A DNA stretch of 64,000 nt from Halorubrum ruber (lineage in GTDB: Archaea; Halobacteriota; Halobacteria; Halobacteriales; Haloferacaceae), in assembly GCF_018228765.1 (NCBI RefSeq), contig NZ_CP073695.1, positions 372,001 to 436,000 on the forward strand. Direction: 5' to 3'. Position 1 is the stretch's first letter. Each line of letters begins with the position of its first letter. Below the pieces are notes generated by a model. It was not told where the DNA came from, ran no database searches, and saw only the letters and a program-made list of their open reading frames with translations. A program made the position numbers and the translations under genes. Positions 1 to 64,000 of the stretch are shown here, in pieces.

Positions 1-2084
1 TGGTCGCCGGGGTCGACCGAGGTGTTGTCGTTCATCTCGCGGGCGAGTCCTTTATAAAGAATATCGTTGACGAGCGTCGACTTCCCGGAGCCGGAGACGC
101 CGGTGACGGTCGTCAGCGTGCCGAGCGGGATCGGCACGTCGAGATCCTTCAGGTTATGCTGGCGGGCGCCCCGAACCGTCAGTTCGCCGTCGGGCTCGCG
201 GCGCTCGTCGGGCACCGGAATCTCCTTCCGGCCCGCGAGGTAGTCGGCGGTCACCGACTCGTCGGTCGCGACCACCTCGTCGAAGTCGCCCTGCGCGACG
301 ACCTCGCCGCCGCGCTTCCCGGGGCCGGGCCCCATGTCGATGATCTCGTCGGAGCGCCGCATCGTCTCCTCGTCGTGCTCGACGACGAGGAGGGTGTTGC
401 CGAGGTCGCGGAGGCCTTCGAGCGTGTCGAGCAGGCGATCGTTGTCGCGCTGGTGGAGCCCGATGGAGGGCTCGTCGAGGACGTAGAGGACGCCCACCAG
501 CCCGGAGCCCACCTGCGTCGCGAGCCGGATGCGCTGGCTCTCGCCGCCGGAGAGGGTCGACGCCTCGCGGTCGAGCGTGAGGTACTCCAAGCCGACCTCC
601 TCCATGAAGCCGAGCCGCGCGCGGATCTCCTTTAAGATCTCCTCGGCGATGGTCGTCTCGCGCTCGTTCAGCTCGTCTTCCATCCCCTCGAAGTGCTCGC
701 GGGCCTCCGCGATCGACAGCTCGTTGACCTCGGTGATGGCGGTGTCCGCGACGAGGACGTGCCGCGACTGCTCTTTCAGGCGCGTCCCCTCGCACTCCGG
801 ACACGTCGTCACGGCCATGTACTCCTCGATGTGGTCGCGGGCGCGCTCGGAGTCGGTCTCGACGTGGCGACGCTCCAAGTTGGGGATCACTCCCTCGAAC
901 CGCTCCGTCTTCTCGCGGGTGCCGTTCTTCGTGGTCCACTCGAAGTGGACCATCTCGTCGGTGCCGTAGAGGAACTGCCGCCGAATCTCCTCGTCGAGCT
1001 CCTCGAAGGGCGTGTCGAGGTCGACGCCGAAGTGCTCCGCGACGTTGTCGAGCTGGCGGGAGTAGTAGGTGCGGTCGTAGCTCCACGGCTCGAACACGTG
1101 TTTGAGGGGTTTCGAGGGGTCCTCGACCACGAGCTCCTCGTCGACCTCCTTCGTCGAGCCGATCCCCTCGCACTCGGGGCAGGCGCCGTAGGGGCTGTTG
1201 AAGGAGAACGAGCGCGTCTCGATCGCGGAGAACTGGACGTCGGAGTTGGGGTTGCCGAGCTCCTCGGAGAACTCGACGACGAGGCGGTCGTCGCCGTCGG
1301 CGTCTGCCGCGAGCGACCCCGTCGAGCGCGCGTTCGACGCGAACGGGACGTCTTCGGGCGGGTCCGGGACGATCAGCTTGAGGGCGCCGTCGGCCTCTTC
1401 GAGGGCGGTCTCGACGGAGTCGGTGATCCGCGAGCGCGCGTCCGGCGAGACGGTGACGCGGTCGACGATCACGTCGATCGTGTGGTCGTAGTTCTCGTCG
1501 AGGTCGGGGTCGTCGAGGGTGAGGTCCACCGGCTCGCCGTCGACCTCGACGCGGCTGTACCCGTCCAAGACGAGCTCCTCGAACAGCTCCTCGAACGCGC
1601 CCTTCTGGTCGCGGACGACCGGCGCGGCGATCTTCGCGCGGGTGTCCTCGGGGAGGTCGAGGATCTGGTTCACCATGTCCTGGGCGGACTGCTCGCCGAC
1701 CTCCTCGCCGGTGACGGGGTCGTACTGGGTGCCGATCCGGGCGTACAGCAGGCGGAGGTAGTCGTGGAGCTCCGTGACGGTCCCCACCGTCGACCGGGGG
1801 TTGTTCGCGGCGTTCTTCTGGTCGATGGAGATCGCCGGCGAGAGCCCCTCGACCGACTCCACCTGCGGTTTGTCCATCTGCCCGAGGAAGTTGCGGGCGT
1901 ACGCGGACAGCGACTCGATGTAGCGGCGCTGCCCCTCGGCGTAGACGGTGTCGAACGCGAGCGACGACTTCCCCGAGCCCGAGAGCCCGGTGACGACGGT
2001 GAACTCCTCCCGCGGAATCCGGACGTCGAGGTCCTTGAGGTTGTGTTCCTCGGCGCCGCGGACCTCGATGTAGTCCTTGCTCAT
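1..2084 (-). CDS. uvrA: Excinuclease ABC subunit A, 5' part (3' end outside the window)
   Basis: UvrA is the damage-recognition ATPase of nucleotide excision repair and loads UvrB on lesions. About 694 residues of the roughly 980 usual are present; the rest lies beyond base 1. The start [19 protein letters not shown] is typical. The first Walker [10 protein letters not shown] is at residues 33-41, zinc-finger type CxxC pairs (CPECEG) follow, the ABC signature [14 protein letters not shown] is near residue 510 and the second Walker [10 protein letters not shown] near 663. uvrB is in the same window at 33666-35720 but is not linked. The family call is certain; only the C-terminus is missing. 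Confidence 0.97.
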
Positions 2085-2204
2085 TTCTGTTCGTCCGTTG
2101 CGGGCGCGCGCGGGAATAGTCGTCGGTCGCGGGAACCGCGAGAGGCCGTTTCCGCCGTCGGTCGCCCCGAGTTCGGGGGGCTCTCTCCTCGACGAGCCCG
2201 GAAC

Positions 2205-4433
2205 TCACTCCCCGATGAACTCCGCGGGCGGCGAGAGATCGCGGCGCCCGCCGAAGGTGACGAGGAAGAGGACGCCGACGCCGATCCCGTACGCGATCAT
2301 CAGCGGGATCGTCGCGAGGAACATCGTGATCACGTCGGCGGGGGTGAACACGGCCGCGACGAGCAGGATCCCGATCGTCACCTCGCGCCAGCGCTCGCGG
2401 AACACGCGGTACGGGACGCCCGCGTTGTTCATGAGCACCATCGCGATCGGGATGTCCGCGAGGAAGCCGATCCCGATCGTGGTGTAGATGACGAGCCAGA
2501 GGAAGTCGCTCACCTGGTAGGTGATCACCATGTCGGCGAGGCGCGCGTCCGTGACGAGCCAGCCGATGATCCCGGGGGCGATGGTCGTGTACCCGAGCAC
2601 GAAGCCGCCGATCATGCCGGCGCCGAGCGCGCCCGTCCACAGGTACACTTGGTAGAGCCGCCCGGCGACGAAGCCGCGCTCGCGGAGCGCGGGCCACGCG
2701 TAGTAGAGGACCACGGGGAACGCGGCGAAGATGCCGAGCATCACCGAGAACTTCACCATGAAGATGAGCGCCTCGACCGGGTGGAGGGTGATGATCTCGA
2801 TCCCGCCCTCGATCTCCGCGGGCACGCGCCGTTCGAGGTCGCTCCGAACCGTACCCAGCCCGCCGAGGTACAGCCACGTGAACGCGGCCGCCATCACGAC
2901 CCCGAAGACGGCGACGATCCGGAACGAGCGCGTGCGGAGCGAGTCGAAGATGAACTTGAGGTCCTTGTAGTAGCCGCCGATGTCGTCTTCGGCCGCCTCC
3001 TCCTCGCCGTCCGTGAGCTCGGCGAGGAACGTCGAGCCCGCGCGCGAGGTCCGGTTCTGGACGGAGCCGACCAACCCGTCCCCGCCGGCGTCGCCGTCGC
3101 CGCCAGCGCTTCCGGCGTCGCTCGCGTCACCGTCCGCGTCACCCCCCTCGCCGTCGCTCCCCTCGTTCGCCTCGTCGAAGCGGTCGAGGATCGCCTGCGC
3201 CTTCTCCGGGTCGTCGTCGTCGATCGCGGCCTGCGCGAGCGCGAGCGACTCCTCCTCGCCCATCTCGGCGAACGCGTCCGCGGGGGCCGCTCGGACGCCC
3301 GCGGCGTCGAGCTCGCTCACGTCGATGGCGGTCGGGTCGCCGTACTGAGCGCCCGCGCTCGTCGTGTCGAGGTCGGTGTACACTGCCCACAGCGTCCCGA
3401 CGGCGGCGAACGCGAGCGCCCAGACGGCGGCGTAGATCCCGAGCGCGGTCGTCGGGTCGAGGCCGAGCCCCTCGCCCGGCGCGAGGAAGCGTCGGGTGCT
3501 CCCCGCGAGCCGCAGCAGGTCGTTGAGCCCGGTCCGGCCGCCGTACTCGTAGAAGCCGTACACCAGCGCGCCGCCGAGGACGGTCACGCCCCCGACGACG
3601 TTCCAGTGGTTCCGGACCGCGCCGAGCACGTCGATCCGGTCGGAGCTCCGCTTGGCCGTGACGACGAGCTTCGCGAGGTAGAGGCTGAACCCGTATAAGG
3701 CGACCAGCGGGAACGCCCACAGCAGCTGGGTGAACGGGTCCGGCGGGGAGAAGACGGCGCCGAACACGAAGATGGCGACGACCGCGTAGCGCCACTTGTC
3801 GCGGAACGTCTCGTACGGGACGATCTCGGCGTACGAGAGGCCGGTGATCACCATCGGCATCTGTCCGGCGAGCCCGAAGGAGAGCGAGAGGAAGACGATG
3901 AACTCCGTCCACATCACGATCCCGTAGGTCGGCTGGATGTCGGCCTCCAAGCCGAACTCCGCGAGGAAGCCGAACATCAGCGGGAAGAAGGCCAACACGC
4001 CGTAGGCGACGCCGGCGGAGAACAGGCCGGCGCCGAGCAGCCCGAGCAGCGCGAGCTTCCAGCGGGCGATCGGTGACTGCGGCCACATACCGCGGGCGCG
4101 GAGCTCGTCGCGGGTGACGTAGATCAGCGGCGGGATCGCGACGATCGCGCCGACGACCAGCCCGATCTTCGCTTGGAGGAGGATCACCTCGAACGGGGTC
4201 GTCGCGATGATGTCCGCCTCCTCAGCGACCGCGGCGCTCATGTTCGACTCCGTCACCTCCCGGAGTCGGTCCCAGATGTACGTGCGCAGCGCCCAGAACG
4301 TCGCGAGGAAACCGATCAGGAAGACGACGAACACCTTCTGGAGGTCCTTCTGGATCGACCGAAGGAACGCCTTTGCCGTCTCCTGGCCCTCCGCGATCGA
4401 CCGTTGGGTGTCCTCGTCGAGGGCGCTCGCCAT
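2205..4433 (-). CDS. tatCt: Tandem twin-arginine translocase TatCt (fused double TatC)
   Basis: Membrane subunit of the twin-arginine pathway, which in haloarchaea exports most folded secretory proteins. The 742 residues hold two TatC-like repeats. The first begins after a short cytosolic start (MASALDEDTQRSIAEG); the second begins near residue 470 (YYKDLKFIFDSLRTRSFRIV). They are joined by a long acidic Gly/Asp/Ala-rich linker around residues 390-465. This double TatC is characteristic of haloarchaea. The ATG at 4433 was chosen because the upstream open frame is a shadow of tatCo and a TATA-like box lies about 27 bases before it. It is divergent from tatCo at 4636. Confidence 0.93.
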   Translation of the reverse strand: MASALDEDTQRSIAEGQETAKAFLRSIQKDLQKVFVVFLIGFLATFWALRTYIWDRLREVTESNMSAAVAEEADIIATTPFEVILLQAKIGLVVGAIVAIPPLIYVTRDELRARGMWPQSPIARWKLALLGLLGAGLFSAGVAYGVLAFFPLMFGFLAEFGLEADIQPTYGIVMWTEFIVFLSLSFGLAGQMPMVITGLSYAEIVPYETFRDKWRYAVVAIFVFGAVFSPPDPFTQLLWAFPLVALYGFSLYLAKLVVTAKRSSDRIDVLGAVRNHWNVVGGVTVLGGALVYGFYEYGGRTGLNDLLRLAGSTRRFLAPGEGLGLDPTTALGIYAAVWALAFAAVGTLWAVYTDLDTTSAGAQYGDPTAIDVSELDAAGVRAAPADAFAEMGEEESLALAQAAIDDDDPEKAQAILDRFDEANEGSDGEGGDADGDASDAGSAGGDGDAGGDGLVGSVQNRTSRAGSTFLAELTDGEEEAAEDDIGGYYKDLKFIFDSLRTRSFRIVAVFGVVMAAAFTWLYLGGLGTVRSDLERRVPAEIEGGIEIITLHPVEALIFMVKFSVMLGIFAAFPVVLYYAWPALRERGFVAGRLYQVYLWTGALGAGMIGGFVLGYTTIAPGIIGWLVTDARLADMVITYQVSDFLWLVIYTTIGIGFLADIPIAMVLMNNAGVPYRVFRERWREVTIGILLVAAVFTPADVITMFLATIPLMIAYGIGVGVLFLVTFGGRRDLSPPAEFIGE

Positions 4434-4635
4434 ACGGAGGGCGAAGGCCGTCGCCGTTATCAACCTTTTCGACCGCGGGCGCTCTCGCCGTCGACCCTCC
4501 CCGTCGATCCGGCCACCCTCCCCGTCGATCCGGCGACCGACGCTCCCGGACGGGGCGGCGAACGGGGCCGACCGACCCCGCGCGGCGCCGCTATCCGAAA
4601 AGGTTGATAACCGCCCGGTCGCGTAGGGCAACTGA
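4434..4635. promoter_or_regulatory. Shared divergent promoter region of tatCt and tatCo with a mirrored 16-bp element
   Basis: The sequence cgaaaaggttgataac occurs at 4596-4611 reading toward tatCo, and its exact reverse complement at 4456-4471 reading toward tatCt. Each ends 22-24 bases before its ATG, where a BRE/TATA element sits in leaderless haloarchaeal genes. Between them a 21-base direct repeat (ccctccccgtcgatccggcNa) occurs at 4495-4515 and 4516-4536. The symmetry suggests equal promoters for the two TatC genes. The direct repeat could be a regulator site, but that is only a guess. Confidence 0.6.
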
Positions 4636-5973
4636 ATGGACGACTCGGACCGGTCGCGCGACGACGACTCGGCCGCCGCCGATGGGTCGACCGACGAGGG
4701 CGAACCCGAAAGCGACGGCGCCGTCGACCCCGGATCCGAGAGCGGCGACTCCGCCGTCGAGGAGTCGTCAGAGAGCGTCGAGTCCGAGGTGACTCCCGAG
4801 GTCGACTCCGAGGTGGGAGGCGCCGAGAGCGACGCGGAGGAGTCTGCTGAGAGCGACGCGGAGGAGTCTGCTGAGAGCGACGCGGAGGAGTCTGCTGAGA
4901 GCGACCAAGCGGACTCCGACGAAGGCGACGAAGCGGAGGGATCCGACTCCGAGTCGTCGGACACGTTCTCGGACCCGGATGAGGTGGTCGAGGCCGAGGA
5001 CGCTGGTCGGTCGGCCGCGCTTGACGACGGGAACGAATCCGACGACGCGGCCGAGTCCGACGCGGGAGCGGCGGACGAGGAGTCGGCAGACGAAGGTTCG
5101 GCGGACGACGCCGCTGCGGCGGACGACGCGACGACGGAGGGCGCCGAAGCCGCCGGCGACGGCGGCGCCCCGGCGACGACCGCCGACGCCGCGGACCCCG
5201 CGACCGCCGGCGTGCCGGCGACCGAGGACGACGAGCCGTTCGACGGGATCGAGGGCCCCGAGACGGACGAGGAGATGCCGCTGGCGGCCCACATCGAGGA
5301 GATGATGCGCCGGCTGGCGGTCGTCTTCCTCATCGGCGGCCTCGCCACCCTCGTCGTCGTCACCGAGTCGACGGAGCTCATCAACTACTTCTGGAGCTAC
5401 CACATCCCGGCGCCGATGGAGAACCGGCCGCGGCTGTACGGCCCGCTCGAACTCCCGCTCACCCGGCTGAAGGTCGCCGGCCTCGCGGGCGTCGTGGTCG
5501 GGCTCCCGGCGTTCGTCTACGAGACCTACCGGTTCATGCGACCGGGGCTGTACCAGACGGAGCGGCGCTACTACCTCGCGGCGGTGCCGACCAGCCTCAT
5601 CTTAGGCGGGATCGGGATCGCGTTCGCGCACTTCCTCGTGTTGCCCGCGATCTTCTCGTATTTCACCACCTACACCTCCGACGCGGCGACGATCGCCTTC
5701 GGGCTCGCGGAGACGTTCAACCTGATCGTCATCATGCTCGCGTTCATGGCGATCGTCTTCCAGATCCCGCTTTTCATCATGCTCGCGATCATGATGAACC
5801 TCGTCACCCGGCAGTGGCTGGAGGCGAAGCGGCTGATCTTCTGGGGGTCGTTCCTCGGGATCGCGTTCCTGTTCAGCCCCGACCCGACCGGGATGGCGCC
5901 GATCATCGTGACGCTGACGATGATCGCCCTCTTCGAGGGGACGCTCGCGATACTGCGCTGGACCGGGAACTAG
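4636..5973 (+). CDS. tatCo: Twin-arginine translocase TatCo with a long acidic N-terminal extension
   Basis: Single-unit TatC, receptor for twin-arginine signal peptides. The conserved domain starts near residue 214 (EEMPLAAHIEEMMRRL) and shows about six membrane segments to the end (445 residues). Before it is an unusual stretch of about 210 residues made almost only of Asp, Glu, Ser and Ala. It includes three tandem ESDAEESA repeats encoded by a 24-bp unit at 4825-4896. Such a cytosolic acidic tail is far longer than in bacterial TatC (about 250 residues in total). The start is supported by the promoter element at 4596-4611. Confidence 0.93.
   Translation: MDDSDRSRDDDSAAADGSTDEGEPESDGAVDPGSESGDSAVEESSESVESEVTPEVDSEVGGAESDAEESAESDAEESAESDAEESAESDQADSDEGDEAEGSDSESSDTFSDPDEVVEAEDAGRSAALDDGNESDDAAESDAGAADEESADEGSADDAAAADDATTEGAEAAGDGGAPATTADAADPATAGVPATEDDEPFDGIEGPETDEEMPLAAHIEEMMRRLAVVFLIGGLATLVVVTESTELINYFWSYHIPAPMENRPRLYGPLELPLTRLKVAGLAGVVVGLPAFVYETYRFMRPGLYQTERRYYLAAVPTSLILGGIGIAFAHFLVLPAIFSYFTTYTSDAATIAFGLAETFNLIVIMLAFMAIVFQIPLFIMLAIMMNLVTRQWLEAKRLIFWGSFLGIAFLFSPDPTGMAPIIVTLTMIALFEGTLAILRWTGN
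4825..4905 (+). repeat. Tandem 24-bp repeat inside tatCo
   Basis: Three exact 24-bp copies (4825-4848, 4849-4872, 4873-4896) and the first 9 bases of a fourth. They are in frame and encode ESDAEESA. Copy number is likely variable by slippage; the repeat lies in the non-conserved acidic tail. Confidence 0.9.
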
Positions 5974-5992
5974 ATCCGGTCGGTGTTGTTTA

Positions 5993-6058
5993 TTTATAAG
6001 TGATCGCTCGTGGATTGCTGGTGAACGCTTCCGAAGCCCCAGTCGCTCGTTTATAAAT
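5993..6058 (+). repeat. Mini-unit of the structured repeat family, plus the TATA box of copy B
   Basis: A TATA-like box at 5993-6000 is followed 39 bases later by cgaagccccagtcgctcg at 6032-6049, the start of the larger repeat family, and then directly by a second box tttataaat at 6050-6058. The whole stem region found in full copies is absent. The second box fits as the original promoter of copy B (6747-7000), now split from it by the mobile element at 6063-6712. Confidence 0.6.
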
Positions 6059-6062
6059 CGGT

Positions 6063-6712
6063 GGCTCTTTTGAAATCTTCAGCAAGTGATATATTAATAA
6101 CCCAATCGCGGTCAGTACAGAGGTAGCGGCGAGCGATAACGGGAGTGGGTATCGCAGATCGGTAGCAGCGATTTGGTATTTAAATAGTCGCCAGCGGCGG
6201 CGACTGCCGCTTATAAATAGTCGGCGATGGCGTCGCCGGCGGCTGCGCCGCCGGCTGCCAGAGGCGCGTCGCGCCTCGCTGCGCCTGCGAGCGGCCGGAG
6301 CGAAGCGGAGGCCGCGAGCCAGCCCGCGAGGGAGTCAGTCGCCGGAGCGAAGCGGAGGCGACTGACGAGGTTGGGGAGGCGTGAGGTGCTGTGCGGAGCG
6401 GTGCGGGGCGGGACTCAAAGGGGCAGCCGCGAGGGCGAAGCACGCCGCAGCAAGCACCGCAGCGAGGGAGCGCGAGCGACTGAGCGAGGAGCACAGCAAG
6501 GCGCGCGAGCCGTCGCGGCTGGGGCTTTGGAGGTCGTCAGCGCAACGCGGTCGACCGTTTATAAATAGCCGACAGCAACTCCCCGGTTTCCCGTATAAAT
6601 GGCCTCACTCACGACGTACGACACTGACTCCCGCTATCGATCAAGAAGCAGCTCTCATCGACCGGCTGTTTCAGGGAAGAATATGTCTGTAGAATCGGGT
6701 TTCAACAGAGCC
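6063..6712. mobile_element. Non-autonomous (MITE-like) mobile element, 650 bp, with 8-bp target duplication
   Basis: The left end ggctcttttgaaatctt (6063-6079) is an inverted match of the right end, whose reverse complement begins ggctctgttgaaa (6700-6712). The flanks are aaatcggt at 6055-6062 and again at 6713-6720, a perfect 8-bp target site duplication. Both ends are homologous to the 462-bp element at 55093-55554: about 29 bases on the left, about 55 on the right. No transposase is visible; the interior holds a copy of the structured repeat (6210-6567). The transposase that moves it is unknown. Confidence 0.85.
6210..6567 (-). repeat. Structured repeat copy A (candidate RNA gene), inside the mobile element
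   Basis: Read on the minus strand: TATA-like box at about 6567-6560, conserved CAAAGCCCC from 6529 (spacing 38), degenerate first stem (agccgcga at 6520-6513 with 6432-6425), tttgagtccc block, second stem with 10-bp arms as in copy C, third stem partly diverged, then TTTATAA at 6210-6226. This is the most decayed copy. Open frames across it exist only because the G+C-rich repeat lacks stops. Confidence 0.75.
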
Positions 6713-6746
6713 AAATCGGTGTAAGTAACTCTACGACGGACCCCTC

Positions 6747-7000
6747 CAAAGCCCCAGCCGGGAGGCGGGCGCACGCTCGCTGCGCGCCTCACTCGGTCGC
6801 TATCGCTCCCTCGCTGCGGTGCTTACATCGCCTGCGCCCGCCTCCCGGCTGCCCCTTTGAGTCCCTCCCGGACCGCACAGCAACCGCACCTCACGCCTCC
6901 CCAGCCTCGTCGGCCTCCCTCCGGTCGGCCGACTCCCTCGCGCGTGCGACTCGCGGCCTCCGCTTCGCTCCGGCCGCTCGCAGGCACGCGCCGCCGCGGC
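6747..7000 (+). repeat. Structured repeat copy B (candidate RNA gene)
   Basis: Conserved CAAAGCCCC from 6747. First stem with 18-bp perfect arms agccgggaggcgggcgca (6756-6773) and its complement (6833-6850); tttgagtcc block; second stem gtcggcc/ggccgac (6909-6915 with 6927-6933); third stem gcgcgtgc/gcacgcgc closing near 6991. There is no TATA box at the usual distance because the element at 6063-6712 was inserted there; the displaced box is at 6050-6058. Confidence 0.85.
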
Positions 7001-7040
7001 GTCGATACGCATTTGTTTGCTGCGAAGCGAACGGCTCGGT

Positions 7041-7196
7041 ATGGTCCTCGGTCTCGTCGTTCCGGCCGCCGTCTCGTTCGTGTTCGCCGCGATCGCGGCG
7101 TACGTGGGTTCCCTCCGCGCGCTGGAGGTCTACTTCGACCCGAATCAGGACAGCGTCTTCCTCATGGACGACCGCGACCCGCCGCAGCGTCCCTGA
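7041..7196 (+). CDS. Small membrane protein, 51 residues, function unknown
   Basis: Reads MVLGLVVPAAVSFVFAAIAA followed by YVGSLRALEVYFDPNQDSVF and a charged tail ending DDRDPPQRP. One clear membrane segment covers residues 3-22, with a short cytosolic or surface tail. It lies between repeat copy B and convergent argF. Codon use is typical for the genome and the longer frame across it (116 residues) is not protein-like. I do not recognise a function; it may be a conserved haloarchaeal small protein. Confidence 0.6.
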   Translation: MVLGLVVPAAVSFVFAAIAAYVGSLRALEVYFDPNQDSVFLMDDRDPPQRP

Positions 7197-7247
7197 CGCC
7201 GCGGTGACCGCGGTCGGCGGTTCGCACTCGTCCTCCGGACCGGCTCC

Positions 7248-8147
7248 TCACTCCTCGCCGAGCAGTTCGACGAGCAGCGCGTTCTGCGCGTGCATCCGGT
7301 TTTCCGCTTGGTCCCAGACGAGGGCGCGGTCGGATTCAAGCACGTCGTCGGTGACCTCCTCGCCGCGGTGCGCGGGCAGGCAGTGCATCACTTTAGCGTC
7401 GGTGCCGGCGAGCAGGTCCGAGTTCACCTGGAACCCGTCGAAGGCGGCGAGCTTCTCGTCGCGTACGTCCTCCTGGCCCATCGAGATCCACACGTCGGTG
7501 TAGACGACGTCAGCCCCCTCGACCGCGGCTTCCGGATCGGTTGTCGGCTCCACGTCCAGCCCGAACTCCGCGGCGCGGTCGAAGACGGAGGGGTTCATTC
7601 CGTAGTCGGCGGGCGTGGCGACCTCCACGTCGATTCCGGCCATCGCGGCGCCGACGACGAACGACTGGCCGACGTTGTTACCGTCGCCGACCCACGCCAC
7701 CGTCGCGTCCTCGCTGACCGTCTCGCGGATCGTGAGCAGGTCCGCGAGCGTCTGGCAGGGGTGCGCCTCGTCGGTGAGCCCGTTGATCACGGGGCAGTCG
7801 GCGTACTCCGCGAGCACCTCGACGTCCTCGTGGTCGAAGAGGCGCGCCATCACGCCGTCGACGTAGCGGCCGAGGACGCGCGCGGTGTCCTTCAGGGGCT
7901 CGCCGTGCCCGAGCTGGATGTCGTCGGGGCCGAGGAACATCGCGTGGCCGCCGAGTCGGGTCATCCCCGTCTCGAAGGAGACCCGGGTGCGCGTCGAGGG
8001 CTTCTCGAAGATCATCCCGAGCGTCGCGTCCGCCAGTCGGGGGTCCGTCTCGCCCGCCTTCATCGCGGCGGCGCGGTCGAGCAGGGCGTCCAATTCGGCG
8101 GGCGTCACGTCGTCGATGTCGAGGAAGTCGTCGGTGGCGAGTGGCAT
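7248..8147 (-). CDS. argF: Ornithine carbamoyltransferase
   Basis: Makes citrulline from ornithine and carbamoyl phosphate. The 299 residues show the carbamoyl-phosphate loop EKPSTRTRVSFETG (about residues 49-62), the DEAHPCQTLADLLT segment and the ornithine-binding MHCLPAHRGEE motif. Length matches the family. It is the last gene of the arginine run, 71 bases after argE. The first downstream ATG would lose the N-terminal helix, so ATG 8147 is kept. Confidence 0.97.
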   Translation of the reverse strand: MPLATDDFLDIDDVTPAELDALLDRAAAMKAGETDPRLADATLGMIFEKPSTRTRVSFETGMTRLGGHAMFLGPDDIQLGHGEPLKDTARVLGRYVDGVMARLFDHEDVEVLAEYADCPVINGLTDEAHPCQTLADLLTIRETVSEDATVAWVGDGNNVGQSFVVGAAMAGIDVEVATPADYGMNPSVFDRAAEFGLDVEPTTDPEAAVEGADVVYTDVWISMGQEDVRDEKLAAFDGFQVNSDLLAGTDAKVMHCLPAHRGEEVTDDVLESDRALVWDQAENRMHAQNALLVELLGEE

Positions 8148-8218
8148 CGTGTGTGGTGTGAGAGTGTGTGTCGTGGTATTGTTCGAAAACGAGCGGTGAC
8201 GAGGGGCAACGAGGCGCG

Positions 8219-9382
8219 TTACAGTCGCTTCCGGCAGACCTCGGTCAGCACGTCCACGGCGCGGTCGAGGTCCGGCAGCGGGAGCCGCTCGTCTGGCGCG
8301 TGGTCGAGATCGGAGTTGCCGGGGCCGTAAGTGACCATCGGGCAGTCCCACGCGGCCGCGAAGAGGTTCATGTCGCTCGTGCCGGTCTTCCGGAGCAGGC
8401 GCACGTCGCCGTCCGCGCCCCGGATCGCGACGCGGAACGCGCGCGCGAGGTCGGTCCGCGGGCTCTCCATCACCGGCGGCATCGGCTCGCCCCAGTGGAC
8501 GGAACCGGTCGACAGCTCCGCCTCCGCCAGCTCGTGGATCTCGTCGACCGGGCGCGAGGGCGGGATCCGGAGCTGGACGTCCATCGTCGCCTCCACGGCG
8601 AGCCCGTCGTCGCTCAGCCCGCCGTCGACCGAGATGGGCTTCGTCGTCACCTGGTCGAACACGGCGGTCTCGGAGTCGTCTGGGGTAAACGCCTCCTCGA
8701 CGCCGTGCCACCAGTCGATCGCGTGCTGGATCGCGTTCGGCTCCGGCCGCGAGGAGTGGCCCGACTCGCTCGTGTTCACGTACGTCCCCTCAAGCAGGCC
8801 GCGGTAGCCGAGCGTGATCCCCTGCCAGCCCGACGGCTCGCCGTTGATCACCGCCTCGGGCGCGTCGCGGTCCTCGATGAGGGCGCGCGCGCCGCCGGAG
8901 TCGACCTCCTCGCGGACGACGCCGGCGAACGAGACCCCCGTCTTCACCGCCGCGACCGCCATCGAGACGAGCGGTCCCGTCGCGTCGACCGCGCCGCGGC
9001 CCCACAGCACGGGGTCGCCAGGCTCGCCGACGCGGACGTCCGAGGGCTCCGGCAGTTCGCCCTCGGCCGGTGCCGGCCGCACCTCGACCGGGATGTCGCC
9101 CGGGACGGTGTCGATATGCGAGGTGAGGAGGACGGCGTCGTTCGCCGGCGCCCGGACGTTCCCGACCTCGTCGATCCACGCCTCCCGGCCGTTCGCCTCG
9201 AAGAAGTCGACGAGGCGCTCGGCCGCCCGCTCCTCCTCGCCCGACGGCGAGGGGATGGAGACCATGTCGTACAGCAGCTTGCGGGCGGGCGTGTCGCAGG
9301 CCGCGGGGTAGCCGCCGCCGGCGACGACGTCGGTGCCGCCCTCGGATTCGGCGTCGGCTTCCCGCTCCGTGCCGGCCGCCAT
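8219..9382 (-). CDS. argE: LysW-carrier ornithine (or lysine) hydrolase, ArgE/LysK type
   Basis: Zinc peptidase that releases ornithine from the LysW carrier protein as the last step before ArgF. The 387 residues include the metal-site segment TSHIDTVPGD near residue 88, LWGRGAVDATGPL and INGEPSG. The short alanine-rich, acidic N-terminus looks non-conserved. Its start overlaps the argD stop by one base (TGATG), so translation is coupled. Context with lysW and argX points to ornithine release; activity on LysW-lysine is possible. Confidence 0.92.
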   Translation of the reverse strand: MAAGTEREADAESEGGTDVVAGGGYPAACDTPARKLLYDMVSIPSPSGEEERAAERLVDFFEANGREAWIDEVGNVRAPANDAVLLTSHIDTVPGDIPVEVRPAPAEGELPEPSDVRVGEPGDPVLWGRGAVDATGPLVSMAVAAVKTGVSFAGVVREEVDSGGARALIEDRDAPEAVINGEPSGWQGITLGYRGLLEGTYVNTSESGHSSRPEPNAIQHAIDWWHGVEEAFTPDDSETAVFDQVTTKPISVDGGLSDDGLAVEATMDVQLRIPPSRPVDEIHELAEAELSTGSVHWGEPMPPVMESPRTDLARAFRVAIRGADGDVRLLRKTGTSDMNLFAAAWDCPMVTYGPGNSDLDHAPDERLPLPDLDRAVDVLTEVCRKRL

Positions 9383-10509
9383 CAGCCGACCACCTCCTCG
9401 ATCGCGTCGACGACGGCGTCGGCGTGCTCGCGCTCGATCGTCAGCGGCGGCAGCAGGCGCAGCACGGTCCGGCCCGCCGGGAGCGCGAGGATCTGGTGGT
9501 CGATCGCGAGGTCGCGCAGCAGGCGGTTCGACCCGCGGCGGACCTCGATCCCGACCATCAGCCCGTCGCCGCGCACGTCGCGGACGTCGTCGCCGAGGCG
9601 GTCGCGGAGCTCGCCGCGGAGGTAGCTCCCGATCTCCTCGGCGTGGTCGGCCAGCTCCTCGCGCTCGATCACGTCGAGGGTGGCGCCCGCGGCCGCGGAG
9701 ACGACCGGGCCGCCCGAGAACGTCGAGCCGTGGTCGCCCGAATCGTCCGCGATCCAGTCGCGGCACAGCGTCGCGCCGATCGGGAGCCCGCTGCCGAGCC
9801 CCTTCGCGGTCGTGAGGATGTCCGGCACCACGTCGTGGCGGTCGGCCGCCCACATCGAGCCCGTGCGGCCGAGCCCGGTCTGGATCTCGTCGAGGATCAT
9901 CGCGGCCCCGCTCGTCGCGGTCGCGACCCGGACGGCCTGGAGGTATTCGGTCGAGACGGGGTTGATCCCGCCCTCGCCTTGGAGCGGCTCGAGGATTACC
10001 GCGGCGGTGTCCTCATCGACCGCCTCGCGCATCGCGTCGGCGTCGCCGTACTCGACGAACTCCACGCCGCCGGCGAGCGGGCCGAACCCCTCCTTGTACT
10101 TCTCTTTCCACGTCGTCGCGAGGGTCCCCATCGTCCGTCCGTGGAACCCCTGCGTGGTCGCGATGATCTTCTCGCGGCCCGTTGCGTGCCGGGCGAACTT
10201 CAGCGCGGCCTCGTTCGCCTCGGTGCCGGAGTTACAGAGCCAGACGTTGTCGACGTCGCCGGGCGCGACCTCGGCCAGCCGCTCGTACAGTGCCGTCCGC
10301 GCCGCGTGCGGGTACGACGCCTGGACGTACATGAGCTCCTCCAGCTGGCTCGTCGCGGCGTCGACGACCTCGGGGTGGCAGTGGCCGACCGGCGTACACG
10401 CGTAGCTGGCGCCGAAGTCGAGGTACTCGGTGCCGTTCGCGTCGGTCACGTGGACCCCGTCGCCGGACGCGATCTCGATCGGCTTCTCGGAGAAGACGAA
10501 GCCGCTCAC
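9382..10509 (-). CDS. argD: LysW-glutamate-semialdehyde (acetylornithine-type) aminotransferase
   Basis: PLP-dependent class III aminotransferase of the ornithine branch, 375 residues. Visible are NSGTEANEAALKFAR, the FHGRTMG loop, LDEIQTGLGRTG and the PLP lysine in TTAKGLGSGLP. It starts with GTG at 10509, overlapping the argB stop as GTGA. In this context the substrate should be LysW-bound glutamate semialdehyde rather than N-acetylglutamate semialdehyde (inference from lysW and argX). Confidence 0.95.
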   Translation of the reverse strand: MSGFVFSEKPIEIASGDGVHVTDANGTEYLDFGASYACTPVGHCHPEVVDAATSQLEELMYVQASYPHAARTALYERLAEVAPGDVDNVWLCNSGTEANEAALKFARHATGREKIIATTQGFHGRTMGTLATTWKEKYKEGFGPLAGGVEFVEYGDADAMREAVDEDTAAVILEPLQGEGGINPVSTEYLQAVRVATATSGAAMILDEIQTGLGRTGSMWAADRHDVVPDILTTAKGLGSGLPIGATLCRDWIADDSGDHGSTFSGGPVVSAAAGATLDVIEREELADHAEEIGSYLRGELRDRLGDDVRDVRGDGLMVGIEVRRGSNRLLRDLAIDHQILALPAGRTVLRLLPPLTIEREHADAVVDAIEEVVG

Positions 10510-11459
10510 GCGGTCTCACCCCCGTCGGTCTCGACGGCGCCGCTCTCGTCGGCCTCCTCGGCCTCGCCGCCGTCCGCGCCGTCGCCCAGCGCCGACCGCT
10601 CGATCGCCGTCCCCTCGCCGCCGAGCGCGGCGACGACCGGGTCGCGGACGTTGGCGTCCGCGATCACGACGCGGCCGGATCCGCCTTCGAGCGCCTCTTT
10701 CGCGGCCATCACCTTCTTGCCCATGAACCCCTCGGCGGCGTCCTCGACGGCCGACAGCTGGTCGGGCGTCGCGGCCGCGTCGATGCGCGTCTCGGGGTCG
10801 TCCGGGTCGGCGTACACGCCGGAGACGTCGGTCAGCAGGACGAGGTCGGCGCCCAGAGCGCCCGCTATCGCGGCCGCGGCGCGGTCGGCGTCCGCGTTGA
10901 CCGGGGTGACCTCGCCGTCGCCCTCGTCGCCAGCCATCGGCGGCGAGACGACCGGGGTGTAGCCGTCGGCGAGGAGCCCGCTGAGCAGGTCGGCGTTCAC
11001 CGACTCGATCTTCCCCGAGTGGTCGCCGCGCCGGATCTTCCGCTTCCCGTCCTCGACGACGCGGACCGCCGACTTACGCGGGCCCGCGAGGAGCCCGCCG
11101 TCGATGCCCGAGAGGCCGACCGCGTCGACCCCGGCCGAGCGGAACTCCGCCGTCAGCTCGGTGTTGAGCTTCCCCGCCATCGCCATCGAGAACGCTTCCA
11201 TCGTCTCCGCGTCGGTGAAGCGGCCGGTGACGCCCGACGCGGACTCGACGTACTCCGGCTCGATGCCGAGCCGTTCGAGCGTCTCGTCGACGACCGTCGA
11301 GCCGCCGTGGACGACGACGACCGCGCGCCCGTTGGCCGTCAGGTGCGCGACGTCGCCGACCGCGCCGGCCGGGTCGACCGCCTTCGCGCCGCCGACCTTG
11401 ACGACGACCGGAGGCTCGTCCGCGGGCGCGTCGCCGGCGGCGGACTGCCCTCCCGTCAT
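10506..11459 (-). CDS. argB: LysW-glutamate kinase (acetylglutamate kinase family)
   Basis: Amino-acid kinase fold protein, 317 residues. It shows VVVKVGGAKAVD near residue 18, VVVHGGSTVVDETLE, the lysine-rich IRRGDHSGKIESVNADLLSGL and VNADADRAAAAIAGAL. It phosphorylates the side chain of carrier-bound glutamate. A 30-residue acidic tail after AIERSALGDG is low complexity. It overlaps argC by four bases (ATGA), again indicating coupled translation. Confidence 0.95.
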   Translation of the reverse strand: MTGGQSAAGDAPADEPPVVVKVGGAKAVDPAGAVGDVAHLTANGRAVVVVHGGSTVVDETLERLGIEPEYVESASGVTGRFTDAETMEAFSMAMAGKLNTELTAEFRSAGVDAVGLSGIDGGLLAGPRKSAVRVVEDGKRKIRRGDHSGKIESVNADLLSGLLADGYTPVVSPPMAGDEGDGEVTPVNADADRAAAAIAGALGADLVLLTDVSGVYADPDDPETRIDAAATPDQLSAVEDAAEGFMGKKVMAAKEALEGGSGRVVIADANVRDPVVAALGGEGTAIERSALGDGADGGEAEEADESGAVETDGGETA

Positions 11460-12505
11460 GGCGATCCCACCGGGTGGAGCCCGTCGAACTCGAGGCCGGC
11501 GGTCTCGGGCAGTCCGAGCGCGACGTTCGCCGCGTGGACCGCCTGGCCGGCGGAGCCCTTGGTCATGTTGTCGATGGCCGAGAAGACGACGACGCGCCGG
11601 TTCCCGGGGTCGAGCTCGAAGCCGACCTCGCCGTGGTTCGTCCCGGCGACCGACTTCGGCTCGGGGTAGCGGTAGACGCCGCCCCCGCCCGAGACGATCC
11701 GCATGAACGGCTCGTCGGCGTAGGCGTCGCGGTACGCGCCCCACAGGTCCCCCTTCGAGACCGGCTCGTCGGGGAAGGCGTGGCAGGTCGCGCTCGCGCC
11801 GCGCACCATGTCGACCGCGTGGACCGTGAAGGAGACGGAGAGCCCGAGGTACGCCTCGATCTCCGCCTCGTGGCGGTGACCGGTGGGCGCGTACGGGCGC
11901 ACGACGCCCGAGCGCTCCGGGTGCGAGGAGGCCGCGCCGCCGCCGGCGCCCCCCTCCGAGGAGCCGACCTTCACGTCGACGACGACCTCGCCCACGTCGG
12001 GACCGAGCGCGCCCGCGTCGACCAGCGGCTTGAGGCCGAGGATCGTCGCAGTCGCGTTGCAGCCGCCGCCGGCGATCAGGTCGGCGCCGGGGAGGTTCTC
12101 GCGGTTCAGCTCCGGGAGCGCGTACTCGGCGCGTTCGAGGTACTCCGGCGACTCGTGGCCGTCGTACCACTCGTCGTAGGCGTCGGCCTCGGGGAGCCGG
12201 AAGTCCGCCGAGAGGTCGACGACGGTGTCCGCGGCCTCGAAGAACTCGTCTATCCGCTCCATCGAGACGCCGTGCGGCGTCGCCGCGAACAGCACGTCGA
12301 CCGATTCGAGGTCGTCGGGGTCCGAGAAGCGCAGGTCGAGCCCGCGCAGGTTCGGGTGCGACCGTCCGACGGTCATGTTGTCCGCCGACCGCGAGGTGGC
12401 CTGGACGACCTCGAAGTCGGGGTGGCCGGCGAGGATCCGCAGCAGCTCGCCGCCGGTGAACCCGGTGCCGCCGACGACGCTCGCGGTGTAGGCGTCGTCG
12501 GTCAT
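11456..12505 (-). CDS. argC: LysW-glutamyl-phosphate reductase
   Basis: NADPH-dependent reductase of carrier-bound glutamyl phosphate, 349 residues. The Rossmann start SVVGGTGFTGGELLRIL, the active-site cysteine in GGGCNATATI and the KVGSSEGGAGGG loop are clear. ATG at 12505 overlaps the argX stop (ATGA). All five genes argX to argE are translationally linked in this way, so they form one operon. Confidence 0.96.
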   Translation of the reverse strand: MTDDAYTASVVGGTGFTGGELLRILAGHPDFEVVQATSRSADNMTVGRSHPNLRGLDLRFSDPDDLESVDVLFAATPHGVSMERIDEFFEAADTVVDLSADFRLPEADAYDEWYDGHESPEYLERAEYALPELNRENLPGADLIAGGGCNATATILGLKPLVDAGALGPDVGEVVVDVKVGSSEGGAGGGAASSHPERSGVVRPYAPTGHRHEAEIEAYLGLSVSFTVHAVDMVRGASATCHAFPDEPVSKGDLWGAYRDAYADEPFMRIVSGGGGVYRYPEPKSVAGTNHGEVGFELDPGNRRVVVFSAIDNMTKGSAGQAVHAANVALGLPETAGLEFDGLHPVGSP

Positions 12506-13431
12506 GCGCTCGCCTCCTCGCTTTCTTCGCTGCCGTCTCCCTCGGCCAGCTCGACCGCCTTCGCCTCCAGCCAGTCGACGACCCGCGCGGGGACGTCGAC
12601 GTCGGTGGCCGAGTCGAGCGCCTTGAACTCGACGGTGTGGTTCACCTCGTGGACGGTGTAGTCGTCCGCGCTGGTCTCGGCGGGGTCGGTGTCCGGGTCG
12701 ACGCCCACCTCCATCAGGTCGACGCCGAGCATGCCGCCGCCGACCGCGGCCGAGGCCTTCTCGACCAGTTCGGTCGCGCGCTCGTCGAGGTCGAACGACT
12801 TCGTCTCGCCGCCCTTCGCGGCGTTCGTGAGCCAGTGGTCCGACGACCGCGTCATCGCCGCGACCGGCTCGCCGTCGACCGCCAGCACGCGGATGTCGCG
12901 GCCGGGCTTGTCGACGAACTCCTGGACGTAGAACACCTTGTGCTCGTAGTGGCCGAGCGTCTCCTTGTGCTCTAAGATCGCTTCGGCGGCGTTGCGCGAG
13001 TCGATCTTCGCCATCAGGCGCCCCCACGAGCCGGTGACCGGCTTGAGAACGCACGGGTAGCCGAACTCCTCGATCGCCTCCAGGGCGGCGTCCTTGGTGA
13101 ACGCGACCTCGGTCGCCGGGGTCGGGATGTCGGCCTCGGCGAGCGCGAGCGAGTTCTTCGCCTTGTCGGCGCAGATGTCGCCCGTCTCCGGGGAGTTCAC
13201 GACGGGGACGCCGTAGCTGTCGATGAAGCGCGTCGCGTACAGCGACCGGCTCGTGGACAGGCAGCGGTCGACGACGATGTCGAGGTCGTCGACGGCCGCC
13301 GTGGTCGACTCTAAGCCGAACCGCTCCTTGCGCACGTCGATCTTCTCGACCTCGTGGCCCCGCTCGCGGAGCTCGTTGAGGAGCAGCTTCTCGTCCTTCC
13401 GGATCCGCGAGTAGAGGATTCCTACGCGCAC
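12502..13431 (-). CDS. argX: Glutamate-LysW ligase ArgX (RimK-type ATP-grasp)
   Basis: Joins the alpha-amino group of glutamate to the C-terminal glutamate of LysW, starting carrier-bound ornithine synthesis. The 309 residues show the LysX/RimK pattern: GYPCVLKPVTGSWGRLM, VFYVQEFVDKPGRDIRVL and the metal-binding VHEVNHTVEFK. GTG at 13431 is chosen because a strong Shine-Dalgarno sequence GGAGGGG lies just upstream. Whether it also acts on alpha-aminoadipate for lysine cannot be told from sequence alone. Confidence 0.92.
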   Translation of the reverse strand: MRVGILYSRIRKDEKLLLNELRERGHEVEKIDVRKERFGLESTTAAVDDLDIVVDRCLSTSRSLYATRFIDSYGVPVVNSPETGDICADKAKNSLALAEADIPTPATEVAFTKDAALEAIEEFGYPCVLKPVTGSWGRLMAKIDSRNAAEAILEHKETLGHYEHKVFYVQEFVDKPGRDIRVLAVDGEPVAAMTRSSDHWLTNAAKGGETKSFDLDERATELVEKASAAVGGGMLGVDLMEVGVDPDTDPAETSADDYTVHEVNHTVEFKALDSATDVDVPARVVDWLEAKAVELAEGDGSEESEEASA

Positions 13432-13509
13432 GTCGACTCCCCTCCGTTCACGTCGGCGCTCACGCGCATGTCGACCACTCGCGTGTCGCGGCCGTGGCGG
13501 TCGTCGCCA

Positions 13510-13698
13510 TTACTCGCCCCAGTCCTCCTCGAGCTCGGGCGCCTCCTCTAAGACGACCGGATCGAGCGAGATGACCTCCAGCTCGGTCCCGGTGACCGGA
13601 CTGTCGATGATCTCGCCGACCTCGACATCGGCCGGGATCTCGATTTCCTCGCCCGTGATCGGGTCCTCCGCGGTCAGCGTGTCGGTGTCGCTCGTCAT
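13510..13698 (-). CDS. lysW: Amino-group carrier protein LysW, lacking the zinc cysteines
   Basis: Small acidic carrier, 62 residues, whose C-terminal glutamate bears the growing ornithine precursor. The end VVLEEAPELEEDWGE carries the invariant EDWGE motif, and VGEIIDSPVTGTELEVISLD matches the family core. In LysW proteins from thermophiles, two cysteine pairs bind zinc; here the positions read AEDPITGEE and IDSPVTGTE, so no cysteine remains. The start at 13698 follows a TATA-like box near 13729. It heads the lysW-argX-argC-argB-argD-argE-argF unit. Confidence 0.92.
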   Translation of the reverse strand: MTSDTDTLTAEDPITGEEIEIPADVEVGEIIDSPVTGTELEVISLDPVVLEEAPELEEDWGE

Positions 13699-13724
13699 CG
13701 TGGCAGACACTCGTCCTCGAATAG

Positions 13725-13733
13725 GCATAAAGG
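13725..13733 (-). promoter_or_regulatory. Likely promoter of the lysW-argF operon
   Basis: On the minus strand cctttatgc is centred about 31 bases before the lysW ATG, the usual TATA position for a leaderless or short-leader transcript. An A+T-rich tract (13741-13761) lies just upstream and could hold a BRE or regulator site. Confidence 0.5.
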
Positions 13734-13920
13734 CTTCGAACTTATTGGATAATTTACATAAGACGGATCGGCCGCTAACGGGATCAGTTCGACGAAATAG
13801 TTCCGTATCGAGATCGGATGTCAGATCTCGGTAGTAAATGTGTCCCCCTACGGGGACGGTCGTCGTCGTCGGTCGGGTCGGTCCCGACCGAGCCGACGAT
13901 GATCTCGCGGTCGTCGCGGC

Positions 13921-15444
13921 TCAGACATAGCGATCGACCTCCGCGTCCAGTGCCTCGCTCGCGTCGGCGAGCGCGTCGCGCTCGGCCGCCAGCGCGGCGT
14001 TGTCTCCCTCGATGCCCGCCTCAGCGGCGGCGAGCTCGTCGGCGACCGCCTCGGGGGCCGGTCCGCCGGCGGAGTCGCGGCTCGCGACGCTTTCGGCCGG
14101 GTCGAGCGCCGACTCCACGTCTTCGCGGCTCACGTACGCGGAGAGGGGCTCGCCGGTCACCTTTCGAGTGGCCTCGTCAACTTTTGCGGCCGCCGCGTCC
14201 GGCGAGTCGCCGTCCGCGACCGTCTCCGCGGCCGCCGCGACGATCTCGTGGGCCGTCCGGAACGGCATGCCGCCCATCGCGAGCAGATCGGCGACCCCGG
14301 TGGCCGTCGAGAATCCCTCGCCCGCGGCGGCCGCGAGCGTGGCCTCGTCCCAGTCGGCGGTCGCGACCGCGCCCGCGGCGACCTCGGTCGCCTCGCACAC
14401 GTCGCCCGCGATCTCAAAGACGCTCGCGTGGGAGCGCTGGAGGTCGCGGTTGTAGGCGCGCGGGAGCCCCTTCAGAAGGCTCAGCGTGCCGGTTGCCTCG
14501 CCGATCGCGTCGCCCGCGACGCCCCGGGTGAGCTCCAGCGTGTCGGGGTTCTTCTTCTGGGGCATGATCGAGGAGGTCGAGGCGTAGTCGTCGGAGAGCT
14601 CCACGACCCCCTTGTTCGAGAAGATGATCAGGTCCTCCGCGAGCCCCGACAGCGTCGTCGCGAGCGTCGCGAGCGCGCTCGCCGACTCCGCGAGGAAGTC
14701 GCGCGCGGCGGCGGCGTCCATCGAGTTGCGGACCGTCCCGTCGAAGCCGAGCAGCTCCGCGGTCCGGTCGCGGTCGACGTCGAACGGCGTCCCCGCGAAC
14801 GCGGCCGCGCCGAGCGGCGAGCGGTTGACCCGGTCGTACGCGTCGAACAGGCGTTCCGTGTCGCGCGCGAGCCCGCCCTCGTACGACAGCAGGTAGTGCG
14901 CGACCGTCGTCGGCTGGGCCGGCTGGAGGTGGGTGTACCCCGGCATCACCGTCTCGGTGTGTTCGCTCGCGACGTCGACGAGCGCCTCGCGGGCGGTGAG
15001 CGTCGCCTCAACCGCGGCGAGCAGGTCCTCGCGCAGGCGGTAGCGGATGCAGGTCGCCACCTCGTCGTTACGCGAGCGGGCGGTGTGCATCCGCCCGCCG
15101 TCCGGGCCGCCCCGGTCGATGACGGCGGTCTCTATCGCCTCGTGGACGTCCTCGCCGTCGGGGAGTTCGTCGTGGCCGGCAGTCTCGACGTCGTCGAGCG
15201 CGGCGAGGATCTCGCCCGCGACCGCCTCGTCGACGATCCCCTGCTCCGCGAGCATGACCACGTGCGCGCGGTCGACCGCGAGGTCGGCCTCGAAGATGGC
15301 CTCGTCGGCCGCGAGGCTCGATAAGAACTCGCGGGCGGGGCCGCCGCTGAAGCGGTCGCGGCGGACGGCAGTGTCGCCGCCGGCCGACGCGCCGCTCGCT
15401 TCGATGTCGGCGTCCGTCGCTGCGTCGGGATCGTCGTCGGTCAT
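13921..15444 (-). CDS. argH: Argininosuccinate lyase
   Basis: Splits argininosuccinate to arginine and fumarate. The 507 residues show the signature SSIMPQKKNPDTLEL, the MHTARSRNDEVAT segment and MPGYTHLQPAQPTT. The last 60 residues, alanine- and glutamate-rich, are longer than in bacterial ArgH (about 460). Its ATG follows the argG stop directly (TAGATG), so the two genes are co-transcribed and likely coupled. Confidence 0.97.
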   Translation of the reverse strand: MTDDDPDAATDADIEASGASAGGDTAVRRDRFSGGPAREFLSSLAADEAIFEADLAVDRAHVVMLAEQGIVDEAVAGEILAALDDVETAGHDELPDGEDVHEAIETAVIDRGGPDGGRMHTARSRNDEVATCIRYRLREDLLAAVEATLTAREALVDVASEHTETVMPGYTHLQPAQPTTVAHYLLSYEGGLARDTERLFDAYDRVNRSPLGAAAFAGTPFDVDRDRTAELLGFDGTVRNSMDAAAARDFLAESASALATLATTLSGLAEDLIIFSNKGVVELSDDYASTSSIMPQKKNPDTLELTRGVAGDAIGEATGTLSLLKGLPRAYNRDLQRSHASVFEIAGDVCEATEVAAGAVATADWDEATLAAAAGEGFSTATGVADLLAMGGMPFRTAHEIVAAAAETVADGDSPDAAAAKVDEATRKVTGEPLSAYVSREDVESALDPAESVASRDSAGGPAPEAVADELAAAEAGIEGDNAALAAERDALADASEALDAEVDRYV

Positions 15445-16674
15445 CTATTCGGACGTGTCCGTTTCGCCGCTCCCGTCGGTGGCCAGCTCCGGCTTCGAGA
15501 CGCTCGCCTTCACGTCGTTCGCGAGGCGCTCTTGGAGCCCGTGGTACTTCGCGACGCCCGTCGCGTCGGACTGGGCGATGCCGGCGACGTCCTCGGTGTT
15601 GAACGAGGCCATCTCCTCGGAGTAGACGGCGTACTCGGAGTCGCGCGCGACGACGCGGCAGTCGCCGCCGGAGACCTTCACCGTCGCCGTGCCGGTCACC
15701 ACGTCCTGTGTCTCGTCGACGAAGGCGTCGAGCGCGTCGACGACGGGCGCGAACACGAGCCCCTCGTACGCCTTCTCGGACCACTCCTGCTCGATCCCTT
15801 TCTTGAACGAGCGCTCGTTCTTCGTGAGGACGAGGTCTTCGAGCGCCTGGTGGGCCGTCAGCAGAACGGTCGCGGCCGGGTGCTCGTAGTTCTCGCGCAC
15901 CTTCAGCCCGAGCATGCGGTCCTCCATCACGTCGGTGCGGCCGACGCCGTAGCCGCCGGCGTACTCGTTGAGGTGCTGGATGAGCGGGACCGGATCCATC
16001 GCCTCGCCGTCGACGGCGACCGGGACGCCCTCCTCGAATGTGATCTCGATGGTGGTCTCGCCTTCCGGCTCCGCGGTCCACTCGTAGATGTCCTCCGGCG
16101 GCTCGTAGTCCGGGTTCTCCAGCTTGCCGCCCTCGACCGCGCGCGACCAGATGTTCTCGTCGATGGACCAGACGCCGCCGTCGCCCGCCTCGACGGGCAG
16201 GTCCTTCTCGGCGGCGTAGTCGATCTCCCACTCGCGGGTGAGGCCGAGTTCGCGCACGGGGGCGATCACTTCGAGGTCGGAGCCGCGCCAGACGGCCTCG
16301 AACCGGAGCTGGTCGTTCCCCTTCCCCGTACAGCCGTGCGCGATGGCGTCACAGCCCTGCTCCTCGGCGACGCCCAGAATGGCCTCGGCGATGACCGGGC
16401 GCGCGAGGGCGGTGCCGAGCGGGTAGCCCTGGTAGTCGGCGTTGGCCTTCACCGCGTCGAAACAGAGGTCCGCGAACTCCTCTTTCGCGTCGACGACGTG
16501 GATGTCGAGTCCCAGCGCTTCGGCGGTCTCTTCGGCCTCGTCGAACTCCTCCGTCGGCTGGCCGACGTCGACGTTGACGCCGATGACCTCGTCGTAGCCG
16601 TACTCCTCTTTCAGTAGCGGTACGCACACTGTCGTGTCGAGTCCCCCGCTGAACGCGAGTGCAACGCTCGTCAT
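15445..16674 (-). CDS. argG: Argininosuccinate synthase
   Basis: ATP-dependent ligation of citrulline and aspartate. The 409 residues open with the P-loop of the N-type ATP pyrophosphatases, LAFSGGLDTTVC, followed by the HGCTGKGNDQLRFE motif and the typical YEHPAATVLLTAHQALEDL segment. A TATA-like box at 16700-16708 lies about 30 bases upstream. It is first in the nine-gene arginine run; the 222-base gap after argH probably separates two transcripts. Confidence 0.97.
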   Translation of the reverse strand: MTSVALAFSGGLDTTVCVPLLKEEYGYDEVIGVNVDVGQPTEEFDEAEETAEALGLDIHVVDAKEEFADLCFDAVKANADYQGYPLGTALARPVIAEAILGVAEEQGCDAIAHGCTGKGNDQLRFEAVWRGSDLEVIAPVRELGLTREWEIDYAAEKDLPVEAGDGGVWSIDENIWSRAVEGGKLENPDYEPPEDIYEWTAEPEGETTIEITFEEGVPVAVDGEAMDPVPLIQHLNEYAGGYGVGRTDVMEDRMLGLKVRENYEHPAATVLLTAHQALEDLVLTKNERSFKKGIEQEWSEKAYEGLVFAPVVDALDAFVDETQDVVTGTATVKVSGGDCRVVARDSEYAVYSEEMASFNTEDVAGIAQSDATGVAKYHGLQERLANDVKASVSKPELATDGSGETDTSE

Positions 16675-16699
16675 TACCAGAGTACACCCGGGCTATGCC

Positions 16700-16708
16700 C
16701 TTAAATTC
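16700..16708 (-). promoter_or_regulatory. Likely promoter of argGH
   Basis: Minus strand gaatttaag is centred about 30 bases from the argG ATG, inside a marked A+T-rich island (16700-16735) that contrasts with the surrounding G+C-rich DNA. Confidence 0.5.
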
Positions 16709-17016
16709 AGCGGTTTTAATTTTGTAAGAAAATCAGAGAGCGGTCGCTCGTGGAACGCGGAGTCGAGACTCTTCGGAACGGAACGGCGCGAACGCGACGA
16801 GAGGTGAAGATTACTGGCCCGAAGGGCCTCGTCGTCGCGCCGCGCCGGAAGCCGGTCGCGGCGGTCGGACGTCTCGTCGCGGTCGCAGGGCTCGTCGGCC
16901 TCGGAAGAGGGCGGCGCCGGAACGAGCCGCTGCGGTCATCACCTGTACGTACCCGATCTCCGGTATAAAAGCGTTCCGTAATACGTGATTGGCAGCGGAT
17001 CGGCGGCGGACTTCTC

Positions 17017-17100
17017 TAAAGCTCTAGTCGCTCGCTTATAAATGGCTGCTAGCGGATCGCCGGCGAACTCCTCCAAATCTCCAGTCGCTCGCTTATAATT
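17017..17100 (+). repeat. Tandem mini-units of the structured repeat family
   Basis: Two shortened units precede copy C: ctaaagctctagtcgctcgc (17016-17035) followed by ttataaat (17036-17043), then caaatctccagtcgctcgc (17074-17092) followed by ttataatt (17093-17100). The spacing from the box at 17036 to 17074 is 38 bases, as in full copies. The last box is the presumed promoter of copy C. From 16741 to about 16960 upstream I see no gene or repeat. Confidence 0.65.
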
Positions 17101-17130
17101 GGGTAGCGATGAATCGACCGAGAACATCTC

Positions 17131-17391
17131 CAAAGCCCCAGCCGGGAGGCGCGCGCACGCTCGCTGCGCTCCTCGTCGCTCGTTTCACTCGCTCCTGCGG
17201 TGCTTACGTCGCCTGCGCGCGCCTCCCGGCTGCCCCTTTGAGTCCCGCCCCCGCACAGCGACCGCACCTCACACCTCCCCAGCCTCGTCAGTCGCCTCCG
17301 CTTCGCTCCGGCGACTGACTCCCTCGCGCGTGCTCCTCGCGGCCGCCTTCGGCGGCCACTCGGAGGCACGCGCCACCGCGCCGCTTTTTAT
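17131..17391 (+). repeat. Structured repeat copy C (candidate RNA gene)
   Basis: CAAAGCCCC from 17131, 38 bases after the box at 17093. First stem agccgggaggcgcgcgca (17140-17157) pairs with 17214-17231 and differs from copy B at paired positions with pairing kept. Second stem gtcagtcgcc/ggcgactgac (17287-17296 with 17310-17319). Third stem gcgcgtgc...gcacgcgc with an inner ggccgcc/ggcggcc hairpin. The end caccgcg is followed by ctttttataag (17384-17393). Confidence 0.88.
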
Positions 17392-17469
17392 AAGTAATCA
17401 TCGCTACGACCCTTTTATTTAAAAACTATCTCGACGCGGCCGGTCTCGAACACCGGCTCCCGCCGTCGC

Positions 17470-18807
17470 TCAGATCGCCTCTCGGTACGCCTCCAGCGTC
17501 CGCTCGACGTCCTCCTCCGTGTGCGCGTAGGAGGTGAACTGGCACTCGAACTGGTTCGCGGTGAGGAACACGCCCCGGTCTTTCATCTCCTGCCAGAACA
17601 CGCGCTCCCAGCGGTCGGTCGCGGCCGCGGCGACGTCGGCGCCCGTCTTCGGGCAGTGGTCGTACCGGGCGCAGTCGGGGTCCTGTCGGCAGCCGCCCGC
17701 ACAGCAGTCGTCGACGTCGTCGGGCGCCTCGCGGGTGAAGATCGTCTTGAACATCGAGTCGGTGCCGACGACGGTGTACTCCGGCGCGCGCTCCGCGCAG
17801 ATCTCGGCGATCCCCTCGCGGAGCTTCCGGCCGAGCCGGTTGACATGCTCGTACACGTCGTTCTCGGCCGCGTACTCTAATCCGGCCTTCCCGGCCGCCA
17901 TCGTCACCGGGTGCCCGGAGAAGGTGCCGGACTGGAACACCTCGCCCGCGGGGGTGAACCCCTCGATGATGTCCGCCCGCCCGCCGATCGCGCCGACGGG
18001 GAACCCGCCGCCGATGATCTTCCCGAACGTCGTCACGTCCGGGGTGACGCCGAACTTCGACTGCGCGCAGCCGAGGCCGCCGACCCGGAACCCGGTGATC
18101 ACCTCGTCGAAGACGAGGAGGGAGCCGTGGTCGTCACAGAGGTCCCGCAGCGTCTCGTGGTACCCTTCTATCGGCATGACGATCCCCTTGTTGGCTAAGA
18201 TCGGCTCGACGAGGACGGCCGCGATCTCGTCGCCGTGTTCCGCGAACACTTCCTTCGCGGCCGCCTCGTCGTTGAACGGGATCGGGAGGGTGTGTTCGGC
18301 GAACTCCTCCGGGATCCCCGCCGTCGAGGGGCGGGCGTCGCCCGGCGACCCCTCGACGAGCGTCGACTCCTGCGCGCCGTGGTAGCCGCCCTGCATCACG
18401 ACGATCTTGTCGCGGTCGGTGTGGCCGCGCGCCAGCCGCACCGCCGAGACGGTCGCCTCCGTGCCGGAGTTGACGAAGCGGATCGACTCCACGCTCGGGA
18501 CGTGGCGGGCGACGAACTCGGCGTGTTCCACCTCGATCTCGGTCGGCGCGCCGTACATCGGCCCCTCCGCGACGTGCGACTGGACCGCGGCCTCGACCGG
18601 GTCCGGGAGGTCGTGGCCGTACAGTAGGGGGCCGTACCCCATCACCCAGTCGACGTAGCGGTTGCCGTCGGCGTCGATCACGTGGCCGCCGTCGCCGCGC
18701 TCGACGAAGAACGGGTGCGGCATCGTCGCCCGGACGGAGGAGTTGACGCCGCCCGGCATCACCGACAGCGCGCGGTCGTACAGGCCGCGCGAGCGCTCGT
18801 GGTTCAT
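17470..18807 (-). CDS. hemL: Glutamate-1-semialdehyde 2,1-aminomutase with a cysteine-rich insert
   Basis: Makes 5-aminolevulinate for haem and cobamide synthesis. The 445 residues show the PLP-enzyme landmarks [11 protein letters not shown] at the N-terminus, [29 protein letters not shown] and the PLP lysine in [18 protein letters not shown]. Near residues 366-392 there is an insert with five cysteines (CCAGGC, DPDC, YDHC) that bacterial HemL lacks as far as I recall. A metal or redox site there is a guess. Upstream lies a short TATA-like tract (18830-18840). Confidence 0.95.
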
Positions 18808-18923
18808 ACCGATCGGTTGGAGCGTCGGGCTGAAAGTAGTTGCCGAACCGGGCGAACCGGTTCGGACGCCGAAAAGGGACCGCGTCGGTTCGAGCGCTAC
18901 GCGCCTCCACCGTCTCCGGTCCG

Positions 18924-18975
18924 GTCGCTACACTGCCTCCGGGCCGGTCGTCGCTACACTGCCTCCGGGCCGGTC
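18924..18975. repeat. 26-bp tandem duplication at the 3' end of the amt-glnK gene
   Basis: Bases 18924-18949 and 18950-18975 are identical. The second copy contains the stop codon (18954-18956) and the last codons of the fusion gene, so the first copy is untranslated. A recent slippage or duplication. Confidence 0.85.
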
Positions 18976-20681
18976 ACGCCCGTGCGGACCTGGAGCGCGT
19001 CCTCGACCGGCATGATGAACACCTTGCCGTCGCCGGGCTCGCCGGTCTCGGCGGCGTCGGCGATCGCCTCCGCCACCTCGTCGGCCGGGATGTCGGCGAC
19101 GACGACCTCGACTTTCACCTTCTGGTGGAGGTCGACGGTGAACTCCTCGCCGCGCCACTGGCCCTTCTTCGCGGGCTGGCTGCCGCGGCCGGAGACGTTC
19201 GTCACCGTCAGCGAGGGCGCGTTGATCTCCGCGAGCGACTGCTTGATGTCCCCGAGCTTGTCGGGGCGGACGACCGCGGTGACCATCTTGATCTCCGTGC
19301 CCGCCTCCGCGCCGCCGTCAGCGCGCGGGGACTCGCCGTCGGACTCGGTCGTGTCGACCACGGACGGACCGCCGTCGGTCGCGACGCGGTCGCCGCCGAA
19401 CTCGGGGTAGGTCTCGACGCCGTGCTCGGAGATGTCGAGCCCCTCCTGCTCGTGTTCCGCGGTGACGCGCGCCTCGCCGGAGACCTTGAGGACGTACCAG
19501 ACGGCGGCGGTCGCGGTGAGCGTCCAGCCGCCGATGATGACGACGCCGGTCAGCTGCGCGACGAAGTGCGCGCCGATGCCCGCGCTGAGCTCGCCCGGCG
19601 CGGCGACGAACGGGAACAGCAGCGTGCCGAGGACGCCGGCGCTCCCGTGGACCGGGAACACCGCGCAGACGTCGTCGATCTTCAGCGTGTCCGAGACGAA
19701 CTCGAAGACGAGGGGGAGCTGTCCGCCGGCGAGGAGGCCGACGACCAGCGCGCCCCACCACGCCGTGGTGTCCGGGATCGCGGTGATGCCGACGAGTCCC
19801 GCAAGCAGCCCGTTGGCGACGTACAGCGTGTCGACCTTCCCGGTGCGGAGCCACACGACGGTCGCGGCGCCGATCCCGCCGGCCGCCATCGCAATGGTCG
19901 TCCCCATCGCGACGAGGTTGAGCGTCAGCGTGTTGAACACGCCGCCGCTGACGACGGAGGCCGTGCCGACGTTGAACCCGTACCAGCCGAACGCGAGGAC
20001 GAGCGTCCCCAGCACGGCGAACGTCAGCGAGTGACCGGGGATGACGTTCGTCGAGCCGTCCTTCGCGTAGCGGTCCATCCGCGGACCGAGGACGGCCGCC
20101 GCCGTGAGGCCCGCGATCCCGCCCATGCCGTGAACGATCATGCCGCCCGCGAAGTCGTGGAACGCGGTCCCGGTCAGCTGCGCGACGAGCCCGTCGCCCG
20201 ACGCCGACCAAGTGAACGCGATGACCATCGGGTAGATGACCGCGGCCAGCAGGAACGTGTACGTCACGTACGCGCGGAGCTTCGCGCGGCCGGCGACCGC
20301 CCCGGAGACGATCGTCGCGGCGGTCATCGCGAACACCGCGCCGTAGAGCCAGTTGACGTACGGGCCGACGACGCCCTCCTCGACGGCCAGTTCGCCGCCG
20401 GAGAACAGCGACCCGGCGGCGGAGGCGATCCCCGGCGAGCCGTTCACGAGGCTCGTGAACGCCGTGCCGATGAGGAAGAACACCGTCACCCCGACGCTCC
20501 ACGTCAGGAGGTTCTTCGTCAGCTGGTTGGCGACGTTCTTCGACCGCACCTGCCCGGCTTCGAGCATCGCGAAGCCGGCGTGCATGAAGAAGATGAGGAA
20601 CGTCACGACGAGGATCCACGTCCCGTTCATCGCGGACGCGAACGTGCTCGGATCGATCGTGGCGAGAACGCCGCCCGTCAT
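18954..20681 (-). CDS. Ammonium transporter fused to a PII (GlnK) regulator
   Basis: Residues 1 to about 400 form an Amt/MEP channel of about 11 membrane segments, with the conserved [19 protein letters not shown] and [10 protein letters not shown] segments. A linker of about 60 residues, rich in Asp and Gly, leads to a complete PII domain starting near residue 465 ([20 protein letters not shown]). The PII T-loop reads [20 protein letters not shown]: the glutamine that senses 2-oxoglutarate is kept, but the tyrosine at the uridylylation site is Phe. GGAGG precedes the ATG. The fusion puts channel and plug in one chain. Confidence 0.93.
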
Positions 20682-21178
20682 GATTCCTCCACCTCTACTG
20701 AACGACTGTCCGGTTCACGCTTCGTTTCGCTCGTGTTCATGCGCTGAATCACGTTTCGACTCCCGGGAACGACTACATATAAACATTAGAGTTGAGTTTC
20801 ACAAAAAAGAGAGTTGATAATACGATGCTCGTCCGATATAAGGAGATGTCTATGGAATATAAGGACGTTTTTTCGCGGATTTCGCGGCAATCGTTGCGCT
20901 CGAAGCGGACGAGCGTTGTGTAAAATTTCTATCTATTCAGCCGCGATCCCTCGCCGACGGCCGCTCTGCGCCCATGCGCGGCCGGTTCTGGCGAGTATTG
21001 CCACGCCGCCGTCTCGCGATTCGCCGCCGTACGGGGCGTCCTCCGCGAATTCGGACGGTTGGAGGCCTCTCGGTGAAAATTGACGTTCGTCAACCCGATC
21101 TCCCGTTTGCCGACCGATTCGATCGATCGGTGGCGGTTCGACGCGATCACCGGTCGACTAACGCCGGCGAAACCTCGC
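20682..21178. other. Intergenic region upstream of the amt fusion, no gene seen
   Basis: A TATA-like box for the amt gene (tttatatg on the minus strand, about 20775) lies in an A+T-rich tract. Two short repeats of atataagga stand at about 20835 and 20857 on the plus strand. The remaining bases up to the radA stop carry only frames that do not look protein-like. An unannotated short RNA cannot be excluded. Confidence 0.4.
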
Positions 21179-22210
21179 TTACTCCGGTTTCAGTCCCTCG
21201 TTCTGGACGCGCATCACGGCCTCGCCGTCGGCGAGGTTCGGCGCGTCGACGAGGCGGACGATCCGCTTGTCGCCCTTCGACTTCCGGAGGTAGATCCGGA
21301 AGGTGGAGGCGTGGCCGAGGATGTTGCCGCCGATCGCCTGGGTCGGGTCGCCGAAGTAGGAGTCCGGGTTCGATGCGACCTGGTTGGTGACGAGGATGGC
21401 GGTGTTGTACAGGTCGCCGAGCCGCATCAGGTCGTGGAGGTGCTTGTTGAGCTTCTGCTGTCGTTCGGCGAGCTCGCCCCGGCCGACGTACTCCGCGCGG
21501 AAGTGCGCGGTGAGCGAGTCGACGCAGACGATCCGGATCGGCCACTCCGTCTCCTCGTGTTCGCCAGCCAGCTCTTTCGCCTTCTCGGCGAGCAGGATCT
21601 GGTGGTTGGAGTTGAACGCCTTCGCGACGTGGATCTGGTCCAAGAACGCGTCGACCAGGTCCTCCAAGGCCGCCTCATCGTTCGGGGTGCCCTCGATCTC
21701 GCGGCGCTCCATCTCGTCGGCGAGGATCTCGTCGTCGAGCCCGCGGACCATGTCGTCGATCCGCTCCGGGCGGAACGTGTCCTCGGAGTCGACGAAGATG
21801 CAGCCGCCCTCTAAGCCGCCGTTCTCCTTCGAGAGCTGGACGTTGACGGCCATCTGGTGGGTGACCTGCGACTTCCCGGAGCCGAACTCGCCGTACACTT
21901 CCGTGATCGACTGGGTCTCGATGCCGCCGCCGAGCAGGTCGTCGACCTCGTCGATCTGCCAGGAGAGCTTGCCGATCTCCTGGCGGCGTTCGAGCACGGT
22001 CGCGCCCGTCTCGAAGCCGCCGACGTCGGCGGCCTCGCGGGCGGCGTTGATGATGTCGCTGGCGGACGACTCGCCGATGTCGGCGGTGTTGGACATCTCG
22101 CCGGGGCTCGCGACCGCGATCGACTGGTAGCTCTCGAATCCGTTGTCAACGAGCTTGTCCGCGGTCGCCGGGCCGACGCCGGGGAGGTCCTCGAGTTCGT
22201 CTTCAGGCAT
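21179..22210 (-). CDS. radA: DNA repair and recombination protein RadA
   Basis: Archaeal RecA/Rad51 recombinase, 343 residues, forming filaments on single-stranded DNA. The N-terminal helix-hairpin-helix ([13 protein letters not shown]) is at residues 8-20, Walker A GEFGSGKS at 107-114, Walker [14 protein letters not shown], and loop 2 follows [13 protein letters not shown] 22210 is preferred over an in-frame GTG six bases earlier because family members begin [13 protein letters not shown] and the TATA box at 22236-22244 fits it. Confidence 0.97.
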
Positions 22211-22235
22211 GTACACGTGGCTTGTTCCCCATCCC

Positions 22236-22244
22236 GTATAAAGA
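22236..22244 (-). promoter_or_regulatory. Likely radA promoter (TATA box)
   Basis: Minus strand tctttatac is centred about 30 bases before the ATG at 22210, giving a nearly leaderless transcript. Confidence 0.55.
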
Positions 22245-22404
22245 CTGGTTTACACCCCAGTGAAAGTAAAAATCGCGTGGGGACCGCGCTCCGGAATGGC
22301 TCGGTGCCGTATAAATGGTCTCGGGCCGACGCGTGGACGCGGCGATCGGGCGAAACTGGTCGGTTCGGCCGATCGATCAGCGACGGCGCCGCGGCGCAAG
22401 CGCC

Positions 22405-22905
22405 TCAGAAGCCGACGCGGCGGACGTAGTCGAGGTCGCGGATCTCCACGAGCAGGTCGCCCGACAGGTCGGCGTCGGTGATCACGTACAGCTTCGGGTC
22501 GTCGGTGAACTCGGGGTCCTCGCTCAGCACCTGCCGGATCGAGACGCCGCGGTCGGCGAGGATGGACGTGACCTCGGCGACGATCCCGGCCTCGTCGGCG
22601 GCCGCGACCTCGATGGTGAGGACCGTCAGATCCAAGACCGGCGCGAGATCCATCAGGCTCGGGATCGACGAGATGTTGGTGAAGATGCGCTTCAGCTCGG
22701 GGTCCGCCAGGATCGCGTCCGTCGTCGAGTCCACGACGCGGCGGTCGACGTCGAGCTCGCGCGCGATGCCGGTGTAGGGGATCTCGATCCCGCCGGAGAC
22801 GACCCGCCCCTCCTCGTTGACCGAGAAGCCGCGCTCCAGGAACAGCCGGATGACGGCCTGCTGGCTGGGTGACCCCTCGAACTTCTCGAGGATCTCGTCG
22901 AACAT
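22405..22905 (-). CDS. Small HTH plus ACT-domain protein, probable amino-acid-responsive regulator
   Basis: 166 residues. The N-terminal half (MFDEILEKFEGSPSQQAVIR to about residue 75) looks like a winged helix, with IARELDVDRRVVDSTTDAIL as the recognition part. The C-terminal half is an ACT fold (LTVLTIEVAAADEAGIVAEV, then ILADRGVSIRQVLSEDPEF). This pairing matches an uncharacterised archaeal family that I recall as COG1707. The ligand is unknown. It stands alone between radA and a membrane protein. Confidence 0.8.
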   Translation of the reverse strand: MFDEILEKFEGSPSQQAVIRLFLERGFSVNEEGRVVSGGIEIPYTGIARELDVDRRVVDSTTDAILADPELKRIFTNISSIPSLMDLAPVLDLTVLTIEVAAADEAGIVAEVTSILADRGVSIRQVLSEDPEFTDDPKLYVITDADLSGDLLVEIRDLDYVRRVGF

Positions 22906-22959
22906 TCGTTGCTACGGTGGTCGTCGCCGAGGTGTTAAAAAACGGCGCACTGCCGCGCC

Positions 22960-23433
22960 TCAGTTCGCGACCGCCGAGTAGACGCCGCCGAGGACCGCGC
23001 CGTAGACGACGTGGCCGACGAGGCTCTCGACGCCGACGTTCGGCAGCGGCGGCGCGCCCGGGAAGCCGACGGCGCCCAGCCAGATCGGCATCGCGATCAC
23101 CGCGAGCGCGACCCAGACGAGGAGGCCGTAGGCCGCCCCGACGCCGAGGCCCGTTCCGACCGAGTCGCCGAGCCTCGGCCGCACGCCCGCGATCGCGGCG
23201 AACCCGAGCCCGATGACCGCGCCGTGGGACATGTGGATCGCCCAGCCGACGGCGCCGGCGGGGCCTTCGATGCCGTACATCGCCGGGATCGCCATCTGTA
23301 ATACGCCAGGAGTCATCGCCGACATCATCGCGCCGAAGACGAGCCCGCCGACCAGTCCGCCGGCCACGCCCGCCCGCCAGTTTCCGGTCTCCGTCGATAC
23401 CCCCTCCGTCGTGGTCGCCGTTTCGGTTGCCAT
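22960..23433 (-). CDS. Conserved haloarchaeal membrane protein, function unknown
   Basis: 157 residues with a 20-residue polar Thr/Glu-rich start and about four hydrophobic segments rich in Gly and Ala. It has the characteristic HMSHGAVIGLGFAAIAGV and VESLVGHVVYGAVLGGVYS. I recall a haloarchaeal family of this kind (DUF6789) but cannot confirm it. ATG 23433 is preceded by a purine-rich ribosome site; the longer frame to 23526 crosses the promoter and is less likely. Confidence 0.7.
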   Translation of the reverse strand: MATETATTTEGVSTETGNWRAGVAGGLVGGLVFGAMMSAMTPGVLQMAIPAMYGIEGPAGAVGWAIHMSHGAVIGLGFAAIAGVRPRLGDSVGTGLGVGAAYGLLVWVALAVIAMPIWLGAVGFPGAPPLPNVGVESLVGHVVYGAVLGGVYSAVAN

Positions 23434-23614
23434 CTCGCCTCTGCTTTCGCGCAAGAACCGGTAGTATATGCCGGAATTATGTGGTAACGACGCACACGCC
23501 CGAAAGTTATAAATTTTCGAAACCAACTACCGTCAAAATTTGACCGCCGCCGGCCCGAACCACTTCCGCCCCGCCACCCGACTCCTTTTGGCCGGTGGCG
23601 CCGAACCCCACCCC

Positions 23615-25840
23615 GTGTCAGAGTCGCCGCACCTGCGGTTCTTCCCGTACGAGGAACCCTACCCGAACCAGCGCGAGGCGATGGACAGGGTCGCCAACGC
23701 GCTGGACCGGGGCCAGGACGTGCTGTTCGAGGGCGCGCCCGGGACGGGGAAGACCCTCTCCGCGCTCGTGCCCGCGCTCGAACACGCCCGCGAGCACGAC
23801 CGCACGGTCGTCATCACGACCAACGTCCACCAGCAGATGCGGCAGTTCGTCGAGGACGCGCGCGCGATCACCCGCGAGGAGCCGATCCGCGCGGTCGTCT
23901 TCAAGGGGAAGTCGTCGATGTGCCACATCGACGTCGACTACCAGGAGTGTCAGACCCTCCGGGACACCACCCGCGAGATGGTGGAGACGGAGAGCGAGGT
24001 GCGCGAGCTGGAGTCGCGCCAGCGCGAGCTGCTGGCGGAGAGCCGCGAGGGTGACGCGGGCGCCGCGGAGGCGCGCGAGGCGATCATGGAGGAGCTCGAC
24101 GAGCTCGAGGCGGAAGTCGACGAGTACGAGACCGCCAACGTCTGCGAGCACTACCGCAACAACCTCACCCGCGACACCGACGAGTTCTTCTCGTGGCTCT
24201 TCGACGACGTCCGGACGCCCGACGACGTGTACGAGTACGCCGACGAGCGCGAGCTGTGCGGCTACGAGCTGTTAAAAGAGGGGATGGAGGGGGTCGACCT
24301 CGTCGTCTGCAACTACCACCACCTGCTCGACCCGAACATCCGCGAGCAGTTCTTCCGGTGGATCGACCGCGACCCGAGCGAGATAGTCACCGTCTTCGAC
24401 GAGGCGCACAACATCGAGGACGCCGCGCGCGACCACGCCACCCGGACGCTGACGGAGAACACCCTCGACGCCGCGCTCGACGAGCTGGCCGACAGCGACG
24501 ACTCCCGCGCGGAGCCCGCGGAGAACGTCCTCCGCGCCTTCCGCGACGCCCTCGTCGAGACGTACGAGGACGGGCTCGGGTTCGGCGGGGTCGACGAGAG
24601 CTGGGAGGACGTCTCGATCGCCAACGACGACCGCCGCGACGACCTCACGCTGGCGTTCCTCCGCAACTACGAGGGGAAGGGGATCGACACGGAGGCGGAG
24701 CTCGCCGTCCAGCTCGGCCAGGCGATAGACGAGGAGTACGAGCGCCGCTACCGCGACGGGGAGGCGACGACCCGGTCGGAGTCGCAGACGCTCGCGGCCG
24801 CCCGGTTCGTCGCGACGTGGATGGACGAGGGCGCGGAGTTCGGCCAGTACCCGGTGGTCTCCGTCCGGCGCGACGCGGGTACTGACGAGGTGTACGGCCG
24901 CGCGGAGCTGTACACCTGTATCCCGCGGAACGTCACCAGCGAGCTGTTCGACGAGGTGGCCGCCTCCGTCCTGATGAGCGCGACGCTGCGCCCGTTCGAC
25001 GTGACCGAGGACGTGCTGGGGTTAGAGGACGTCGCGTCGATGGCCTACGAGATGGGCTACCCCGAGGCGAACCGCCGGACCTTCGCCGCCGACGTGCCGC
25101 CGCTTTTCGCCTCGGACCGCAACGACCCGGAGACGCAGGAAGCGGTGTCGTCGCTGCTCCGCGACGCGATCCGGTTCACGCCCGGCAACACGCTCGCCTT
25201 CTTCCCCTCGTACGCCGAGGCCGAGCGCTACCACGAGCGTCTCGCCGGTGGGAGCGGGAGAAGCGCCCCGAGCGGCGGCGACGCGAGACGCGGGTCGGAG
25301 GGAGGGAACGACGCCCCCCTCGGCTCGATCCACCTCGACGGGCCGGGCGTCGACGAGGAGCGACTCCGCAGCGAGTTCGTCGCAAGCGACGGCGCCGCGC
25401 TGTTCACCTCGCTGTGGGGGACGCTCGGCGAGGGGGTGAGCTTCGACGGCGACGACGCCCGCACGGTCGTCGTCGTGGGCGTCCCGTACCCGCACCTCTC
25501 GGACCGCACCGAGGCGGTTCAGGACGCCTACGACCGGGCGTTCGCGGACCGCGACCGCTCCCGCGACCCGGGGTGGATGTACGCCGTCGAGATCCCGACG
25601 ATCCGCAAGACGCGACAGGCGCTCGGCCGGGTGATCCGCGGCCCCGACGACTTCGGCGTCCGGATCCTCGCGGACCGCCGCTACACGACCGCCGACATGG
25701 GGAAGTACTCGGTCCGTTCCGCCTTCCCGCCCGAGGAGCGCGAGGAGCTGCTCGACGTCGACCCCGAGAAGCTGAAGTTCGCGATGCTGAACTTCTACCA
25801 AGATCACGACGCGTACGACGGGCCGCCGCCGTCACCGTGA
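23615..25840 (+). CDS. XPD/Rad3-type ATP-dependent DNA helicase with iron-sulphur domain
   Basis: Superfamily 2 helicase, 741 residues. Walker A GAPGTGKTLSAL is at residues 43-54, and the DEAH box in VFDEAHNIED near 262. Four cysteines between them (SMCHID, YQECQ, NVCEHY, ELCGYE) fit the 4Fe-4S domain of XPD-type helicases. C-terminal motifs include SATLRPF and the arginine-finger region QALGRVIRGPDDFG. GTG 23615 starts the conserved region. A TTG at 23540 would fit the TATA box at about 23508 as a leaderless start, so the N-terminus is not certain. Confidence 0.9.
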   Translation: MSESPHLRFFPYEEPYPNQREAMDRVANALDRGQDVLFEGAPGTGKTLSALVPALEHAREHDRTVVITTNVHQQMRQFVEDARAITREEPIRAVVFKGKSSMCHIDVDYQECQTLRDTTREMVETESEVRELESRQRELLAESREGDAGAAEAREAIMEELDELEAEVDEYETANVCEHYRNNLTRDTDEFFSWLFDDVRTPDDVYEYADERELCGYELLKEGMEGVDLVVCNYHHLLDPNIREQFFRWIDRDPSEIVTVFDEAHNIEDAARDHATRTLTENTLDAALDELADSDDSRAEPAENVLRAFRDALVETYEDGLGFGGVDESWEDVSIANDDRRDDLTLAFLRNYEGKGIDTEAELAVQLGQAIDEEYERRYRDGEATTRSESQTLAAARFVATWMDEGAEFGQYPVVSVRRDAGTDEVYGRAELYTCIPRNVTSELFDEVAASVLMSATLRPFDVTEDVLGLEDVASMAYEMGYPEANRRTFAADVPPLFASDRNDPETQEAVSSLLRDAIRFTPGNTLAFFPSYAEAERYHERLAGGSGRSAPSGGDARRGSEGGNDAPLGSIHLDGPGVDEERLRSEFVASDGAALFTSLWGTLGEGVSFDGDDARTVVVVGVPYPHLSDRTEAVQDAYDRAFADRDRSRDPGWMYAVEIPTIRKTRQALGRVIRGPDDFGVRILADRRYTTADMGKYSVRSAFPPEEREELLDVDPEKLKFAMLNFYQDHDAYDGPPPSP

Positions 25841-25910
25841 TCTCCGTCGAGCGCGAGAACTGCCGCCGCCGCCGCGACGCGGGAGCGCGCGAGGACCATC
25901 TCTGCCGATC

Positions 25911-26270
25911 TCACCCGGGCATCGACGCGAGCAGGATCGAGGCCACGAGCAGGAGCCCGCTGAGCAGCGTCGTGACCACGACGTGGATCAGCGTCATCAC
26001 GGCCACGGCCCGCCGGGGCTGCTCGTAGCTCCACCAGAACATCGTCCCGTCGACGAGGAGCGCGGCGAGGAGGATGAGCGCCCCGGAGAGCTCGAACGCG
26101 TTCCCGACGACGCTTATCACCGCGGGCAGCGGGCCGACGTAGAGGGCGCGCCGCGGGTCGACGTCGCCGAGGACGTTCCGAGCCGCGATGTGCGCGGTCA
26201 GCGAGAGGAACAGCGCCAACAGGACGGTCGTCCCGAGCACGGAGACCGGCGTCACCGTCTGTAAGAGCAT
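25911..26270 (-). CDS. Four-helix membrane protein, function unknown
   Basis: 119 residues with four predicted membrane segments (residues about 8-30, 48-70, 76-82 as a short loop region, and 88-115). Polar residues are few. It contains ARNVLGDVDPRRALYVGPLP between the first two segments. It is a conserved type in haloarchaea as far as I recall, without known role. It follows tbp in the same direction, after 81 bases. Confidence 0.65.
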   Translation of the reverse strand: MLLQTVTPVSVLGTTVLLALFLSLTAHIAARNVLGDVDPRRALYVGPLPAVISVVGNAFELSGALILLAALLVDGTMFWWSYEQPRRAVAVMTLIHVVVTTLLSGLLLVASILLASMPG

Positions 26271-26351
26271 GGTCGGTCTACGGGACGAGGGGTAAAAGTG
26301 GCCGCGGAATGCGACCGCGGCAAGTCCGCGTTCCGTCTCCGTTCCGCCGCG

Positions 26352-26912
26352 TCACTCCAGTAGTCCGAGCCCATTCAGCTCCTCGACGATCACGTCGACG
26401 GCGGCCGCGGCGTCCTCGGGGCTCGTGCCGCCGGTGACGACCACCTTGCCGCTCCCGAACAGCAGCGCGACGACCTCCGGCTCGTCGAGGCGATAGACGA
26501 GCCCGGGGAACTGCTCCGGCTCGTACTCGATGTGTTCCAGCCCGAGGCCGATCGCGATCGCGTTCAGGTTCAGGCTCTTGCCCAGGTCGGCCGAGGTGAC
26601 GATGTTCTGGACCGTTATCTCCGGGTCCTCGATCGGGATCTGGAGCGCGCGGAGCTCGTCGAAGACGATGTCGAGGCTCTCGTGGACCGCCTCGATCGAG
26701 TTCGCGCCGGTGCAGACGATCTTGCCCGAGCGGAAGATGAGGGCGGCCGACTTCGGGTCCGTGGTGCGGTAGACGAGCCCGGGGAACTGCTCGGGGTCGT
26801 AGTCGGCGCCCTCGAGGTCCATCGCGACGCTCTGGAGATCGAGCTCCTGTCCGATCCCCGTGGAAGCGACGACGTTCTCTACGGTGATCGTCTCCTTCGG
26901 GTCGGCCGTCAT
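26352..26912 (-). CDS. tbp: TATA-box binding protein
   Basis: General transcription factor that recruits TFB and RNA polymerase. The 186 residues are two direct repeats of the saddle fold: ITVENVVASTGIGQELDLQ with EQFPGLVYRTTDPKSAALIF, and ITVQNIVTSADLGKSLNLN with EQFPGLVYRLDEPEVVALLF. The acidic C-terminus is typical for halophiles. A TATA-like box at about 26938-26946 (minus strand) lies 27 bases upstream of its own ATG. Confidence 0.98.
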   Translation of the reverse strand: MTADPKETITVENVVASTGIGQELDLQSVAMDLEGADYDPEQFPGLVYRTTDPKSAALIFRSGKIVCTGANSIEAVHESLDIVFDELRALQIPIEDPEITVQNIVTSADLGKSLNLNAIAIGLGLEHIEYEPEQFPGLVYRLDEPEVVALLFGSGKVVVTGGTSPEDAAAAVDVIVEELNGLGLLE

Positions 26913-26996
26913 TACCTCTATTCTCGCCCGAACGCCGTAAAAAGGTGGCTGGTCGGAACCGCCACGCTATTGGCGCCGCCGCGCGGAGCCGTCGGC

Positions 26997-28088
26997 GTGT
27001 ACTGGCTCGAACTCGCCGGCGAGACCGACGCCTTCGCCGCCCGCGAGGCCGCGACCGCCGCCGCCGGCGTCGACCTCCTCGCGCCGGGGATCGCGCGCAC
27101 CGGCGCGATCGACCGCGCCCGCGTCCGCCGGCTCGCGTACACCCGCGCCGCCCACGAGGCGGTCGCGCGGACCGACGCCGACGTCGACGCCGCGGCCGCC
27201 GCGCTCCGGGCCGCGTCGCTCGACCGCGCCGGGAGCGTCGCGGTCCGCGCCCGCGACGTCCGGGCGACGTCCGCCGTCTCGACCGAGGCGGCCGAGCGGG
27301 CGCTCGGCGGCGTCCTCGTCGACCGCGGGTTCGACGTCGACCTCGACGACCCCGACCACGTCCTCCGCGCGCTGTTCGCGGCCGGCCCGCGCGCGGAACA
27401 CGATGCGGTGGCCGGTGCCGATGGCAGCGACGCGGACCTGTGCGCGCTCGGCTGGGTCGCGGTCGAGGCCGCCCGCGACTTCGCCCCGAACCCCACCGAG
27501 CGCCCCTTCTTCCAGCCGGGGAGCATGGCGCCGGCGGACGCCCGCGCCTACGCCAACCTCGCGGGTGCCGCCCCCGGTCGGACCCTCCTCGACCCGATGT
27601 GCGGCACGGGCGGGCTCCCGCTGGAGGCCGGCCTCGTTGGCGCCGACGCCGTCGCCTGCGACGCGCAGGCGAAGATGGTCCGCGGCGCGCGTCGGAACTT
27701 CCGCGAGTACCTCGGTTCCCCCGGCATTGACGACTCGCCCGACTGGCACGTCGCGCGCGGCGACGCGACCGCGCTCCCCCTCCCGGACGACGCCGTCGAC
27801 GGGGTCGCGTTCGACGCCCCGTACGGCCGGCAGTCGAAGATCGCGCGCCACGAGCTGGCAGACCTCGTCGGGGGCGCGCTCGACGAGGCGGCCCGGGTCG
27901 CGCCGCGCGCGGTACTCGTCGCGGACCGCGACTGGCGCGCCCCCGCCCGCGACGCCGGTTGGACCGTCGACGCGGCGTTCGAACGGCGGGTTCACCGGTC
28001 GCTGACGCGTCACGTGCTGGTGTTGCGCCGCGGGGACGTGGCGGGGAGCGGAGGTGTTGCGACCGAGATGTCGCCAGAGCGAGAGTGA
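26997..28088 (+). CDS. tRNA (guanine-10 N2) methyltransferase, TrmG10/Trm11 family
   Basis: 363 residues. An N-terminal THUMP-like region (about 1-150) with many Arg and Ala precedes a Rossmann methyltransferase domain: LLDPMCGTGGLPLEAGLVGA for S-adenosylmethionine and the catalytic FDAPYGRQSKI in place of the usual DPPYG. It methylates the exocyclic amine of guanosine 10 in tRNA (family knowledge). GTG 26997 starts the conserved VYWLELAGE. Divergent from tbp. Confidence 0.88.
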   Translation: MYWLELAGETDAFAAREAATAAAGVDLLAPGIARTGAIDRARVRRLAYTRAAHEAVARTDADVDAAAAALRAASLDRAGSVAVRARDVRATSAVSTEAAERALGGVLVDRGFDVDLDDPDHVLRALFAAGPRAEHDAVAGADGSDADLCALGWVAVEAARDFAPNPTERPFFQPGSMAPADARAYANLAGAAPGRTLLDPMCGTGGLPLEAGLVGADAVACDAQAKMVRGARRNFREYLGSPGIDDSPDWHVARGDATALPLPDDAVDGVAFDAPYGRQSKIARHELADLVGGALDEAARVAPRAVLVADRDWRAPARDAGWTVDAAFERRVHRSLTRHVLVLRRGDVAGSGGVATEMSPERE

Positions 28089-28193
28089 ACGAGCGATCGG
28101 CGGAATCGCTCTCATCGGCGGCTCGCGCGACAAGTTTCAGTTTCGCTTCGCCGCCGGGCAACGGTTAAGTGCGCGGCCTCTCGTGGTACTCGC

Positions 28194-29318
28194 ATGACCG
28201 GGGACGCCGGGGACATGCTCTCGTGGGACGAGTCGGTGTTCCGCGACGAGTCGGTGTTCGAGATCGACCACGTCCCCGAGACGTTCCGCCACCGGGAGAG
28301 CCAGTTAGAGAACCTGAAGTACGCGCTCCGCCCCGCGGTCCGCGGCTCTCGCCCCCTCAACACGATGGTCCGCGGCCCGCCGGGAACGGGGAAGACCACC
28401 GCGGTCCAGAAGCTGTTCGGCGAGCTCGGCGCCCGGACCGAGGTGCGGACGGTGCGCGTCAACTGCCAGGTCGACTCGACGCGCTACGCGGTGTTCTCAC
28501 GGCTGTTCGAGGGGATCTTCGAGTACGAACCCCCGTCGTCCGGCATCTCCTTCAAGAAGCTGTTCGGCCAGATCACCGACCGCCTCGTCGAGGAGGACGA
28601 GGTCTTGGTCGTCGCCCTCGACGACGTGAACTACCTCTTCTACGAGAACGAGGCGTCAGACACGCTGTACTCCCTCCTGCGCGCCCACGAGGCCCACTCC
28701 GGCGCGAAGATCGGCGTGATCGTCGTCTCCTCGGACCTCGGCCTCGACGTGATCGACGACCTCGACACCCGGGTCCAGTCTGTCTTCCGCCCCGAGGAGG
28801 TGTACTTCCCCGTCTACGACGCGACCGAGATCTACGACATCCTCGCCGAGCGCGCCAAGCGCGGCTTCCACGAGGGGGTCATCGGCGACGCCGAGTTGGA
28901 GCGCGTCGCCGACCTCACCGCCGACAGCGGCGACCTCCGGGTCGGGATCGACCTCCTGCGCCGGGCCGGGCTCAACGCCGAGATGCGCGCCTCGAAGACG
29001 ATATCGGAGGAGGACGTCGAGGAGGCGTACGACAAGTCGAAGCACGTCCACCTCTCTCGGTCGCTCCGCGGGCTCTCGGAGTCCGAGCGCGACCTCGTCC
29101 GCGTCCTCGCCGAACACGACGGCGAGCGCGCCGGGGCGGTGTACGACGCGTTCAACGACGAGACCGACCTCGGCTACACCCGCTACTCCGAGATCATCAA
29201 CAAGCTCGACCAGCTCGGCGTGATCGACGCGGAGTACGCCGACGTCGACGGCCGCGGCCGCTCGCGGGAGCTCTCCCTAGCGTACGACGCCGAGGCGGTG
29301 CTGGACCGGCTGGAGTGA
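28194..29318 (+). CDS. Orc1/Cdc6-family replication initiator
   Basis: 374 residues. AAA+ ATPase with Walker A GPPGTGKT at 61-68 and Walker B VVALDDVNYLF near 145, the sensor region DTRVQSVFRPEEV, and a C-terminal winged helix (residues about 295-374, GAVYDAFNDETDLGYTRYSE). Haloarchaea encode several such proteins, many not next to origins. I see no origin recognition box repeats in the flanks (28089-28193 or 29319-29416), so this copy gives no evidence of an origin here. Confidence 0.95.
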   Translation: MTGDAGDMLSWDESVFRDESVFEIDHVPETFRHRESQLENLKYALRPAVRGSRPLNTMVRGPPGTGKTTAVQKLFGELGARTEVRTVRVNCQVDSTRYAVFSRLFEGIFEYEPPSSGISFKKLFGQITDRLVEEDEVLVVALDDVNYLFYENEASDTLYSLLRAHEAHSGAKIGVIVVSSDLGLDVIDDLDTRVQSVFRPEEVYFPVYDATEIYDILAERAKRGFHEGVIGDAELERVADLTADSGDLRVGIDLLRRAGLNAEMRASKTISEEDVEEAYDKSKHVHLSRSLRGLSESERDLVRVLAEHDGERAGAVYDAFNDETDLGYTRYSEIINKLDQLGVIDAEYADVDGRGRSRELSLAYDAEAVLDRLE

Positions 29319-29416
29319 CGGCGAGGTCGGCCGCGCACGCCCTCATTCCCCTCCCTCATATCCTCGCGCCGCCCCTCCCCGACGCCTTTTCAACGCTCCC
29401 GCACGCAGTCGACGCC

Positions 29417-30202
29417 ATGAAGACGAGCGGCGGGAGCGACGCGATGAAGCGACGCGCCGGCGAGTCGGCGGCCGCGGCGGTGAGCGACGGTGACGTGGTC
29501 GGGCTAGGGACCGGGTCGACCGCGGCCCACGCCATCCGGCGCCTCGGAGACCGGGTCGACGCCGGCCTCGACATTCGGGGCGTTCCCACCTCCTTCGCGA
29601 GCCGCGAACTCGCGGTCGAGGCGGCGATTCCCTGCCTCGACCTTCCGGACGCAGTCGGCCCGGACGGGCCCGGGATCGACGTCGCCATCGACGGGGCGGA
29701 TCAGGTGGCGACGGGCGCCGGAGCGGCCGACGCCGGGCGCGGAGAAGCCGATGCGCCCGCCCCCGGGAGCGGAGTGTCCGATTCGCCCGCCCCCGGCGGC
29801 GCACTTATAAAAGGCGGCGGCGCGGCCCACGCCCGCGAGAAGCTCGTCGACGCCGCGGCCGACCGCTTCCTCGTCGTCGCCGACCCCTCGAAGGAGTCGC
29901 CGCGGCTGGACCGGTCGGTTCCGATCGAGGTGCTCCCCGCGGGGCGGACCGCGGTCGCCGCGGCGATCCGGGAGGCGGGCGGCGAGCCGACGCTGCGGCG
30001 CGCGGAGCGGAAAGACGGCCCCGTGGTGACCGACAACGGGAACCTCGTCCTCGACTGCCCGTTCGGCGAGGTCGCCGATCCGGCCGCGCTGTCGGCGACG
30101 CTGTCGTCGATCCCGGGGATCGTCGAACACGGCCTCTTCGTCGGGCTCGCGGACGAGATCCACGTCGGGACGGAGTCGGACGTCCGGGTCGACGAGGTCT
30201 GA
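29417..30202 (+). CDS. rpiA: Ribose-5-phosphate isomerase A with a low-complexity insert
   Basis: Interconverts ribose 5-phosphate and ribulose 5-phosphate; 261 residues against about 225-230 usual. Motifs: VVGLGTGSTAAHAIRRLG, IDVAIDGADQV, LIKGGGAAHAREKLVD and VVTDNGNLVLDC. About 30 extra residues rich in Gly, Ala and Pro (from ATGAGAADAGRGEA to DSPAPGGA) sit between the DGADQ and KGGG active-site segments. They are partly an internal duplication of an APGSG/APGG coding stretch. ATG 29417 has a TATA-like tract about 27 bases before it. Confidence 0.95.
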   Translation: MKTSGGSDAMKRRAGESAAAAVSDGDVVGLGTGSTAAHAIRRLGDRVDAGLDIRGVPTSFASRELAVEAAIPCLDLPDAVGPDGPGIDVAIDGADQVATGAGAADAGRGEADAPAPGSGVSDSPAPGGALIKGGGAAHAREKLVDAAADRFLVVADPSKESPRLDRSVPIEVLPAGRTAVAAAIREAGGEPTLRRAERKDGPVVTDNGNLVLDCPFGEVADPAALSATLSSIPGIVEHGLFVGLADEIHVGTESDVRVDEV

Positions 30203-30264
30203 AACCGCCGAATCACGGCGCCACGACCGACAGTGCCGCCGCTCGGCGGACAGCGTCCAAATAA

Positions 30265-30291
30265 AATGGAACGGAAACGAGTTCCGTTTTA
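30265..30291. terminator. Bidirectional terminator-like hairpin between rpiA and a small histone-fold gene
   Basis: aacggaa (30270-30276) and ttccgtt (30282-30288) form a 7-bp stem with a 5-base loop. T runs lie on both sides (tttt on the plus strand, cattttattt on the minus strand). The stem touches the stop codon of the minus-strand gene, so it can end both convergent transcripts. Confidence 0.55.
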
Positions 30292-30456
30292 GAGGTCGCG
30301 CGGCTGGACCGTCTTCCGGTCGTTGGCCTCGGCGCGGCGCGCGGCGTCTTCGAGCAGCTCGTCCACTTCGTCGTCCAGCGCGTCGTAGAAGTCCGAAGCG
30401 ACGTTCTTGTCGTCCAGGGCTTCCTTGACGGCCGCTTTGACAATGAGGTCTGCCAT
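30289..30456 (-). CDS. Small single histone-fold protein (DUF1931-like), 55 residues
   Basis: Translates as MADLIVKAAVKEALDDKNVA followed by SDFYDALDDEVDELLEDAAR and RAEANDRKTVQPRDL. It begins and ends like the single-histone-fold haloarchaeal proteins I recall as DUF1931: a short helix, a long central helix, and the closing KTVQPRDL, which resembles the C-terminal segment of archaeal histones (KTVKAEDI-type). A TATA-like box (about 30479-30488) is 27 bases upstream. It may bind DNA or dimerise; its role is unknown. Confidence 0.85.
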   Translation of the reverse strand: MADLIVKAAVKEALDDKNVASDFYDALDDEVDELLEDAARRAEANDRKTVQPRDL

Positions 30457-30761
30457 GCGATCGGGCCTACCCGGTGATGGTTAATAAGAGTTCCTGAATT
30501 CGCCCGCGAGGGGCGCCGTGAAGCCGGTTCGCGGGGGGCTGCGAACACAGTCACTTATAAATCTTGTGAGATTATCGTCTGCGCGCCGGCTCGAACGCGC
30601 TCCGAACCCCTCTCGACACCGCCTCGGGCCCGCCTCGACCGGGCGCCGTCCCCGTCGCGTGACGCTCACGGGTGCGCTCCGACCCCGGCCGGCTTCGCTC
30701 GCGGCGCGCTCCCGGACGGCGAAGCGACAGGTTCGACCGGCTCCCCGGCCGACGGTCCGCC
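30457..30761. other. Intergenic region before larB, no gene seen
   Basis: It holds the promoter of the histone-fold gene at its left end and an isolated cttataaat box at about 30553-30561 with no start codon at the leaderless distance. The rest is G+C-rich with only shadow frames. Confidence 0.4.
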
Positions 30762-31529
30762 ATGCGAGAGACGCTTGCGGCGCTCGAAGCGGGCGAGATC
30801 GGCGTCGAGGAGGCGGAGTCGCGGCTCGCGGGCTACGCGACCACCGACGCGGGACGGTTCGACGCCGCCCGCGAGCGGCGACGCGGGATCCCCGAGGCGA
30901 TCCTCGCGGAGGGGAAGACGCCCGCGGAGGTCGCCGCGCTGGCGACGACGGCGCTCGAAACGACGGGGCGGGCGCTGGTGACGCGCGCCGACGAGGCGAC
31001 GGCGGCGGCGGTCGCGTCGGCGGTCGGCGACGGCGACCCGGACGCGACGGTCGACCGGGACGACCGCACGGGGTCCGTCGTCGCGCGCGCCGGCGACTTC
31101 GAGCCCCCGTCGCTCGACGCCGCGGTCGCGGTCGTGGCCGCCGGCACCGCGGACGCGCCGGTCGCCGGCGAGGCGGCGGTCGTCGCCCGCGAGATCGGGG
31201 CGGCGGTCGATCGGGTCGACGACGTCGGCGTCGCCAACCTCGACCGGATCCTCGATCAGGTCGATCGGATCCGCGAAGCCGATGTCGTCGTGGTCGCGGC
31301 GGGCCGCGAGGGCGCCCTGCCGACCGTCGTCGCCGGCCTCGTCGACGCGCCCGTGATCGCCCTTCCGGTCTCGACCGGCTACGGCGTCGGCGGCGAGGGG
31401 GTCGCGGCGCTTCAGGGCGCGCTCCAGTCGTGTTCCGTGCTCACGACCGTCAACGTCGACGCTGGCTTCGTCGCCGGCGCGCAGGCCGGCCTGATCGCCC
31501 GCGCGGTCGACGCGGTGCGGGCCGAGTGA
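30762..31529 (+). CDS. larB: LarB-like protein (PurE-related carboxylase/hydrolase)
   Basis: 255 residues. The N-terminal part MRETLAALEAGEIGVEEAE and the C-terminal PurE-like fold with VAVVAAGTADAPVAGEAAVV, GREGALPTVVAGLVDAPVIA and PVSTGYGVGGEGVAALQGAL match the LarB family. LarB makes the biscarboxylated pyridinium precursor of the nickel-pincer cofactor of lactate racemase. larC and larE are not in the window, so the physiological use is open. Confidence 0.88.
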   Translation: MRETLAALEAGEIGVEEAESRLAGYATTDAGRFDAARERRRGIPEAILAEGKTPAEVAALATTALETTGRALVTRADEATAAAVASAVGDGDPDATVDRDDRTGSVVARAGDFEPPSLDAAVAVVAAGTADAPVAGEAAVVAREIGAAVDRVDDVGVANLDRILDQVDRIREADVVVVAAGREGALPTVVAGLVDAPVIALPVSTGYGVGGEGVAALQGALQSCSVLTTVNVDAGFVAGAQAGLIARAVDAVRAE

Positions 31530-31638
31530 GGCGACCGGGCCCTGCCGAACGCTCCGCTCGGCGGATCGGCTCGAAGAGACGAATACCGGCAGCCGACGGG
31601 GTCGAAAAAGGGTATTAGTTCGTCGAGTTCGTATGGTA

Positions 31639-31660
31639 GTTGCCGACGCACGTCGGCAAC
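31639..31660 (+). promoter_or_regulatory. Perfect 9-bp hairpin or operator just before a zinc-finger gene
   Basis: gttgccgac (31639-31647) and gtcggcaac (31652-31660) are perfect inverted repeats with a 4-base loop, ending two bases before the ATG at 31663. A TATA-like ggtattag tract near 31612 would start transcription at about 31640, so the leader would be this hairpin alone. Either a protein-binding operator or a translation-blocking stem. Confidence 0.5.
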
Positions 31661-31662
31661 AC

Positions 31663-31815
31663 ATGCCACGCTGTGACCACTGCGGGTCGCACGTCTCGGA
31701 CCGCTTTGCGCGCGTCTTCGCGGACGAGCGCGGCGACCTGAACGCGTGCCCGAAGTGCTCCGCGAACGCGGGCATCGCAGAGGTGTCTCGCGAGCGGACG
31801 CGAACCGGGGACTGA
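31663..31815 (+). CDS. Small zinc-finger protein, 50 residues
   Basis: Begins [20 protein letters not shown] and continues [20 protein letters not shown]. Two CxxC pairs (CDHC, CPKC) 22 residues apart form a treble-clef or zinc-ribbon site. I recall this as a conserved small haloarchaeal family (DUF7563), function unknown. The upstream in-frame ATG at 31633 would translate the hairpin, so 31663 is preferred. Confidence 0.82.
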
Positions 31816-31946
31816 CCGGCGAAACGCCGATCGGAGACCGAGCGCACGGAGAGCCGCAGCTCCGTCTCGTCTTCGGTTCGGGCACCTCCCCGATCCGACC
31901 CGGGCACATCCGTACCCACTTTGCGCTCGCGCCCGGACGGCCGGTC

Positions 31947-32195
31947 GTGGCCGACCACCACGTGTACGTCATCGAGTGCGCCGACGGCACCCTCTACACC
32001 GGGTACACGACCGACGTCGAGCGCCGCGTCGCCGAACACGACGCCGGGGAGGGCGCGAAGTACACCCGCGGTCGGACCCCCGTCACCCTGCGGCACGTCG
32101 AGTCGTTCGACTCGAAGTCGGCGGCGATGTCGAGAGAGTACGCGATCAAGTCGCTGTCGCGCGCGGAGAAGGAGCGGCTGATCGGCGACGGGTAG
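31947..32195 (+). CDS. GIY-YIG nuclease domain protein (UPF0213/YhbQ type)
   Basis: 82 residues forming one GIY-YIG domain: [20 protein letters not shown] has the VYVI and YTGYT pair, then [20 protein letters not shown] and the glutamate in [18 protein letters not shown]. Length fits the stand-alone family found in bacteria and haloarchaea, some of which cut damaged DNA. GTG 31947 begins the domain; upstream residues in frame are not conserved in kind. Confidence 0.88.
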
Positions 32196-32210
32196 GACCC
32201 TGTCCCGGAG

Positions 32211-33101
32211 TTATTCGACGAGCCGCTCGATCTCCGTGACGAGGATACCGGTCGCGCCGACCGAGCGCAGCTCCGAGATGGTCTCGAACACGTCGCGCTC
32301 ATCGACGACGGCGTGGACCGCGACCATCCCGTTGCCGTCCTCGTCGGCCTCGACGTCCATCACGGTCGGGCCGCCGAGCCCGGGGATCACGTCCTTCACC
32401 TCGTCGAGCCGATCTTTCGGCGCGTTCATCATCAGGTAGCGGCGGCCGTCCGCCGCGAGGACGGACTCGAAGGCGGTCAGCACCTGCTCGACCTTCGCGT
32501 CGTCGACGACGTCCGGGCGGGCGAACAGCCGCACGGAGGAGTCGAGCACGTCGTCGATCACGGCTAAGCGGTTCACCTTCAGCGTCGTCCCGGTCGAGGT
32601 GATGTCGACGATGGCGTCGGCCATGTCGACGTGCGGCGTGAGTTCGGTCGCGCCCGTCACGGTGACCACGTCGGCGTCGACGCCCACCCGGTCGAGGTAG
32701 TCGCGGGTGACGTTCGGGAACTCGGTGGCGACCGTCTTCCCGGCGAGGTCCTCGACGGCCGCCACGTCGCCGTCCTCCGGTGCCGCGAGGACGAGCTTAC
32801 AGGAGCCGTAGCCTAAGTCGAGCAGGTCGACGAGGTCGTCGCCGTCGGCGGACGCGGCGTCGTCCGCCACGCCGCCCGACTCGGCCGCCTGGTCGAGGCC
32901 GGTGACGCCGAGGTCGGCCGCGCCGTCGCGGACGTACTCGGGGATGTCGGCCGCCCGCGCGAACAGCACCGTCACGTCCTCGTCGACGGTGTCGGCGTAC
33001 AGCTGGCGGTCGGCGGTCTCCTCGACGTGGAGCCCCGCGCGCTCCAACAGCGAGAGCGTCGGCTCGTGCAGGCGGCCCTTGTTGGGGACGGCGATGCGCA
33101 T
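32211..33101 (-). CDS. hisG: ATP phosphoribosyltransferase, long form
   Basis: First enzyme of histidine synthesis, 296 residues. The catalytic part [20 protein letters not shown] with DLGVTGLDQ and the phosphate loop [14 protein letters not shown] is followed by a C-terminal ACT-like regulatory domain (from about 215, [20 protein letters not shown]), which binds histidine. The long form works without HisZ. No other his gene is adjacent. Confidence 0.97.
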
Positions 33102-33171
33102 ACGGAACGCGTCGCGGGGACAGGGGGAAACGTTTTCGTCCGGGGAGCGACCCGGGTGTCGACGCGAGACC

Positions 33172-33472
33172 GTTTATAAACAAACGCGGTGGCGCGTGCC
33201 TCCGAGCGCCCTGTGGGCGCGAGGAGCACGCGCGAGGGAGTCGCGAACGCCCGCAGGGCGTGAGCGACGAGGCTGGGGAGGTGTGAGGCGCGGTTGCTGT
33301 GCGGGGCGGGACTCAAAGGGGCAGTCGCGAGGCGGGCGCAGGCGACGCCAGCACCGCAGCGAAGGAGCGAGCAGGGCGAGCGACTGAGCGAGGCGCGCAG
33401 CGAGCGTGCGCCCGCCTCGCGACTGGGGCTTTGGAGGTGTTCGCCGACGATCCACTGTTGATCATTTATAAG
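33172..33472 (-). repeat. Structured repeat copy D (candidate RNA gene)
   Basis: Minus strand: cttataaat box at 33472-33465, CAAAGCCCC from 33433 (spacing 39). First stem agtcgcgaggcgggcgca (33424-33407) pairs with 33340-33323. A second stem (gtcgc/gcgac with inner acgccc/gggcgt) and a third stem (gcgcgtgc/gcacgcgc with inner gcgccc/gggcgc) follow. The end caccgcg is followed by tttataaac (33182-33172). A mini-unit (CAAAGCCCAAGTCGCTTGC) stands just upstream at 33490-33473. It lies between divergent hisG and uvrB. Confidence 0.88.
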
Positions 33473-33665
33473 CAAGCGACTTGGGCTTTGGCGGTGTTCT
33501 CTCCAACGGTAACCTTGTACGTCCGAGCGACTGCTGTTTCAGGAGCCTCCGTCGCGCCACTGGGAGCAATCGGGTATTCACAGCCGGCCGAACCGCTGAG
33601 ATTTCCGGCGGTATAAACGACGTAGTCGCGCCGCTCAAGTGCCTCGCCGCCCAACGAGGCGTATC

Positions 33666-35720
<2,055 letters not shown>

Positions 35721-35866
35721 CGCGCGTCGCGGTCGGCGACCGCCGCCTTCGGCGTCCGCGCCCGCCGCCTCCAGCGTCGTCGCCCGCACCGCGACCGCGA
35801 CTCCAATTCTCAGTCCGCGTCACCGTGACGACGGGGTTTTTACCTCGCTGCGTCACACTCCCGGCC

Positions 35867-36397
35867 GTGTACCGTCGCGCGGTCGTCGCCGGAACGCTCG
35901 CCGTCGCCACCGGCGGGTGCGTCGACCGCCTCCACGACGTCGCCGCCTCGACCCCCCGCGACCTCGGCGTTCGGAGCCGGTACGTCGACGGCAACCCGAT
36001 GGTCGACAGCCGCAGCGTCCTCGCCCGGCCCGAGGAGCTGCTGACGCACGCGGCCTCCTTCCGCTCCGCCGACGCGGCCCGCGGCGCGCTCAAGCCGGAG
36101 GCGACCGAGTCCCGCGAGTTCGTCGAGCGCACCGAGTTCGTCGACGACGGCGGCGACGCGATCCTCCTGATCGCCCAGCGGCTCACCGCCGACGAGGTGC
36201 GACTCCGCCTCGGCGGGATCAGCCGCACGGGCGACCACTCGCTCCGGATCGCCGTCGACCAGTCCGGCGTCCGCGGCGAGATCGAGACGGACGAGCCGGT
36301 CGTCAAGACGCTCCTGTTGCGGCTCACCGACGAGCGGGGCCCGCCGGAACGGGTGATCGTCACCGTCGGCGACGGGCGCGCCGGAATTACAGTGTGA
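35867..36397 (+). CDS. Putative lipoprotein, function unknown
   Basis: 176 residues. MYRRAVVAGTLAVATGGCVD has an Arg-containing start, a hydrophobic stretch and a lipobox (ATGGC), so it is likely exported and lipid-anchored. The rest is a mixed alpha/beta domain with FVERTEFVDDGGDAILLIAQ and VIVTVGDGRAGITV. GTG 35867 is supported by a gtttttac box 27 bases upstream. No known family recognised. Confidence 0.7.
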   Translation: MYRRAVVAGTLAVATGGCVDRLHDVAASTPRDLGVRSRYVDGNPMVDSRSVLARPEELLTHAASFRSADAARGALKPEATESREFVERTEFVDDGGDAILLIAQRLTADEVRLRLGGISRTGDHSLRIAVDQSGVRGEIETDEPVVKTLLLRLTDERGPPERVIVTVGDGRAGITV

Positions 36398-36473
36398 GCG
36401 CGGTCGGTCCGAGGCCCCCCGCCCCCGACTCGGTCCCGCGATCGTTTTGTGATCGGAACGCGTCCGACCGTCC

Positions 36474-37064
36474 ATGTCACTCCGTAGTCGACTCCTCGGA
36501 TCGGCCCTCCTCGTCGTCGGCGTCGCGGCGCTCGGTTTCGCCGGAACGGTCGCGCCCGGGTTCGTCCCTTCGCCATCCGCGCCCGACGGAATCACGTTCG
36601 TCAGCCCTTCGCCCGTCTCACTCCTCGCCGCCCCCGCGCTCCTCGCGGCCGGCTCGGTCCTGCTCGTCGGCGGCGCGGCCGCCGCGGGCGGTACCGACCG
36701 CTCCGCCCGCGCCGCGCTGGTCGCGCCCGCGCTCGGCGCTGCCGCCGCGTTCGCGTTCGGCGTCGGTCTCGCACTCGCGCCCGCGTCGGTCCCCGAGACA
36801 GCGACAAATCCAGCGGCGCACGCGATCCTCATCGGACGGGGCAGCGGGATCGCCGCCGGCGCCGTCGTCGGCGCAGCTCTGGCCCCGGTGGTTCAGGCGA
36901 CGATCACGGAGGACACCGCCGCGCTCCTCGCCGGCGCGGTCCTGTTATTGGTGGCGATCGCGTCGGGAGCGTCCCTTCCCCTCTCGCTGGTCGCCGGCGG
37001 CGTCGGCGGTGCGGTTGCGGTCGGGCTCCTCTGGGCGGTCGACCCCGAGCGCTGGCGGCCCTGA
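36474..37064 (+). CDS. Multi-pass membrane protein, function unknown
   Basis: 196 residues, very rich in Ala, Gly, Leu and Val, with about six membrane segments (for example SALLVVGVAALGFAGTV and LLAGAVLLLVAIASGASLPL). It ends LLWAVDPERWRP. No charged pocket suggests a transporter type. A TATA-like ttttgtga tract lies 27 bases upstream. It borders the displaced SPFH tail at 37108. Confidence 0.65.
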   Translation: MSLRSRLLGSALLVVGVAALGFAGTVAPGFVPSPSAPDGITFVSPSPVSLLAAPALLAAGSVLLVGGAAAAGGTDRSARAALVAPALGAAAAFAFGVGLALAPASVPETATNPAAHAILIGRGSGIAAGAVVGAALAPVVQATITEDTAALLAGAVLLLVAIASGASLPLSLVAGGVGGAVAVGLLWAVDPERWRP

Positions 37065-37107
37065 GCGCCGGCGGCCCTGAGTCCGGGTTCCGTCGGTCGC
37101 CCGCCTA

Positions 37108-37222
37108 TCAGCTTCCCGGCCGCTCGCTTTCGGTCTCTAAGTCGGTGTTGCGGTCGGCCTCGCGGGTCGCCGCCTCCTGCTTGGCGAGGCCGACGTTGTC
37201 CGAGTTCCGGGTCTCGTCGGTC
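37108..37222 (-). pseudogene. Displaced 3' end of the band-7 (SPFH) gene
   Basis: These 115 bases align without gaps to 40372-40486, the end of the intact band-7 gene, with 105 of 115 identical. The frame is kept through its stop and would encode a tail ending TREADRNTDLETESERPGS against TREADRDIELESESERPGT. No gene body precedes it. The two copies flank the nrdBA segment (37223-40371), so this looks like the original gene end left behind when that segment was inserted. Confidence 0.85.
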
Positions 37223-37620
37223 TCCCTCGCGCCCAGCTCCGGGTTCGCGCTTCTCGCCGAACCACTCGGCGGATCCCTCACAATCGGACTAACGCGGGGG
37301 CTTGCCGCCGCCAGTTGGGCGCTGTCGCGACCACCCGTACCCGGAGATCACCGCGCAGTCCCCGTCTCGGCACCGCCCGTTCGCGGATCGGGAGACCGAC
37401 CTCGATCCCTCGTTATGAAAGTGAAATTGTTATACTACAATTCTGTTGGTAATACTTATGCCAGTGGAGTCTGTGTGGTCCGATACGGTTCACACGGCTA
37501 CACACACGGTACGCTGTGAGACCGTCTCCCGAGCGACACGACTGCGGTCGGACTCACCGAACTGACGACAGACAGTGGCAGCGGCAATCCAACGCAATCG
37601 GTCACGTTCGAGACGGCCAA

Positions 37621-38661
37621 ATGAGTGAAAGCGAAAACGCGAACACCAACGCGAACACCGACGCGAGTACAGACACAGAAACAGAGACGGACATCTTCTC
37701 GGAGCGAACACAACTGAAGCCCTACGAGTACAGCGAGTTTCTCGACTACGTCGAGGCGATCCGGAACAGCTACTGGGTACACACGGAGTTCAACTTCGAC
37801 GGCGACGTCCAAGATTTCAAGGTCAACACGACTCCCGCCGAGCAGACCGTTATCAAGCGGACGATGCTGGCTATCGCGCAGATCGAGGTGCAGGTGAAGA
37901 CGTTCTGGTCGGATATCTACGAGGAGATGCCCAAAGCCGAGGTCGGGAACGTGGGCATGACCTTCGCGGAAAGCGAGGTGCGGCACATGGACGCCTACAG
38001 TCACCTACTGGACGTCTTAGGGATCACGGACGACTTCGAGCAGGTGACCGAGGAGCCGGCGATCAAAGAGCGGATCGAGTATCTCGACGAGTACCTGGAG
38101 AAGAGCGAGAGCGACGACGAACGGGAGTACGTGATGAGCATCCTGCTGTTCAGCGCGTTCGTCGAGCACGTGTCGCTGTTCAGCCAGTTCCTCATCATGA
38201 CGAGCTTCGACAAGCACGAAAAGAAGTTCAAAGGGATAGCGAACGCCGTCGAAGCGACCAGCAAGGAGGAGCAGATCCACGGGCTGTTCGGAGTCGAGCT
38301 GGTGGAGACGATCAGAGCGGAGAACCCGGACCTCTTCGACGACGACTTCGAGGCGGACGTCCAAGAGGCCTGTCGGCAGGCCTACGAGGCGGAGACCGAG
38401 ATCCTGGATTGGATATTCGCCGACGACGAGCTGGATTTCCTTCCCAGGGCCCATGTCGACGCGTTTCTGCGAGACCGGTTCAATCAGAGCCTCGAAAACG
38501 TCGGCGTGGAACCGATATTCGAGACGGACGACGACCTGCTCGAGGAGACGCGCTGGTTCGACGAGGACATCATGATGACGAAGGATAACGACTTCTTCAG
38601 CAAGCGGTCGACCACGTACAACAAACACACGCAGAGCGTTACCGCGGAGGACATGTTCTAA
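37621..38661 (+). CDS. nrdB: Class I ribonucleotide reductase, small (radical) subunit
   Basis: 346 residues. After a 25-residue acidic, Asn/Thr-rich start come the iron ligands: QIEVQVKTFW, ESEVRHMDAYSHLL (ligands E and H and the radical tyrosine) and EEQIHGLFGVE. It supplies the tyrosyl radical to NrdA for making deoxynucleotides. Codon use differs from its neighbours (many AGC, AGA and ATA-type codons). ATG 37621 is preferred over GTG 37516, whose extension is basic and unlike a haloarchaeal protein. The leader of about 135 bases carries A+T-rich promoter-like boxes at 37429-37462. Confidence 0.93.
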   Translation: MSESENANTNANTDASTDTETETDIFSERTQLKPYEYSEFLDYVEAIRNSYWVHTEFNFDGDVQDFKVNTTPAEQTVIKRTMLAIAQIEVQVKTFWSDIYEEMPKAEVGNVGMTFAESEVRHMDAYSHLLDVLGITDDFEQVTEEPAIKERIEYLDEYLEKSESDDEREYVMSILLFSAFVEHVSLFSQFLIMTSFDKHEKKFKGIANAVEATSKEEQIHGLFGVELVETIRAENPDLFDDDFEADVQEACRQAYEAETEILDWIFADDELDFLPRAHVDAFLRDRFNQSLENVGVEPIFETDDDLLEETRWFDEDIMMTKDNDFFSKRSTTYNKHTQSVTAEDMF

Positions 38662-38662
38662 G

Positions 38663-40351
38663 ATGGCACAGACAGCACTCGACGGCGTCGCGGAACAGCA
38701 CGACGAACCGTTTTACTGGCTGAACGAGGACAGTCGGGAGTTCCTCAGAGAGGGATACCTGCTCGAGGGGGTCGAAGCCGAAGAGCGAGTCAGACAGATC
38801 GCGGAGCGCGCCGAAGAGATCCTCGACGAGGAGGGGTTCGCGGACAGGTTCTACGAGTACATGAGCCGCGGCTTCTACAGTCTCGCCAGCCCGATATGGT
38901 CTAACTTCGGCTTAGACAGAGGTCTGCCTATCAGCTGCTTCGGCAGCCACATGGAGGACAGCATCGAGAGCATCCTCCACACCCAGGCCGAGGTGGGCGA
39001 GATGACCAAGCAGGGCGGCGGCACGAGCGGGTACTTCGGTGAGCTGCGCCCCCGGGGCAGTCCGATAACGGACAACGGCAAGAGCAACGGGAGTTACAGC
39101 TTCACGGAGCTGTTCGACACGATCATCAACGTCATCAGCCAGGGCGAAACCCGCCGAGGGCAGTTCGCCGGCTACATCGACGTCGAACACGACGACTTAG
39201 AGGAGTGGCTCAACATCAAAACCGAGGGGGACCCGGTACAGGACATCTACTACGGCGTCATCGTCGGTGACGACTGGTTTCAGGCGATGATCGACGGCGA
39301 CGAGGAGAAGCGAGAGACCTGGGCGGACATCATCGAGACCCGGATCAACATCGGCGTTCCGTACATCATCTTCCGGGGGAACATGAACGAGGGGAAGCCG
39401 CAGGTGTACAAGGACAAGGAGTACCAAATAAACGCGTCCAACCTGTGTACCGAGATCGCGCTGCCGGCCACCGCCGACGAGAGCTTCGTCTGCTGTCTCT
39501 CGAGCATGAACGCGCTCCACTACGACGAGTGGAAGGACACCGACGCGGTGGAGACGCTGACCCGGTTCCTCGACGCGGTGATGGAGGAGTTCATCCAGCG
39601 CACGGAGGGCGTCCGGTTCATGGAACGGGCCGTGCGGTTCGCGAAGCGACACAGAGCGATCGGGATCGGCGTCCTCGGATGGCACAGCTACCTCCAGCGC
39701 AACATGATCCCCTTCGACAGCATGGAGGCGATGGAGAAGAACGAGGAGATATTCCGGACCATCAAAGAGCGGAGCTACGAGGCGAGCGAAGCGCTCGCCG
39801 ACGAGTTCGGGGAGCCGGAGGTTCTCGAGGGGTACGGCAGGCGGAACACGACGACGATGAGCGTGGCGCCGACGAAATCGAGCAGCGTCATTCTGGGGCA
39901 GGTCAGTCCGAGCATCGAGCCGCTGAAATCGAACTACTTCGTGCGAGACGGTGCGAAGCTGAAGTCGACGCAGAAGAACAGATTCCTTCAGTCGCTACTG
40001 GCGGAGCGGGGCAAAGACACGCGCGACGTCTGGGACAGCATCGCGAATAAGGACGGGAGCGTTCAGCATCTCGACTGTCTGACGGACGAAGAGAAAGAGG
40101 TGTTCAAGACCTTCGCCGAGATACCCCAGATGGCGATCATCAATCAGGCGGCACAGCGACAGAAACACATCGACCAGGCACAGAGCGTGAACGTCTCGAT
40201 CGACCCGAGCGAAGTGAGCGTCAAGGAGATCAACCAGCTCTACATCGAAGCCTGGAAGAAAGGGGTCAAGAGCCTCTACTACCAGCACAGCGTGAACGCC
40301 GCACAGAAATTCAGTCGGGATATTCTCGAGTGTCGGGCCTGTGAGAGCTGA
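38663..40351 (+). CDS. nrdA: Class I ribonucleotide reductase, large (catalytic) subunit, short form
   Basis: 562 residues against about 760 for typical NrdA; there is no N-terminal ATP-cone. Catalytic features are present: ISCFGSHM (first redox cysteine, about residue 92), NLCTEI (thiyl cysteine and Glu, about 260), CCLSSMN (partner cysteine), SLYYQHSVN (tyrosine pair) and the C-terminal CRACES. It starts one base after nrdB. Short NrdA proteins are common in viruses and some bacteria, whereas haloarchaea generally use the B12-dependent class II enzyme. With the flanking duplication this indicates lateral gain. Confidence 0.93.
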   Translation: MAQTALDGVAEQHDEPFYWLNEDSREFLREGYLLEGVEAEERVRQIAERAEEILDEEGFADRFYEYMSRGFYSLASPIWSNFGLDRGLPISCFGSHMEDSIESILHTQAEVGEMTKQGGGTSGYFGELRPRGSPITDNGKSNGSYSFTELFDTIINVISQGETRRGQFAGYIDVEHDDLEEWLNIKTEGDPVQDIYYGVIVGDDWFQAMIDGDEEKRETWADIIETRINIGVPYIIFRGNMNEGKPQVYKDKEYQINASNLCTEIALPATADESFVCCLSSMNALHYDEWKDTDAVETLTRFLDAVMEEFIQRTEGVRFMERAVRFAKRHRAIGIGVLGWHSYLQRNMIPFDSMEAMEKNEEIFRTIKERSYEASEALADEFGEPEVLEGYGRRNTTTMSVAPTKSSSVILGQVSPSIEPLKSNYFVRDGAKLKSTQKNRFLQSLLAERGKDTRDVWDSIANKDGSVQHLDCLTDEEKEVFKTFAEIPQMAIINQAAQRQKHIDQAQSVNVSIDPSEVSVKEINQLYIEAWKKGVKSLYYQHSVNAAQKFSRDILECRACES

Positions 40352-40371
40352 CCGCTAACCCGTAGTCGGGC

Positions 40372-41592
40372 TCACGTCCCCGGCCGCTCGCTTTCGCTCT
40401 CTAACTCGATGTCGCGGTCGGCCTCGCGGGTCGCCGCCTCCTGCTTGGCGAGGTCGACGTTGTCCGAGTCCCGAGTCTCGTCGGTCCGCAGGTCGCTGTC
40501 GGCCACGGTGTCGAGCTGTTCGAGGGCGCTCTCGATGTCCTCTAACCCGAGCAGCTTCTCTGTCTCCTCGTCGAACTCCTTGCCCTCCAGTCCCTCCATC
40601 TGCTGGACGTCGGAGCCGGAGAGGGCCTTGCCGTAGCGCCCCACCAGACTCGTGAGCTCCTGCGGGAGGACGAAGGTGGTCGACTCGCCTTTCCCGATCT
40701 CTTCGAGCGTCTCCATGCCGCGCTCGATGATGGCGCGCTCACCCATCGACTCCGCGGAGCGCGCGCGGAGGACGGTCGAGATGGCGTCCCCCTGCGCTTC
40801 GAGGATCTGGCTCTGTTTCTCCCCCTGCGCGCGGATGATGTTGGACTGCTTGTCACCCTCGGCCTGCTCGACGGCGGAGCGGCGTTCCCCCTGCGCTTCG
40901 AGGATCATCGCGCGGCGGCGGCGCTCGGCGCCGGTCTGCTGCTCCATCGCGCGCTGGACCTCCTGGGAGGGGCTCACCTCGCGGACCTCGACGGCCTCGA
41001 CGCGGATCCCCCACTCGTCGGTGGGCTCGTCGAGCTCCTCGTTGATCCGGTCGTTGATCAGCTCCCGCTGTGAGAGCGTGTCGTCGAGCTCCATGTCGCC
41101 GATGACGGCGCGGAGGGTCGTCTGCGCGAGGTTCGAGACGGCGTTCTTGTAGTCGTCGACCTCCAGAAAGGCCTTCTTCGCGTCCATCACCTTGATGTAG
41201 ACGACCGCGTCGGCGGTCACCGGGGAGTTGTCCCGGGTGATCGCCGACTGGCTCGGGACGTCGATCGTCTGGGTCCGCATGTCGAACGCGTACGTCCGCG
41301 AGACGAACGGCGGAATGATATGGACGCCCGGCTGGAGCAGCTTCCGGTACTCGCCGAAGACGGTGAGCGCCTCCTTGTCGTAGGCGTCGACGATCTCGAC
41401 GGCGCTGACGACCGTGACGGCCGCGAGCAACACCGCGAGCGCCGCGACGCCGAAGACGAGGCTCTGCCCGAGGAGGGCGACCCCGACGAGGAGGGCGACG
41501 CCGAGCGCGAGGTACTGCCAGACCCCGTCCGGGATCTCCGACAGCACGTCCTCCAGCTCGGCGGACTCGCCGCGCGGACCTTGTGTTCCCAT
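40372..41592 (-). CDS. SPFH/band-7 (stomatin-like) membrane protein
   Basis: 406 residues. Two hydrophobic segments (about 27-45 and 47-65) are followed by the band-7 domain (AYDKEALTVFGEYRKLLQPG to about 250, with GIRVEAVEVREVSPSQEVQRA). Then come a Glu/Ala-rich coiled coil with repeated AQGE/AQGD units and an acidic tail. It probably scaffolds membrane proteins or a protease. Its last 115 bases are duplicated at 37108-37222, so the tail may have come with the nrd segment. Confidence 0.93.
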   Translation of the reverse strand: MGTQGPRGESAELEDVLSEIPDGVWQYLALGVALLVGVALLGQSLVFGVAALAVLLAAVTVVSAVEIVDAYDKEALTVFGEYRKLLQPGVHIIPPFVSRTYAFDMRTQTIDVPSQSAITRDNSPVTADAVVYIKVMDAKKAFLEVDDYKNAVSNLAQTTLRAVIGDMELDDTLSQRELINDRINEELDEPTDEWGIRVEAVEVREVSPSQEVQRAMEQQTGAERRRRAMILEAQGERRSAVEQAEGDKQSNIIRAQGEKQSQILEAQGDAISTVLRARSAESMGERAIIERGMETLEEIGKGESTTFVLPQELTSLVGRYGKALSGSDVQQMEGLEGKEFDEETEKLLGLEDIESALEQLDTVADSDLRTDETRDSDNVDLAKQEAATREADRDIELESESERPGT

Positions 41593-41752
41593 ACGCGAAG
41601 TTACGGCCGAACGCTGTTAACGGTTGGCACGAGTTCGGTACCGCTGGGCGCGTCGCGGGCTCGGCCCGCCGCCTCGGGGGCGATATCAGAGATAGCGGAA
41701 ACGCCCGCGTATGCCGGTCGGGTTTAACTACGCGGCGGCGGAACACCGACCC

Positions 41753-43054
41753 ATGCCATCCGACGAGGACGACGACCGGAAATTCAGCACGCGAAGCGTC
41801 CACGCCGGCTCGGAGCCGGACCCGGCGACCGGCGCCCGCGCGACGCCCATCTACCAGACGACCGCCTACCAGTTCGACGACGCCGACCACGCCGCGGACC
41901 TGTTCGCGCTCGAAGAGGCCGGCAACGTCTACTCGCGGCTGATGAACCCGACCAACGCCGCCCTCGAGGAGCGGATCGCCTCGCTGGAGGGGGGCGTCGG
42001 CGCGGTCGCGACCGCCTCGGGCATGGCCGCGCTCGACGTGACGACGTTCCTGCTCGCCTCGGCGGGCGACAACATCGTCACGTCGTCGGCGCTGTACGGC
42101 GGCACCTACACCTACCTCACCCACTCCGTCGAGCGCCGCGGGGTCTCGACTCGCTTTGTCGACCCCCTCGACTACGAGGGGTACGCCGAGGCCATCGACG
42201 AGGACACCGCCTACGTCCACCTCGAAACGATCGGCAACCCCGCCCTCGTCACGCCCGACATCCAGCGGATCGCCGACATCGCGCACGACCACGGCGTCCC
42301 GCTGTTCGTCGACAACACGTTCGCGACCCCGTACCTCTGCCGGCCGCTCGAACACGGCGCCGACCTCGTCTGGGAGTCGACGACCAAGTGGCTCACGGGC
42401 AACGGCACCACGGTCGGCGGCGTCGTCGTCGACGGCGGCTCGTTCCCGTGGGCCGAGCACGCCGAGAAGTACCCGGAGATCGCGCAGGACAACCCCGCCT
42501 ACCACGGGATCAACTTCGCCGAGCGGTTCGGCGACGCCGCCTTCACCTTCGCGGCGGTCACCCGCGGCCTGCGCGACCTCGGCGACCAGCAGTCGCCGTT
42601 CGACGCGTGGAACACGCTCCAGCAGACGGAGTCGCTCCCGCTGCGCATGGACCGCCACTGCGAGAACGCGGGCGTCGTGGCCGAGTACCTCGCGGACCAC
42701 GACGATATCGCGTGGGTGAACTACCCCGGCTTAGAGAGCCACGAGACCCACGAGGAGGCCAGCGAGTACCTGGACGGAGGCTACGGCGGAATGCTCACCT
42801 TCGGGCTGGAGGCCGGCTACGAGGCGGCGCGGGCGACCGTCGAGGAGGCGGACCTCGCCTCGCTGGTCGCGAACGTCGGCGACTCGAAGACGCTCGTCAT
42901 CCACCCGGCGTCGACGACCCACCAGCAGCTGACCGAGGAAGAACAGGAGGCCGCGGGCGTCACCGACGACATGGTGCGGCTGTCGGTCGGCATCGAGGAC
43001 CCCGCGGACATCGTCGCCGACTTAGAGGCGGCCATCGAGGCGGCAACGCAGTAA
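41753..43054 (+). CDS. metY: O-acetylhomoserine sulfhydrylase (homocysteine synthase)
   Basis: 433 residues, Cys/Met metabolism PLP family. TRSVHAGSEPDPATGARATP and YSRLMNPTNAALEERIASLE open the domain; the PLP lysine is in VWESTTKWLTGNGTTVGGVV. The long form with FAERFGDAAFTFAAVTRGLR fits sulfhydrylases rather than cystathionine gamma-synthase. ATG 41753 is 27 bases after a gggtttaac box. No metX is adjacent here. Confidence 0.9.
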   Translation: MPSDEDDDRKFSTRSVHAGSEPDPATGARATPIYQTTAYQFDDADHAADLFALEEAGNVYSRLMNPTNAALEERIASLEGGVGAVATASGMAALDVTTFLLASAGDNIVTSSALYGGTYTYLTHSVERRGVSTRFVDPLDYEGYAEAIDEDTAYVHLETIGNPALVTPDIQRIADIAHDHGVPLFVDNTFATPYLCRPLEHGADLVWESTTKWLTGNGTTVGGVVVDGGSFPWAEHAEKYPEIAQDNPAYHGINFAERFGDAAFTFAAVTRGLRDLGDQQSPFDAWNTLQQTESLPLRMDRHCENAGVVAEYLADHDDIAWVNYPGLESHETHEEASEYLDGGYGGMLTFGLEAGYEAARATVEEADLASLVANVGDSKTLVIHPASTTHQQLTEEEQEAAGVTDDMVRLSVGIEDPADIVADLEAAIEAATQ

Positions 43055-43060
43055 CCGCGG

Positions 43061-43852
43061 TCACTCTGGGGACCGACATTCGATGAGTTTCCCGTTTTCC
43101 GGGGCTGAATCCGTAGACTCTGTTCGCCGAACTGCGTATTCTGTGACATAATACAGAATTTCTTCCTCCCAAAGACCGCCATCAGAGGTCGCTATCCTGA
43201 ATTCGAGGAGTACGGGTGTCCCCTCGACATCGAAATATGCGTATTCCGGCCCGCCTGAAGAGGATTCGATGGTCGAGGCATCCGGCGAGAGAGCCGCGAT
43301 CAACTCAGAATATTGTTCTATCTTCGAGTCATCGACAGAATCCGCCTCAACTCTATTGACTGCGGCTGACTCAAGCAATCCGCGGAGAAGTTGATCATCA
43401 ACCTCCTCAATTGGGACGTAGGTCGGATCGCCGGGTAGGTCACTGCTCTCCAACCGGTCGGTAATCTTCGGAATGCCGTCCGAGTCGACTTCGTATGCGT
43501 TCAGGCTCCCCGATGCCTCATAAACGTCAGCACTCACAACCAGCGTTACTCGATACCCGTCAGCAACTCGCTCTGGTTCTCGTTCCACTCTGGCAGAATA
43601 ACTGGAAGAGGACCATGGAGGCTGTAGATCGCTATTATGGGATCGATACGCCACTTCGTACGTTTTAGCAAAATCGGCGACGGCATCTGCGTTCAGATTT
43701 TGTGGCCACTGGACATCCAGATTCTGCGACGTGGGGCACTGATCCGGGAGCTCGTCTTCGCTTGGTGGTTGCGAGTTGCCAGACGCAGTACAGCCGGCAA
43801 GGCCGACACTAGCGAGACTCACCAATACGGCACGTCGAGTATGAGATGTCAT
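43061..43852 (-). CDS. Putative lipoprotein, function unknown
   Basis: 263 residues. MTSHTRRAVLVSLASVGLAG followed by C is a lipoprotein signal; the paired Arg residues suggest the Tat route. The mature part is acidic and polar, with WPQNLNADAVADFAKTYEVA and a C-terminal beta-rich half. Codon use is more A+T-rich than in metY or the aminopeptidase. The upstream extension to 43903 is ignored because a cttatcag box lies 27 bases before ATG 43852. The region 43904-44103 holds no visible gene. Confidence 0.72.
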   Translation of the reverse strand: MTSHTRRAVLVSLASVGLAGCTASGNSQPPSEDELPDQCPTSQNLDVQWPQNLNADAVADFAKTYEVAYRSHNSDLQPPWSSSSYSARVEREPERVADGYRVTLVVSADVYEASGSLNAYEVDSDGIPKITDRLESSDLPGDPTYVPIEEVDDQLLRGLLESAAVNRVEADSVDDSKIEQYSELIAALSPDASTIESSSGGPEYAYFDVEGTPVLLEFRIATSDGGLWEEEILYYVTEYAVRRTESTDSAPENGKLIECRSPE

Positions 43853-44103
43853 TAACAGAAAAATCCTTGCCGGCTGATAAGTCTCTTGTGTGAATCCGCT
43901 CAAGTGTTCTCAACACCGGAGACCGTACGACCCGTACGAGGTGTCCACGTATACTGAGCGACCACTCTCTCCCGTGGGTCGGCCTCGGTCTATGTCGCAT
44001 TCGCGCTCTGTATTCAGCACGCCTCTAAGAACATATCACCGGTTATGGATTTCAACGGCGCCGCCGGTCCCTCTTTCTCTCGCCGAGCTATCGTCCTCCC
44101 GAC

Positions 44104-45243
44104 CTACTCTTCGAACCCGTCCTCCCACCGGAACGTCCCGTTCCGCTGGACGACCTCGCCGTCGACTTCCATCCGGGAGCGCTCGCTCACGTCCGAGATC
44201 ATGTCGACGTGGACCGCGCTGTCGTTGCCGGACTCGCCCTCCGGGAGGCAGGCGTCGTAGGCGCGGCCGACCGCGAGGTGGACGGTGTCGCCCATCTTCT
44301 CGTCGAAGAGGATCGAGTCGGTGAAGCGGTCGATGCCGCGGTTCATCCCGATCCCCAGCTCGCCGAGTCGCCGGGCGCCGTCGTCGGTGTCGAGGATGTC
44401 CGCGAGCGCGTCCTCGCCCGCCTCGGCCGAGAAGTCGACGACCTCGCCGTCCTCGAACGCGAGGTGGACGTTCCGGACGCGCGTCGCGTCGATGGTCATC
44501 GGCACGTCGAAGAACGCCTCGCCCTCGGTGTCGTAGGGGGCGGTGAACACCTCGCCGCTCGGGAGGTTGTGCGAGTCGTACGCGACGGAGGCCGCGGAGT
44601 TCACCGCGGTGCGGCCCGCGATCGACATCGAGACGTCGGTGTCGGGCGCGTCGTCGCGCTCGGTGACGATCCGGACCTCGTCGCCGGCGTCGAGGACGTC
44701 TTTCATCTGCGCCATCTCCTCGGCGAGCGACTCCCAGTCGCGGAGGACCGCGTCGTAGACGAACTCCTGGTACTCCTCGTATGCCATCCCCGCCTGCTGA
44801 GCGAGCGAGCGCGTGGGGTGGACCGTCGACACCCAGTCGGTGTCCATCCGCGCCTCGCGGACGCCCTTGCGGGCCTTCGCGTACGCCTGCCGCGTCGGGC
44901 GGTCGACGTCGGCGGTCGCGGTGGTGTTGCGCCCGCCCCCGATCCGGAGATAGGCGTCGGCGGCCTCGAAGACCGCGCGGTCGACGGCGGGGTCCGCGTC
45001 GAAGTCCTCTGCGTCGACGTCGCCGTCGGTTCCGGCCTCGATGCCTTTTAAATAGGCGCGGGAGAGTTCGCTTGACCCGTACAGCGTCGTCACGTTCGCG
45101 CCCCGTTCGCCGAGCGCCTCGGCGACCGCGACGCCCAGCTCGTGGGCGTCCTCCGCGACGCTCACGACGACGTCGTCGCCGGCCTCGACCCGTGCGCTCC
45201 AGTCGACGAGCACCTCGGCGTGCTCGCGTACGCGTTCGTCCAT
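44104..45243 (-). CDS. M29-family (thermophilic-type) aminopeptidase
   Basis: 379 residues. The C-terminal metal-site segments are present: VDFSAEAGEDALADIL with FDEKMGDTVHLAVGRAYDAC (the Glu and His ligands) and SAVHVDMISDVS (His and Asp). The N-terminal domain begins MDERVREHAEVLVDWSARVE. It removes N-terminal residues from peptides with two metal ions. A gatttacgc box lies about 27 bases before the ATG. Confidence 0.92.
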   Translation of the reverse strand: MDERVREHAEVLVDWSARVEAGDDVVVSVAEDAHELGVAVAEALGERGANVTTLYGSSELSRAYLKGIEAGTDGDVDAEDFDADPAVDRAVFEAADAYLRIGGGRNTTATADVDRPTRQAYAKARKGVREARMDTDWVSTVHPTRSLAQQAGMAYEEYQEFVYDAVLRDWESLAEEMAQMKDVLDAGDEVRIVTERDDAPDTDVSMSIAGRTAVNSAASVAYDSHNLPSGEVFTAPYDTEGEAFFDVPMTIDATRVRNVHLAFEDGEVVDFSAEAGEDALADILDTDDGARRLGELGIGMNRGIDRFTDSILFDEKMGDTVHLAVGRAYDACLPEGESGNDSAVHVDMISDVSERSRMEVDGEVVQRNGTFRWEDGFEE

Positions 45244-45350
45244 TACGCTGTGTGTGTTCGGGGAAGCGTAAATCGATGCCGGGACGGTGATTGTTTATAA
45301 TCGGTCGGCGCCGTATCGGGAACGAGTCCCGCTGGCTGCTGAGTTGGTGG

Positions 45351-45701
45351 TTTATAAATGGCGGATCGGGGATCGGCGGCGACCACCGCCAAAGCCCCAG
45401 TCGCGAGGCGGGCGCACGCTCGCTGCGCTCCTCACCCGGTCGCTACCGCTCCCTCGTTGCGGTGCTTACGTCGTCATCAGAACGCTCCGCGTTCTGATTG
45501 GCTCACGAGAGCTCTGCTCTCGTGAACGCCTGCGCCCGCCTCGCGACTGCCCCTTTGAGTCCCACCCCGCACGGCACCGCCCCGCACCTCTCACCTCCCC
45601 AGCCTCGTCGCTGGCGGCTGGCGCCGCCAGCGACTCCCTCGCGCGTGCTGCTCGCGGCCTGCCGGCCGCTCGCAGGCACGCGCCACTGCGCTATTTAAAA
45701 G
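45351..45701 (+). repeat. Structured repeat copy E (candidate RNA gene) with two extra hairpins
   Basis: tttataaa box at 45351, CAAAGCCCC from 45390 (spacing 39). First stem agtcgcgaggcgggcgca (45399-45416) pairs with 45531-45548. Inside it are two extra perfect 10-bp hairpins (45476-45485 with 45489-45498; 45503-45512 with 45516-45525) not present in other copies. Second stem gtcgctggcgg/ccgccagcgac (45607-45617 with 45624-45634). Third stem as in other copies, then ctatttaaaag (45691-45701). Confidence 0.88.
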
Positions 45702-45737
45702 CTCGCGGGAGAGGCGAGGAGTCCGTTACGGAAGTGT

Positions 45738-45777
45738 AAGGAGAAAGCTCCGCCCTTCAGCGCGGGGAGGATGTCAA
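45738..45777. mobile_element. Probable leftover right end of an IS200/IS605 (tnpB) element
   Basis: The stretch aaagctccgcccttcagcgc followed by ggggaggatgtcaa has the form of a tnpB-element right end: an imperfect C-rich/G-rich hairpin, then gaggaNgtcaa. The intact element in this window ends the same way (minus strand gaggaggtcaa, 55932-55922). Nothing else of an element remains here; it abuts the stop codon of the ArsR-like gene. Confidence 0.45.
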
Positions 45778-46187
45778 TCCTCGGTCGAACTGTCGTACAT
45801 CGCTTCGAACTCCGCTTCGCCGCGGATCAGTTCGTCGACGCCGCTCGTGAGCGTTACCTCGCCGAACACCGTCGCTCGGTAGTACGTGTAGAGGCCGTCC
45901 GCTCCTCGCTCGGTGTGTTGGCGCTTTTCGACGAGGCCGGCGTCGACCAGTTTGTTGAGGTGGTAGTGGAGGGTACTGTCGTCGACCTCGATAGCGTCCT
46001 CCAGTTCTTTGGGGCTCATGTCGTCGCTGTGGACGAGTCGATAGAGAATTTCGTACCTGGTGCGGTGTCCGACCGCTGCGTGCATCGCCAGGTACTCGTC
46101 GAGGCTGAGGACGCTGTCCTCGGGCAGCAGGTCTTCGGGATCCTCCGGGAATCCTGCGCCGGCGGGCTGCGAGTGATTCGTCGCCAT
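45774..46187 (-). CDS. ArsR-like winged-helix transcriptional regulator
   Basis: 137 residues. After a 45-residue acidic start comes a winged helix: HAAVGHRTRYEILYRLVHSD, MSPKELEDAIEVDDSTLHYH (recognition helix) and LNKLVDAGLVEKRQHTERGA, the usual haloarchaeal pattern. No cysteine cluster for metal sensing is seen. Start 46187 is followed by polar residues; a cttaaaag box lies at about 46223-46231. Targets are unknown. Confidence 0.85.
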   Translation of the reverse strand: MATNHSQPAGAGFPEDPEDLLPEDSVLSLDEYLAMHAAVGHRTRYEILYRLVHSDDMSPKELEDAIEVDDSTLHYHLNKLVDAGLVEKRQHTERGADGLYTYYRATVFGEVTLTSGVDELIRGEAEFEAMYDSSTED

Positions 46188-46254
46188 CGTAGTGTTTCGT
46201 ACGAGGGAGGGATGCTTAGGCTCTTTTAAGCCAAAGTTTCTCAAAAAAGCCGTC

Positions 46255-46545
46255 TTTTAAATACTGACGGAAGATCATCGGTGAAGACCGCCAAAGCCCC
46301 AGCCGTGAGGCCGGCGTACGCTCGCTGCGTTCCTCAGTCGGTCGCTAGCGCTCTCTCCTTGCGGTACTTGCGTCGCCTACGCCGGCCTCACGGCTGCCCC
46401 TTTGAGTCCCACCCCGCACAGCACAGCGCCTCACACCTCCCCAGCCTCGTCGCTCGCGCTTAAAAGCGCTCGCGACTCCCTCGCGCGTGCGACTCGCGCC
46501 CTGCGGGCGCTCGTCGGCACGCGCCACCGCGGGTCGTTTAAAAAC
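46255..46545 (+). repeat. Structured repeat copy F (candidate RNA gene)
   Basis: ttttaaat box at 46255, CAAAGCCCC from 46292 (spacing 37). First stem agccgtgaggccggcgta (46301-46318) pairs with 46378-46395; five or more paired positions differ from copies B to E and all remain paired. Second stem gtcgc/gcgac with inner gcgct/agcgc. Third stem gcgcgtgc/gcacgcgc with inner gcgccc/gggcgc. The end caccgcg is followed by cgtttaaaaac. Confidence 0.88.
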
Positions 46546-46569
46546 CCTCGTTGGGAGACGACGAGACCG

Positions 46570-47046
46570 TCACTCGGACTCCCGATGGACGGTCGCGAGG
46601 AGCCCGGCCGCGAGCAGTGCGACGCCGCCGACGCCGCTTCCGAGTTTCGCCAGACCGAACAGAGGCGTCCGGTCTAGCCGCTCGCGCGAGTACCCGCCGA
46701 GGACCCTGTACGACTCCCCGTCGACGCGCAGGTTGTCGACTCCGGCGAGCCGGTTCGCGCAGTTCGCGTCGCCGAGGGCCCACTCTCCGGAGGTTGAGGC
46801 GCGTTCGATCAGGAGGTCGACGGACTCGGGAGCGATCCGGTACCCTCGGATCGAGACGTTGTTGCCGTCCGCGAGGGCGACCGCGGCGTCGGCGCACCGC
46901 GCGGGGAGGTCGGTTGCGTTCACGACTTGGTGTTGGTCGAGTCCCGGTCCCGGGTAGAACGTCGCCCGCCAGCCGACGACGCTCACGTCCGCGATCAGGA
47001 AGCCGAGCAGGAGGGCGCCCGGGACGGCGAGGAGCCTGCGGTCCAT
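46570..47046 (-). CDS. Membrane protein with two segments, function unknown
   Basis: 158 residues. A first membrane segment (LLAVPGALLLGFLIADVSVV) is followed by an outward-facing domain of about 100 residues with cysteines (LPARCADAAVAL, GDANCANRL) that may pair outside the cell. A second segment (VGGVALLAAGLLATV) ends the protein. ATG 47046 is chosen because an actatattt box lies about 30 bases upstream. It directly borders the IS6 copy. Confidence 0.6.
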   Translation of the reverse strand: MDRRLLAVPGALLLGFLIADVSVVGWRATFYPGPGLDQHQVVNATDLPARCADAAVALADGNNVSIRGYRIAPESVDLLIERASTSGEWALGDANCANRLAGVDNLRVDGESYRVLGGYSRERLDRTPLFGLAKLGSGVGGVALLAAGLLATVHRESE

Positions 47047-47103
47047 CTCGCCAGACGGATAGATCCGAGCGAAATATAGTCCTTGTGCGGGTCGTGCGCC
47101 GTA

Positions 47104-47791
47104 GTGTTCAGATAAGCTGGTTCCATGCGAAAGCGAACGATCTGAGCCACTCATCAGCAGTTTCTGCTTTGGCGTTTCTAAAACAGTTTGAGAAACTGAT
47201 AGTTCTGCGTTTTATATTACGAAAGACATGTTTGACGCTGTTCCGATTTCCATGTCGTTCATATTTGAAATCGAGGTCGTGTTTGCGACAGGCTCGCTGA
47301 AGTGAAGCTGATCCATCGACGAGAACGGTTGCGTCATCCACGTCGTGTTTGTCACGGAGATCAGCGAAAAATCGATCTGCGAGAGCGTTATTTGTCGTCG
47401 GCTCAAGCTGTGTGTGAAGCAGATCATTCGTTTCGGATCAACAGCAGCGTACAGCCAATATTGTTCATCGTCAAGCCGAATCACCGTCTCATCAACCGCA
47501 ACGTGATTCGGGCTCCGGCCAGACTCCGGCTGTAGATCGGCTTTGTGAACCCAGTTATGAACGGTGGAGCGCACTCGTTCAACACCGAATACCTCAAGAA
47601 ACAAGATAGTATTCGAAAGCGATAATCCTGCTAAATGAAGCTGAATACTGAGCTTCATCAACAGCCGCGGTGTTGCCTCTCGCTCCACAAAGTCTAAGTT
47701 GATCTCGTCTAAACAGCCGCCGAGGCGGTTGTTTTCGGGCATAGATACTTTGAAAACGTACCGCCTCACATTTCAATTCTTATCTGAACAC
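47104..47791 (-). mobile_element. IS6-family-like insertion sequence, copy 1 (decayed)
   Basis: Inverted ends gtgttcagataag (47104-47116) and its complement (47779-47791) bound 688 bp, close to the size of short haloarchaeal IS6-type elements. The single transposase gene is frameshifted. No target duplication is seen (gcgccgta on the left, cgccctat on the right), so the junctions arose by recombination or deletion. The right junction cuts into a surface-protein gene. Confidence 0.85.
47108..47742 (-). pseudogene. IS6-type transposase, broken by a one-base deletion
   Basis: MPENNRLGGCLDEINLDFVE begins the protein; NWVHKADLQPESGRSPNHVA and VDETVIRLDDEQYWLYAAVD hold the first catalytic Asp. Near base 47434 the codons for DPETNDLL have lost one base. 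The frame shifts there; the rest (DDATVLVDGSASLQRACRKH ... ADEWLRSFAFAWNQLI) is in the next frame. Not active by itself. Confidence 0.85.
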
Positions 47792-48417
47792 CGCCCTATT
47801 TTTGGCGAGTAGGACCAAATACGCGGGCCTCAGTACCGGAGGGGTCAGAGTATATCTCAGAAGGTCCCCAATTTACGCACCGGTTTAAGCAAGCTGGTCG
47901 ACACACGGTTGAGGTTCTAATTACTTATGGAAATAATATTGTCTATAGTGGTGAAGCATTTCCAAATACTAGAGTCGGCTATCAGCACGAATCTGACGTA
48001 GCCCGTGCCAGTGAAATTGTTAATGTTCAGCCACTACCGGAAGATCCGATTAACTTAGATAATACGGATGTAACTATTTCGTTAAAGCCAGAGCAACAGG
48101 CTGTCTCTGTTGGAAATCCTGTATATCTAACACTTAGTATCACGAACACAATTGGGGATGGTCCAGTTTCAGCGCAACTCATTCTCGAAGTTCCAACTGG
48201 ACTAACTGTATCCGAGACATCATTTAATCAAGGTGGAGGTCAATACACATCAACCTTTGAAATCGATCCCGGTGACACAGCCAATGAGCAGATCGCTGTC
48301 CGTGCTACCGAGTCAGGCCCATACCAACTAACAGGGTACGTCGTTTACGAATTTGATGAGAGTGACACTACCGAACAAACACAGACTAGTGAAATTCAAC
48401 TTCGATTCTATGAGTAA
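47788..48417 (+). pseudogene. C-terminal part of a secreted surface protein, cut off by the IS6 element
   Basis: An open frame of about 209 codons runs from the IS6 end to TAA 48415-48417 without a start codon. It begins with a PKD-like end (YFWRVGPNTRASVPEGSEYI, FTHRFKQAGRHTVEVLITYG). Then comes a second beta domain: VTISLKPEQQAVSVGNPVYL, LILEVPTGLTVSETSFNQGG, QYTSTFEIDPGDTANEQIAV. The last domain resembles those of the next secreted proteins (48559, 54179, end of 51278). The N-terminal part is lost at base 47791. Confidence 0.75.
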
Positions 48418-48558
48418 ACGAGCGGATCATGCCTCTTAGGACACTTGGACTGGCGTTGAATAGATTATAGAGGCTCTGGAAGATAGTACGAATAACCAGT
48501 ACGAGTAACACTTACGAGTAAAGCTTAAGTTGGTGGGGTGTCATGTCCTAGTTGCGTC

Positions 48559-49230
48559 ATGGCATCTCACAAATCGCAGACGGCGATCGTGCTCGTGGCC
48601 GCGATCGTTCTGGGCAGCGTCATGCTCCCCCTCGCGGCCGGGCCCGCAGTTGCGCAGGAGAACAACTCGACCGCAGACAACACGACGACGACGCAGGTTG
48701 AAGAGTGCGAAAACCCGCGGACTCCCGAGATGGATCAGGCACGGCTTTACGCGCCTGAAACGGTGATCACCTCTGGGGATGCGGGGCGCATCGACGGGGG
48801 CTTCCAGCTCGACAATACTGTCGAGTGCCCAGTGAAGGTCGCCGTTACGCTCCGGGTTCCCTCGGGAATGTCGATCTCCGGCGGCAGTGACTGGGGGAGC
48901 GCCGGTGCTGGGATGGTGACCTCCACGTTCACGATGCAGCCGGGATCCGGCATCATGGACCTCTCGGGGAATGTCTACAGCGAGCGTACCGGTGAGCTCC
49001 GGGTTACCGGAGACATCGAGTACTGGCCCGCTGGCCATCCGGAGATGTCTCAGGAGATCGATGGGCTCACGTTTAACTTCGACGTCCAGGAGCCCAACAC
49101 CGGTGACGATGAGCCCGGGATCGGCATCCCCGATGTGAGCAATAGCACCCTGCTCATCTTACTCGTGGCGTTGGGGATGATTGGGATGATGTACGTCGCG
49201 CCGAAAGTGGGGGTTAATTTCCGCCAATAA
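48559..49230 (+). CDS. Secreted, membrane-anchored surface protein, novel family
   Basis: 223 residues. Signal peptide MASHKSQTAIVLVAAIVLGS to about residue 33 (AVA cleavage), a Thr/Asn-rich spacer, one beta-rich domain (about 60-190) and a C-terminal membrane anchor (NSTLLILLVALGMIGMMYVA, 197-216). Two cysteines (VEECENP, NTVECPV) may bond. The domain carries VPSGMSISGG and EYWPAGHPE (Y155-E162), shared with the 54179 protein. A gcttaagtt box lies about 27 bases upstream of ATG 48559, so the earlier GTG is not used. Confidence 0.75.
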   Translation: MASHKSQTAIVLVAAIVLGSVMLPLAAGPAVAQENNSTADNTTTTQVEECENPRTPEMDQARLYAPETVITSGDAGRIDGGFQLDNTVECPVKVAVTLRVPSGMSISGGSDWGSAGAGMVTSTFTMQPGSGIMDLSGNVYSERTGELRVTGDIEYWPAGHPEMSQEIDGLTFNFDVQEPNTGDDEPGIGIPDVSNSTLLILLVALGMIGMMYVAPKVGVNFRQ

Positions 49231-49310
49231 CCACGTCAGCGTCCGTTTGGTCGAACATCGGTACATTGTTGGCTAAATGGCTTTGCTGACGGATTTGAAC
49301 CTTACAAACC

Positions 49311-50132
49311 ATGTTTGGAAACCTATTCGGAGGTGATGACGACGACGATCAGGGCGGTGACAACGATGACTGGGAGGTTGATGTATCGATCAACACCGGG
49401 TTTACGAAATCCAATACGAGCGAGAACAGTGGCTCCGCAAGCGGATGGTTCCGGACGCATACGATCGATCTGAGCTCTGACGTGGACCAGCCGTCTGGAA
49501 GTGGCTCAGATGCCCCGTCAGGCCCCACGAGTCCCCCAACCCCTGATGTCGATCCGGGAGACTCATCGACGGCCCACGATCGTGGTACATTCGTCTTCCC
49601 GACGGGTCGGGACTTCCTTCAAAAGCTGGAAGCCCGCGGTCTCAACGGAGCTCACCAGCGTGTTGAGACTGTGTACATCCTGGCTGGACCAACGTACACT
49701 ACTCCCACCGACCTCTTCCGCGTCGACAATCCGGAATACTACGCGTCAGCGACTCGTCGGAGTGTCACGTCATACGGGCGAAAGATGGCGCGTAAGGTCG
49801 CAGCGCTGTATCCAGACGGCGAAGCACCCAAGCTACTGGCACGCTTCCACACACATCCAGGTGGGTCGACGCGCCCGAGTGATACTGACCGCGACAGTGC
49901 TGAGCAGATCGCTTCACAGTTCTCGGATGCGCTGGGTACCTCGGACTTTGAGTTCTTCCAAGGAATCCATGCGTACAAAGACCACAATGGGAATCCGGGC
50001 CCGTCGGAGCGCCATGACCCGGTTGTCCGAAGCAACAGCGTCTCGTGGCGCGGTGAACAGTATCGGCATGAGCTAGCGCTGTACGGACCAGCATTCCGTA
50101 ACCCACGACGGGTGGTGACTGGCGATGACTGA
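49311..50132 (+). CDS. JAMM/MPN-domain metalloprotease (JAB family), probable isopeptidase
   Basis: 273 residues. The first 90 are low complexity and acidic (MFGNLFGGDDDDDQGG, many Ser/Pro/Asp). The JAMM domain spans about 95-270: the catalytic Glu is likely E119 in VETVYILAG, and the zinc signature H180-T-H182-x7-S190-x2-D193 is exact (FHTHPGGSTRPSDTD). JAMM enzymes remove ubiquitin-like tags; haloarchaea have SAMP modifiers. The gene overlaps the next by 8 bases. No E1, E2 or modifier is next to it, so the substrate is open. Confidence 0.85.
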   Translation: MFGNLFGGDDDDDQGGDNDDWEVDVSINTGFTKSNTSENSGSASGWFRTHTIDLSSDVDQPSGSGSDAPSGPTSPPTPDVDPGDSSTAHDRGTFVFPTGRDFLQKLEARGLNGAHQRVETVYILAGPTYTTPTDLFRVDNPEYYASATRRSVTSYGRKMARKVAALYPDGEAPKLLARFHTHPGGSTRPSDTDRDSAEQIASQFSDALGTSDFEFFQGIHAYKDHNGNPGPSERHDPVVRSNSVSWRGEQYRHELALYGPAFRNPRRVVTGDD

Positions 50133-50691
50133 TGCTGATCTGGACCCGCGCCTGGCTGAGGCGCTTGCGCAACTCGATGAGAGCACAGTCGAGGGGATCT
50201 CTGATCTCGCCGCGAATGATCCCGAACTGCTCGAAGAGTTACTCGCTGACGTCGGGTACCTGCCGACGAGTAATGCTGAGTCCGACTCTGAGGAGATAGC
50301 TGAAAACTTGTCTCCCCCGCAGCGCCGACTGTCGGAGGCACTCACTGATATGGGGTCTCCCCGGACTACCGATGAGATCATTGAACTCCTACAGAACGAC
50401 CACCCCGATGTCATCGAAGAATACCAGTCGGCAAAACATCGGCCGTGGCTCTCAACGAAATTAAACGAACTCGTTGATAAAGGTGCCTTCGGACGATTTC
50501 GGGATGGGCGGACTGTTCGCTACGTCCCGTCCATTAGCGAGGCTGTTCGTCATTGGGCGCTTCATAATAACAGGTTCGTTGAGGACCTTGAGCGGAGCGA
50601 CGCACGCACCATCGCTGATGATACGGGGATGCCGACCTCTGCGATTCGCAACGCCATCGAGGAGATGACCAACGGAGATGAGCAATTATGA
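50125..50691 (+). CDS. Winged-helix protein of the JAMM operon
   Basis: 188 residues. The N-terminal 60 are acidic and helical (LAEALAQLDESTVEGISDLA). Residues 66-135 form a winged helix: RRLSEALTDMGSPRTTDEII, KHRPWLSTKLNELVDKGAFG, RFRDGRTVRYVPSI. The last 40 are helical (AVRHWALHNNRFVEDLE, then a possible second HTH DDTGMPTSAIRNAIEEM). Its start lies in the end of the JAMM gene and its stop overlaps the next start (ATGA). It could regulate the island or act as a JAMM partner. Confidence 0.7.
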   Translation: MTDADLDPRLAEALAQLDESTVEGISDLAANDPELLEELLADVGYLPTSNAESDSEEIAENLSPPQRRLSEALTDMGSPRTTDEIIELLQNDHPDVIEEYQSAKHRPWLSTKLNELVDKGAFGRFRDGRTVRYVPSISEAVRHWALHNNRFVEDLERSDARTIADDTGMPTSAIRNAIEEMTNGDEQL

Positions 50692-51194
50692 GTGACAATA
50701 CGACAGAACCAGACAATCAGAAGTCCGCCGAAGAGCGCGCTAACTGTGAGGGTGACTCGCCTCTCACCCCTGAAACTGAGCGTAACGCGACGACGGACGA
50801 GCATACCCCGTCGTCCCCTGATGTCGAGGTGACGGCCGCGACCGTTGCAGAACTACACCGGCGATTGCTCGACGCCGATAACACGGTGAATGATGCGGAG
50901 ACCCACATTACTACGCTTTCGGAGTTAGTTGGGACAGAACCGACGGATTCGAGATCCAGGTCAGCCAGTGTTTCCGCCGAACTCGATGCGGCAATTGCGA
51001 AGCTGGAAGAGACTGCGGACCATATTGATGCGGCCATCAATGGGGCACGAGAGCTTCAAGAATCAGCTAAAGCCACATCTGGTCCAACTGGTGATGAAGG
51101 CGAAAAAGAATCAGAGGGTCAGCCATCGATGTTTGATAAAGACGAGTACGTTCGGAACACTTCTGACGAGTGTTCAGATCAAGACCACGTTTGA
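50688..51194 (+). CDS. Acidic coiled-coil protein of the JAMM operon, function unknown
   Basis: 168 residues. The first 50 are disordered (Thr, Glu, Asp-rich); residues about 50-125 form a helical coiled coil (VTAATVAELHRRLLDADNTV, SAELDAAIAKLEETADHIDA). The tail is polar and ends DECSDQDHV. ATGA overlap with the previous gene makes it the third member of a coupled operon. No family recognised. Confidence 0.65.
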   Translation: MSDNTTEPDNQKSAEERANCEGDSPLTPETERNATTDEHTPSSPDVEVTAATVAELHRRLLDADNTVNDAETHITTLSELVGTEPTDSRSRSASVSAELDAAIAKLEETADHIDAAINGARELQESAKATSGPTGDEGEKESEGQPSMFDKDEYVRNTSDECSDQDHV

Positions 51195-51277
51195 TTGCCG
51201 CTAGCAAATTTTTCGCGGAATAATAAATAACAACTGAAAGACAGATTAATAAGAGATAATCTACAACTACTGTACAA

Positions 51278-54124
51278 ATGCTCAAGGGGGGTGGCCATAT
51301 CAAAACGGCACTCGTTGCTTCGATTGTTATTGTAGCTTGTTTTACGTTATTTCTCACAGGACCTGTATCTGCTACTGACAATTTAGACGAAACTAGAGAA
51401 ATCGGTGGACATGGCGAGGCTGTCCACCAATCAGATTCCACAGAATTCATTGTCAAAACCATTGCCGACTCCAGCGTTGTACAAGGAGACACATTTGAAT
51501 TAGAAATTGAGGTAACTAATGAGGGGGACGCAGCTGGCACCCAGACTATTACTTATGAAGTAGGTTCTATATATCGGGAGAATGAAATGTACTTGGAGCC
51601 TGGAGAAACAGATACGTGGTTCCTTACTGTCGACAGCGATCCGCTGTCGCCCGGCGAATACACGCATTATATCGAGAGTCCTTCAAGCACTGATGACCTT
51701 CCGTTCCTTGTCAAAGCTGGTGAGCCGAACTTCATCGTAGGTAATCTCCGTATTGAGAAAGACGGAGAAGTAACTTCACGGATTGAAAAAGGCGAATCTG
51801 CGAAGATAATGTATGCTATCCTCAATGATGGAGAGGGGCTCGGAACTCAGTATGCGAACTGCTATCTTGCTAACGAAAATGTGGGCGGTGAGTTCCTTGA
51901 ACTAGAGGCCTCAGAGATCCGAGACGACATGTCCTGTACGATCGACACAGGCGACCTTTCACCTGGGACCTACGAGTTCGGCGTTGAGACTGACGATGAT
52001 TCATGGTACAAGGAGGTGGTCATCGAGAAGCCTCCGCAGCCGCCGACAATCGATTCGGCATTCCCATCTGGTAATGTGAGGCTCAATGTTGCGACAGACG
52101 ATTCCGAGGAATTCAGTGTCGACGCTTCTGACCCTGACTCTAGTCCTGGGGCCCTCTCGACGGAATGGCTCATTGACGGTGAGAGCTATGGTACCGCTGA
52201 CCGGTTTACTGTCTACGCTGATGATCTTTCTCCGGGGACTCATACACTGAAAGCCGTCGTTAACGATAATCAAGCCGAAACCGAGGCAGCAACTCGTGAG
52301 TGGACGATCGATGTTGTCACGCCGCCACGGATTGCTGAACAGACACCAGAAAGCGAGTCGGTTGATATCGAGCCAGATCAATCCACATCGTTCAGAGTAA
52401 CTGTTGAGGACGGCGATACACCGAATTCAGACCTCGATATCTCATGGCGAGTAGACGGAGATCAAGTCGGGACAGGCGCGTCGTTTGATCTTGACAGGAG
52501 TATCTTGACTCCTGGAACCCATACGTTGAGTGTCAGAGTTTCTGATGACAGCGACCTCACCGAAGATACCTTCGCTGAGTGGACAGTGAAAGCCCTCGCT
52601 CGCCCCTCTATCTCTGAAATAACACCAGACCGCTCTACCGTCACCCCGGGTGAGTCAGTTACATTCTCTGTCGACCCGACTGATCCAAACGGTAGGGGGA
52701 TCACTGACGTCCAGTGGCAAATAGCTGGTAATGAGTTTACTGGACGGTCTATCCAGCATACCTTCGCGCAGGTTGGAACAGTTGAAGCCGTTGTTGAGGT
52801 CACAAATGAAGCTGGTCTCGTGGCAACCGAATCAACTGAAATTACCGTCGAATCAACACCACCACGGCTCGAATCTGCTGGTCCAGAACAACCAGTAGTG
52901 GCGGTTGGTGAACCGGTTGAATTCGACGTAGAAGCTTCAGATCCCAAAGACCGGTCGCTGTCTTTCGATTACCAGTGGCGTTCCGACACGGGGGAAACCG
53001 ATGACCAACAGTCGACAACCATGCGCTTCGACGAAGTCGGCAAGCATGAGGTCACTCTCACGGTGACCAACAAGTACGGTGCTGAAACGACGCAGACCTA
53101 TACGGTTAGTGTCCAGAACGATGAGCCCTCGATAGTACGTCGGAATCCCTCTGAAGACTCTGAATCTATTCTTTCACAAAGGACCGCTCGCTTTGCTGCT
53201 GTTATTACCAACCGTGATTCGTCACCAGCAACGGTCCGGTTCCAGATAGATGGAGACACAGTTGAAACGCAACGAATGACGGGTGATGAAGAACTCGTCA
53301 GCTTCCAGCAGGCGTTCTCAACTCCGGGGGAAAGGACAGTTGAGATATCGGTCGTAGATAGTCATGGTGCCGAAAACCAAGTCACGTGGGACATGGAGGT
53401 CGAAAGTAGACCTCCCGAAATTCGTGATGTCTCACCAGGTGAGGATAGCCTTACCGTGATGTCTGGCGAAACTCGCTCATTTGATGTATCAGCTGTCGAT
53501 CCGGAAAAACAGGGTGTGGAGTACCAATGGTACCGAAACAGCAGCATAATCGGTGCTGGACCGTCAGTAACAGAGACTTTTGATGAGGGAGGTACATACG
53601 ATCTGACCGTAGAAGCGAGTGATCCACAGGGTAGTACCTCTACCCGGTCTTGGTCAGTTAATGTCCGTAGCTTCCGTGAACCGCCTACAGAGAGTACACA
53701 CCTATCCAACATCGAGATCGACCCGGAGAGTGAGCGGGTTACGAAAACGTTCTTGACTACCTCACTAGAGAACCCGTCGTCAAATGATCGAACTGTCGTC
53801 GTGGAATTCATCATTGATACGCCCGATGGCCTTGAGGTAGTTCGACAGCGAGGCGTGAGCGAAGCGAATAACGCTCAGATTACTGGGATCGGACGAATTG
53901 AACCCGGAGCTCAGCGATCAATGCGTGTTGGTCTACGAATTGCTGATGAATCTATCATCGGATCAGATGTTCCCATTGATGTAACAATTCGATATTATCC
54001 TGCCAGCCAACCAGAGGACATAAGTTATGTTCGTCAGTCAAACGAGGAGGTCACGATTCAACGACCAGGAATTATCCCGCAGGTTACGACTTGGATTGAC
54101 TCCCTAATTGATGATATTCTATAG
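51278..54124 (+). CDS. Large secreted multi-domain surface protein (CARDB and Ig/PKD-like repeats)
   Basis: 948 residues. Signal peptide 1-31 (ALVASIVIVACFTLFLTGPV), two CARDB-like domains (about 55-150 and 155-250; GDTFELEIEVTNEGDAAGTQ), then about six Ig/PKD-like repeats (255-820) each with DASDP-type and W[LRQ][IV][DA]G motifs. A C-terminal domain (830-925) has RYYPASQPED (Y906-E913), matching the small secreted proteins nearby. There is no clear membrane anchor; the end IIPQVTTWIDSLIDDIL is amphipathic. An attaataag box 27 bases upstream supports the start. Base use is markedly A+T-richer than the genome. Confidence 0.78.
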   Translation: MLKGGGHIKTALVASIVIVACFTLFLTGPVSATDNLDETREIGGHGEAVHQSDSTEFIVKTIADSSVVQGDTFELEIEVTNEGDAAGTQTITYEVGSIYRENEMYLEPGETDTWFLTVDSDPLSPGEYTHYIESPSSTDDLPFLVKAGEPNFIVGNLRIEKDGEVTSRIEKGESAKIMYAILNDGEGLGTQYANCYLANENVGGEFLELEASEIRDDMSCTIDTGDLSPGTYEFGVETDDDSWYKEVVIEKPPQPPTIDSAFPSGNVRLNVATDDSEEFSVDASDPDSSPGALSTEWLIDGESYGTADRFTVYADDLSPGTHTLKAVVNDNQAETEAATREWTIDVVTPPRIAEQTPESESVDIEPDQSTSFRVTVEDGDTPNSDLDISWRVDGDQVGTGASFDLDRSILTPGTHTLSVRVSDDSDLTEDTFAEWTVKALARPSISEITPDRSTVTPGESVTFSVDPTDPNGRGITDVQWQIAGNEFTGRSIQHTFAQVGTVEAVVEVTNEAGLVATESTEITVESTPPRLESAGPEQPVVAVGEPVEFDVEASDPKDRSLSFDYQWRSDTGETDDQQSTTMRFDEVGKHEVTLTVTNKYGAETTQTYTVSVQNDEPSIVRRNPSEDSESILSQRTARFAAVITNRDSSPATVRFQIDGDTVETQRMTGDEELVSFQQAFSTPGERTVEISVVDSHGAENQVTWDMEVESRPPEIRDVSPGEDSLTVMSGETRSFDVSAVDPEKQGVEYQWYRNSSIIGAGPSVTETFDEGGTYDLTVEASDPQGSTSTRSWSVNVRSFREPPTESTHLSNIEIDPESERVTKTFLTTSLENPSSNDRTVVVEFIIDTPDGLEVVRQRGVSEANNAQITGIGRIEPGAQRSMRVGLRIADESIIGSDVPIDVTIRYYPASQPEDISYVRQSNEEVTIQRPGIIPQVTTWIDSLIDDIL

Positions 54125-54178
54125 AGGATGAGAGACTGCGTCATTGTTTTTAGACTCGTCCATTTTTGAGTAGCCATC

Positions 54179-54832
54179 ATGATTAGTAGTGCCCGTACAC
54201 ACATTGCTTTTGTCTGTGTACTCGCAGTGCTGGTTGTCTGTACTGGCGTTGTGGCTGCAACTCCGCAGACGGCGATGTCGGGCGCAGATGTAACTCTCAC
54301 CAATGCGACGAATTCTGAGACGTGTTCGGGGAATGTCCAAGAGAAAGCGAGTATTAGCCAGACCTCAATCCAAGCAGTTGATGATCAAATCACTACAAAT
54401 CAGCCTGCTCTAGTTTCTGGACAAATCGTTACACCTCAATCGAATCAGTGTACTGTCGTGGTTCAGATCATTCTAACTATCCCGTCGGACATGTACGTCT
54501 CGGGTACCGATGGTGTGGGAAGCAGTGGTCAGGGCAAATTGAGTGCGACGTTCAGATTATCTCCGGGAGAGACCCAATCGATGTCAGCACAAGTGTATGC
54601 GAGCTCTACAGGGACACGCGTAATAATCGCGGACTTCCTCTATTACCCAGCTGGACACCCAGAAGATGAACGCCAGCTAACTGGCTTCTCGATGGAAATC
54701 GAGGCACTCGAATCGAATCTACCTGGAGAGAATGTTAACGGCTCAACAGCCTCCAGCCTCATAACTGAATTCATACTTGTTGGAATTTCCGGCTTGTTCC
54801 TTCTCGTCGTCGGGATCAGATTACTCCAGTAG
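54179..54832 (+). CDS. Secreted, membrane-anchored surface protein, paralogue of the 48559 protein
   Basis: 217 residues. Signal peptide (AFVCVLAVLVVCTGVVAATP), one beta domain with two cysteines (SETCSGN, SNQCTVV), and a C-terminal membrane segment (EFILVGISGLFLLVVGIRLL). YYPAGHPE falls at residues 155-162, exactly the position it has in the 48559 protein, and IPSDMYVSG matches VPSGMSISG. A gtttttaga box lies 27 bases before the ATG. It closes the surface cluster, 54 bases after the large protein. Confidence 0.75.
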   Translation: MISSARTHIAFVCVLAVLVVCTGVVAATPQTAMSGADVTLTNATNSETCSGNVQEKASISQTSIQAVDDQITTNQPALVSGQIVTPQSNQCTVVVQIILTIPSDMYVSGTDGVGSSGQGKLSATFRLSPGETQSMSAQVYASSTGTRVIIADFLYYPAGHPEDERQLTGFSMEIEALESNLPGENVNGSTASSLITEFILVGISGLFLLVVGIRLLQ

Positions 54833-55092
54833 TATCCATTAATAATCTCTATGGATGTCCATTTGGTCGTGTTAAGTTAGAGGATGAGGCGGACGAGTTC
54901 TGAGTGTCTATGGCAGAATTCGACCGCCTCAGCGAACGTATCGCGTGGATCGACTTGTCGTTTGTGGAGCGAGATCGAACTCCGCGCTGGGCGATTGAAA
55001 TAGGGATCCGCTGTCACTTGGCCGGTATGTCACTACGTGAGGTAAGTAAACATCTTGAACTATTTGGGATCAAGCGGGGTCATGTTGCGATC

Positions 55093-55554
55093 GGCTCTGT
55101 TGAAATCCTTAGGAAGTGACACATTCTGTCCCGGGTGTGGTCAATATAGTAGGTCTTTGTCGAAAAACAACGTACTGACACTCTTCAGTCAGTGCCAATT
55201 GAACCACAGTTTTCACATTTCCATCGTACTTTTCCGGCTATACTGTACAGACGGCTACTCTTAAGAACAAGAAGTTCATCGTGTTCATGCCCACACTCCC
55301 AACACGTGACATTGGAGACTTCTGACTCATACCAATCGCTCACCTCAAGATCTGTGTCACGCTCAATCTCGCTTCGTTTCATATCACATGTCATTATAGT
55401 AACTATAAAAAAGTTATTATAACATTATGTATATTCCACAGTAAGCAATTGATTCTTTTACAGGTTGATCCGCACCTTGCGCCACATTCGCAAGCGCATT
55501 CTATCGGCTGTTTCAGCCGATGATGTGTCCGAATAATAGGATTTCAACAGAGCC
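55093..55554. mobile_element. 462-bp mobile element with perfect 17-bp ends, carrying a small zinc-ribbon gene
   Basis: ggctctgttgaaatcct (55093-55109) and its exact complement (55538-55554) are the ends. The flanks ttgcgatc at 55085-55092 and 55555-55562 are an 8-bp target duplication. The ends match the element at 6063-6712. A subterminal hairpin tcggctg/cagccga lies at 55504-55520. The only gene is a zinc-ribbon protein on the minus strand; there is no transposase, so it must move with help from elsewhere. Confidence 0.9.
55185..55382 (-). CDS. Small zinc-ribbon protein carried by the 462-bp mobile element
   Basis: 65 residues: MKRSEIERDTDLEVSDWYES, EVSNVTCWECGHEHDELLVL, KSSRLYSIAGKVRWKCENCG, SIGTD. 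Two CxxC pairs (CWEC, CENC), 25 residues apart, form a zinc ribbon. ATG 55382 is chosen because a tttttatag box lies about 26 bases upstream; an ATG at 55394 would be only 14 from it. It may be a passenger gene or a leftover accessory protein. Function unknown. Confidence 0.65.
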   Translation of the reverse strand: MKRSEIERDTDLEVSDWYESEVSNVTCWECGHEHDELLVLKSSRLYSIAGKVRWKCENCGSIGTD

Positions 55555-55924
55555 TTGCGATCCATAATTGGGTTCACAAAGCCGATTTACAGCCGATCTC
55601 GACCGTCTCAGAGGATCAACTCGCGGTTGACGAAAAGATGCTCCGCCTCCACGGCCAGCAGTTCTGGCTGTACGGCGCGGTTGATCACAGACGAACGAGA
55701 TCCTCCATGTGAGCCTCTATCCAACCGCAAATAAACAGACGACGCGATGGTTTCTGACCGATCTACATCAGCGCTATCAGCTGAATAATATCGAATTTCT
55801 CGTCGATGACGCGGACTATCTCGGATCAGTACTCGCTGAAGACGGCTATCGATTTCAAGTCATTCGACATGGAAATCGGAACGCCATCGAACGTGTCCTT
55901 TGGGAGATAGAACAACAAACTTGA

Positions 55925-55995
55925 CCTCCTCCTCCGCGTGAACGCGGAGGAATCCCACCACGGGATTTCAGGCCGAGCGAAGCGGCCTGTTGATT
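55925..55995 (-). ncRNA. Likely omega-type guide RNA 3' end of the tnpB element
   Basis: Directly after the tnpB stop, on its strand, three stems follow: aggccg/cggcct (55988-55983 with 55975-55970), aatccc/gggatt (55967-55962 with 55956-55951) and cctccgcg/cgcggagg (55950-55943 with 55938-55931). The element ends gaggaggtcaa. In known TnpB systems this region is transcribed as an RNA that guides the nuclease with the adjacent host sequence; haloarchaeal tnpB genes are known to give sense-overlapping transcripts. Extent inside tnpB is not known. Confidence 0.65.
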
Positions 55996-57255
55996 TCAAG
56001 ACGCATACGTTCCAAGCGTCGTCTGCTGGTTTTCAGCATCGGCTTGGCTGTCTTGTGGCCCGGTCAAAGAGGCCCCATCCGTAGCCGAGTCATCGTCACC
56101 AGCCTTCTGCCGGGAAGCCCAGTCGCTTTGGCGGTGACTCTCTCCACTACGGTAGCGGTCTGCAATGTTTATCGCCCCGTTCACGTCGGCTTGATACTCA
56201 CCGACCCAACAGCCGTCGTTCGAGCATCTAAACGTCGCCTGTCGTGGCCGGTAACCGTGTTCACCGCAGGCGTGACACGCCTTCGACGTGTTCCGGGGAT
56301 TCACCGTCTCGACGGGAATCCCCTTCTCGGTGGCTTTGTAGCGAATCTGTGCGTGGAGCTTGGCAAAGCCCCACCCGTGTAACCGCCGATTCATATACTC
56401 ACCGTAGTCCATGTTCTCGCGGATGTACCTCAGGTCTTCCAGCACCAACACTGGGTTGTCGACGGACTCGGCGTAGTCCACGACCTCGCTGGTCACACGG
56501 TGAAAAACGTCGTCAATCTGGTCCCACAGTGCGTCACCGTAGGACTCTGCGATTCGCTCACTACCACGCTTCTGAAGCCGTCTTGTGGCGGTGAAGTAGG
56601 TTTTTCGGAGCCGACGAACGGCTTTGCCGTCGTCGGCCCACAGGCGGGGGCGAACCGGAGAACCGGAGCCGTCGCGGTGACACACCGTGACGAGGCTCGC
56701 TTCTCCGATGTCCACACCAACCGGCGTCCGCTTATCGGCGGACGCCTCAGATTCGTCCTCCACGTCGCGGGTAGCGGTGATGTGGAGGTACCACGTTCCA
56801 TCCCGCTCGAACAGCCGACTTTCACCCATCTCGGCGTCGTCTGCGTTTAACGCTTCAAGCCAATCCCGCTGGTCGGGATTGGCGCGTGCCGGTATCCAGA
56901 GGTGGTAATCCTCGTGGTGCGGGACTTTGGCGTACCACTCGATAGCGTTCTGTGGCTGGTGGTCGAGTTGTAGGCCCTCGTTTGTGAACCGCACTGGGTG
57001 GTCGTCGTGGATCTCGTTGGCGTCGTAGCTGTTCCCACAGAGTTGTGGGACGTACTTCTTGAGAGCATTTTTCGCGTAGCCGCTCAGGTCGTACTCGACA
57101 ACCACATCGTTGGTTGCTGACTGCGTGTCACAACCAGTGTCAAAGGCGGCCTGAAGCGCCCGTTGATAGGCGTCGCGTGTCTCACGAAGTTTCTGTCGCT
57201 TATGGAGGTTCGGGTCCACAAGCTTCAGTTCGAGGGTTTTCGTGAGTTCGCCCAT
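55996..57255 (-). CDS. tnpB: TnpB RNA-guided nuclease (IS605 OrfB)
   Basis: 419 residues from ATG 57255. RuvC-like residues are all present: VGVDIGEAS (Asp), VLEDLRYI (Glu) and YQADVNGAINIA (Asp). The zinc finger between the last two reads CHACGEHGYRPRQATFRC with NDGC. The N-terminal helical domain begins MGELTKTLELKLVDPNLHKR. No frameshift or missing catalytic residue, so it looks active. Two in-frame ATGs (57255, 57276) arise from a 21-bp duplication; the true start is unsure by seven residues. Confidence 0.92.
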   Translation of the reverse strand: MGELTKTLELKLVDPNLHKRQKLRETRDAYQRALQAAFDTGCDTQSATNDVVVEYDLSGYAKNALKKYVPQLCGNSYDANEIHDDHPVRFTNEGLQLDHQPQNAIEWYAKVPHHEDYHLWIPARANPDQRDWLEALNADDAEMGESRLFERDGTWYLHITATRDVEDESEASADKRTPVGVDIGEASLVTVCHRDGSGSPVRPRLWADDGKAVRRLRKTYFTATRRLQKRGSERIAESYGDALWDQIDDVFHRVTSEVVDYAESVDNPVLVLEDLRYIRENMDYGEYMNRRLHGWGFAKLHAQIRYKATEKGIPVETVNPRNTSKACHACGEHGYRPRQATFRCSNDGCWVGEYQADVNGAINIADRYRSGESHRQSDWASRQKAGDDDSATDGASLTGPQDSQADAENQQTTLGTYAS

Positions 57256-57293
57256 CGTCACCGTACGAAGATCCATCGTCACCGTACGAAGAT
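57252..57293 (-). repeat. 21-bp tandem duplication at the tnpB start
   Basis: Bases 57252-57272 and 57273-57293 are identical (ccatcgtcaccgtacgaaga plus t). The unit contains an ATG on the minus strand, so the gene has two equally spaced starts. Probably a recent slippage event. Confidence 0.85.
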
Positions 57294-57601
57294 TTTGGTT
57301 GTGGCAGATATATATCCCAGCCATCCGGAGTGGAAGTGAACCCGTGGGAAATCCGGCACTACAATAGAACGGTGGGTTGTCACACTATGATGTCCGCTCG
57401 ACCCCCGCCTGTTCGTTCCTCGGTTCCGACACTCTGTCGGAACACTCGTCACTCACGGCAAGGCGGGGGTATGCGCTCGTATCTCTATCATCGTTTGCGA
57501 ATAATTTTAGCAATGTCGCGTTAGAGACAGCTCAAAACTGGCTCGAAGCCTTCGCCGTCTACCACAATTCACGTCAAACTTAACGCGAGGATACTCCGCC
57601 G

Positions 57602-59401
57602 TTACTCTAAGTCGAGCAGCGTCGCAATCTCGTCAAGGTAGCCGTCGTACACGCCGACGGCGGACTCGATCGGGTCGGGCGAGGCCATGTCGATGCCGGC
57701 GAGCTCGACGACGTCGAGGGGGTACTCGGAGCCGCCCGCCTTCAGCATCTCGCGGTAGTCGGCGGCGGCGGAGTCGCCCTCGTCGAGGATCCGCTCGACG
57801 ATGGCGGCCGCGGCGGAGATACCGGTCGCGTACTGGTAGACGTAGAAGTCGTAGTAGAAGTGGGGGATGCGCTGCCACTCGCGCTCGATGCCGCCCGTCA
57901 GCTCGGCGGGCGCGTAGTAGTCGCCCTTCAGATCGCCGTACATCTCGTCGAACGCGTCGGGCGTGAGCGCGTCGCCGGCCTCCACGCGCTCGTGGATCTG
58001 CTGTTCGAACGTCGCGAACATCGTCTGCCGGAAGAGGGTTGAACGGAAGCGTTCGAGGTACTCGTCGAGCACGTGCGTGCGGAGCTCGTCGTCCTCGACG
58101 GTGTCGAGCAGGTGGTGGGTGAGCAGCGTCTCGTTGACGGTGGAGGCGATCTCCGCGACGAAGATCTCGTAGCTCGCGTCGTGCCACGGCTGGGCGTCGC
58201 CCGCCAGCTCGGAGTGCATCGAGTGGCCGAGCTCGTGGGCCAAGGTGAACATCGAGGCGATGTCGTCCTGGTAGTTCATCATGATGTACGGCTGGGTGTC
58301 GTACGTGCCGGAGGAGAACGCGCCCGAGCGCTTCCCGCGGTTCTCGTACACGTCGACCCACCGCGAGTCGAGCCCCTCGGCCAGCCGCTCCTGATAGGCG
58401 TCGCCGAGCGGCGCGACCGCCTCGATCACCCACTCGCGGGCCTGCTCGTACTCGACGTCCGGCCCCTGGTCGCCCGTCAGCGACATGTAGAGGTCGTGGC
58501 TCTGTAGCTGGTCGACGCCGAGCGCCGCCTCCTTCAGCTCCGCGTGGCGGTGGAGCACGTCGAGGTTGTCGTCGACCGTGTCGACGAGGGTGTCGTACAC
58601 CTCGACCGGGACGTTCGAGTCGTCGAGCGCGGCGGCGCGCGCGGAGTCGTAGTCGCGGATCTCGGCGCTCGTCACGTGCTCGCGGACGGCCTTCTCTAAG
58701 GAGGTGCCGACCGTGTTGCGCACGTCTTCCCACTCGTCGTAGAACGTCTCGTGGACGCGCTCGCGGAACTCGCGGTCCGGGTTCGTCTGGAGCTTCGTGA
58801 AGTTCGCCTGCGTGATCTCCACGTCCTTGCCGTCGGGGTCCTCGACGACGCCGTACGTCATGTCGGCGTTCGTCAGCATCGAGTAGATCTCGCTCGGCGC
58901 GTCGGTGACCTCCGAGAGGTCCGCCAGCACCTCCTCGACCTCGCTCGACCGCGTGTGCGGCTTCTTCCGGAGCACGTCGTCGAGGTAGTGCTCGTACTCG
59001 GCGAGGGCGGGCTCGTCGTCGAGGAAGGCCTCCACGTCCGACTCCGTCAGCGACTGGATCTCCGGTTCGAGGTACGAGACCGCGCTCGACGCCTCGGAGC
59101 CCAGCGACGACGCCTTCGCGGACATCGCCTGGTACTCTTGGTTCCGCGTGTCCTCGGCGCTGCGCAGGCGGGCGTAGGTCATCACCTGCTGGAGCTCGCG
59201 GAAGATCTCCTCGCGCAGTTCGAGCAGTTCGAGGAGCGTGGCGGCGTCCTCGGTCGCGCGCCCCTCGTAGGCGGCTAACTCGTCGATCCGCCCGGACACC
59301 TCCTCGTAGGCCGACTCCCACGCCTCGTCGTCGGCGTAGATGCCGTCGAGGTCCCACTTGTACTCGGCGTCGATCTCGGACCGCTCGGGAACCGAACTCA
59401 T
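57602..59401 (-). CDS. pepF: Oligoendopeptidase F
   Basis: M3-family zinc peptidase, 599 residues, cutting short peptides in the cytoplasm. The zinc motif HELGHSMH is near residue 388, with the downstream Glu ligand in VAEIASTVNETLL. The N-terminal PepF domain starts EYKWDLDGIYADDEAWESAY and GGIEREWQRIPHFYYDFYVY is typical. ATG 59401 has a ggcttagtg box about 30 bases upstream; the longer frame to 59485 is not used. Confidence 0.95.
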   Translation of the reverse strand: MSSVPERSEIDAEYKWDLDGIYADDEAWESAYEEVSGRIDELAAYEGRATEDAATLLELLELREEIFRELQQVMTYARLRSAEDTRNQEYQAMSAKASSLGSEASSAVSYLEPEIQSLTESDVEAFLDDEPALAEYEHYLDDVLRKKPHTRSSEVEEVLADLSEVTDAPSEIYSMLTNADMTYGVVEDPDGKDVEITQANFTKLQTNPDREFRERVHETFYDEWEDVRNTVGTSLEKAVREHVTSAEIRDYDSARAAALDDSNVPVEVYDTLVDTVDDNLDVLHRHAELKEAALGVDQLQSHDLYMSLTGDQGPDVEYEQAREWVIEAVAPLGDAYQERLAEGLDSRWVDVYENRGKRSGAFSSGTYDTQPYIMMNYQDDIASMFTLAHELGHSMHSELAGDAQPWHDASYEIFVAEIASTVNETLLTHHLLDTVEDDELRTHVLDEYLERFRSTLFRQTMFATFEQQIHERVEAGDALTPDAFDEMYGDLKGDYYAPAELTGGIEREWQRIPHFYYDFYVYQYATGISAAAAIVERILDEGDSAAADYREMLKAGGSEYPLDVVELAGIDMASPDPIESAVGVYDGYLDEIATLLDLE

Positions 59402-59474
59402 ACCGTTCGGGTCGGCCTCGCGCACACTAAGCCTTGTCAAACCCCGTGCGGCGGGCCGATATGCGTGCGGTGCG

Positions 59475-60023
59475 TTACCGCTCACCTGTGTCGCCGCCGG
59501 CGTCGCCGGCCTCGCTGCCGTCCGCGCCAGACCCGCCGCGACTGTCCGCCGCCTCCCCCTCGGCCCAGTCCGCGAGGTCGACGACGAGCACGAGCGCGTC
59601 CTCGCCGTCGCGGTAGTAGCCGCCCACCCGCCGGATCGGCTCGAACCCCTCGTCGGCGTACAGCGACCGCGCGGGGTCGTTCCCCTCGCGCACCTCCAGC
59701 CGGGCCACCGCCACGCCGGTCGCGCGGAGCCGGGCCAGCGCCGACCGGAGGAGGGTCCGGCCGATCCCCTCGCCGCGGGCGTCGGGATGGACGGCCAGGT
59801 CCTTGATGTGGCCGATGTCGCGGCCGTGGTTCGGCGTCCGGTCGGCGACGACGAACCCGACGACCGCGCCCGCCCGCTCCGCGACGAGGAACGCCGGCTC
59901 GTCCAGCAGCCGCTCGAAGGCGTCGTGCGGCCACGGGTCCGAGAAGCAGGCGCGCTCGATCCGCACCACCGCGAGCAGGTCGGCGCGCTCCGCCCGCCGG
60001 ACCGCGACGTCGGGGACGCTCAC
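59475..60023 (-). CDS. rimI: Ribosomal-protein-alanine N-acetyltransferase (RimI-like GNAT)
   Basis: 182 residues. GNAT fold with the acetyl-CoA loop HPDARGEGIGRTLLRSALAR, the upstream DIGHIKDLAV strand and RLEVREGNDPARSLYADEGF. It probably acetylates protein N-termini. GTG 60023 begins VSVPDVAVRRAERADLLAV. The last 30 residues are a Gly/Asp-rich tail. It is 73 bases downstream of the pepF start, same strand. Confidence 0.88.
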   Translation of the reverse strand: MSVPDVAVRRAERADLLAVVRIERACFSDPWPHDAFERLLDEPAFLVAERAGAVVGFVVADRTPNHGRDIGHIKDLAVHPDARGEGIGRTLLRSALARLRATGVAVARLEVREGNDPARSLYADEGFEPIRRVGGYYRDGEDALVLVVDLADWAEGEAADSRGGSGADGSEAGDAGGDTGER

Positions 60024-60130
60024 GGGTCGGCTTGCGGGCCGCGGAGAATAAACGCCTCGGGTCGGCGGAGAGGTGCTGAGAGGGAACGCGCCGGGTCGAC
60101 GAAGGCCGCGGCGACGACGCGTCGGCCCCC

Positions 60131-61783
60131 TCACGCGTCGATCCAGGGCTCGTCCGGGTCGGCGCCGGCGGGGTCGGGTGCGCACACCTCGAAGCAGGCG
60201 CCGTCCGGCGGCCGGAGCCGCCGCCCGTCAGGGAGCCCGATGGGGTCGTCCGCGGGCGCACGCAGCTCCACGCGCCACCCGTGCGACTCGACGACCTCGC
60301 GGACGATGTCGAGCCCGTACCCCGTCCCGTCCGCCCGCGTGGTGAACCCGGAGTCGAACACCGACTCTCGGTGGTCGGGGTCGATCCCCGTCCCGTCGTC
60401 GGCGACGAGGAACCCCTCGTCGGTGGCGGTGACGAGGACGGTGAGGTCGTCTCCGTCGGAATCGTCCCCGCTCGCCTCGGCCGCGTCCGGCATCCCGTGC
60501 TCCGTCGCGTTGCGGAACAGGTTCTCCAGCGCCTGCCGCATCCGGCCGCGGTCGCCGTACATCCGGGCGTCGCGGGCGACAACTAACTCCGCGTCGTCGC
60601 CCTCGGCGGCGGTCTCCCAGGCGTCGCGGGCGACGCTCGCGAGGTCGAACTCCGCGGGCTCGTCCATCCCGGTTCCCTGCCGCGCGAGGGTGAGCAGCTC
60701 CGAGACGAGCCGGTCGATCCGGTCGACGGCGCGCTCGCCGCGTTCGAGCGGCTCCGTCTCCCCGCGCAGCCGCGCCATCTCGATGGAGCCGCGAATCACG
60801 GAGAGGGGATTCCGCAGGTCGTGCGAGACGATGCTCGCGAAGCGGTCGAGCCGCTCGTTCCGGTCGGTGAGCCGCCGCTCGCGCTCTTTCCGCTCGCTGA
60901 CGTCGCGGGAGTTGATGAGCAGTTCGCCGACCGGGCTGTCGGCCGGCAGTGACCGCGTGCGCGACTCTAACCACACCCAGTCTCCGTCGGCGGCCCGGTA
61001 GCGGTACTCCAGCGTGGGCGCCGCGTCGGGCTCGGTGAGCGCGCGGTAGAACCGCTCGGTCACCCGGTCGCGGTCGTCCGGGTGGACGTAGCCGAGCGGG
61101 GAGCGCCCGACGGTCGACCCCTGCTCGTAGCCGAGTACCTCCTCGACGGAGGGGCTCTCGTAGACGACGAGCCCCTCGCCGTCGACGACGGTGACGAGGT
61201 CGCTGCCGTACTCGAGGAAGGCGCGGTAGCGCTCCGGGAAAGTGCGGTCCGCGTCGACCCGGCGGACCGTGACGATCCGCCCGCCGAAATCCGGGGCGAG
61301 CTCCTCGTCGACGACGGACTCGACCCACGCGTATCCCCCGCTCGCGCGGCGGATCCGGTGGGTGACTGTCCGGCTCGTCGCGACCGCCGACAGCGCGTCG
61401 GCCACCGGCTCGCGGTCGCTCGGGTGGACGCGGTCGAGGAGATCGCTCCCGACGAGCGCCTCGCGCTCGACGCCGACGACGTCGGGCACCGACGGCCCGG
61501 CGAACAGCACCTCGCCGTCGACGGCGACGGCGAGCAGGAACCGGTCGGGCTCGATCGGGCGCGACCACCCCTCCGCGGGCGTCGCGCCGAGGCCTCCCGA
61601 CCCCTCGTCGGCGTCGGTCGGTGACGGCGGAGAGCCGTCGGCATCGGCGCGCTCGTCCGACCGACCCGGCCGCTCCGCGTCGGCGGTCGGCGCGTCGGTC
61701 GCGGCTCGGTCGTCGGGGTCGGGGGCGTCGCCCTCGTCAGCGCCGCGGACCGGCGTCGACGTGTCGGATGGCCGGAGGGTCAC
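60131..61783 (-). CDS. PAS-domain sensor histidine kinase
   Basis: 550 residues. A 75-residue acidic disordered start; two PAS domains (about 85-190, FLLAVAVDGEVLFAGPSVPD; about 200-310, YGSDLVTVVDGEGLVVYESP); a HisKA phospho-acceptor SIVSHDLRNPLSVIRGSIEM (His near 320); and the HATPase domain with NLFRNATEH, VADDGTGIDPDHRESVFDSG and GTGYGLDIV. No membrane segment, so it senses a cytosolic signal. No response regulator is adjacent. GTG 61783 is the likely start (TATA-like gttttatc about 40 bases upstream). Confidence 0.9.
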   Translation of the reverse strand: MTLRPSDTSTPVRGADEGDAPDPDDRAATDAPTADAERPGRSDERADADGSPPSPTDADEGSGGLGATPAEGWSRPIEPDRFLLAVAVDGEVLFAGPSVPDVVGVEREALVGSDLLDRVHPSDREPVADALSAVATSRTVTHRIRRASGGYAWVESVVDEELAPDFGGRIVTVRRVDADRTFPERYRAFLEYGSDLVTVVDGEGLVVYESPSVEEVLGYEQGSTVGRSPLGYVHPDDRDRVTERFYRALTEPDAAPTLEYRYRAADGDWVWLESRTRSLPADSPVGELLINSRDVSERKERERRLTDRNERLDRFASIVSHDLRNPLSVIRGSIEMARLRGETEPLERGERAVDRIDRLVSELLTLARQGTGMDEPAEFDLASVARDAWETAAEGDDAELVVARDARMYGDRGRMRQALENLFRNATEHGMPDAAEASGDDSDGDDLTVLVTATDEGFLVADDGTGIDPDHRESVFDSGFTTRADGTGYGLDIVREVVESHGWRVELRAPADDPIGLPDGRRLRPPDGACFEVCAPDPAGADPDEPWIDA

Positions 61784-61944
61784 GGTGAGTTCTGATCCGT
61801 CGTACGGACGCGGGGTGATAAAACTGCGCGGCGGGAAAATCAAACGCGATAACTCGGTTCGGGCGTCGGACCGATCCAGGCCCGGCGCGACCCTCGGGCG
61901 CCGTGGACTTCTCGCGGCTCGCGAGATGTCGCCCTCGCGGGCCG

Positions 61945-62751
61945 TCACACTTCGTCGACGACGGTCCCCTCCGCCCACGCGGCCTCGAAGCCGTCGCGGA
62001 CGCGGGCGGCGAACCCGCGGTCGCGTAAGTCGAGCATGCCGAACAGCCGGTCGGGCGCGAGCGGGTCGGCGACCTCTAAGCACACCTCCTCGCCGTCGAT
62101 GAGGTAGAAGTTCCCGTACGCGTCCTCGGTGATCCGCAGCTCGAAGGGGCCCTGCGCGATCGTCAGCGTCGCGCGGTCCTCGTCGACGGCGGCGCGGGCG
62201 TCGTCGAACACGCTCGGCGAGAGCAGCACGGAGACGTCGACGCCGCTCCGAATCGCCGCGAGGAGGCGGTCGAGCAGCTCCGGCCCCTCGCGGTCGACGT
62301 CGAACTGCGCGGAGACGTCGGTGGCGACGACGACAATCGACTCCTCGGCGGCGTCGATGCGCTCGAAGAGGAGGTCGAGCGAGTCGTCGGCGCCGACCGC
62401 GGCGGTCCAGAACTCGTCGTCGGTCGCCTCGGCGTCCGCCAGCCGGTCGATCAGCTCCGACTTGCCCGACTCGTACGTCTCGATCCGCTGTCGCAGCTCC
62501 CGCCGCTTCGCCTCGACGAGCCGGTCGACGGCGACCGCGGGCTCGACGGGCGCGTACCGCTTCGGCTCCCGGTCGGTCTGGACGCGGACCAGCCCGCGCG
62601 ACTCTAAGCCGCCGAGCGCGTCGTAGATGCGCCCCTTCGGCACGCCGCTCTCCTCGGCGGCGGCCGCGGCGGTCCCGGTGCCGAGCGCCAGCAGCGCGCG
62701 GTACGCCCGGTCCTCGTAGCTCGACAGGCCGAGGTCGCGGAGCGACTCCAT
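61945..62751 (-). CDS. TrmB-family transcriptional regulator
   Basis: 268 residues. An N-terminal winged helix (LGLSSYEDRAYRALLALGTG, ESGVPKGRIYDALGGLESRG) is followed by a coiled segment (residues 80-110) and a C-terminal PLD-like TrmB sensor domain (AEESIVVVATDVSAQFDVDR, ELRITEDAYGNFYLIDGEEV). TrmB proteins respond to sugars or other ligands. It is divergent from the surface protein at 63034, which it may control. A tatataaaag box lies at 62802-62811. Confidence 0.9.
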   Translation of the reverse strand: MESLRDLGLSSYEDRAYRALLALGTGTAAAAAEESGVPKGRIYDALGGLESRGLVRVQTDREPKRYAPVEPAVAVDRLVEAKRRELRQRIETYESGKSELIDRLADAEATDDEFWTAAVGADDSLDLLFERIDAAEESIVVVATDVSAQFDVDREGPELLDRLLAAIRSGVDVSVLLSPSVFDDARAAVDEDRATLTIAQGPFELRITEDAYGNFYLIDGEEVCLEVADPLAPDRLFGMLDLRDRGFAARVRDGFEAAWAEGTVVDEV

Positions 62752-63033
62752 GCCTTCCCGTAGGCCCGGCCCCCACAAAGCGTCGGCGCTCTCCGCCGCA
62801 CGAGTATATAAAAGAACGCGCGTACAACGTCCGACCGTTTCGCTGTCGCCCCGCGACGGTCGGCCGCGGATCCGCTCTCGGAACGATTCAACGCGTCCAC
62901 AACCGGTGAAATTCCGGTCTCGGCGAACTTCAATCGCCACCGAACTCTGTGGTTCATCTACGAAAACAGATACGTTGTTGTCATAGGTTCCCGAAGGGTA
63001 TTACGTCGCAGTCCCGTACCCGTTCGCAGTTAC

Positions 63034-64000
63034 ATGAGTCGAATCCGGACGGCCGCCGTCCTCCTCCTCGTCGCGTCCCTGCTCGCGACCGGCACGGCGG
63101 TCGCGCAGACGGCCAACGACACGGTGCGCGGCGACCCCGACATCGAGGCGTTCGCGCCGGAGACGGCGTTCGTCCCCGGCGAGGAGTCGACGCTCCAGGT
63201 GAGCCTGAACAACCGCGGCGACATCGACGCGCAGGGGGCGGACAACCTCGAGAGCGAGGTGGTGACCGCCCACGAGACGACGGCGCGGATCCTCACCGGC
63301 GACGCGGCCAACCGCGAGGTCCCGTTCGACGTGCGGACCGGCGAGCAGACCGTCGGCGACGTCGCGCGCGGCGTCACCGGGCCGATCGAGTTCACCGTCG
63401 TCCCGGACAAAGACGCCGAGCCGGGCGTCTACCGCGTTCCGATCCGACTGGAGTACCGCAACGTCGAGAGCGCCGAGGTCGACGACGGCTCCACCGTCCG
63501 CGACGAGGAGATCGTGACGGAGACGGTGTACGTCTCCGTGGAGATCACGGACCGCGCGCAGTTCGCGGTCGTCGACGTCGACGGCGTCGTCCAGGCCGGG
63601 GACAACGGCCTCGTCGACGTGACGCTGCGGAACGTCCGGAACGAGACCGCCCACGAGGCCAGCGTGGCGGCGAACCCGATCGACCCCGACCTCTCCTTCG
63701 CCACCGACGCGGGCACGACCGAGACGTACGTCGGCGCGTGGGAACCGGGCGAGAACCGCACGTTCACCTACCGGCTGGCCGCCGCGGGCCAGGCGACCGC
63801 GCGAGCGTCGACGCTGGAGTTCGACGTCGACTACCGCGACGCCGAGCGCGCGAACGCGGCCGCGCGGACGGTCCGGACGGGCGTGACGCCGCTCTCGCGG
63901 CAGGCGTTCTCCGCGGAGGGGTTGAACAGCACGCTGCGCGTCGGCGAGGACGGCTCGTTCACCGTCGAGGTTCGCAACCGCGGCCCTCGCGACATCGAGA
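63034..64000 (+). CDS. Secreted CARDB/S-layer-type domain protein, 5' part (runs off the window)
   Basis: Open to the last base: 322 codons. Signal peptide MSRIRTAAVLLLVASLLATG to AVAQ (residue 25), then repeated CARDB/NEW1-like domains (VPGEESTLQVSLNNRGDIDA, VVQAGDNGLVDVTLRNVRNE, LRVGEDGSFTVEVRNRGPRD). Similar proteins in haloarchaea (COG1361 type, as I recall) often precede an RND/MMPL exporter gene, which would lie beyond the window. A ggtattacg box lies about 30 bases upstream. Confidence 0.82.
   Translation, partial: MSRIRTAAVLLLVASLLATGTAVAQTANDTVRGDPDIEAFAPETAFVPGEESTLQVSLNNRGDIDAQGADNLESEVVTAHETTARILTGDAANREVPFDVRTGEQTVGDVARGVTGPIEFTVVPDKDAEPGVYRVPIRLEYRNVESAEVDDGSTVRDEEIVTETVYVSVEITDRAQFAVVDVDGVVQAGDNGLVDVTLRNVRNETAHEASVAANPIDPDLSFATDAGTTETYVGAWEPGENRTFTYRLAAAGQATARASTLEFDVDYRDAERANAAARTVRTGVTPLSRQAFSAEGLNSTLRVGEDGSFTVEVRNRGPRDIE

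What the first reader, a model, noticed from the sequence alone, without database searches (positions are those of the whole stretch)
5993..46545. Dispersed structured element with its own TATA box at fixed distance: candidate new RNA gene family
Six copies lie between genes (A 6210-6567 minus, B 6747-7000, C 17131-17391, D 33172-33472 minus, E 45351-45701, F 46255-46545). The distance from the first base of the TATA-like box to the C of CAAAGCCCC is 38 (A), 38 (C), 39 (D), 39 (E) and 37 (F). In mini-units it is 39 (5993 to 6032) and 38 (17036 to 17074). After the stems each copy ends with caccgcg or a variant and a T-rich TTTATAA/TTTAAAA tract. A fixed promoter distance, a common body of about 250 bases and a T-rich end suggest a transcription unit starting about 8 bases before CAAAG. 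I know of no described haloarchaeal RNA of this form.
Basis: partly seen in the sequence, partly recalled or inferred. Interest (0 to 1): 0.87.

Follow-up and report, generated by a model that had tools for sequence, protein, structure and literature searches.

The report
Haloarchaea-wide mobile hairpin repeat family
The six "RNA genes" are copies of a hairpin-rich repeat spread through the chromosomes of many salt-loving archaea; its fold is strongly conserved on the strand opposite to the one proposed, and the promoter-like box, part of a repeated tail unit, was not seen in the other genera examined.

Summary
The six copies are real, but they are 6 of 185 anchor hits in this Halorubrum-like genome. 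Their core is one long hairpin, P1 (118 nt). A covariance model of P1 hits 101 of 155 genomes of the order; all 26 hits in a phylum control of 196 genomes lie in that order. Covariation is overwhelming: 108 matches from named haloarchaeal contigs, 95.6% of cells paired, 21 of 24 pairs changed on both sides, 0 of 500 shuffles as good. Rfam has no match.

The promoter reading fails. G·U exceeds A·C on the strand opposite to the proposed RNA (64:10, 25:5, 71:22), and G-N-A loops and tandem G·A pairs lie there too. The TATA box sits in a 57-bp tandem unit. It is missing from 13 of 72 copies here and from all 134 copies tested outside the genus.

Eleven copies lie between two IS6-like ends, eight of them with near-identical 8-bp flanks. 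Window copy A is such an insertion; it split copy B from its box.

Best reading: a non-autonomous dispersed element whose core works as a single-strand fold, DNA or RNA unresolved. Transcription is untested.

The parts
6063..6712 (.). composite miniature element carrying copy A: IS6-like ends GGCTCTTTTGAAATCT (6063-6078) and GGGTTTCAACAGAGCC (6697-6712)
   Evidence: end alignment with 15 other copies and 8-bp flank comparison
6055..6062 (+). 8-bp target duplication AAATCGGT, left copy
   Evidence: sequence; identical to 6713-6720
6713..6720 (+). 8-bp target duplication AAATCGGT, right copy
6134..6146 (+). inner 13-bp inverted repeat CGATAACGGGAGT of copy A
6627..6639 (-). inner 13-bp inverted repeat CGATAGCGGGAGT of copy A
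6410..6529 (+). copy A, P1 hairpin (strand given = strand that folds)
   Evidence: row L015:1164-1283 of alignment A1, covariation
6222..6409 (+). copy A, P3-P2-linker part with an inserted double hairpin (approximate 5' limit)
   Evidence: sequence
6747..6996 (-). copy B; P1 is 6747-6865; its 57-bp unit is split by the composite element
   Evidence: profile hit; junction
17131..17378 (-). copy C; P1 is 17131-17246
   Evidence: profile hit; same place in some relatives
33186..33433 (+). copy D; P1 is 33308-33433
   Evidence: row L035; same place and orientation in 14 of 19 loci
45390..45689 (-). copy E, with an inserted double-hairpin module at about 45474-45527
46292..46531 (-). copy F; P1 is 46292-46410
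5993..6049 (+). 57-bp tandem unit with TTTATAA and degenerate CGAAGCCCC, upstream of the split unit of copy B
17036..17092 (+). 57-bp tandem unit upstream of copy C

Best explanation
These are copies of a non-autonomous, dispersed, mobile repeat of haloarchaeal chromosomes. Shown: copy number, spread over the order, strand-specific covariation, conserved tandem G·A pairs and G-N-A loops, facing P1 pairs outside Halorubrum, and an IS6-like carrier with target duplications for some copies in Halorubrum. Inferred: the fold is recognised as a single strand by a protein (more likely DNA during replication or transposition than RNA); copies spread as passengers of the IS6-like miniature element, moved by a transposase supplied from elsewhere, and afterwards persist by descent while their ends decay. 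The TATA-like box belongs to an iterated tail unit of the Halorubrum branch and is not the promoter of an RNA gene.
For: Copy number: 185 anchor hits in this genome, 4-185 in 35 of 35 genomes of the genus. Fold: A1 80 rows, 20 of 31 pairs changed on both sides; A3 40 rows, 97.5% paired, 21 of 24; A4 108 rows, 95.6%, 21 of 24, 0 of 500 shuffles. Strand: G·U vs A·C 64:10, 25:5, 71:22; GA dinucleotides at least 95% invariant beside covarying doublets, loops GNA 30 of 43, 34 of 40, 54 of 74; P2/P3 three-base loops GNA 17 vs TNC 3 of 59. Mobility: of 16 nested copies, 11 have both IS6-like ends within 5 of 16 mismatches, and 8 of these 11 have 8-bp flanks at least 6/8 alike, 3 identical. Position is indifferent to gene orientation: 18/8/6 tandem/convergent/divergent against 178/71/58 for all gaps (crude gene calls). 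P1 neighbours under 300 bp apart: 25 of 26 have 5' ends facing (19 of 19 in A4, 6 of 7 in A3); 18 of the 26 with a 24-35 nt spacer.
Against: The 21 inner inverted-repeat pairs of this genome are only 440-550 bp apart and cannot hold a transposase besides the body, this genome has no PF13610 hit, and none of 25 matches to the outer element spans it without the insert, so the mover is not shown. Only 8 of 16 nested copies show 8-bp flanks alike, and 5 of 16 lack one recognisable outer end. At locus D the element is in the same place and orientation in 14 of 19 loci, and 10 P1 copies from there keep 298 of 306 cells paired, which could mean a host function at fixed sites rather than a passenger; gene conversion between copies was not excluded. 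In that set of 10 the strand signal is weak (G·U 9, A·C 5). G·U tolerance also fits RNA. One P1 pair (L143) has the opposite arrangement. Most copies lack recognisable inner or outer ends.
Confidence: 0.6

Rival explanations
1. A new haloarchaeal non-coding RNA family, transcribed from the strand opposite to the reader's; the RNA folds into P1 (plus P2, P3 in Halorubrum) and acts in trans or with a protein.
For: Strong covariation with G·U preferred over A·C on one strand; conserved tandem G·A pairs; copies at one conserved locus keep their pairs.
Against: No TTTATAA-like box 30-48 nt upstream of P1 on that strand in any of 31, 9 and 105 copies tested; 3-nt G-N-A loops dominate, and of 15 GNNA 4-nt loops in A1 only 3 are GNRA; up to 185 copies per genome placed without regard to gene orientation; facing pairs with a spacer of about 30 nt leave little room for two promoters.
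Confidence: 0.22
2. A REP/BIME-like chromosomal palindrome that serves the host (nucleoid or topoisomerase binding, mRNA ends).
For: Many copies, paired inverted units in other genera; weak matches in only 6 of 72,556 plasmid records and none in the phage collection, each searched with one copy.
Against: A strand-asymmetric fold is not needed for double-strand binding; not tied to gene 3' ends; Y1 transposase, the partner of REPs (recalled), is absent from 7 of 35 genomes of the genus that carry 10-100 anchors.
Confidence: 0.12
3. One reading: an RNA gene on the CAAAGCCCC strand driven by the TATA box 38-39 nt upstream, ending in a T-rich tract.
For: Box at 38-39 nt in 50 of 72 copies of this genome; a halovirus with 56-58 bp intergenic repeats carrying real promoters is known (PMC8707807, passages read).
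Against: Wrong strand for the fold; box absent in 13 of 72 copies here and in 31 of 31 and 103 of 103 outside the genus; T run of 5 or more in 2 of 46.
Confidence: 0.05

Closest known systems
Small mobile repeats (SMR), palindrome-associated transposable elements (PATE) and MITEs of Haloquadratum walsbyi (PMC3119063; passages and sections 25 and 26 read)
   Same: Transposase-free repeats in a haloarchaeal chromosome, many copies, inverted repeats or near-terminal palindromes, one kind nested at preferred sites inside another kind.
   Different: SMR-A are about 110 bp and target PATEs; PATEs share palindromes with IS605 elements. Here a 118-nt covarying hairpin is shared across 42 of 57 genera searched, and in Halorubrum some copies sit inside an IS6-like element. 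Sequences were not compared directly, since the paper's tables are not held.
IS6-family MITEs (PMC7986276; passages read)
   Same: Ends with a GG tip, CTGTT and AAA motifs and 8-bp duplications, as in the outer element here.
   Different: The outer element carries a hairpin-rich insert of about 500 bp, found in both orientations.
Bacterial REP/BIME with RAYT (recalled)
   Same: Multi-copy hairpins, often in inverted pairs.
   Different: No link to Y1 transposases; much longer hairpin; iterated 50-57 nt tails.
Intergenic repeats of halovirus HF2 (PMC8707807; passages read)
   Same: 56-58 bp repeat with a TATA box in a haloarchaeal setting.
   Different: No match of copy D in the phage collection, and here the unit is part of a hairpin element.

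Membership tests
Known Rfam RNA family | Score above a curated gathering threshold | tested here: not met
   0 matches in the window and in 9 loci of other genera; the two sub-threshold matches of copy D have E 1.1 and 1.3
Promoter-driven RNA gene (reader) | Transcript from the predicted start | not testable with these tools
   no expression data held
Promoter-driven RNA gene (reader) | Promoter box conserved in family members | tested here: not met
   0 of 31 and 0 of 103 outside the genus; 59 of 72 in this genome
Promoter-driven RNA gene (reader) | Fold conserved on the transcribed strand | tested here: not met
   G·U vs A·C and loop type point to the other strand
IS6-type MITE (outer element) | Terminal inverted repeats with GG tip, CTGTT and AAA | tested here: met
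   both ends in 11 of 16 nested copies, one end in the other 5; motif from passages of PMC7986276
IS6-type MITE (outer element) | 8-bp target duplication | tested here: met
   identical in 3, at least 6/8 in 8 of 16; the other 8 not alike as scored
IS6-type MITE (outer element) | Matching autonomous IS in the genome | tested here: not met
   0 PF13610 in G000; in G015, locus L294, a PF13610 gene lies between two such ends, each with up to 3 mismatches
SMR of Haloquadratum | Inverted terminal repeats, no target duplication, fixed target in another element | tested here: inconclusive
   13-bp inner repeats at one site of the outer element in 16 of 18 extracted pairs; no empty outer element among 25 matches
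REP with RAYT | Y1 transposase present with the repeat | tested here: not met
   0 Y1_Tnp in 7 of 35 genomes of the genus, all with anchors
PATE / IS605-derived | Near-terminal palindromes related to an IS605 element | not tested
   the palindrome tables of PMC3119063 are supplementary and not held

The most novel reading that the evidence does not exclude
P1 is an order-wide haloarchaeal single-strand element: a sequence-conserved fold with Watson-Crick doublets alternating with tandem G·A pairs under a G-N-A loop, and iterated 50-57 nt tails. It is used either as ssDNA by an unknown recombinase or replication factor, or as an RNA of an undescribed kind, and it lives in up to 185 copies per genome, often as facing pairs about 30 nt apart.
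Probability: 0.45. Interest if true: 0.85.

Novelty: new variant of a known kind. Interest (0 to 1): 0.62.

Why it matters
A structured element found in about two thirds of the sampled genomes of the order (101 of 155), at up to 185 anchor hits per genome and without an Rfam match, should be masked or modelled in haloarchaeal genome studies. If its fold acts as single-stranded DNA, it marks an unidentified haloarchaeal recombination or replication activity. If it acts as RNA, it would be an unusually high-copy archaeal RNA family. One strand-specific RNA-seq data set and one ssDNA-binding pull-down would decide. It also shows how nested mobile elements and tandem units can mimic a promoter-bearing RNA gene.

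Tried and rejected
RAYT/Y1 partner: rejected, no co-occurrence. Terminator or 5'-UTR regulator: disfavoured, the 32 classified copies follow the background mix of gene orientations (the gene caller is crude, missed some genes such as tatC, and flags one copy as inside a called gene). Cruciform or double-strand binding only, and hairpin self-correction (quasipalindrome repair): disfavoured by inference, because G·U/A·C asymmetry and the retained G·A and GGGG/GGGG mismatches would not be expected under either. Virus origin: none in phages or in two viral-contig scans. Autonomous transposase inside the inner repeats: the 21 pairs are 440-550 bp apart, too short; ORFs inside were not searched. Strand bias along the chromosome: not assessed, because place lists were truncated and only a sample of the genome was read. 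Clean empty site for A/B at the tatC locus: G017 and G023 carry other genes there, so the argument rests on the target duplication and the junction. Literature: ten searches listed no paper that, from title, abstract start or passages seen, describes this repeat; subscription papers are not held. Passages of PMC5018182, PMC7230728, PMC10927574, PMC10264941, PMC7002113 and PMC2864571 were looked at without a match. A tRNA yardstick for G·U frequency was too small to use (73 Watson-Crick, 4 G·U, 0 A·C, 7 other). Counts of non-standard cells are not independent events; in A1 one pair gives 34 of the 64 G·U, and without it the ratio is 30:10. Covariance-model alignments A3 and A4 lean towards the model structure; A1 was aligned by MAFFT. 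A first TATA test outside the genus (0 of 28) used exact heptamers and left out 3 of the 31 matches; one search repeats it on all 31, and on 103 of the 108 rows of A4 that have enough flank, with the criterion used inside the genus.
Full report
What is there. The window is bases 372001-436000 of a single 3.02 Mb contig in a genus of 35 held genomes. All six copies are present. Before it usually lie one or more 57-bp units TTTATAA...GAACACCTCCAAAGCCCCAGYCGCTCGC. The anchor CTGCCCCTTTGAGTCCC (up to 1 mismatch) occurs 185 times in this genome and 4-185 times in 35 of 35 genomes of the genus; that pattern is absent in the other 24 genomes searched.

The fold and its strand. RNAalifold gives 31 pairs, 20 with both sides changed and the pair kept. 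Beside covarying Watson-Crick doublets lie GA dinucleotides that are 95% or more invariant (columns 58-59, 62-63, 79-80, 83-84, 87-88); two of these steps face each other as tandem G·A pairs on this strand and would be T·C mismatches on the other. Departures from Watson-Crick pairs are G·U more often than A·C on this strand: 64 to 10 in A1, 25 to 5 in A3, 71 to 22 in A4. In A1 a single pair supplies 34 of the 64, and in ten copies from one locus the ratio is only 9 to 5. Apical loops are mostly G-N-A: 30 of 43 three-base loops in A1 (80 rows), 34 of 40 rows in A3, 54 of 74 three-base loops in A4 (108 rows). In P2/P3 of 47 bodies, G-N-A loops outnumber their complements 17 to 3 of 59, and GNNA 10 to 0 of 53.

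DNA or RNA. G·U tolerance fits RNA and, less strongly, DNA. Three-base G-N-A loops with tandem G·A pairs are, from recalled literature, typical of very stable DNA hairpins, and of the 15 GNNA four-base loops in A1 only 3 are GNRA. I lean to ssDNA, at little better than even odds.

Spread. A covariance model of P1 (R1) hits 101 of 155 genomes and 42 of 57 genera of the order at E 0.001 or better (at most 23 candidates per genome were scored). Of 196 genomes of the phylum, 26 are hit, and all 26 belong to the same order. Two viral-contig scans found none; with copy D as query, the phage collection gave none and the plasmid collection six weak records, all haloarchaeal. On 108 P1 matches from the 80 named stretches, 95.6% of cells pair, 21 of 24 pairs change on both sides, and 0 of 500 shuffles reach any of the five measures; sliding the partner by 1-3 columns drops pairing to 29-46%.

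Architecture outside Halorubrum. P1 stands alone or as an inverted pair. Of neighbours less than 300 bp apart, 19 of 19 in A4 and 6 of 7 in A3 have the 5' ends of the folding strands facing each other; L143 is the exception. Eighteen of the 26 have a 24-35 nt spacer (16 in A4, 2 in A3). Tails of about 50 nt starting GGGGCTTTC or alike are iterated there too (L339, L350, L332, L338).

The promoter. In 72 distinct copies of this genome a TTTATAA-like box stands 39 nt before CAAAG in 49, at 38 in 1, at 36 in 8, at 33 in 1, and is missing in 13. The box is no better conserved than other parts of the unit. By the same criterion it is found in 6 of 9 same-genus rows of A3, in 0 of 31 other rows of A3 and in 0 of 103 rows of A4; on the folding strand it is found in 0 of 9, 0 of 31 and 0 of 105. 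With a TATA box starting at -26, as mapped for halovirus HF2 (PMC8707807, passages), the start would lie 12-13 nt before CAAAG. The T-rich end is present in 25 of 46 copies, and a T run of 5 or more in 2 of 46. The fixed spacing is what homology of a tandem unit gives.

Mobility. In this genome 21 copies of the 13-bp repeat CGATNNCGGGAGT form inverted pairs 440-550 bp apart (5 further hits are unpaired). Of the 18 pairs I extracted, 16 sit at one site of a second element with ends like GGCTCTGTTGAAATCC; the body points one way in 10 and the other way in 6. Both outer ends are recognisable (at most 5 of 16 mismatches) in 11 of the 16, one end in 5; the 8-bp flanks are identical in 3 and at least 6/8 alike in 8, all among the 11. 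Such ends and 8-bp duplications are those of the IS6 family (PMC7986276, passages). This genome has no IS240/IS6 transposase hit; a relative has one between two such ends (locus L294). None of 25 matches to the joined outer arms spans the joint. In the window, the composite element 6063-6712 carries copy A, is flanked by AAATCGGT on both sides, and separates copy B from its 57-bp unit; in the junction TTTATAA lies 39 nt before B's CAAAG.

Fate of copies. Between hisG and uvrB (copy D) the element or its linker is present in 14 of the 19 fetched loci that contain both genes, always in the same orientation; 3 of the 14 show the linker only. Ten P1 copies from that locus (one, G006, without hisG in view; copies with inserted modules left out) keep 298 of 306 cells paired, with 16 pairs changed on both sides against at most 12 in 500 shuffles. 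At copy C's place 9 of 30 loci give a profile hit, 8 in one orientation. Internal hairpins are lost or gained. Thirty-two copies follow the background mix of gene orientations, 18/8/6 against 178/71/58 (gene calls are crude). This fits an element that lands between genes and then stays, its structure kept by selection or by conversion between copies; I could not separate the two.

Verdict. The RNA-gene reading is right that the family is structured and unmatched in Rfam, and wrong on strand, promoter and end. I file the carrier of copy A and its relatives as IS6-type miniature elements. I do not file the hairpin core under any known family.

Noticed in passing
window 45474-45527; 6222-6290; L037, L041, L053, L060: A double-hairpin module of about 50-57 nt (hairpin, TGGC-like link, hairpin, GAAC or GAC) is inserted at different points of the element. 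Its two stems differ in sequence from copy to copy, so mainly the structure is shared.
   Followed up: partly
16 nested copies, e.g. L216, L233, L236: The segment between the CGATNNCGGGAGT repeats occurs in both orientations relative to the outer element (10 and 6), which suggests either in-place inversion or repeated site-specific insertion.
   Followed up: partly
window 37108-37222 and 40372-40486: A 115-bp direct repeat, 91% identical, 3264 bp apart, not part of the hairpin element.
   Followed up: no
L339, L350, L332, L338: Iterated tail units of about 50 nt starting GGGGCTTTC or alike also occur outside Halorubrum, without a TATA box.
   Followed up: partly
L121 1510-1979 (Halobaculum sp. 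XH14 plasmid): Two P1 copies in inverted orientation with linker and P2/P3-like hairpins between them, intermediate in form between the Halorubrum element and the short pairs of other genera.
   Followed up: partly
G014 and G019 at the argG locus (L170, L176); G009 at hisG-uvrB (L063): Internal deletions that join P3 or the linker to the end of P1, as if copying had skipped across hairpins.
   Followed up: no

Follow-up and report, generated by a model that had tools for sequence, protein, structure and literature searches.

The island and its genes

The window, meaning the whole 64,000-nucleotide stretch that was analysed, corresponds to positions 372001–436000 of a single-contig, 3.02-Mb haloarchaeal genome. 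It includes an island in which G+C content falls to 0.46–0.57, against approximately 0.69 in the surrounding chromosome. The following features were delimited:

47108–47769, minus strand: transposase remnant at the left border, with an inverted-repeat match to 55563–55913
47797–48414, plus strand: truncated PKD/CARDB surface-lipoprotein gene, its 5' end missing at the transposase-remnant border
48487–48521, plus strand: putative operator, with sites TACGAATAA, TACGAGTAA and TTACGAGTAA at a 13-bp period, directly upstream of a TATA-like CTTAAG
48559–49230, plus strand: SP, a secreted beta-sandwich-type protein (core gene), with an N-terminal signal segment, a C-terminal membrane helix and a short tail by hydropathy
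49311–50132, plus strand: JAMM, a JAMM/MPN+ metalloprotease of 273 aa (core gene), with no membrane segment
50125–50691, plus strand: wHTH (core gene), with a helical N-terminal domain, a winged helix and a second small HTH (model pLDDT 83)
50688–51194, plus strand: CC, an acidic coiled-coil protein (accessory gene), with a conserved C-terminal D-x-YVRNTS motif
51278–54124, plus strand: large secreted PKD/Ig/CARDB surface protein, by Pfam
54179–54832, plus strand: SP paralogue, 25% identical to SP and sharing its Y-x-P-x-G motif
54904–55924 (54904–55119 and 55709–55924), plus strand: transposase remnants at the right border
55996–57324, minus strand: TnpB-like protein of IS200/IS605 type (PF07282, E 3e-17)

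The original prediction concerned a three-gene operon of JAMM, wHTH and CC, situated in a low-G+C island between two insertion sequences. The three reading frames lay where it had put them, and their overlaps were real, being 8 nt between JAMM and wHTH (50125–50132) and 4 nt between wHTH and CC (50688–50691). Low G+C was likewise borne out; the flanks, however, proved to consist of inversely oriented remnants of a single transposase type (47.1–47.8 and 54.9–55.9 kb), plus the TnpB-like gene, which lies on the island's right-hand edge and carries a Cas12f-like TNB domain. The truncated gene 47797–48414, which had been overlooked, as had the membership of SP in the unit and the operator array, lost the 5' part at the point marked by the left remnant. 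Its product was 93.7% identical over 206 aa to an intact homologue, L010:3206–4093 (tblastn). At the other end of the island, the large surface-protein gene 51278–54124, which is probably cargo of the cassette, had a homologue in L016 (65% nucleotide identity), where a homologue of the SP paralogue was also found near a large PKD gene.

Comparison of the window with L010 showed purifying selection on JAMM (omega 0.06), wHTH (0.05) and CC (0.13), which argues that all three are real genes. None of the three had a membrane segment by hydropathy. In SP, the extracellular domain contained an invariant Y-x-P-x-G motif that was also present at the ends of several large PKD/PQQ cassette proteins. The tail after its membrane helix was short in all SPs (about 2–11 residues) and differed in sequence between lineages, with basic last residues, usually Lys, in most loci. 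Many cassette surface proteins with PKD, PQQ propeller or TSP3 N-terminal modules ended in an SP-related beta-sandwich segment (for example, window 51278–54124, L017:6714–8657 and L021:6666–8309), suggesting that SP-type domains may serve as a shared means of attachment.

The active site of JAMM, which the original prediction had read as a perfect H-x-H-x7-S-x2-D motif with Glu119, was complete: H180-T-H182-PGGSTRP-S190-DT-D193, with Glu119 lying within VETVY. These five residues (E119, H180, H182, S190 and D193) were invariant in 13 aligned homologues, non-haloarchaeal ones at 24–25% identity included, as well as in a narrower alignment of 11. The Prok-JAB model (PF14464) matched at 28.1 bits (cut-off 25), and the AlphaFold model, although of moderate confidence (pLDDT 67) and disordered at the N terminus, matched the MPN domains of Rpn11, CSN5 and BRCC36 in Foldseek with a probability of 1.00. 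Profile matches to MPN proteins in the PDB were marginal, JAMM being remote in sequence from every solved member. By motif and predicted fold the product is a JAMM/MPN+ protein, and zinc-dependent isopeptidase or peptidase activity is predicted. A housekeeping desampylase, the known stand-alone type that would have refuted the original prediction, was rejected: JAMM scored 17.7 bits on the NF041370 model, where the cut-off is 130, and the genome's own separate desampylase is encoded at G000:C1:828393–828797 (160 bits).

Distribution and inheritance of the unit

The conserved unit is SP-JAMM-wHTH, which begins one gene before the JAMM-wHTH-CC trio and in which CC is optional. SP stood directly before JAMM, and wHTH directly after it, in 13 of 13 haloarchaeal loci. 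Of the three genes that had been expected to occur together, therefore, the JAMM-wHTH pair held in every locus while CC was present in only 6 of 13, so that CC was rejected as a core gene and the operon as first drawn lacked SP. The unit is patchily distributed, occurring in about 2% of sampled genomes, with homologues in 8 of 391 genomes sampled from the class and in 6 of 170 from the family. Among named genomes, homologues turned up in Halorussus, Halobellus and Halorubrum, as well as in one MAG carrying the label Haloquadratum; the unit in the Halorubrum californiense genome was interrupted by contig ends. Degenerate or partial copies were also present in related genomes. Partial relatives of wHTH occurred without JAMM in some genomes (G002 and G048), and one locus, L066, had JAMM with no other unit gene nearby. 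At L066:8095–8502 there was, in addition, a diverged JAMM-like ORF that had apparently lost its HxH motif, approximately 2.5 kb from a JAMM ORF with an intact motif (L066:5075–5605).

Among non-haloarchaeal genomes of the phylum, profiles recovered a diverged unit in three (L044, L046 and L048), with all catalytic residues retained and a JAMM identity of approximately 24%. Here wHTH was not adjacent to JAMM but lay one to three genes beyond it: a second secreted protein intervened in L044 and L046, and three small genes in L048. SP-JAMM was the tightest neighbour pair over all lineages. A search of the outgroup genomes for methyl-coenzyme M reductase was positive for 3 of 4 genomes of family f16 and negative for 3 of 3 of family f15. 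Comparison of distance matrices gave correlations of 0.97 for JAMM and wHTH and 0.80 for SP and JAMM (reached in 0–1 of 5000 permutations), from which it follows that the unit genes have mostly moved together.

The MAG G411 contained the whole unit twice, in diverged form (L053 and L054), and a further copy was located on a plasmid of Halobellus ramosii. Together with the inverted transposase remnants at the borders of the island, these copies point to horizontal spread of the cassette. A viral origin was rejected, there being no relative of the unit among viral contigs or phages. On the Halobellus plasmid (L015:4641–17835) the unit was preceded by a long divergent operon encoding a primase, a primase-associated protein, a large ATP-binding protein and several hypothetical proteins.

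In related loci the unit was surrounded by adhesin-like PKD/CARDB/PQQ surface proteins. In Halorussus-type loci (L012:2217–6994; also L011, L017 and L018) it adjoined a T2SSF (TadC-like) gene and pilin-like DUF7261/7262/7263/7266 genes. This TadC/DUF7261–7266 cluster was rejected as part of the unit, given that it adjoins the module in Halorussus-type loci only, and was taken to mark a shared insertion place.

The promoter array and the winged-helix protein

Alignments of two independent groups of loci revealed a 10-bp palindrome, TTACNNGTAA, repeated in two to three copies upstream of SP with a period of approximately 13 bp; the last copy lay approximately 47 bp before the SP start codon and directly before a TATA-like element. 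In pattern searches allowing up to three mismatches, the tandem array at the SP promoter had no counterpart elsewhere in the 3.02-Mb genome, and the control returned 0. The alternative spacing seen in Halorussus-type loci occurred in G171 at the module promoter only. Within the DNA retrieved for each of nine loci, sites of this type clustered only at the SP promoter, and in the window neither the PKD gene nor the SP paralogue had such an operator upstream. Across the 200 bp preceding SP in 13 loci there were 13 exact sites (0.09 expected) and 25 sites with at most one mismatch (0.86 expected), in counts that include the eight loci where the motif was spotted by eye; the independent count is that of the five loci outside its derivation, which gave 6 sites where approximately 0.3 were expected. 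Of the 13 loci, 12 had such sites ahead of SP, and the exception, with no clear site, was L020. The three-site array at the SP promoter is a new observation.

The array was assigned to wHTH because this is the sole DNA-binding protein common to all cassettes, and wHTH is accordingly the likely binding factor. The position of the array beside the promoter is compatible with either a repressor or an activator. In structural comparison by Foldseek, the wHTH model resembled ArsR, Fur and BlaI-type repressors, with weak E-values, and the top 50 matches were mostly DNA-binding repressors. By profile, the best natural PDB chain was BlaI (1p6r, E 0.034). Penicillinase_R (PF03965, BlaI/MecI) scored 20.9 bits, below the cut-off of 22.6; it was the commonest Pfam match in the wHTH family (8 of 16 members), with scores below the cut-off in the members for which they were listed. 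As regards membership of the BlaI/MecI family, a winged-helix fold was predicted and a putative palindromic operator array was present at the protein's own operon. Judged from profiles and the model, wHTH resembles BlaI, the formal Penicillinase_R cut-off being missed, and it is probably the transcription regulator of the operon. The model also placed a poorly ordered linker between the helical N-terminal part and the winged helix. The notion of a PCI-type partner for JAMM was unsupported, as no PCI match was obtained by Pfam or within the top 50 Foldseek matches of wHTH.

Possible functions and relation to known systems

The original suggestion of a protease-regulator module associated with a surface structure is well supported by the co-occurrence of SP, JAMM and wHTH in 13 haloarchaeal loci and, diverged, in other genomes of the phylum, by their PKD/CARDB/PQQ neighbours and by the dedicated operator array. 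Roles for the three proteins were proposed because the layout resembles two systems in which a metalloprotease controls a repressor: the membrane receptor BlaR1, which has a zinc protease and cleaves the winged-helix repressor BlaI (PMC9834060), and the zinc protease IrrE, which cleaves DdrO (PMC7907104). The unit is best, if tentatively, read as a mobile, autoregulated sensor-protease-regulator switch for a surface-protein cassette, an analogue of BlaR1/BlaI built around a JAMM enzyme. SP would be membrane-anchored, its folded domain facing outwards and its short tail inwards, while JAMM would be cytoplasmic and would probably work with SP, given that the SP gene directly precedes JAMM in all lineages. 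wHTH would bind the TTACNNGTAA sites of the operon promoter, beside the TATA/BRE, and would set the expression of SP, JAMM and itself, and probably of the downstream PKD/CARDB proteins. A ligand, crowding or damage at the surface might trigger a signal from SP, whereupon JAMM would cleave or otherwise inactivate wHTH and expression would change; a cut would probably fall in or near the flexible linker (residues 47–61) between the helical N-terminal domain and the winged helix. The surface proteins would then be the output, with SP as sensor or anchor.

The mechanism is plausible, and its computational support consists of the conserved unit, the intact active site, selection, co-inheritance, the predicted wHTH fold, and the operator array with its uniqueness. 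Its component steps differ in likelihood. Control of JAMM by SP is quite possible, if short of probable, while action of JAMM on wHTH is rather doubtful. Characterised JAMM enzymes cut after ubiquitin-like C termini, which speaks against the switch, as do the Penicillinase_R score below its cut-off, the separation of wHTH from JAMM in the outgroups, the genomes with partial wHTH relatives or JAMM alone, and L020 with its lack of a clear operator site. The open-access papers searched yielded no case in which a JAMM enzyme cleaves a transcription factor, no relevant paper combining JAMM and BlaI, and no description of the SP-JAMM-wHTH unit. The strictest form, that JAMM, switched on by a surface-anchored sensor, cuts a BlaI-like regulator directly and without any ubiquitin-like modifier, would constitute an undescribed class of archaeal transmembrane signalling, and is more doubtful again.

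The strongest alternative retains the known chemistry of these enzymes, in keeping with the complete MPN+ active site. JAMM would be a specialised desampylase, stripping from the SP tail or from wHTH a SAMP-type modifier that the general SAMP/UbaA machinery of the cell supplies, and so tuning the surface cassette, with wHTH a plain autoregulator. The precedent is HvJAMM1, which releases SAMP1 from MoaE (PMC4443979). The basic, usually Lys-terminated SP tails in most loci favour such a role; against it stand the score far below the desampylase cut-off, the presence of a separate desampylase in the genome and the marginal PDB profile matches to MPN proteins. Furthermore, no E1, E2 or modifier (of CBASS Cap2/Cap3, Bil or archaeal ubiquitin type) was recognised in the window or in scanned neighbours of related loci. 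Their absence, as originally described, was thus upheld for the island; a ubiquitin-like substrate may nevertheless be involved, haloarchaeal SAMP conjugation being encoded elsewhere in the genome (PMC4443979). On balance this alternative is unlikely.

Somewhat less likely again is a processing peptidase for the cassette surface proteins, which would trim the cytoplasmic tail of SP or clear unexported precursors while wHTH autoregulates independently. The tight SP-JAMM pairing in every lineage, L044, L046 and L048 included, and the tail on all SPs would suit this role, but those tails are short and variable between lineages, and we know of no JAMM that processes surface proteins in this way. 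An anti-virus defence module, in which SP and the surface proteins would sense incoming viruses or keep them out, with JAMM as effector or regulator, is very improbable: patchy distribution on an island and a plasmid, and the JAB domains of CBASS and Bil systems, would agree with it, yet PADLOC gave marginal JAB matches only, no conserved cyclase, E1/E2 or nuclease partner or other known system component was adjacent, and the conserved neighbours were adhesin-like PKD/PQQ proteins. The defence role offered in the original prediction is unsupported. Least probable is a stable wHTH-JAMM structural complex resembling the MPN-PCI pairs in the proteasome lid and COP9, with wHTH no DNA-binding substrate, which the order of helices then winged helix beside an MPN protein gene might suggest, but which is opposed by the repressor-dominated, PCI-free Foldseek matches and by a dedicated operator array that implies a DNA-binding partner.

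To our knowledge, few routes for a signal from the archaeal cell surface to a promoter are known, and the conserved unit with its own operator array offers a small candidate system that lends itself to testing. Should JAMM act on the regulator, an MPN+ fold familiar from deubiquitination would take on a second role as a gene-switch protease, and direct cleavage would make an MPN+ enzyme a regulated, sequence-specific protease in such a switch. If it acts via SAMP modifiers instead, archaea would possess a dedicated ubiquitin-like regulatory circuit. In both cases the result has implications for how JAMM enzymes evolved early on.

Among described systems, the unit is not a ubiquitin-type conjugation operon, nor is it BlaR1, ImmA or IrrE, nor a desampylase by the curated model. 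CBASS Cap3 and the Bil-system JAB peptidases also place a JAB domain in a mobile operon, but the unit lacks a recognised E1/E2, modifier or cyclase and gave marginal PADLOC and NCBIfam matches only. Caldiarchaeum CsRpn11 (6fjv) and eukaryotic Rpn11, CSN5 and BRCC36 share the MPN+ fold and zinc site (Foldseek probability 1.00); their sequence match, however, is marginal (E 0.05–0.17), and there is no ubiquitin operon near the unit. HvJAMM1 (NF041370) has the same catalytic motif and is likewise haloarchaeal, whereas JAMM here has an N-terminal extension and operon partners and reaches 17.7 bits against the cut-off of 130. In ImmA/ImmR and IrrE/DdrO a metalloprotease gene is similarly linked to a regulator gene whose product binds DNA, and mobile DNA often carries the pair, but those proteases are not JAMM enzymes, their repressors are of XRE-type HTH rather than winged-helix form, and there is no membrane partner. 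No M56 or ImmA-type Pfam match was obtained among the cassette proteins. With respect to BlaR1/BlaI and MecR1/MecI, sensor and protease are separate proteins here, JAMM/MPN+ takes the place of the HEXXH peptidase, there is no beta-lactam-binding domain, and wHTH scores below the Penicillinase_R cut-off; in common with them, the unit would combine a membrane sensor with an outside domain, a cytoplasmic zinc protease, a BlaI-like winged helix and an operator at its own operon.
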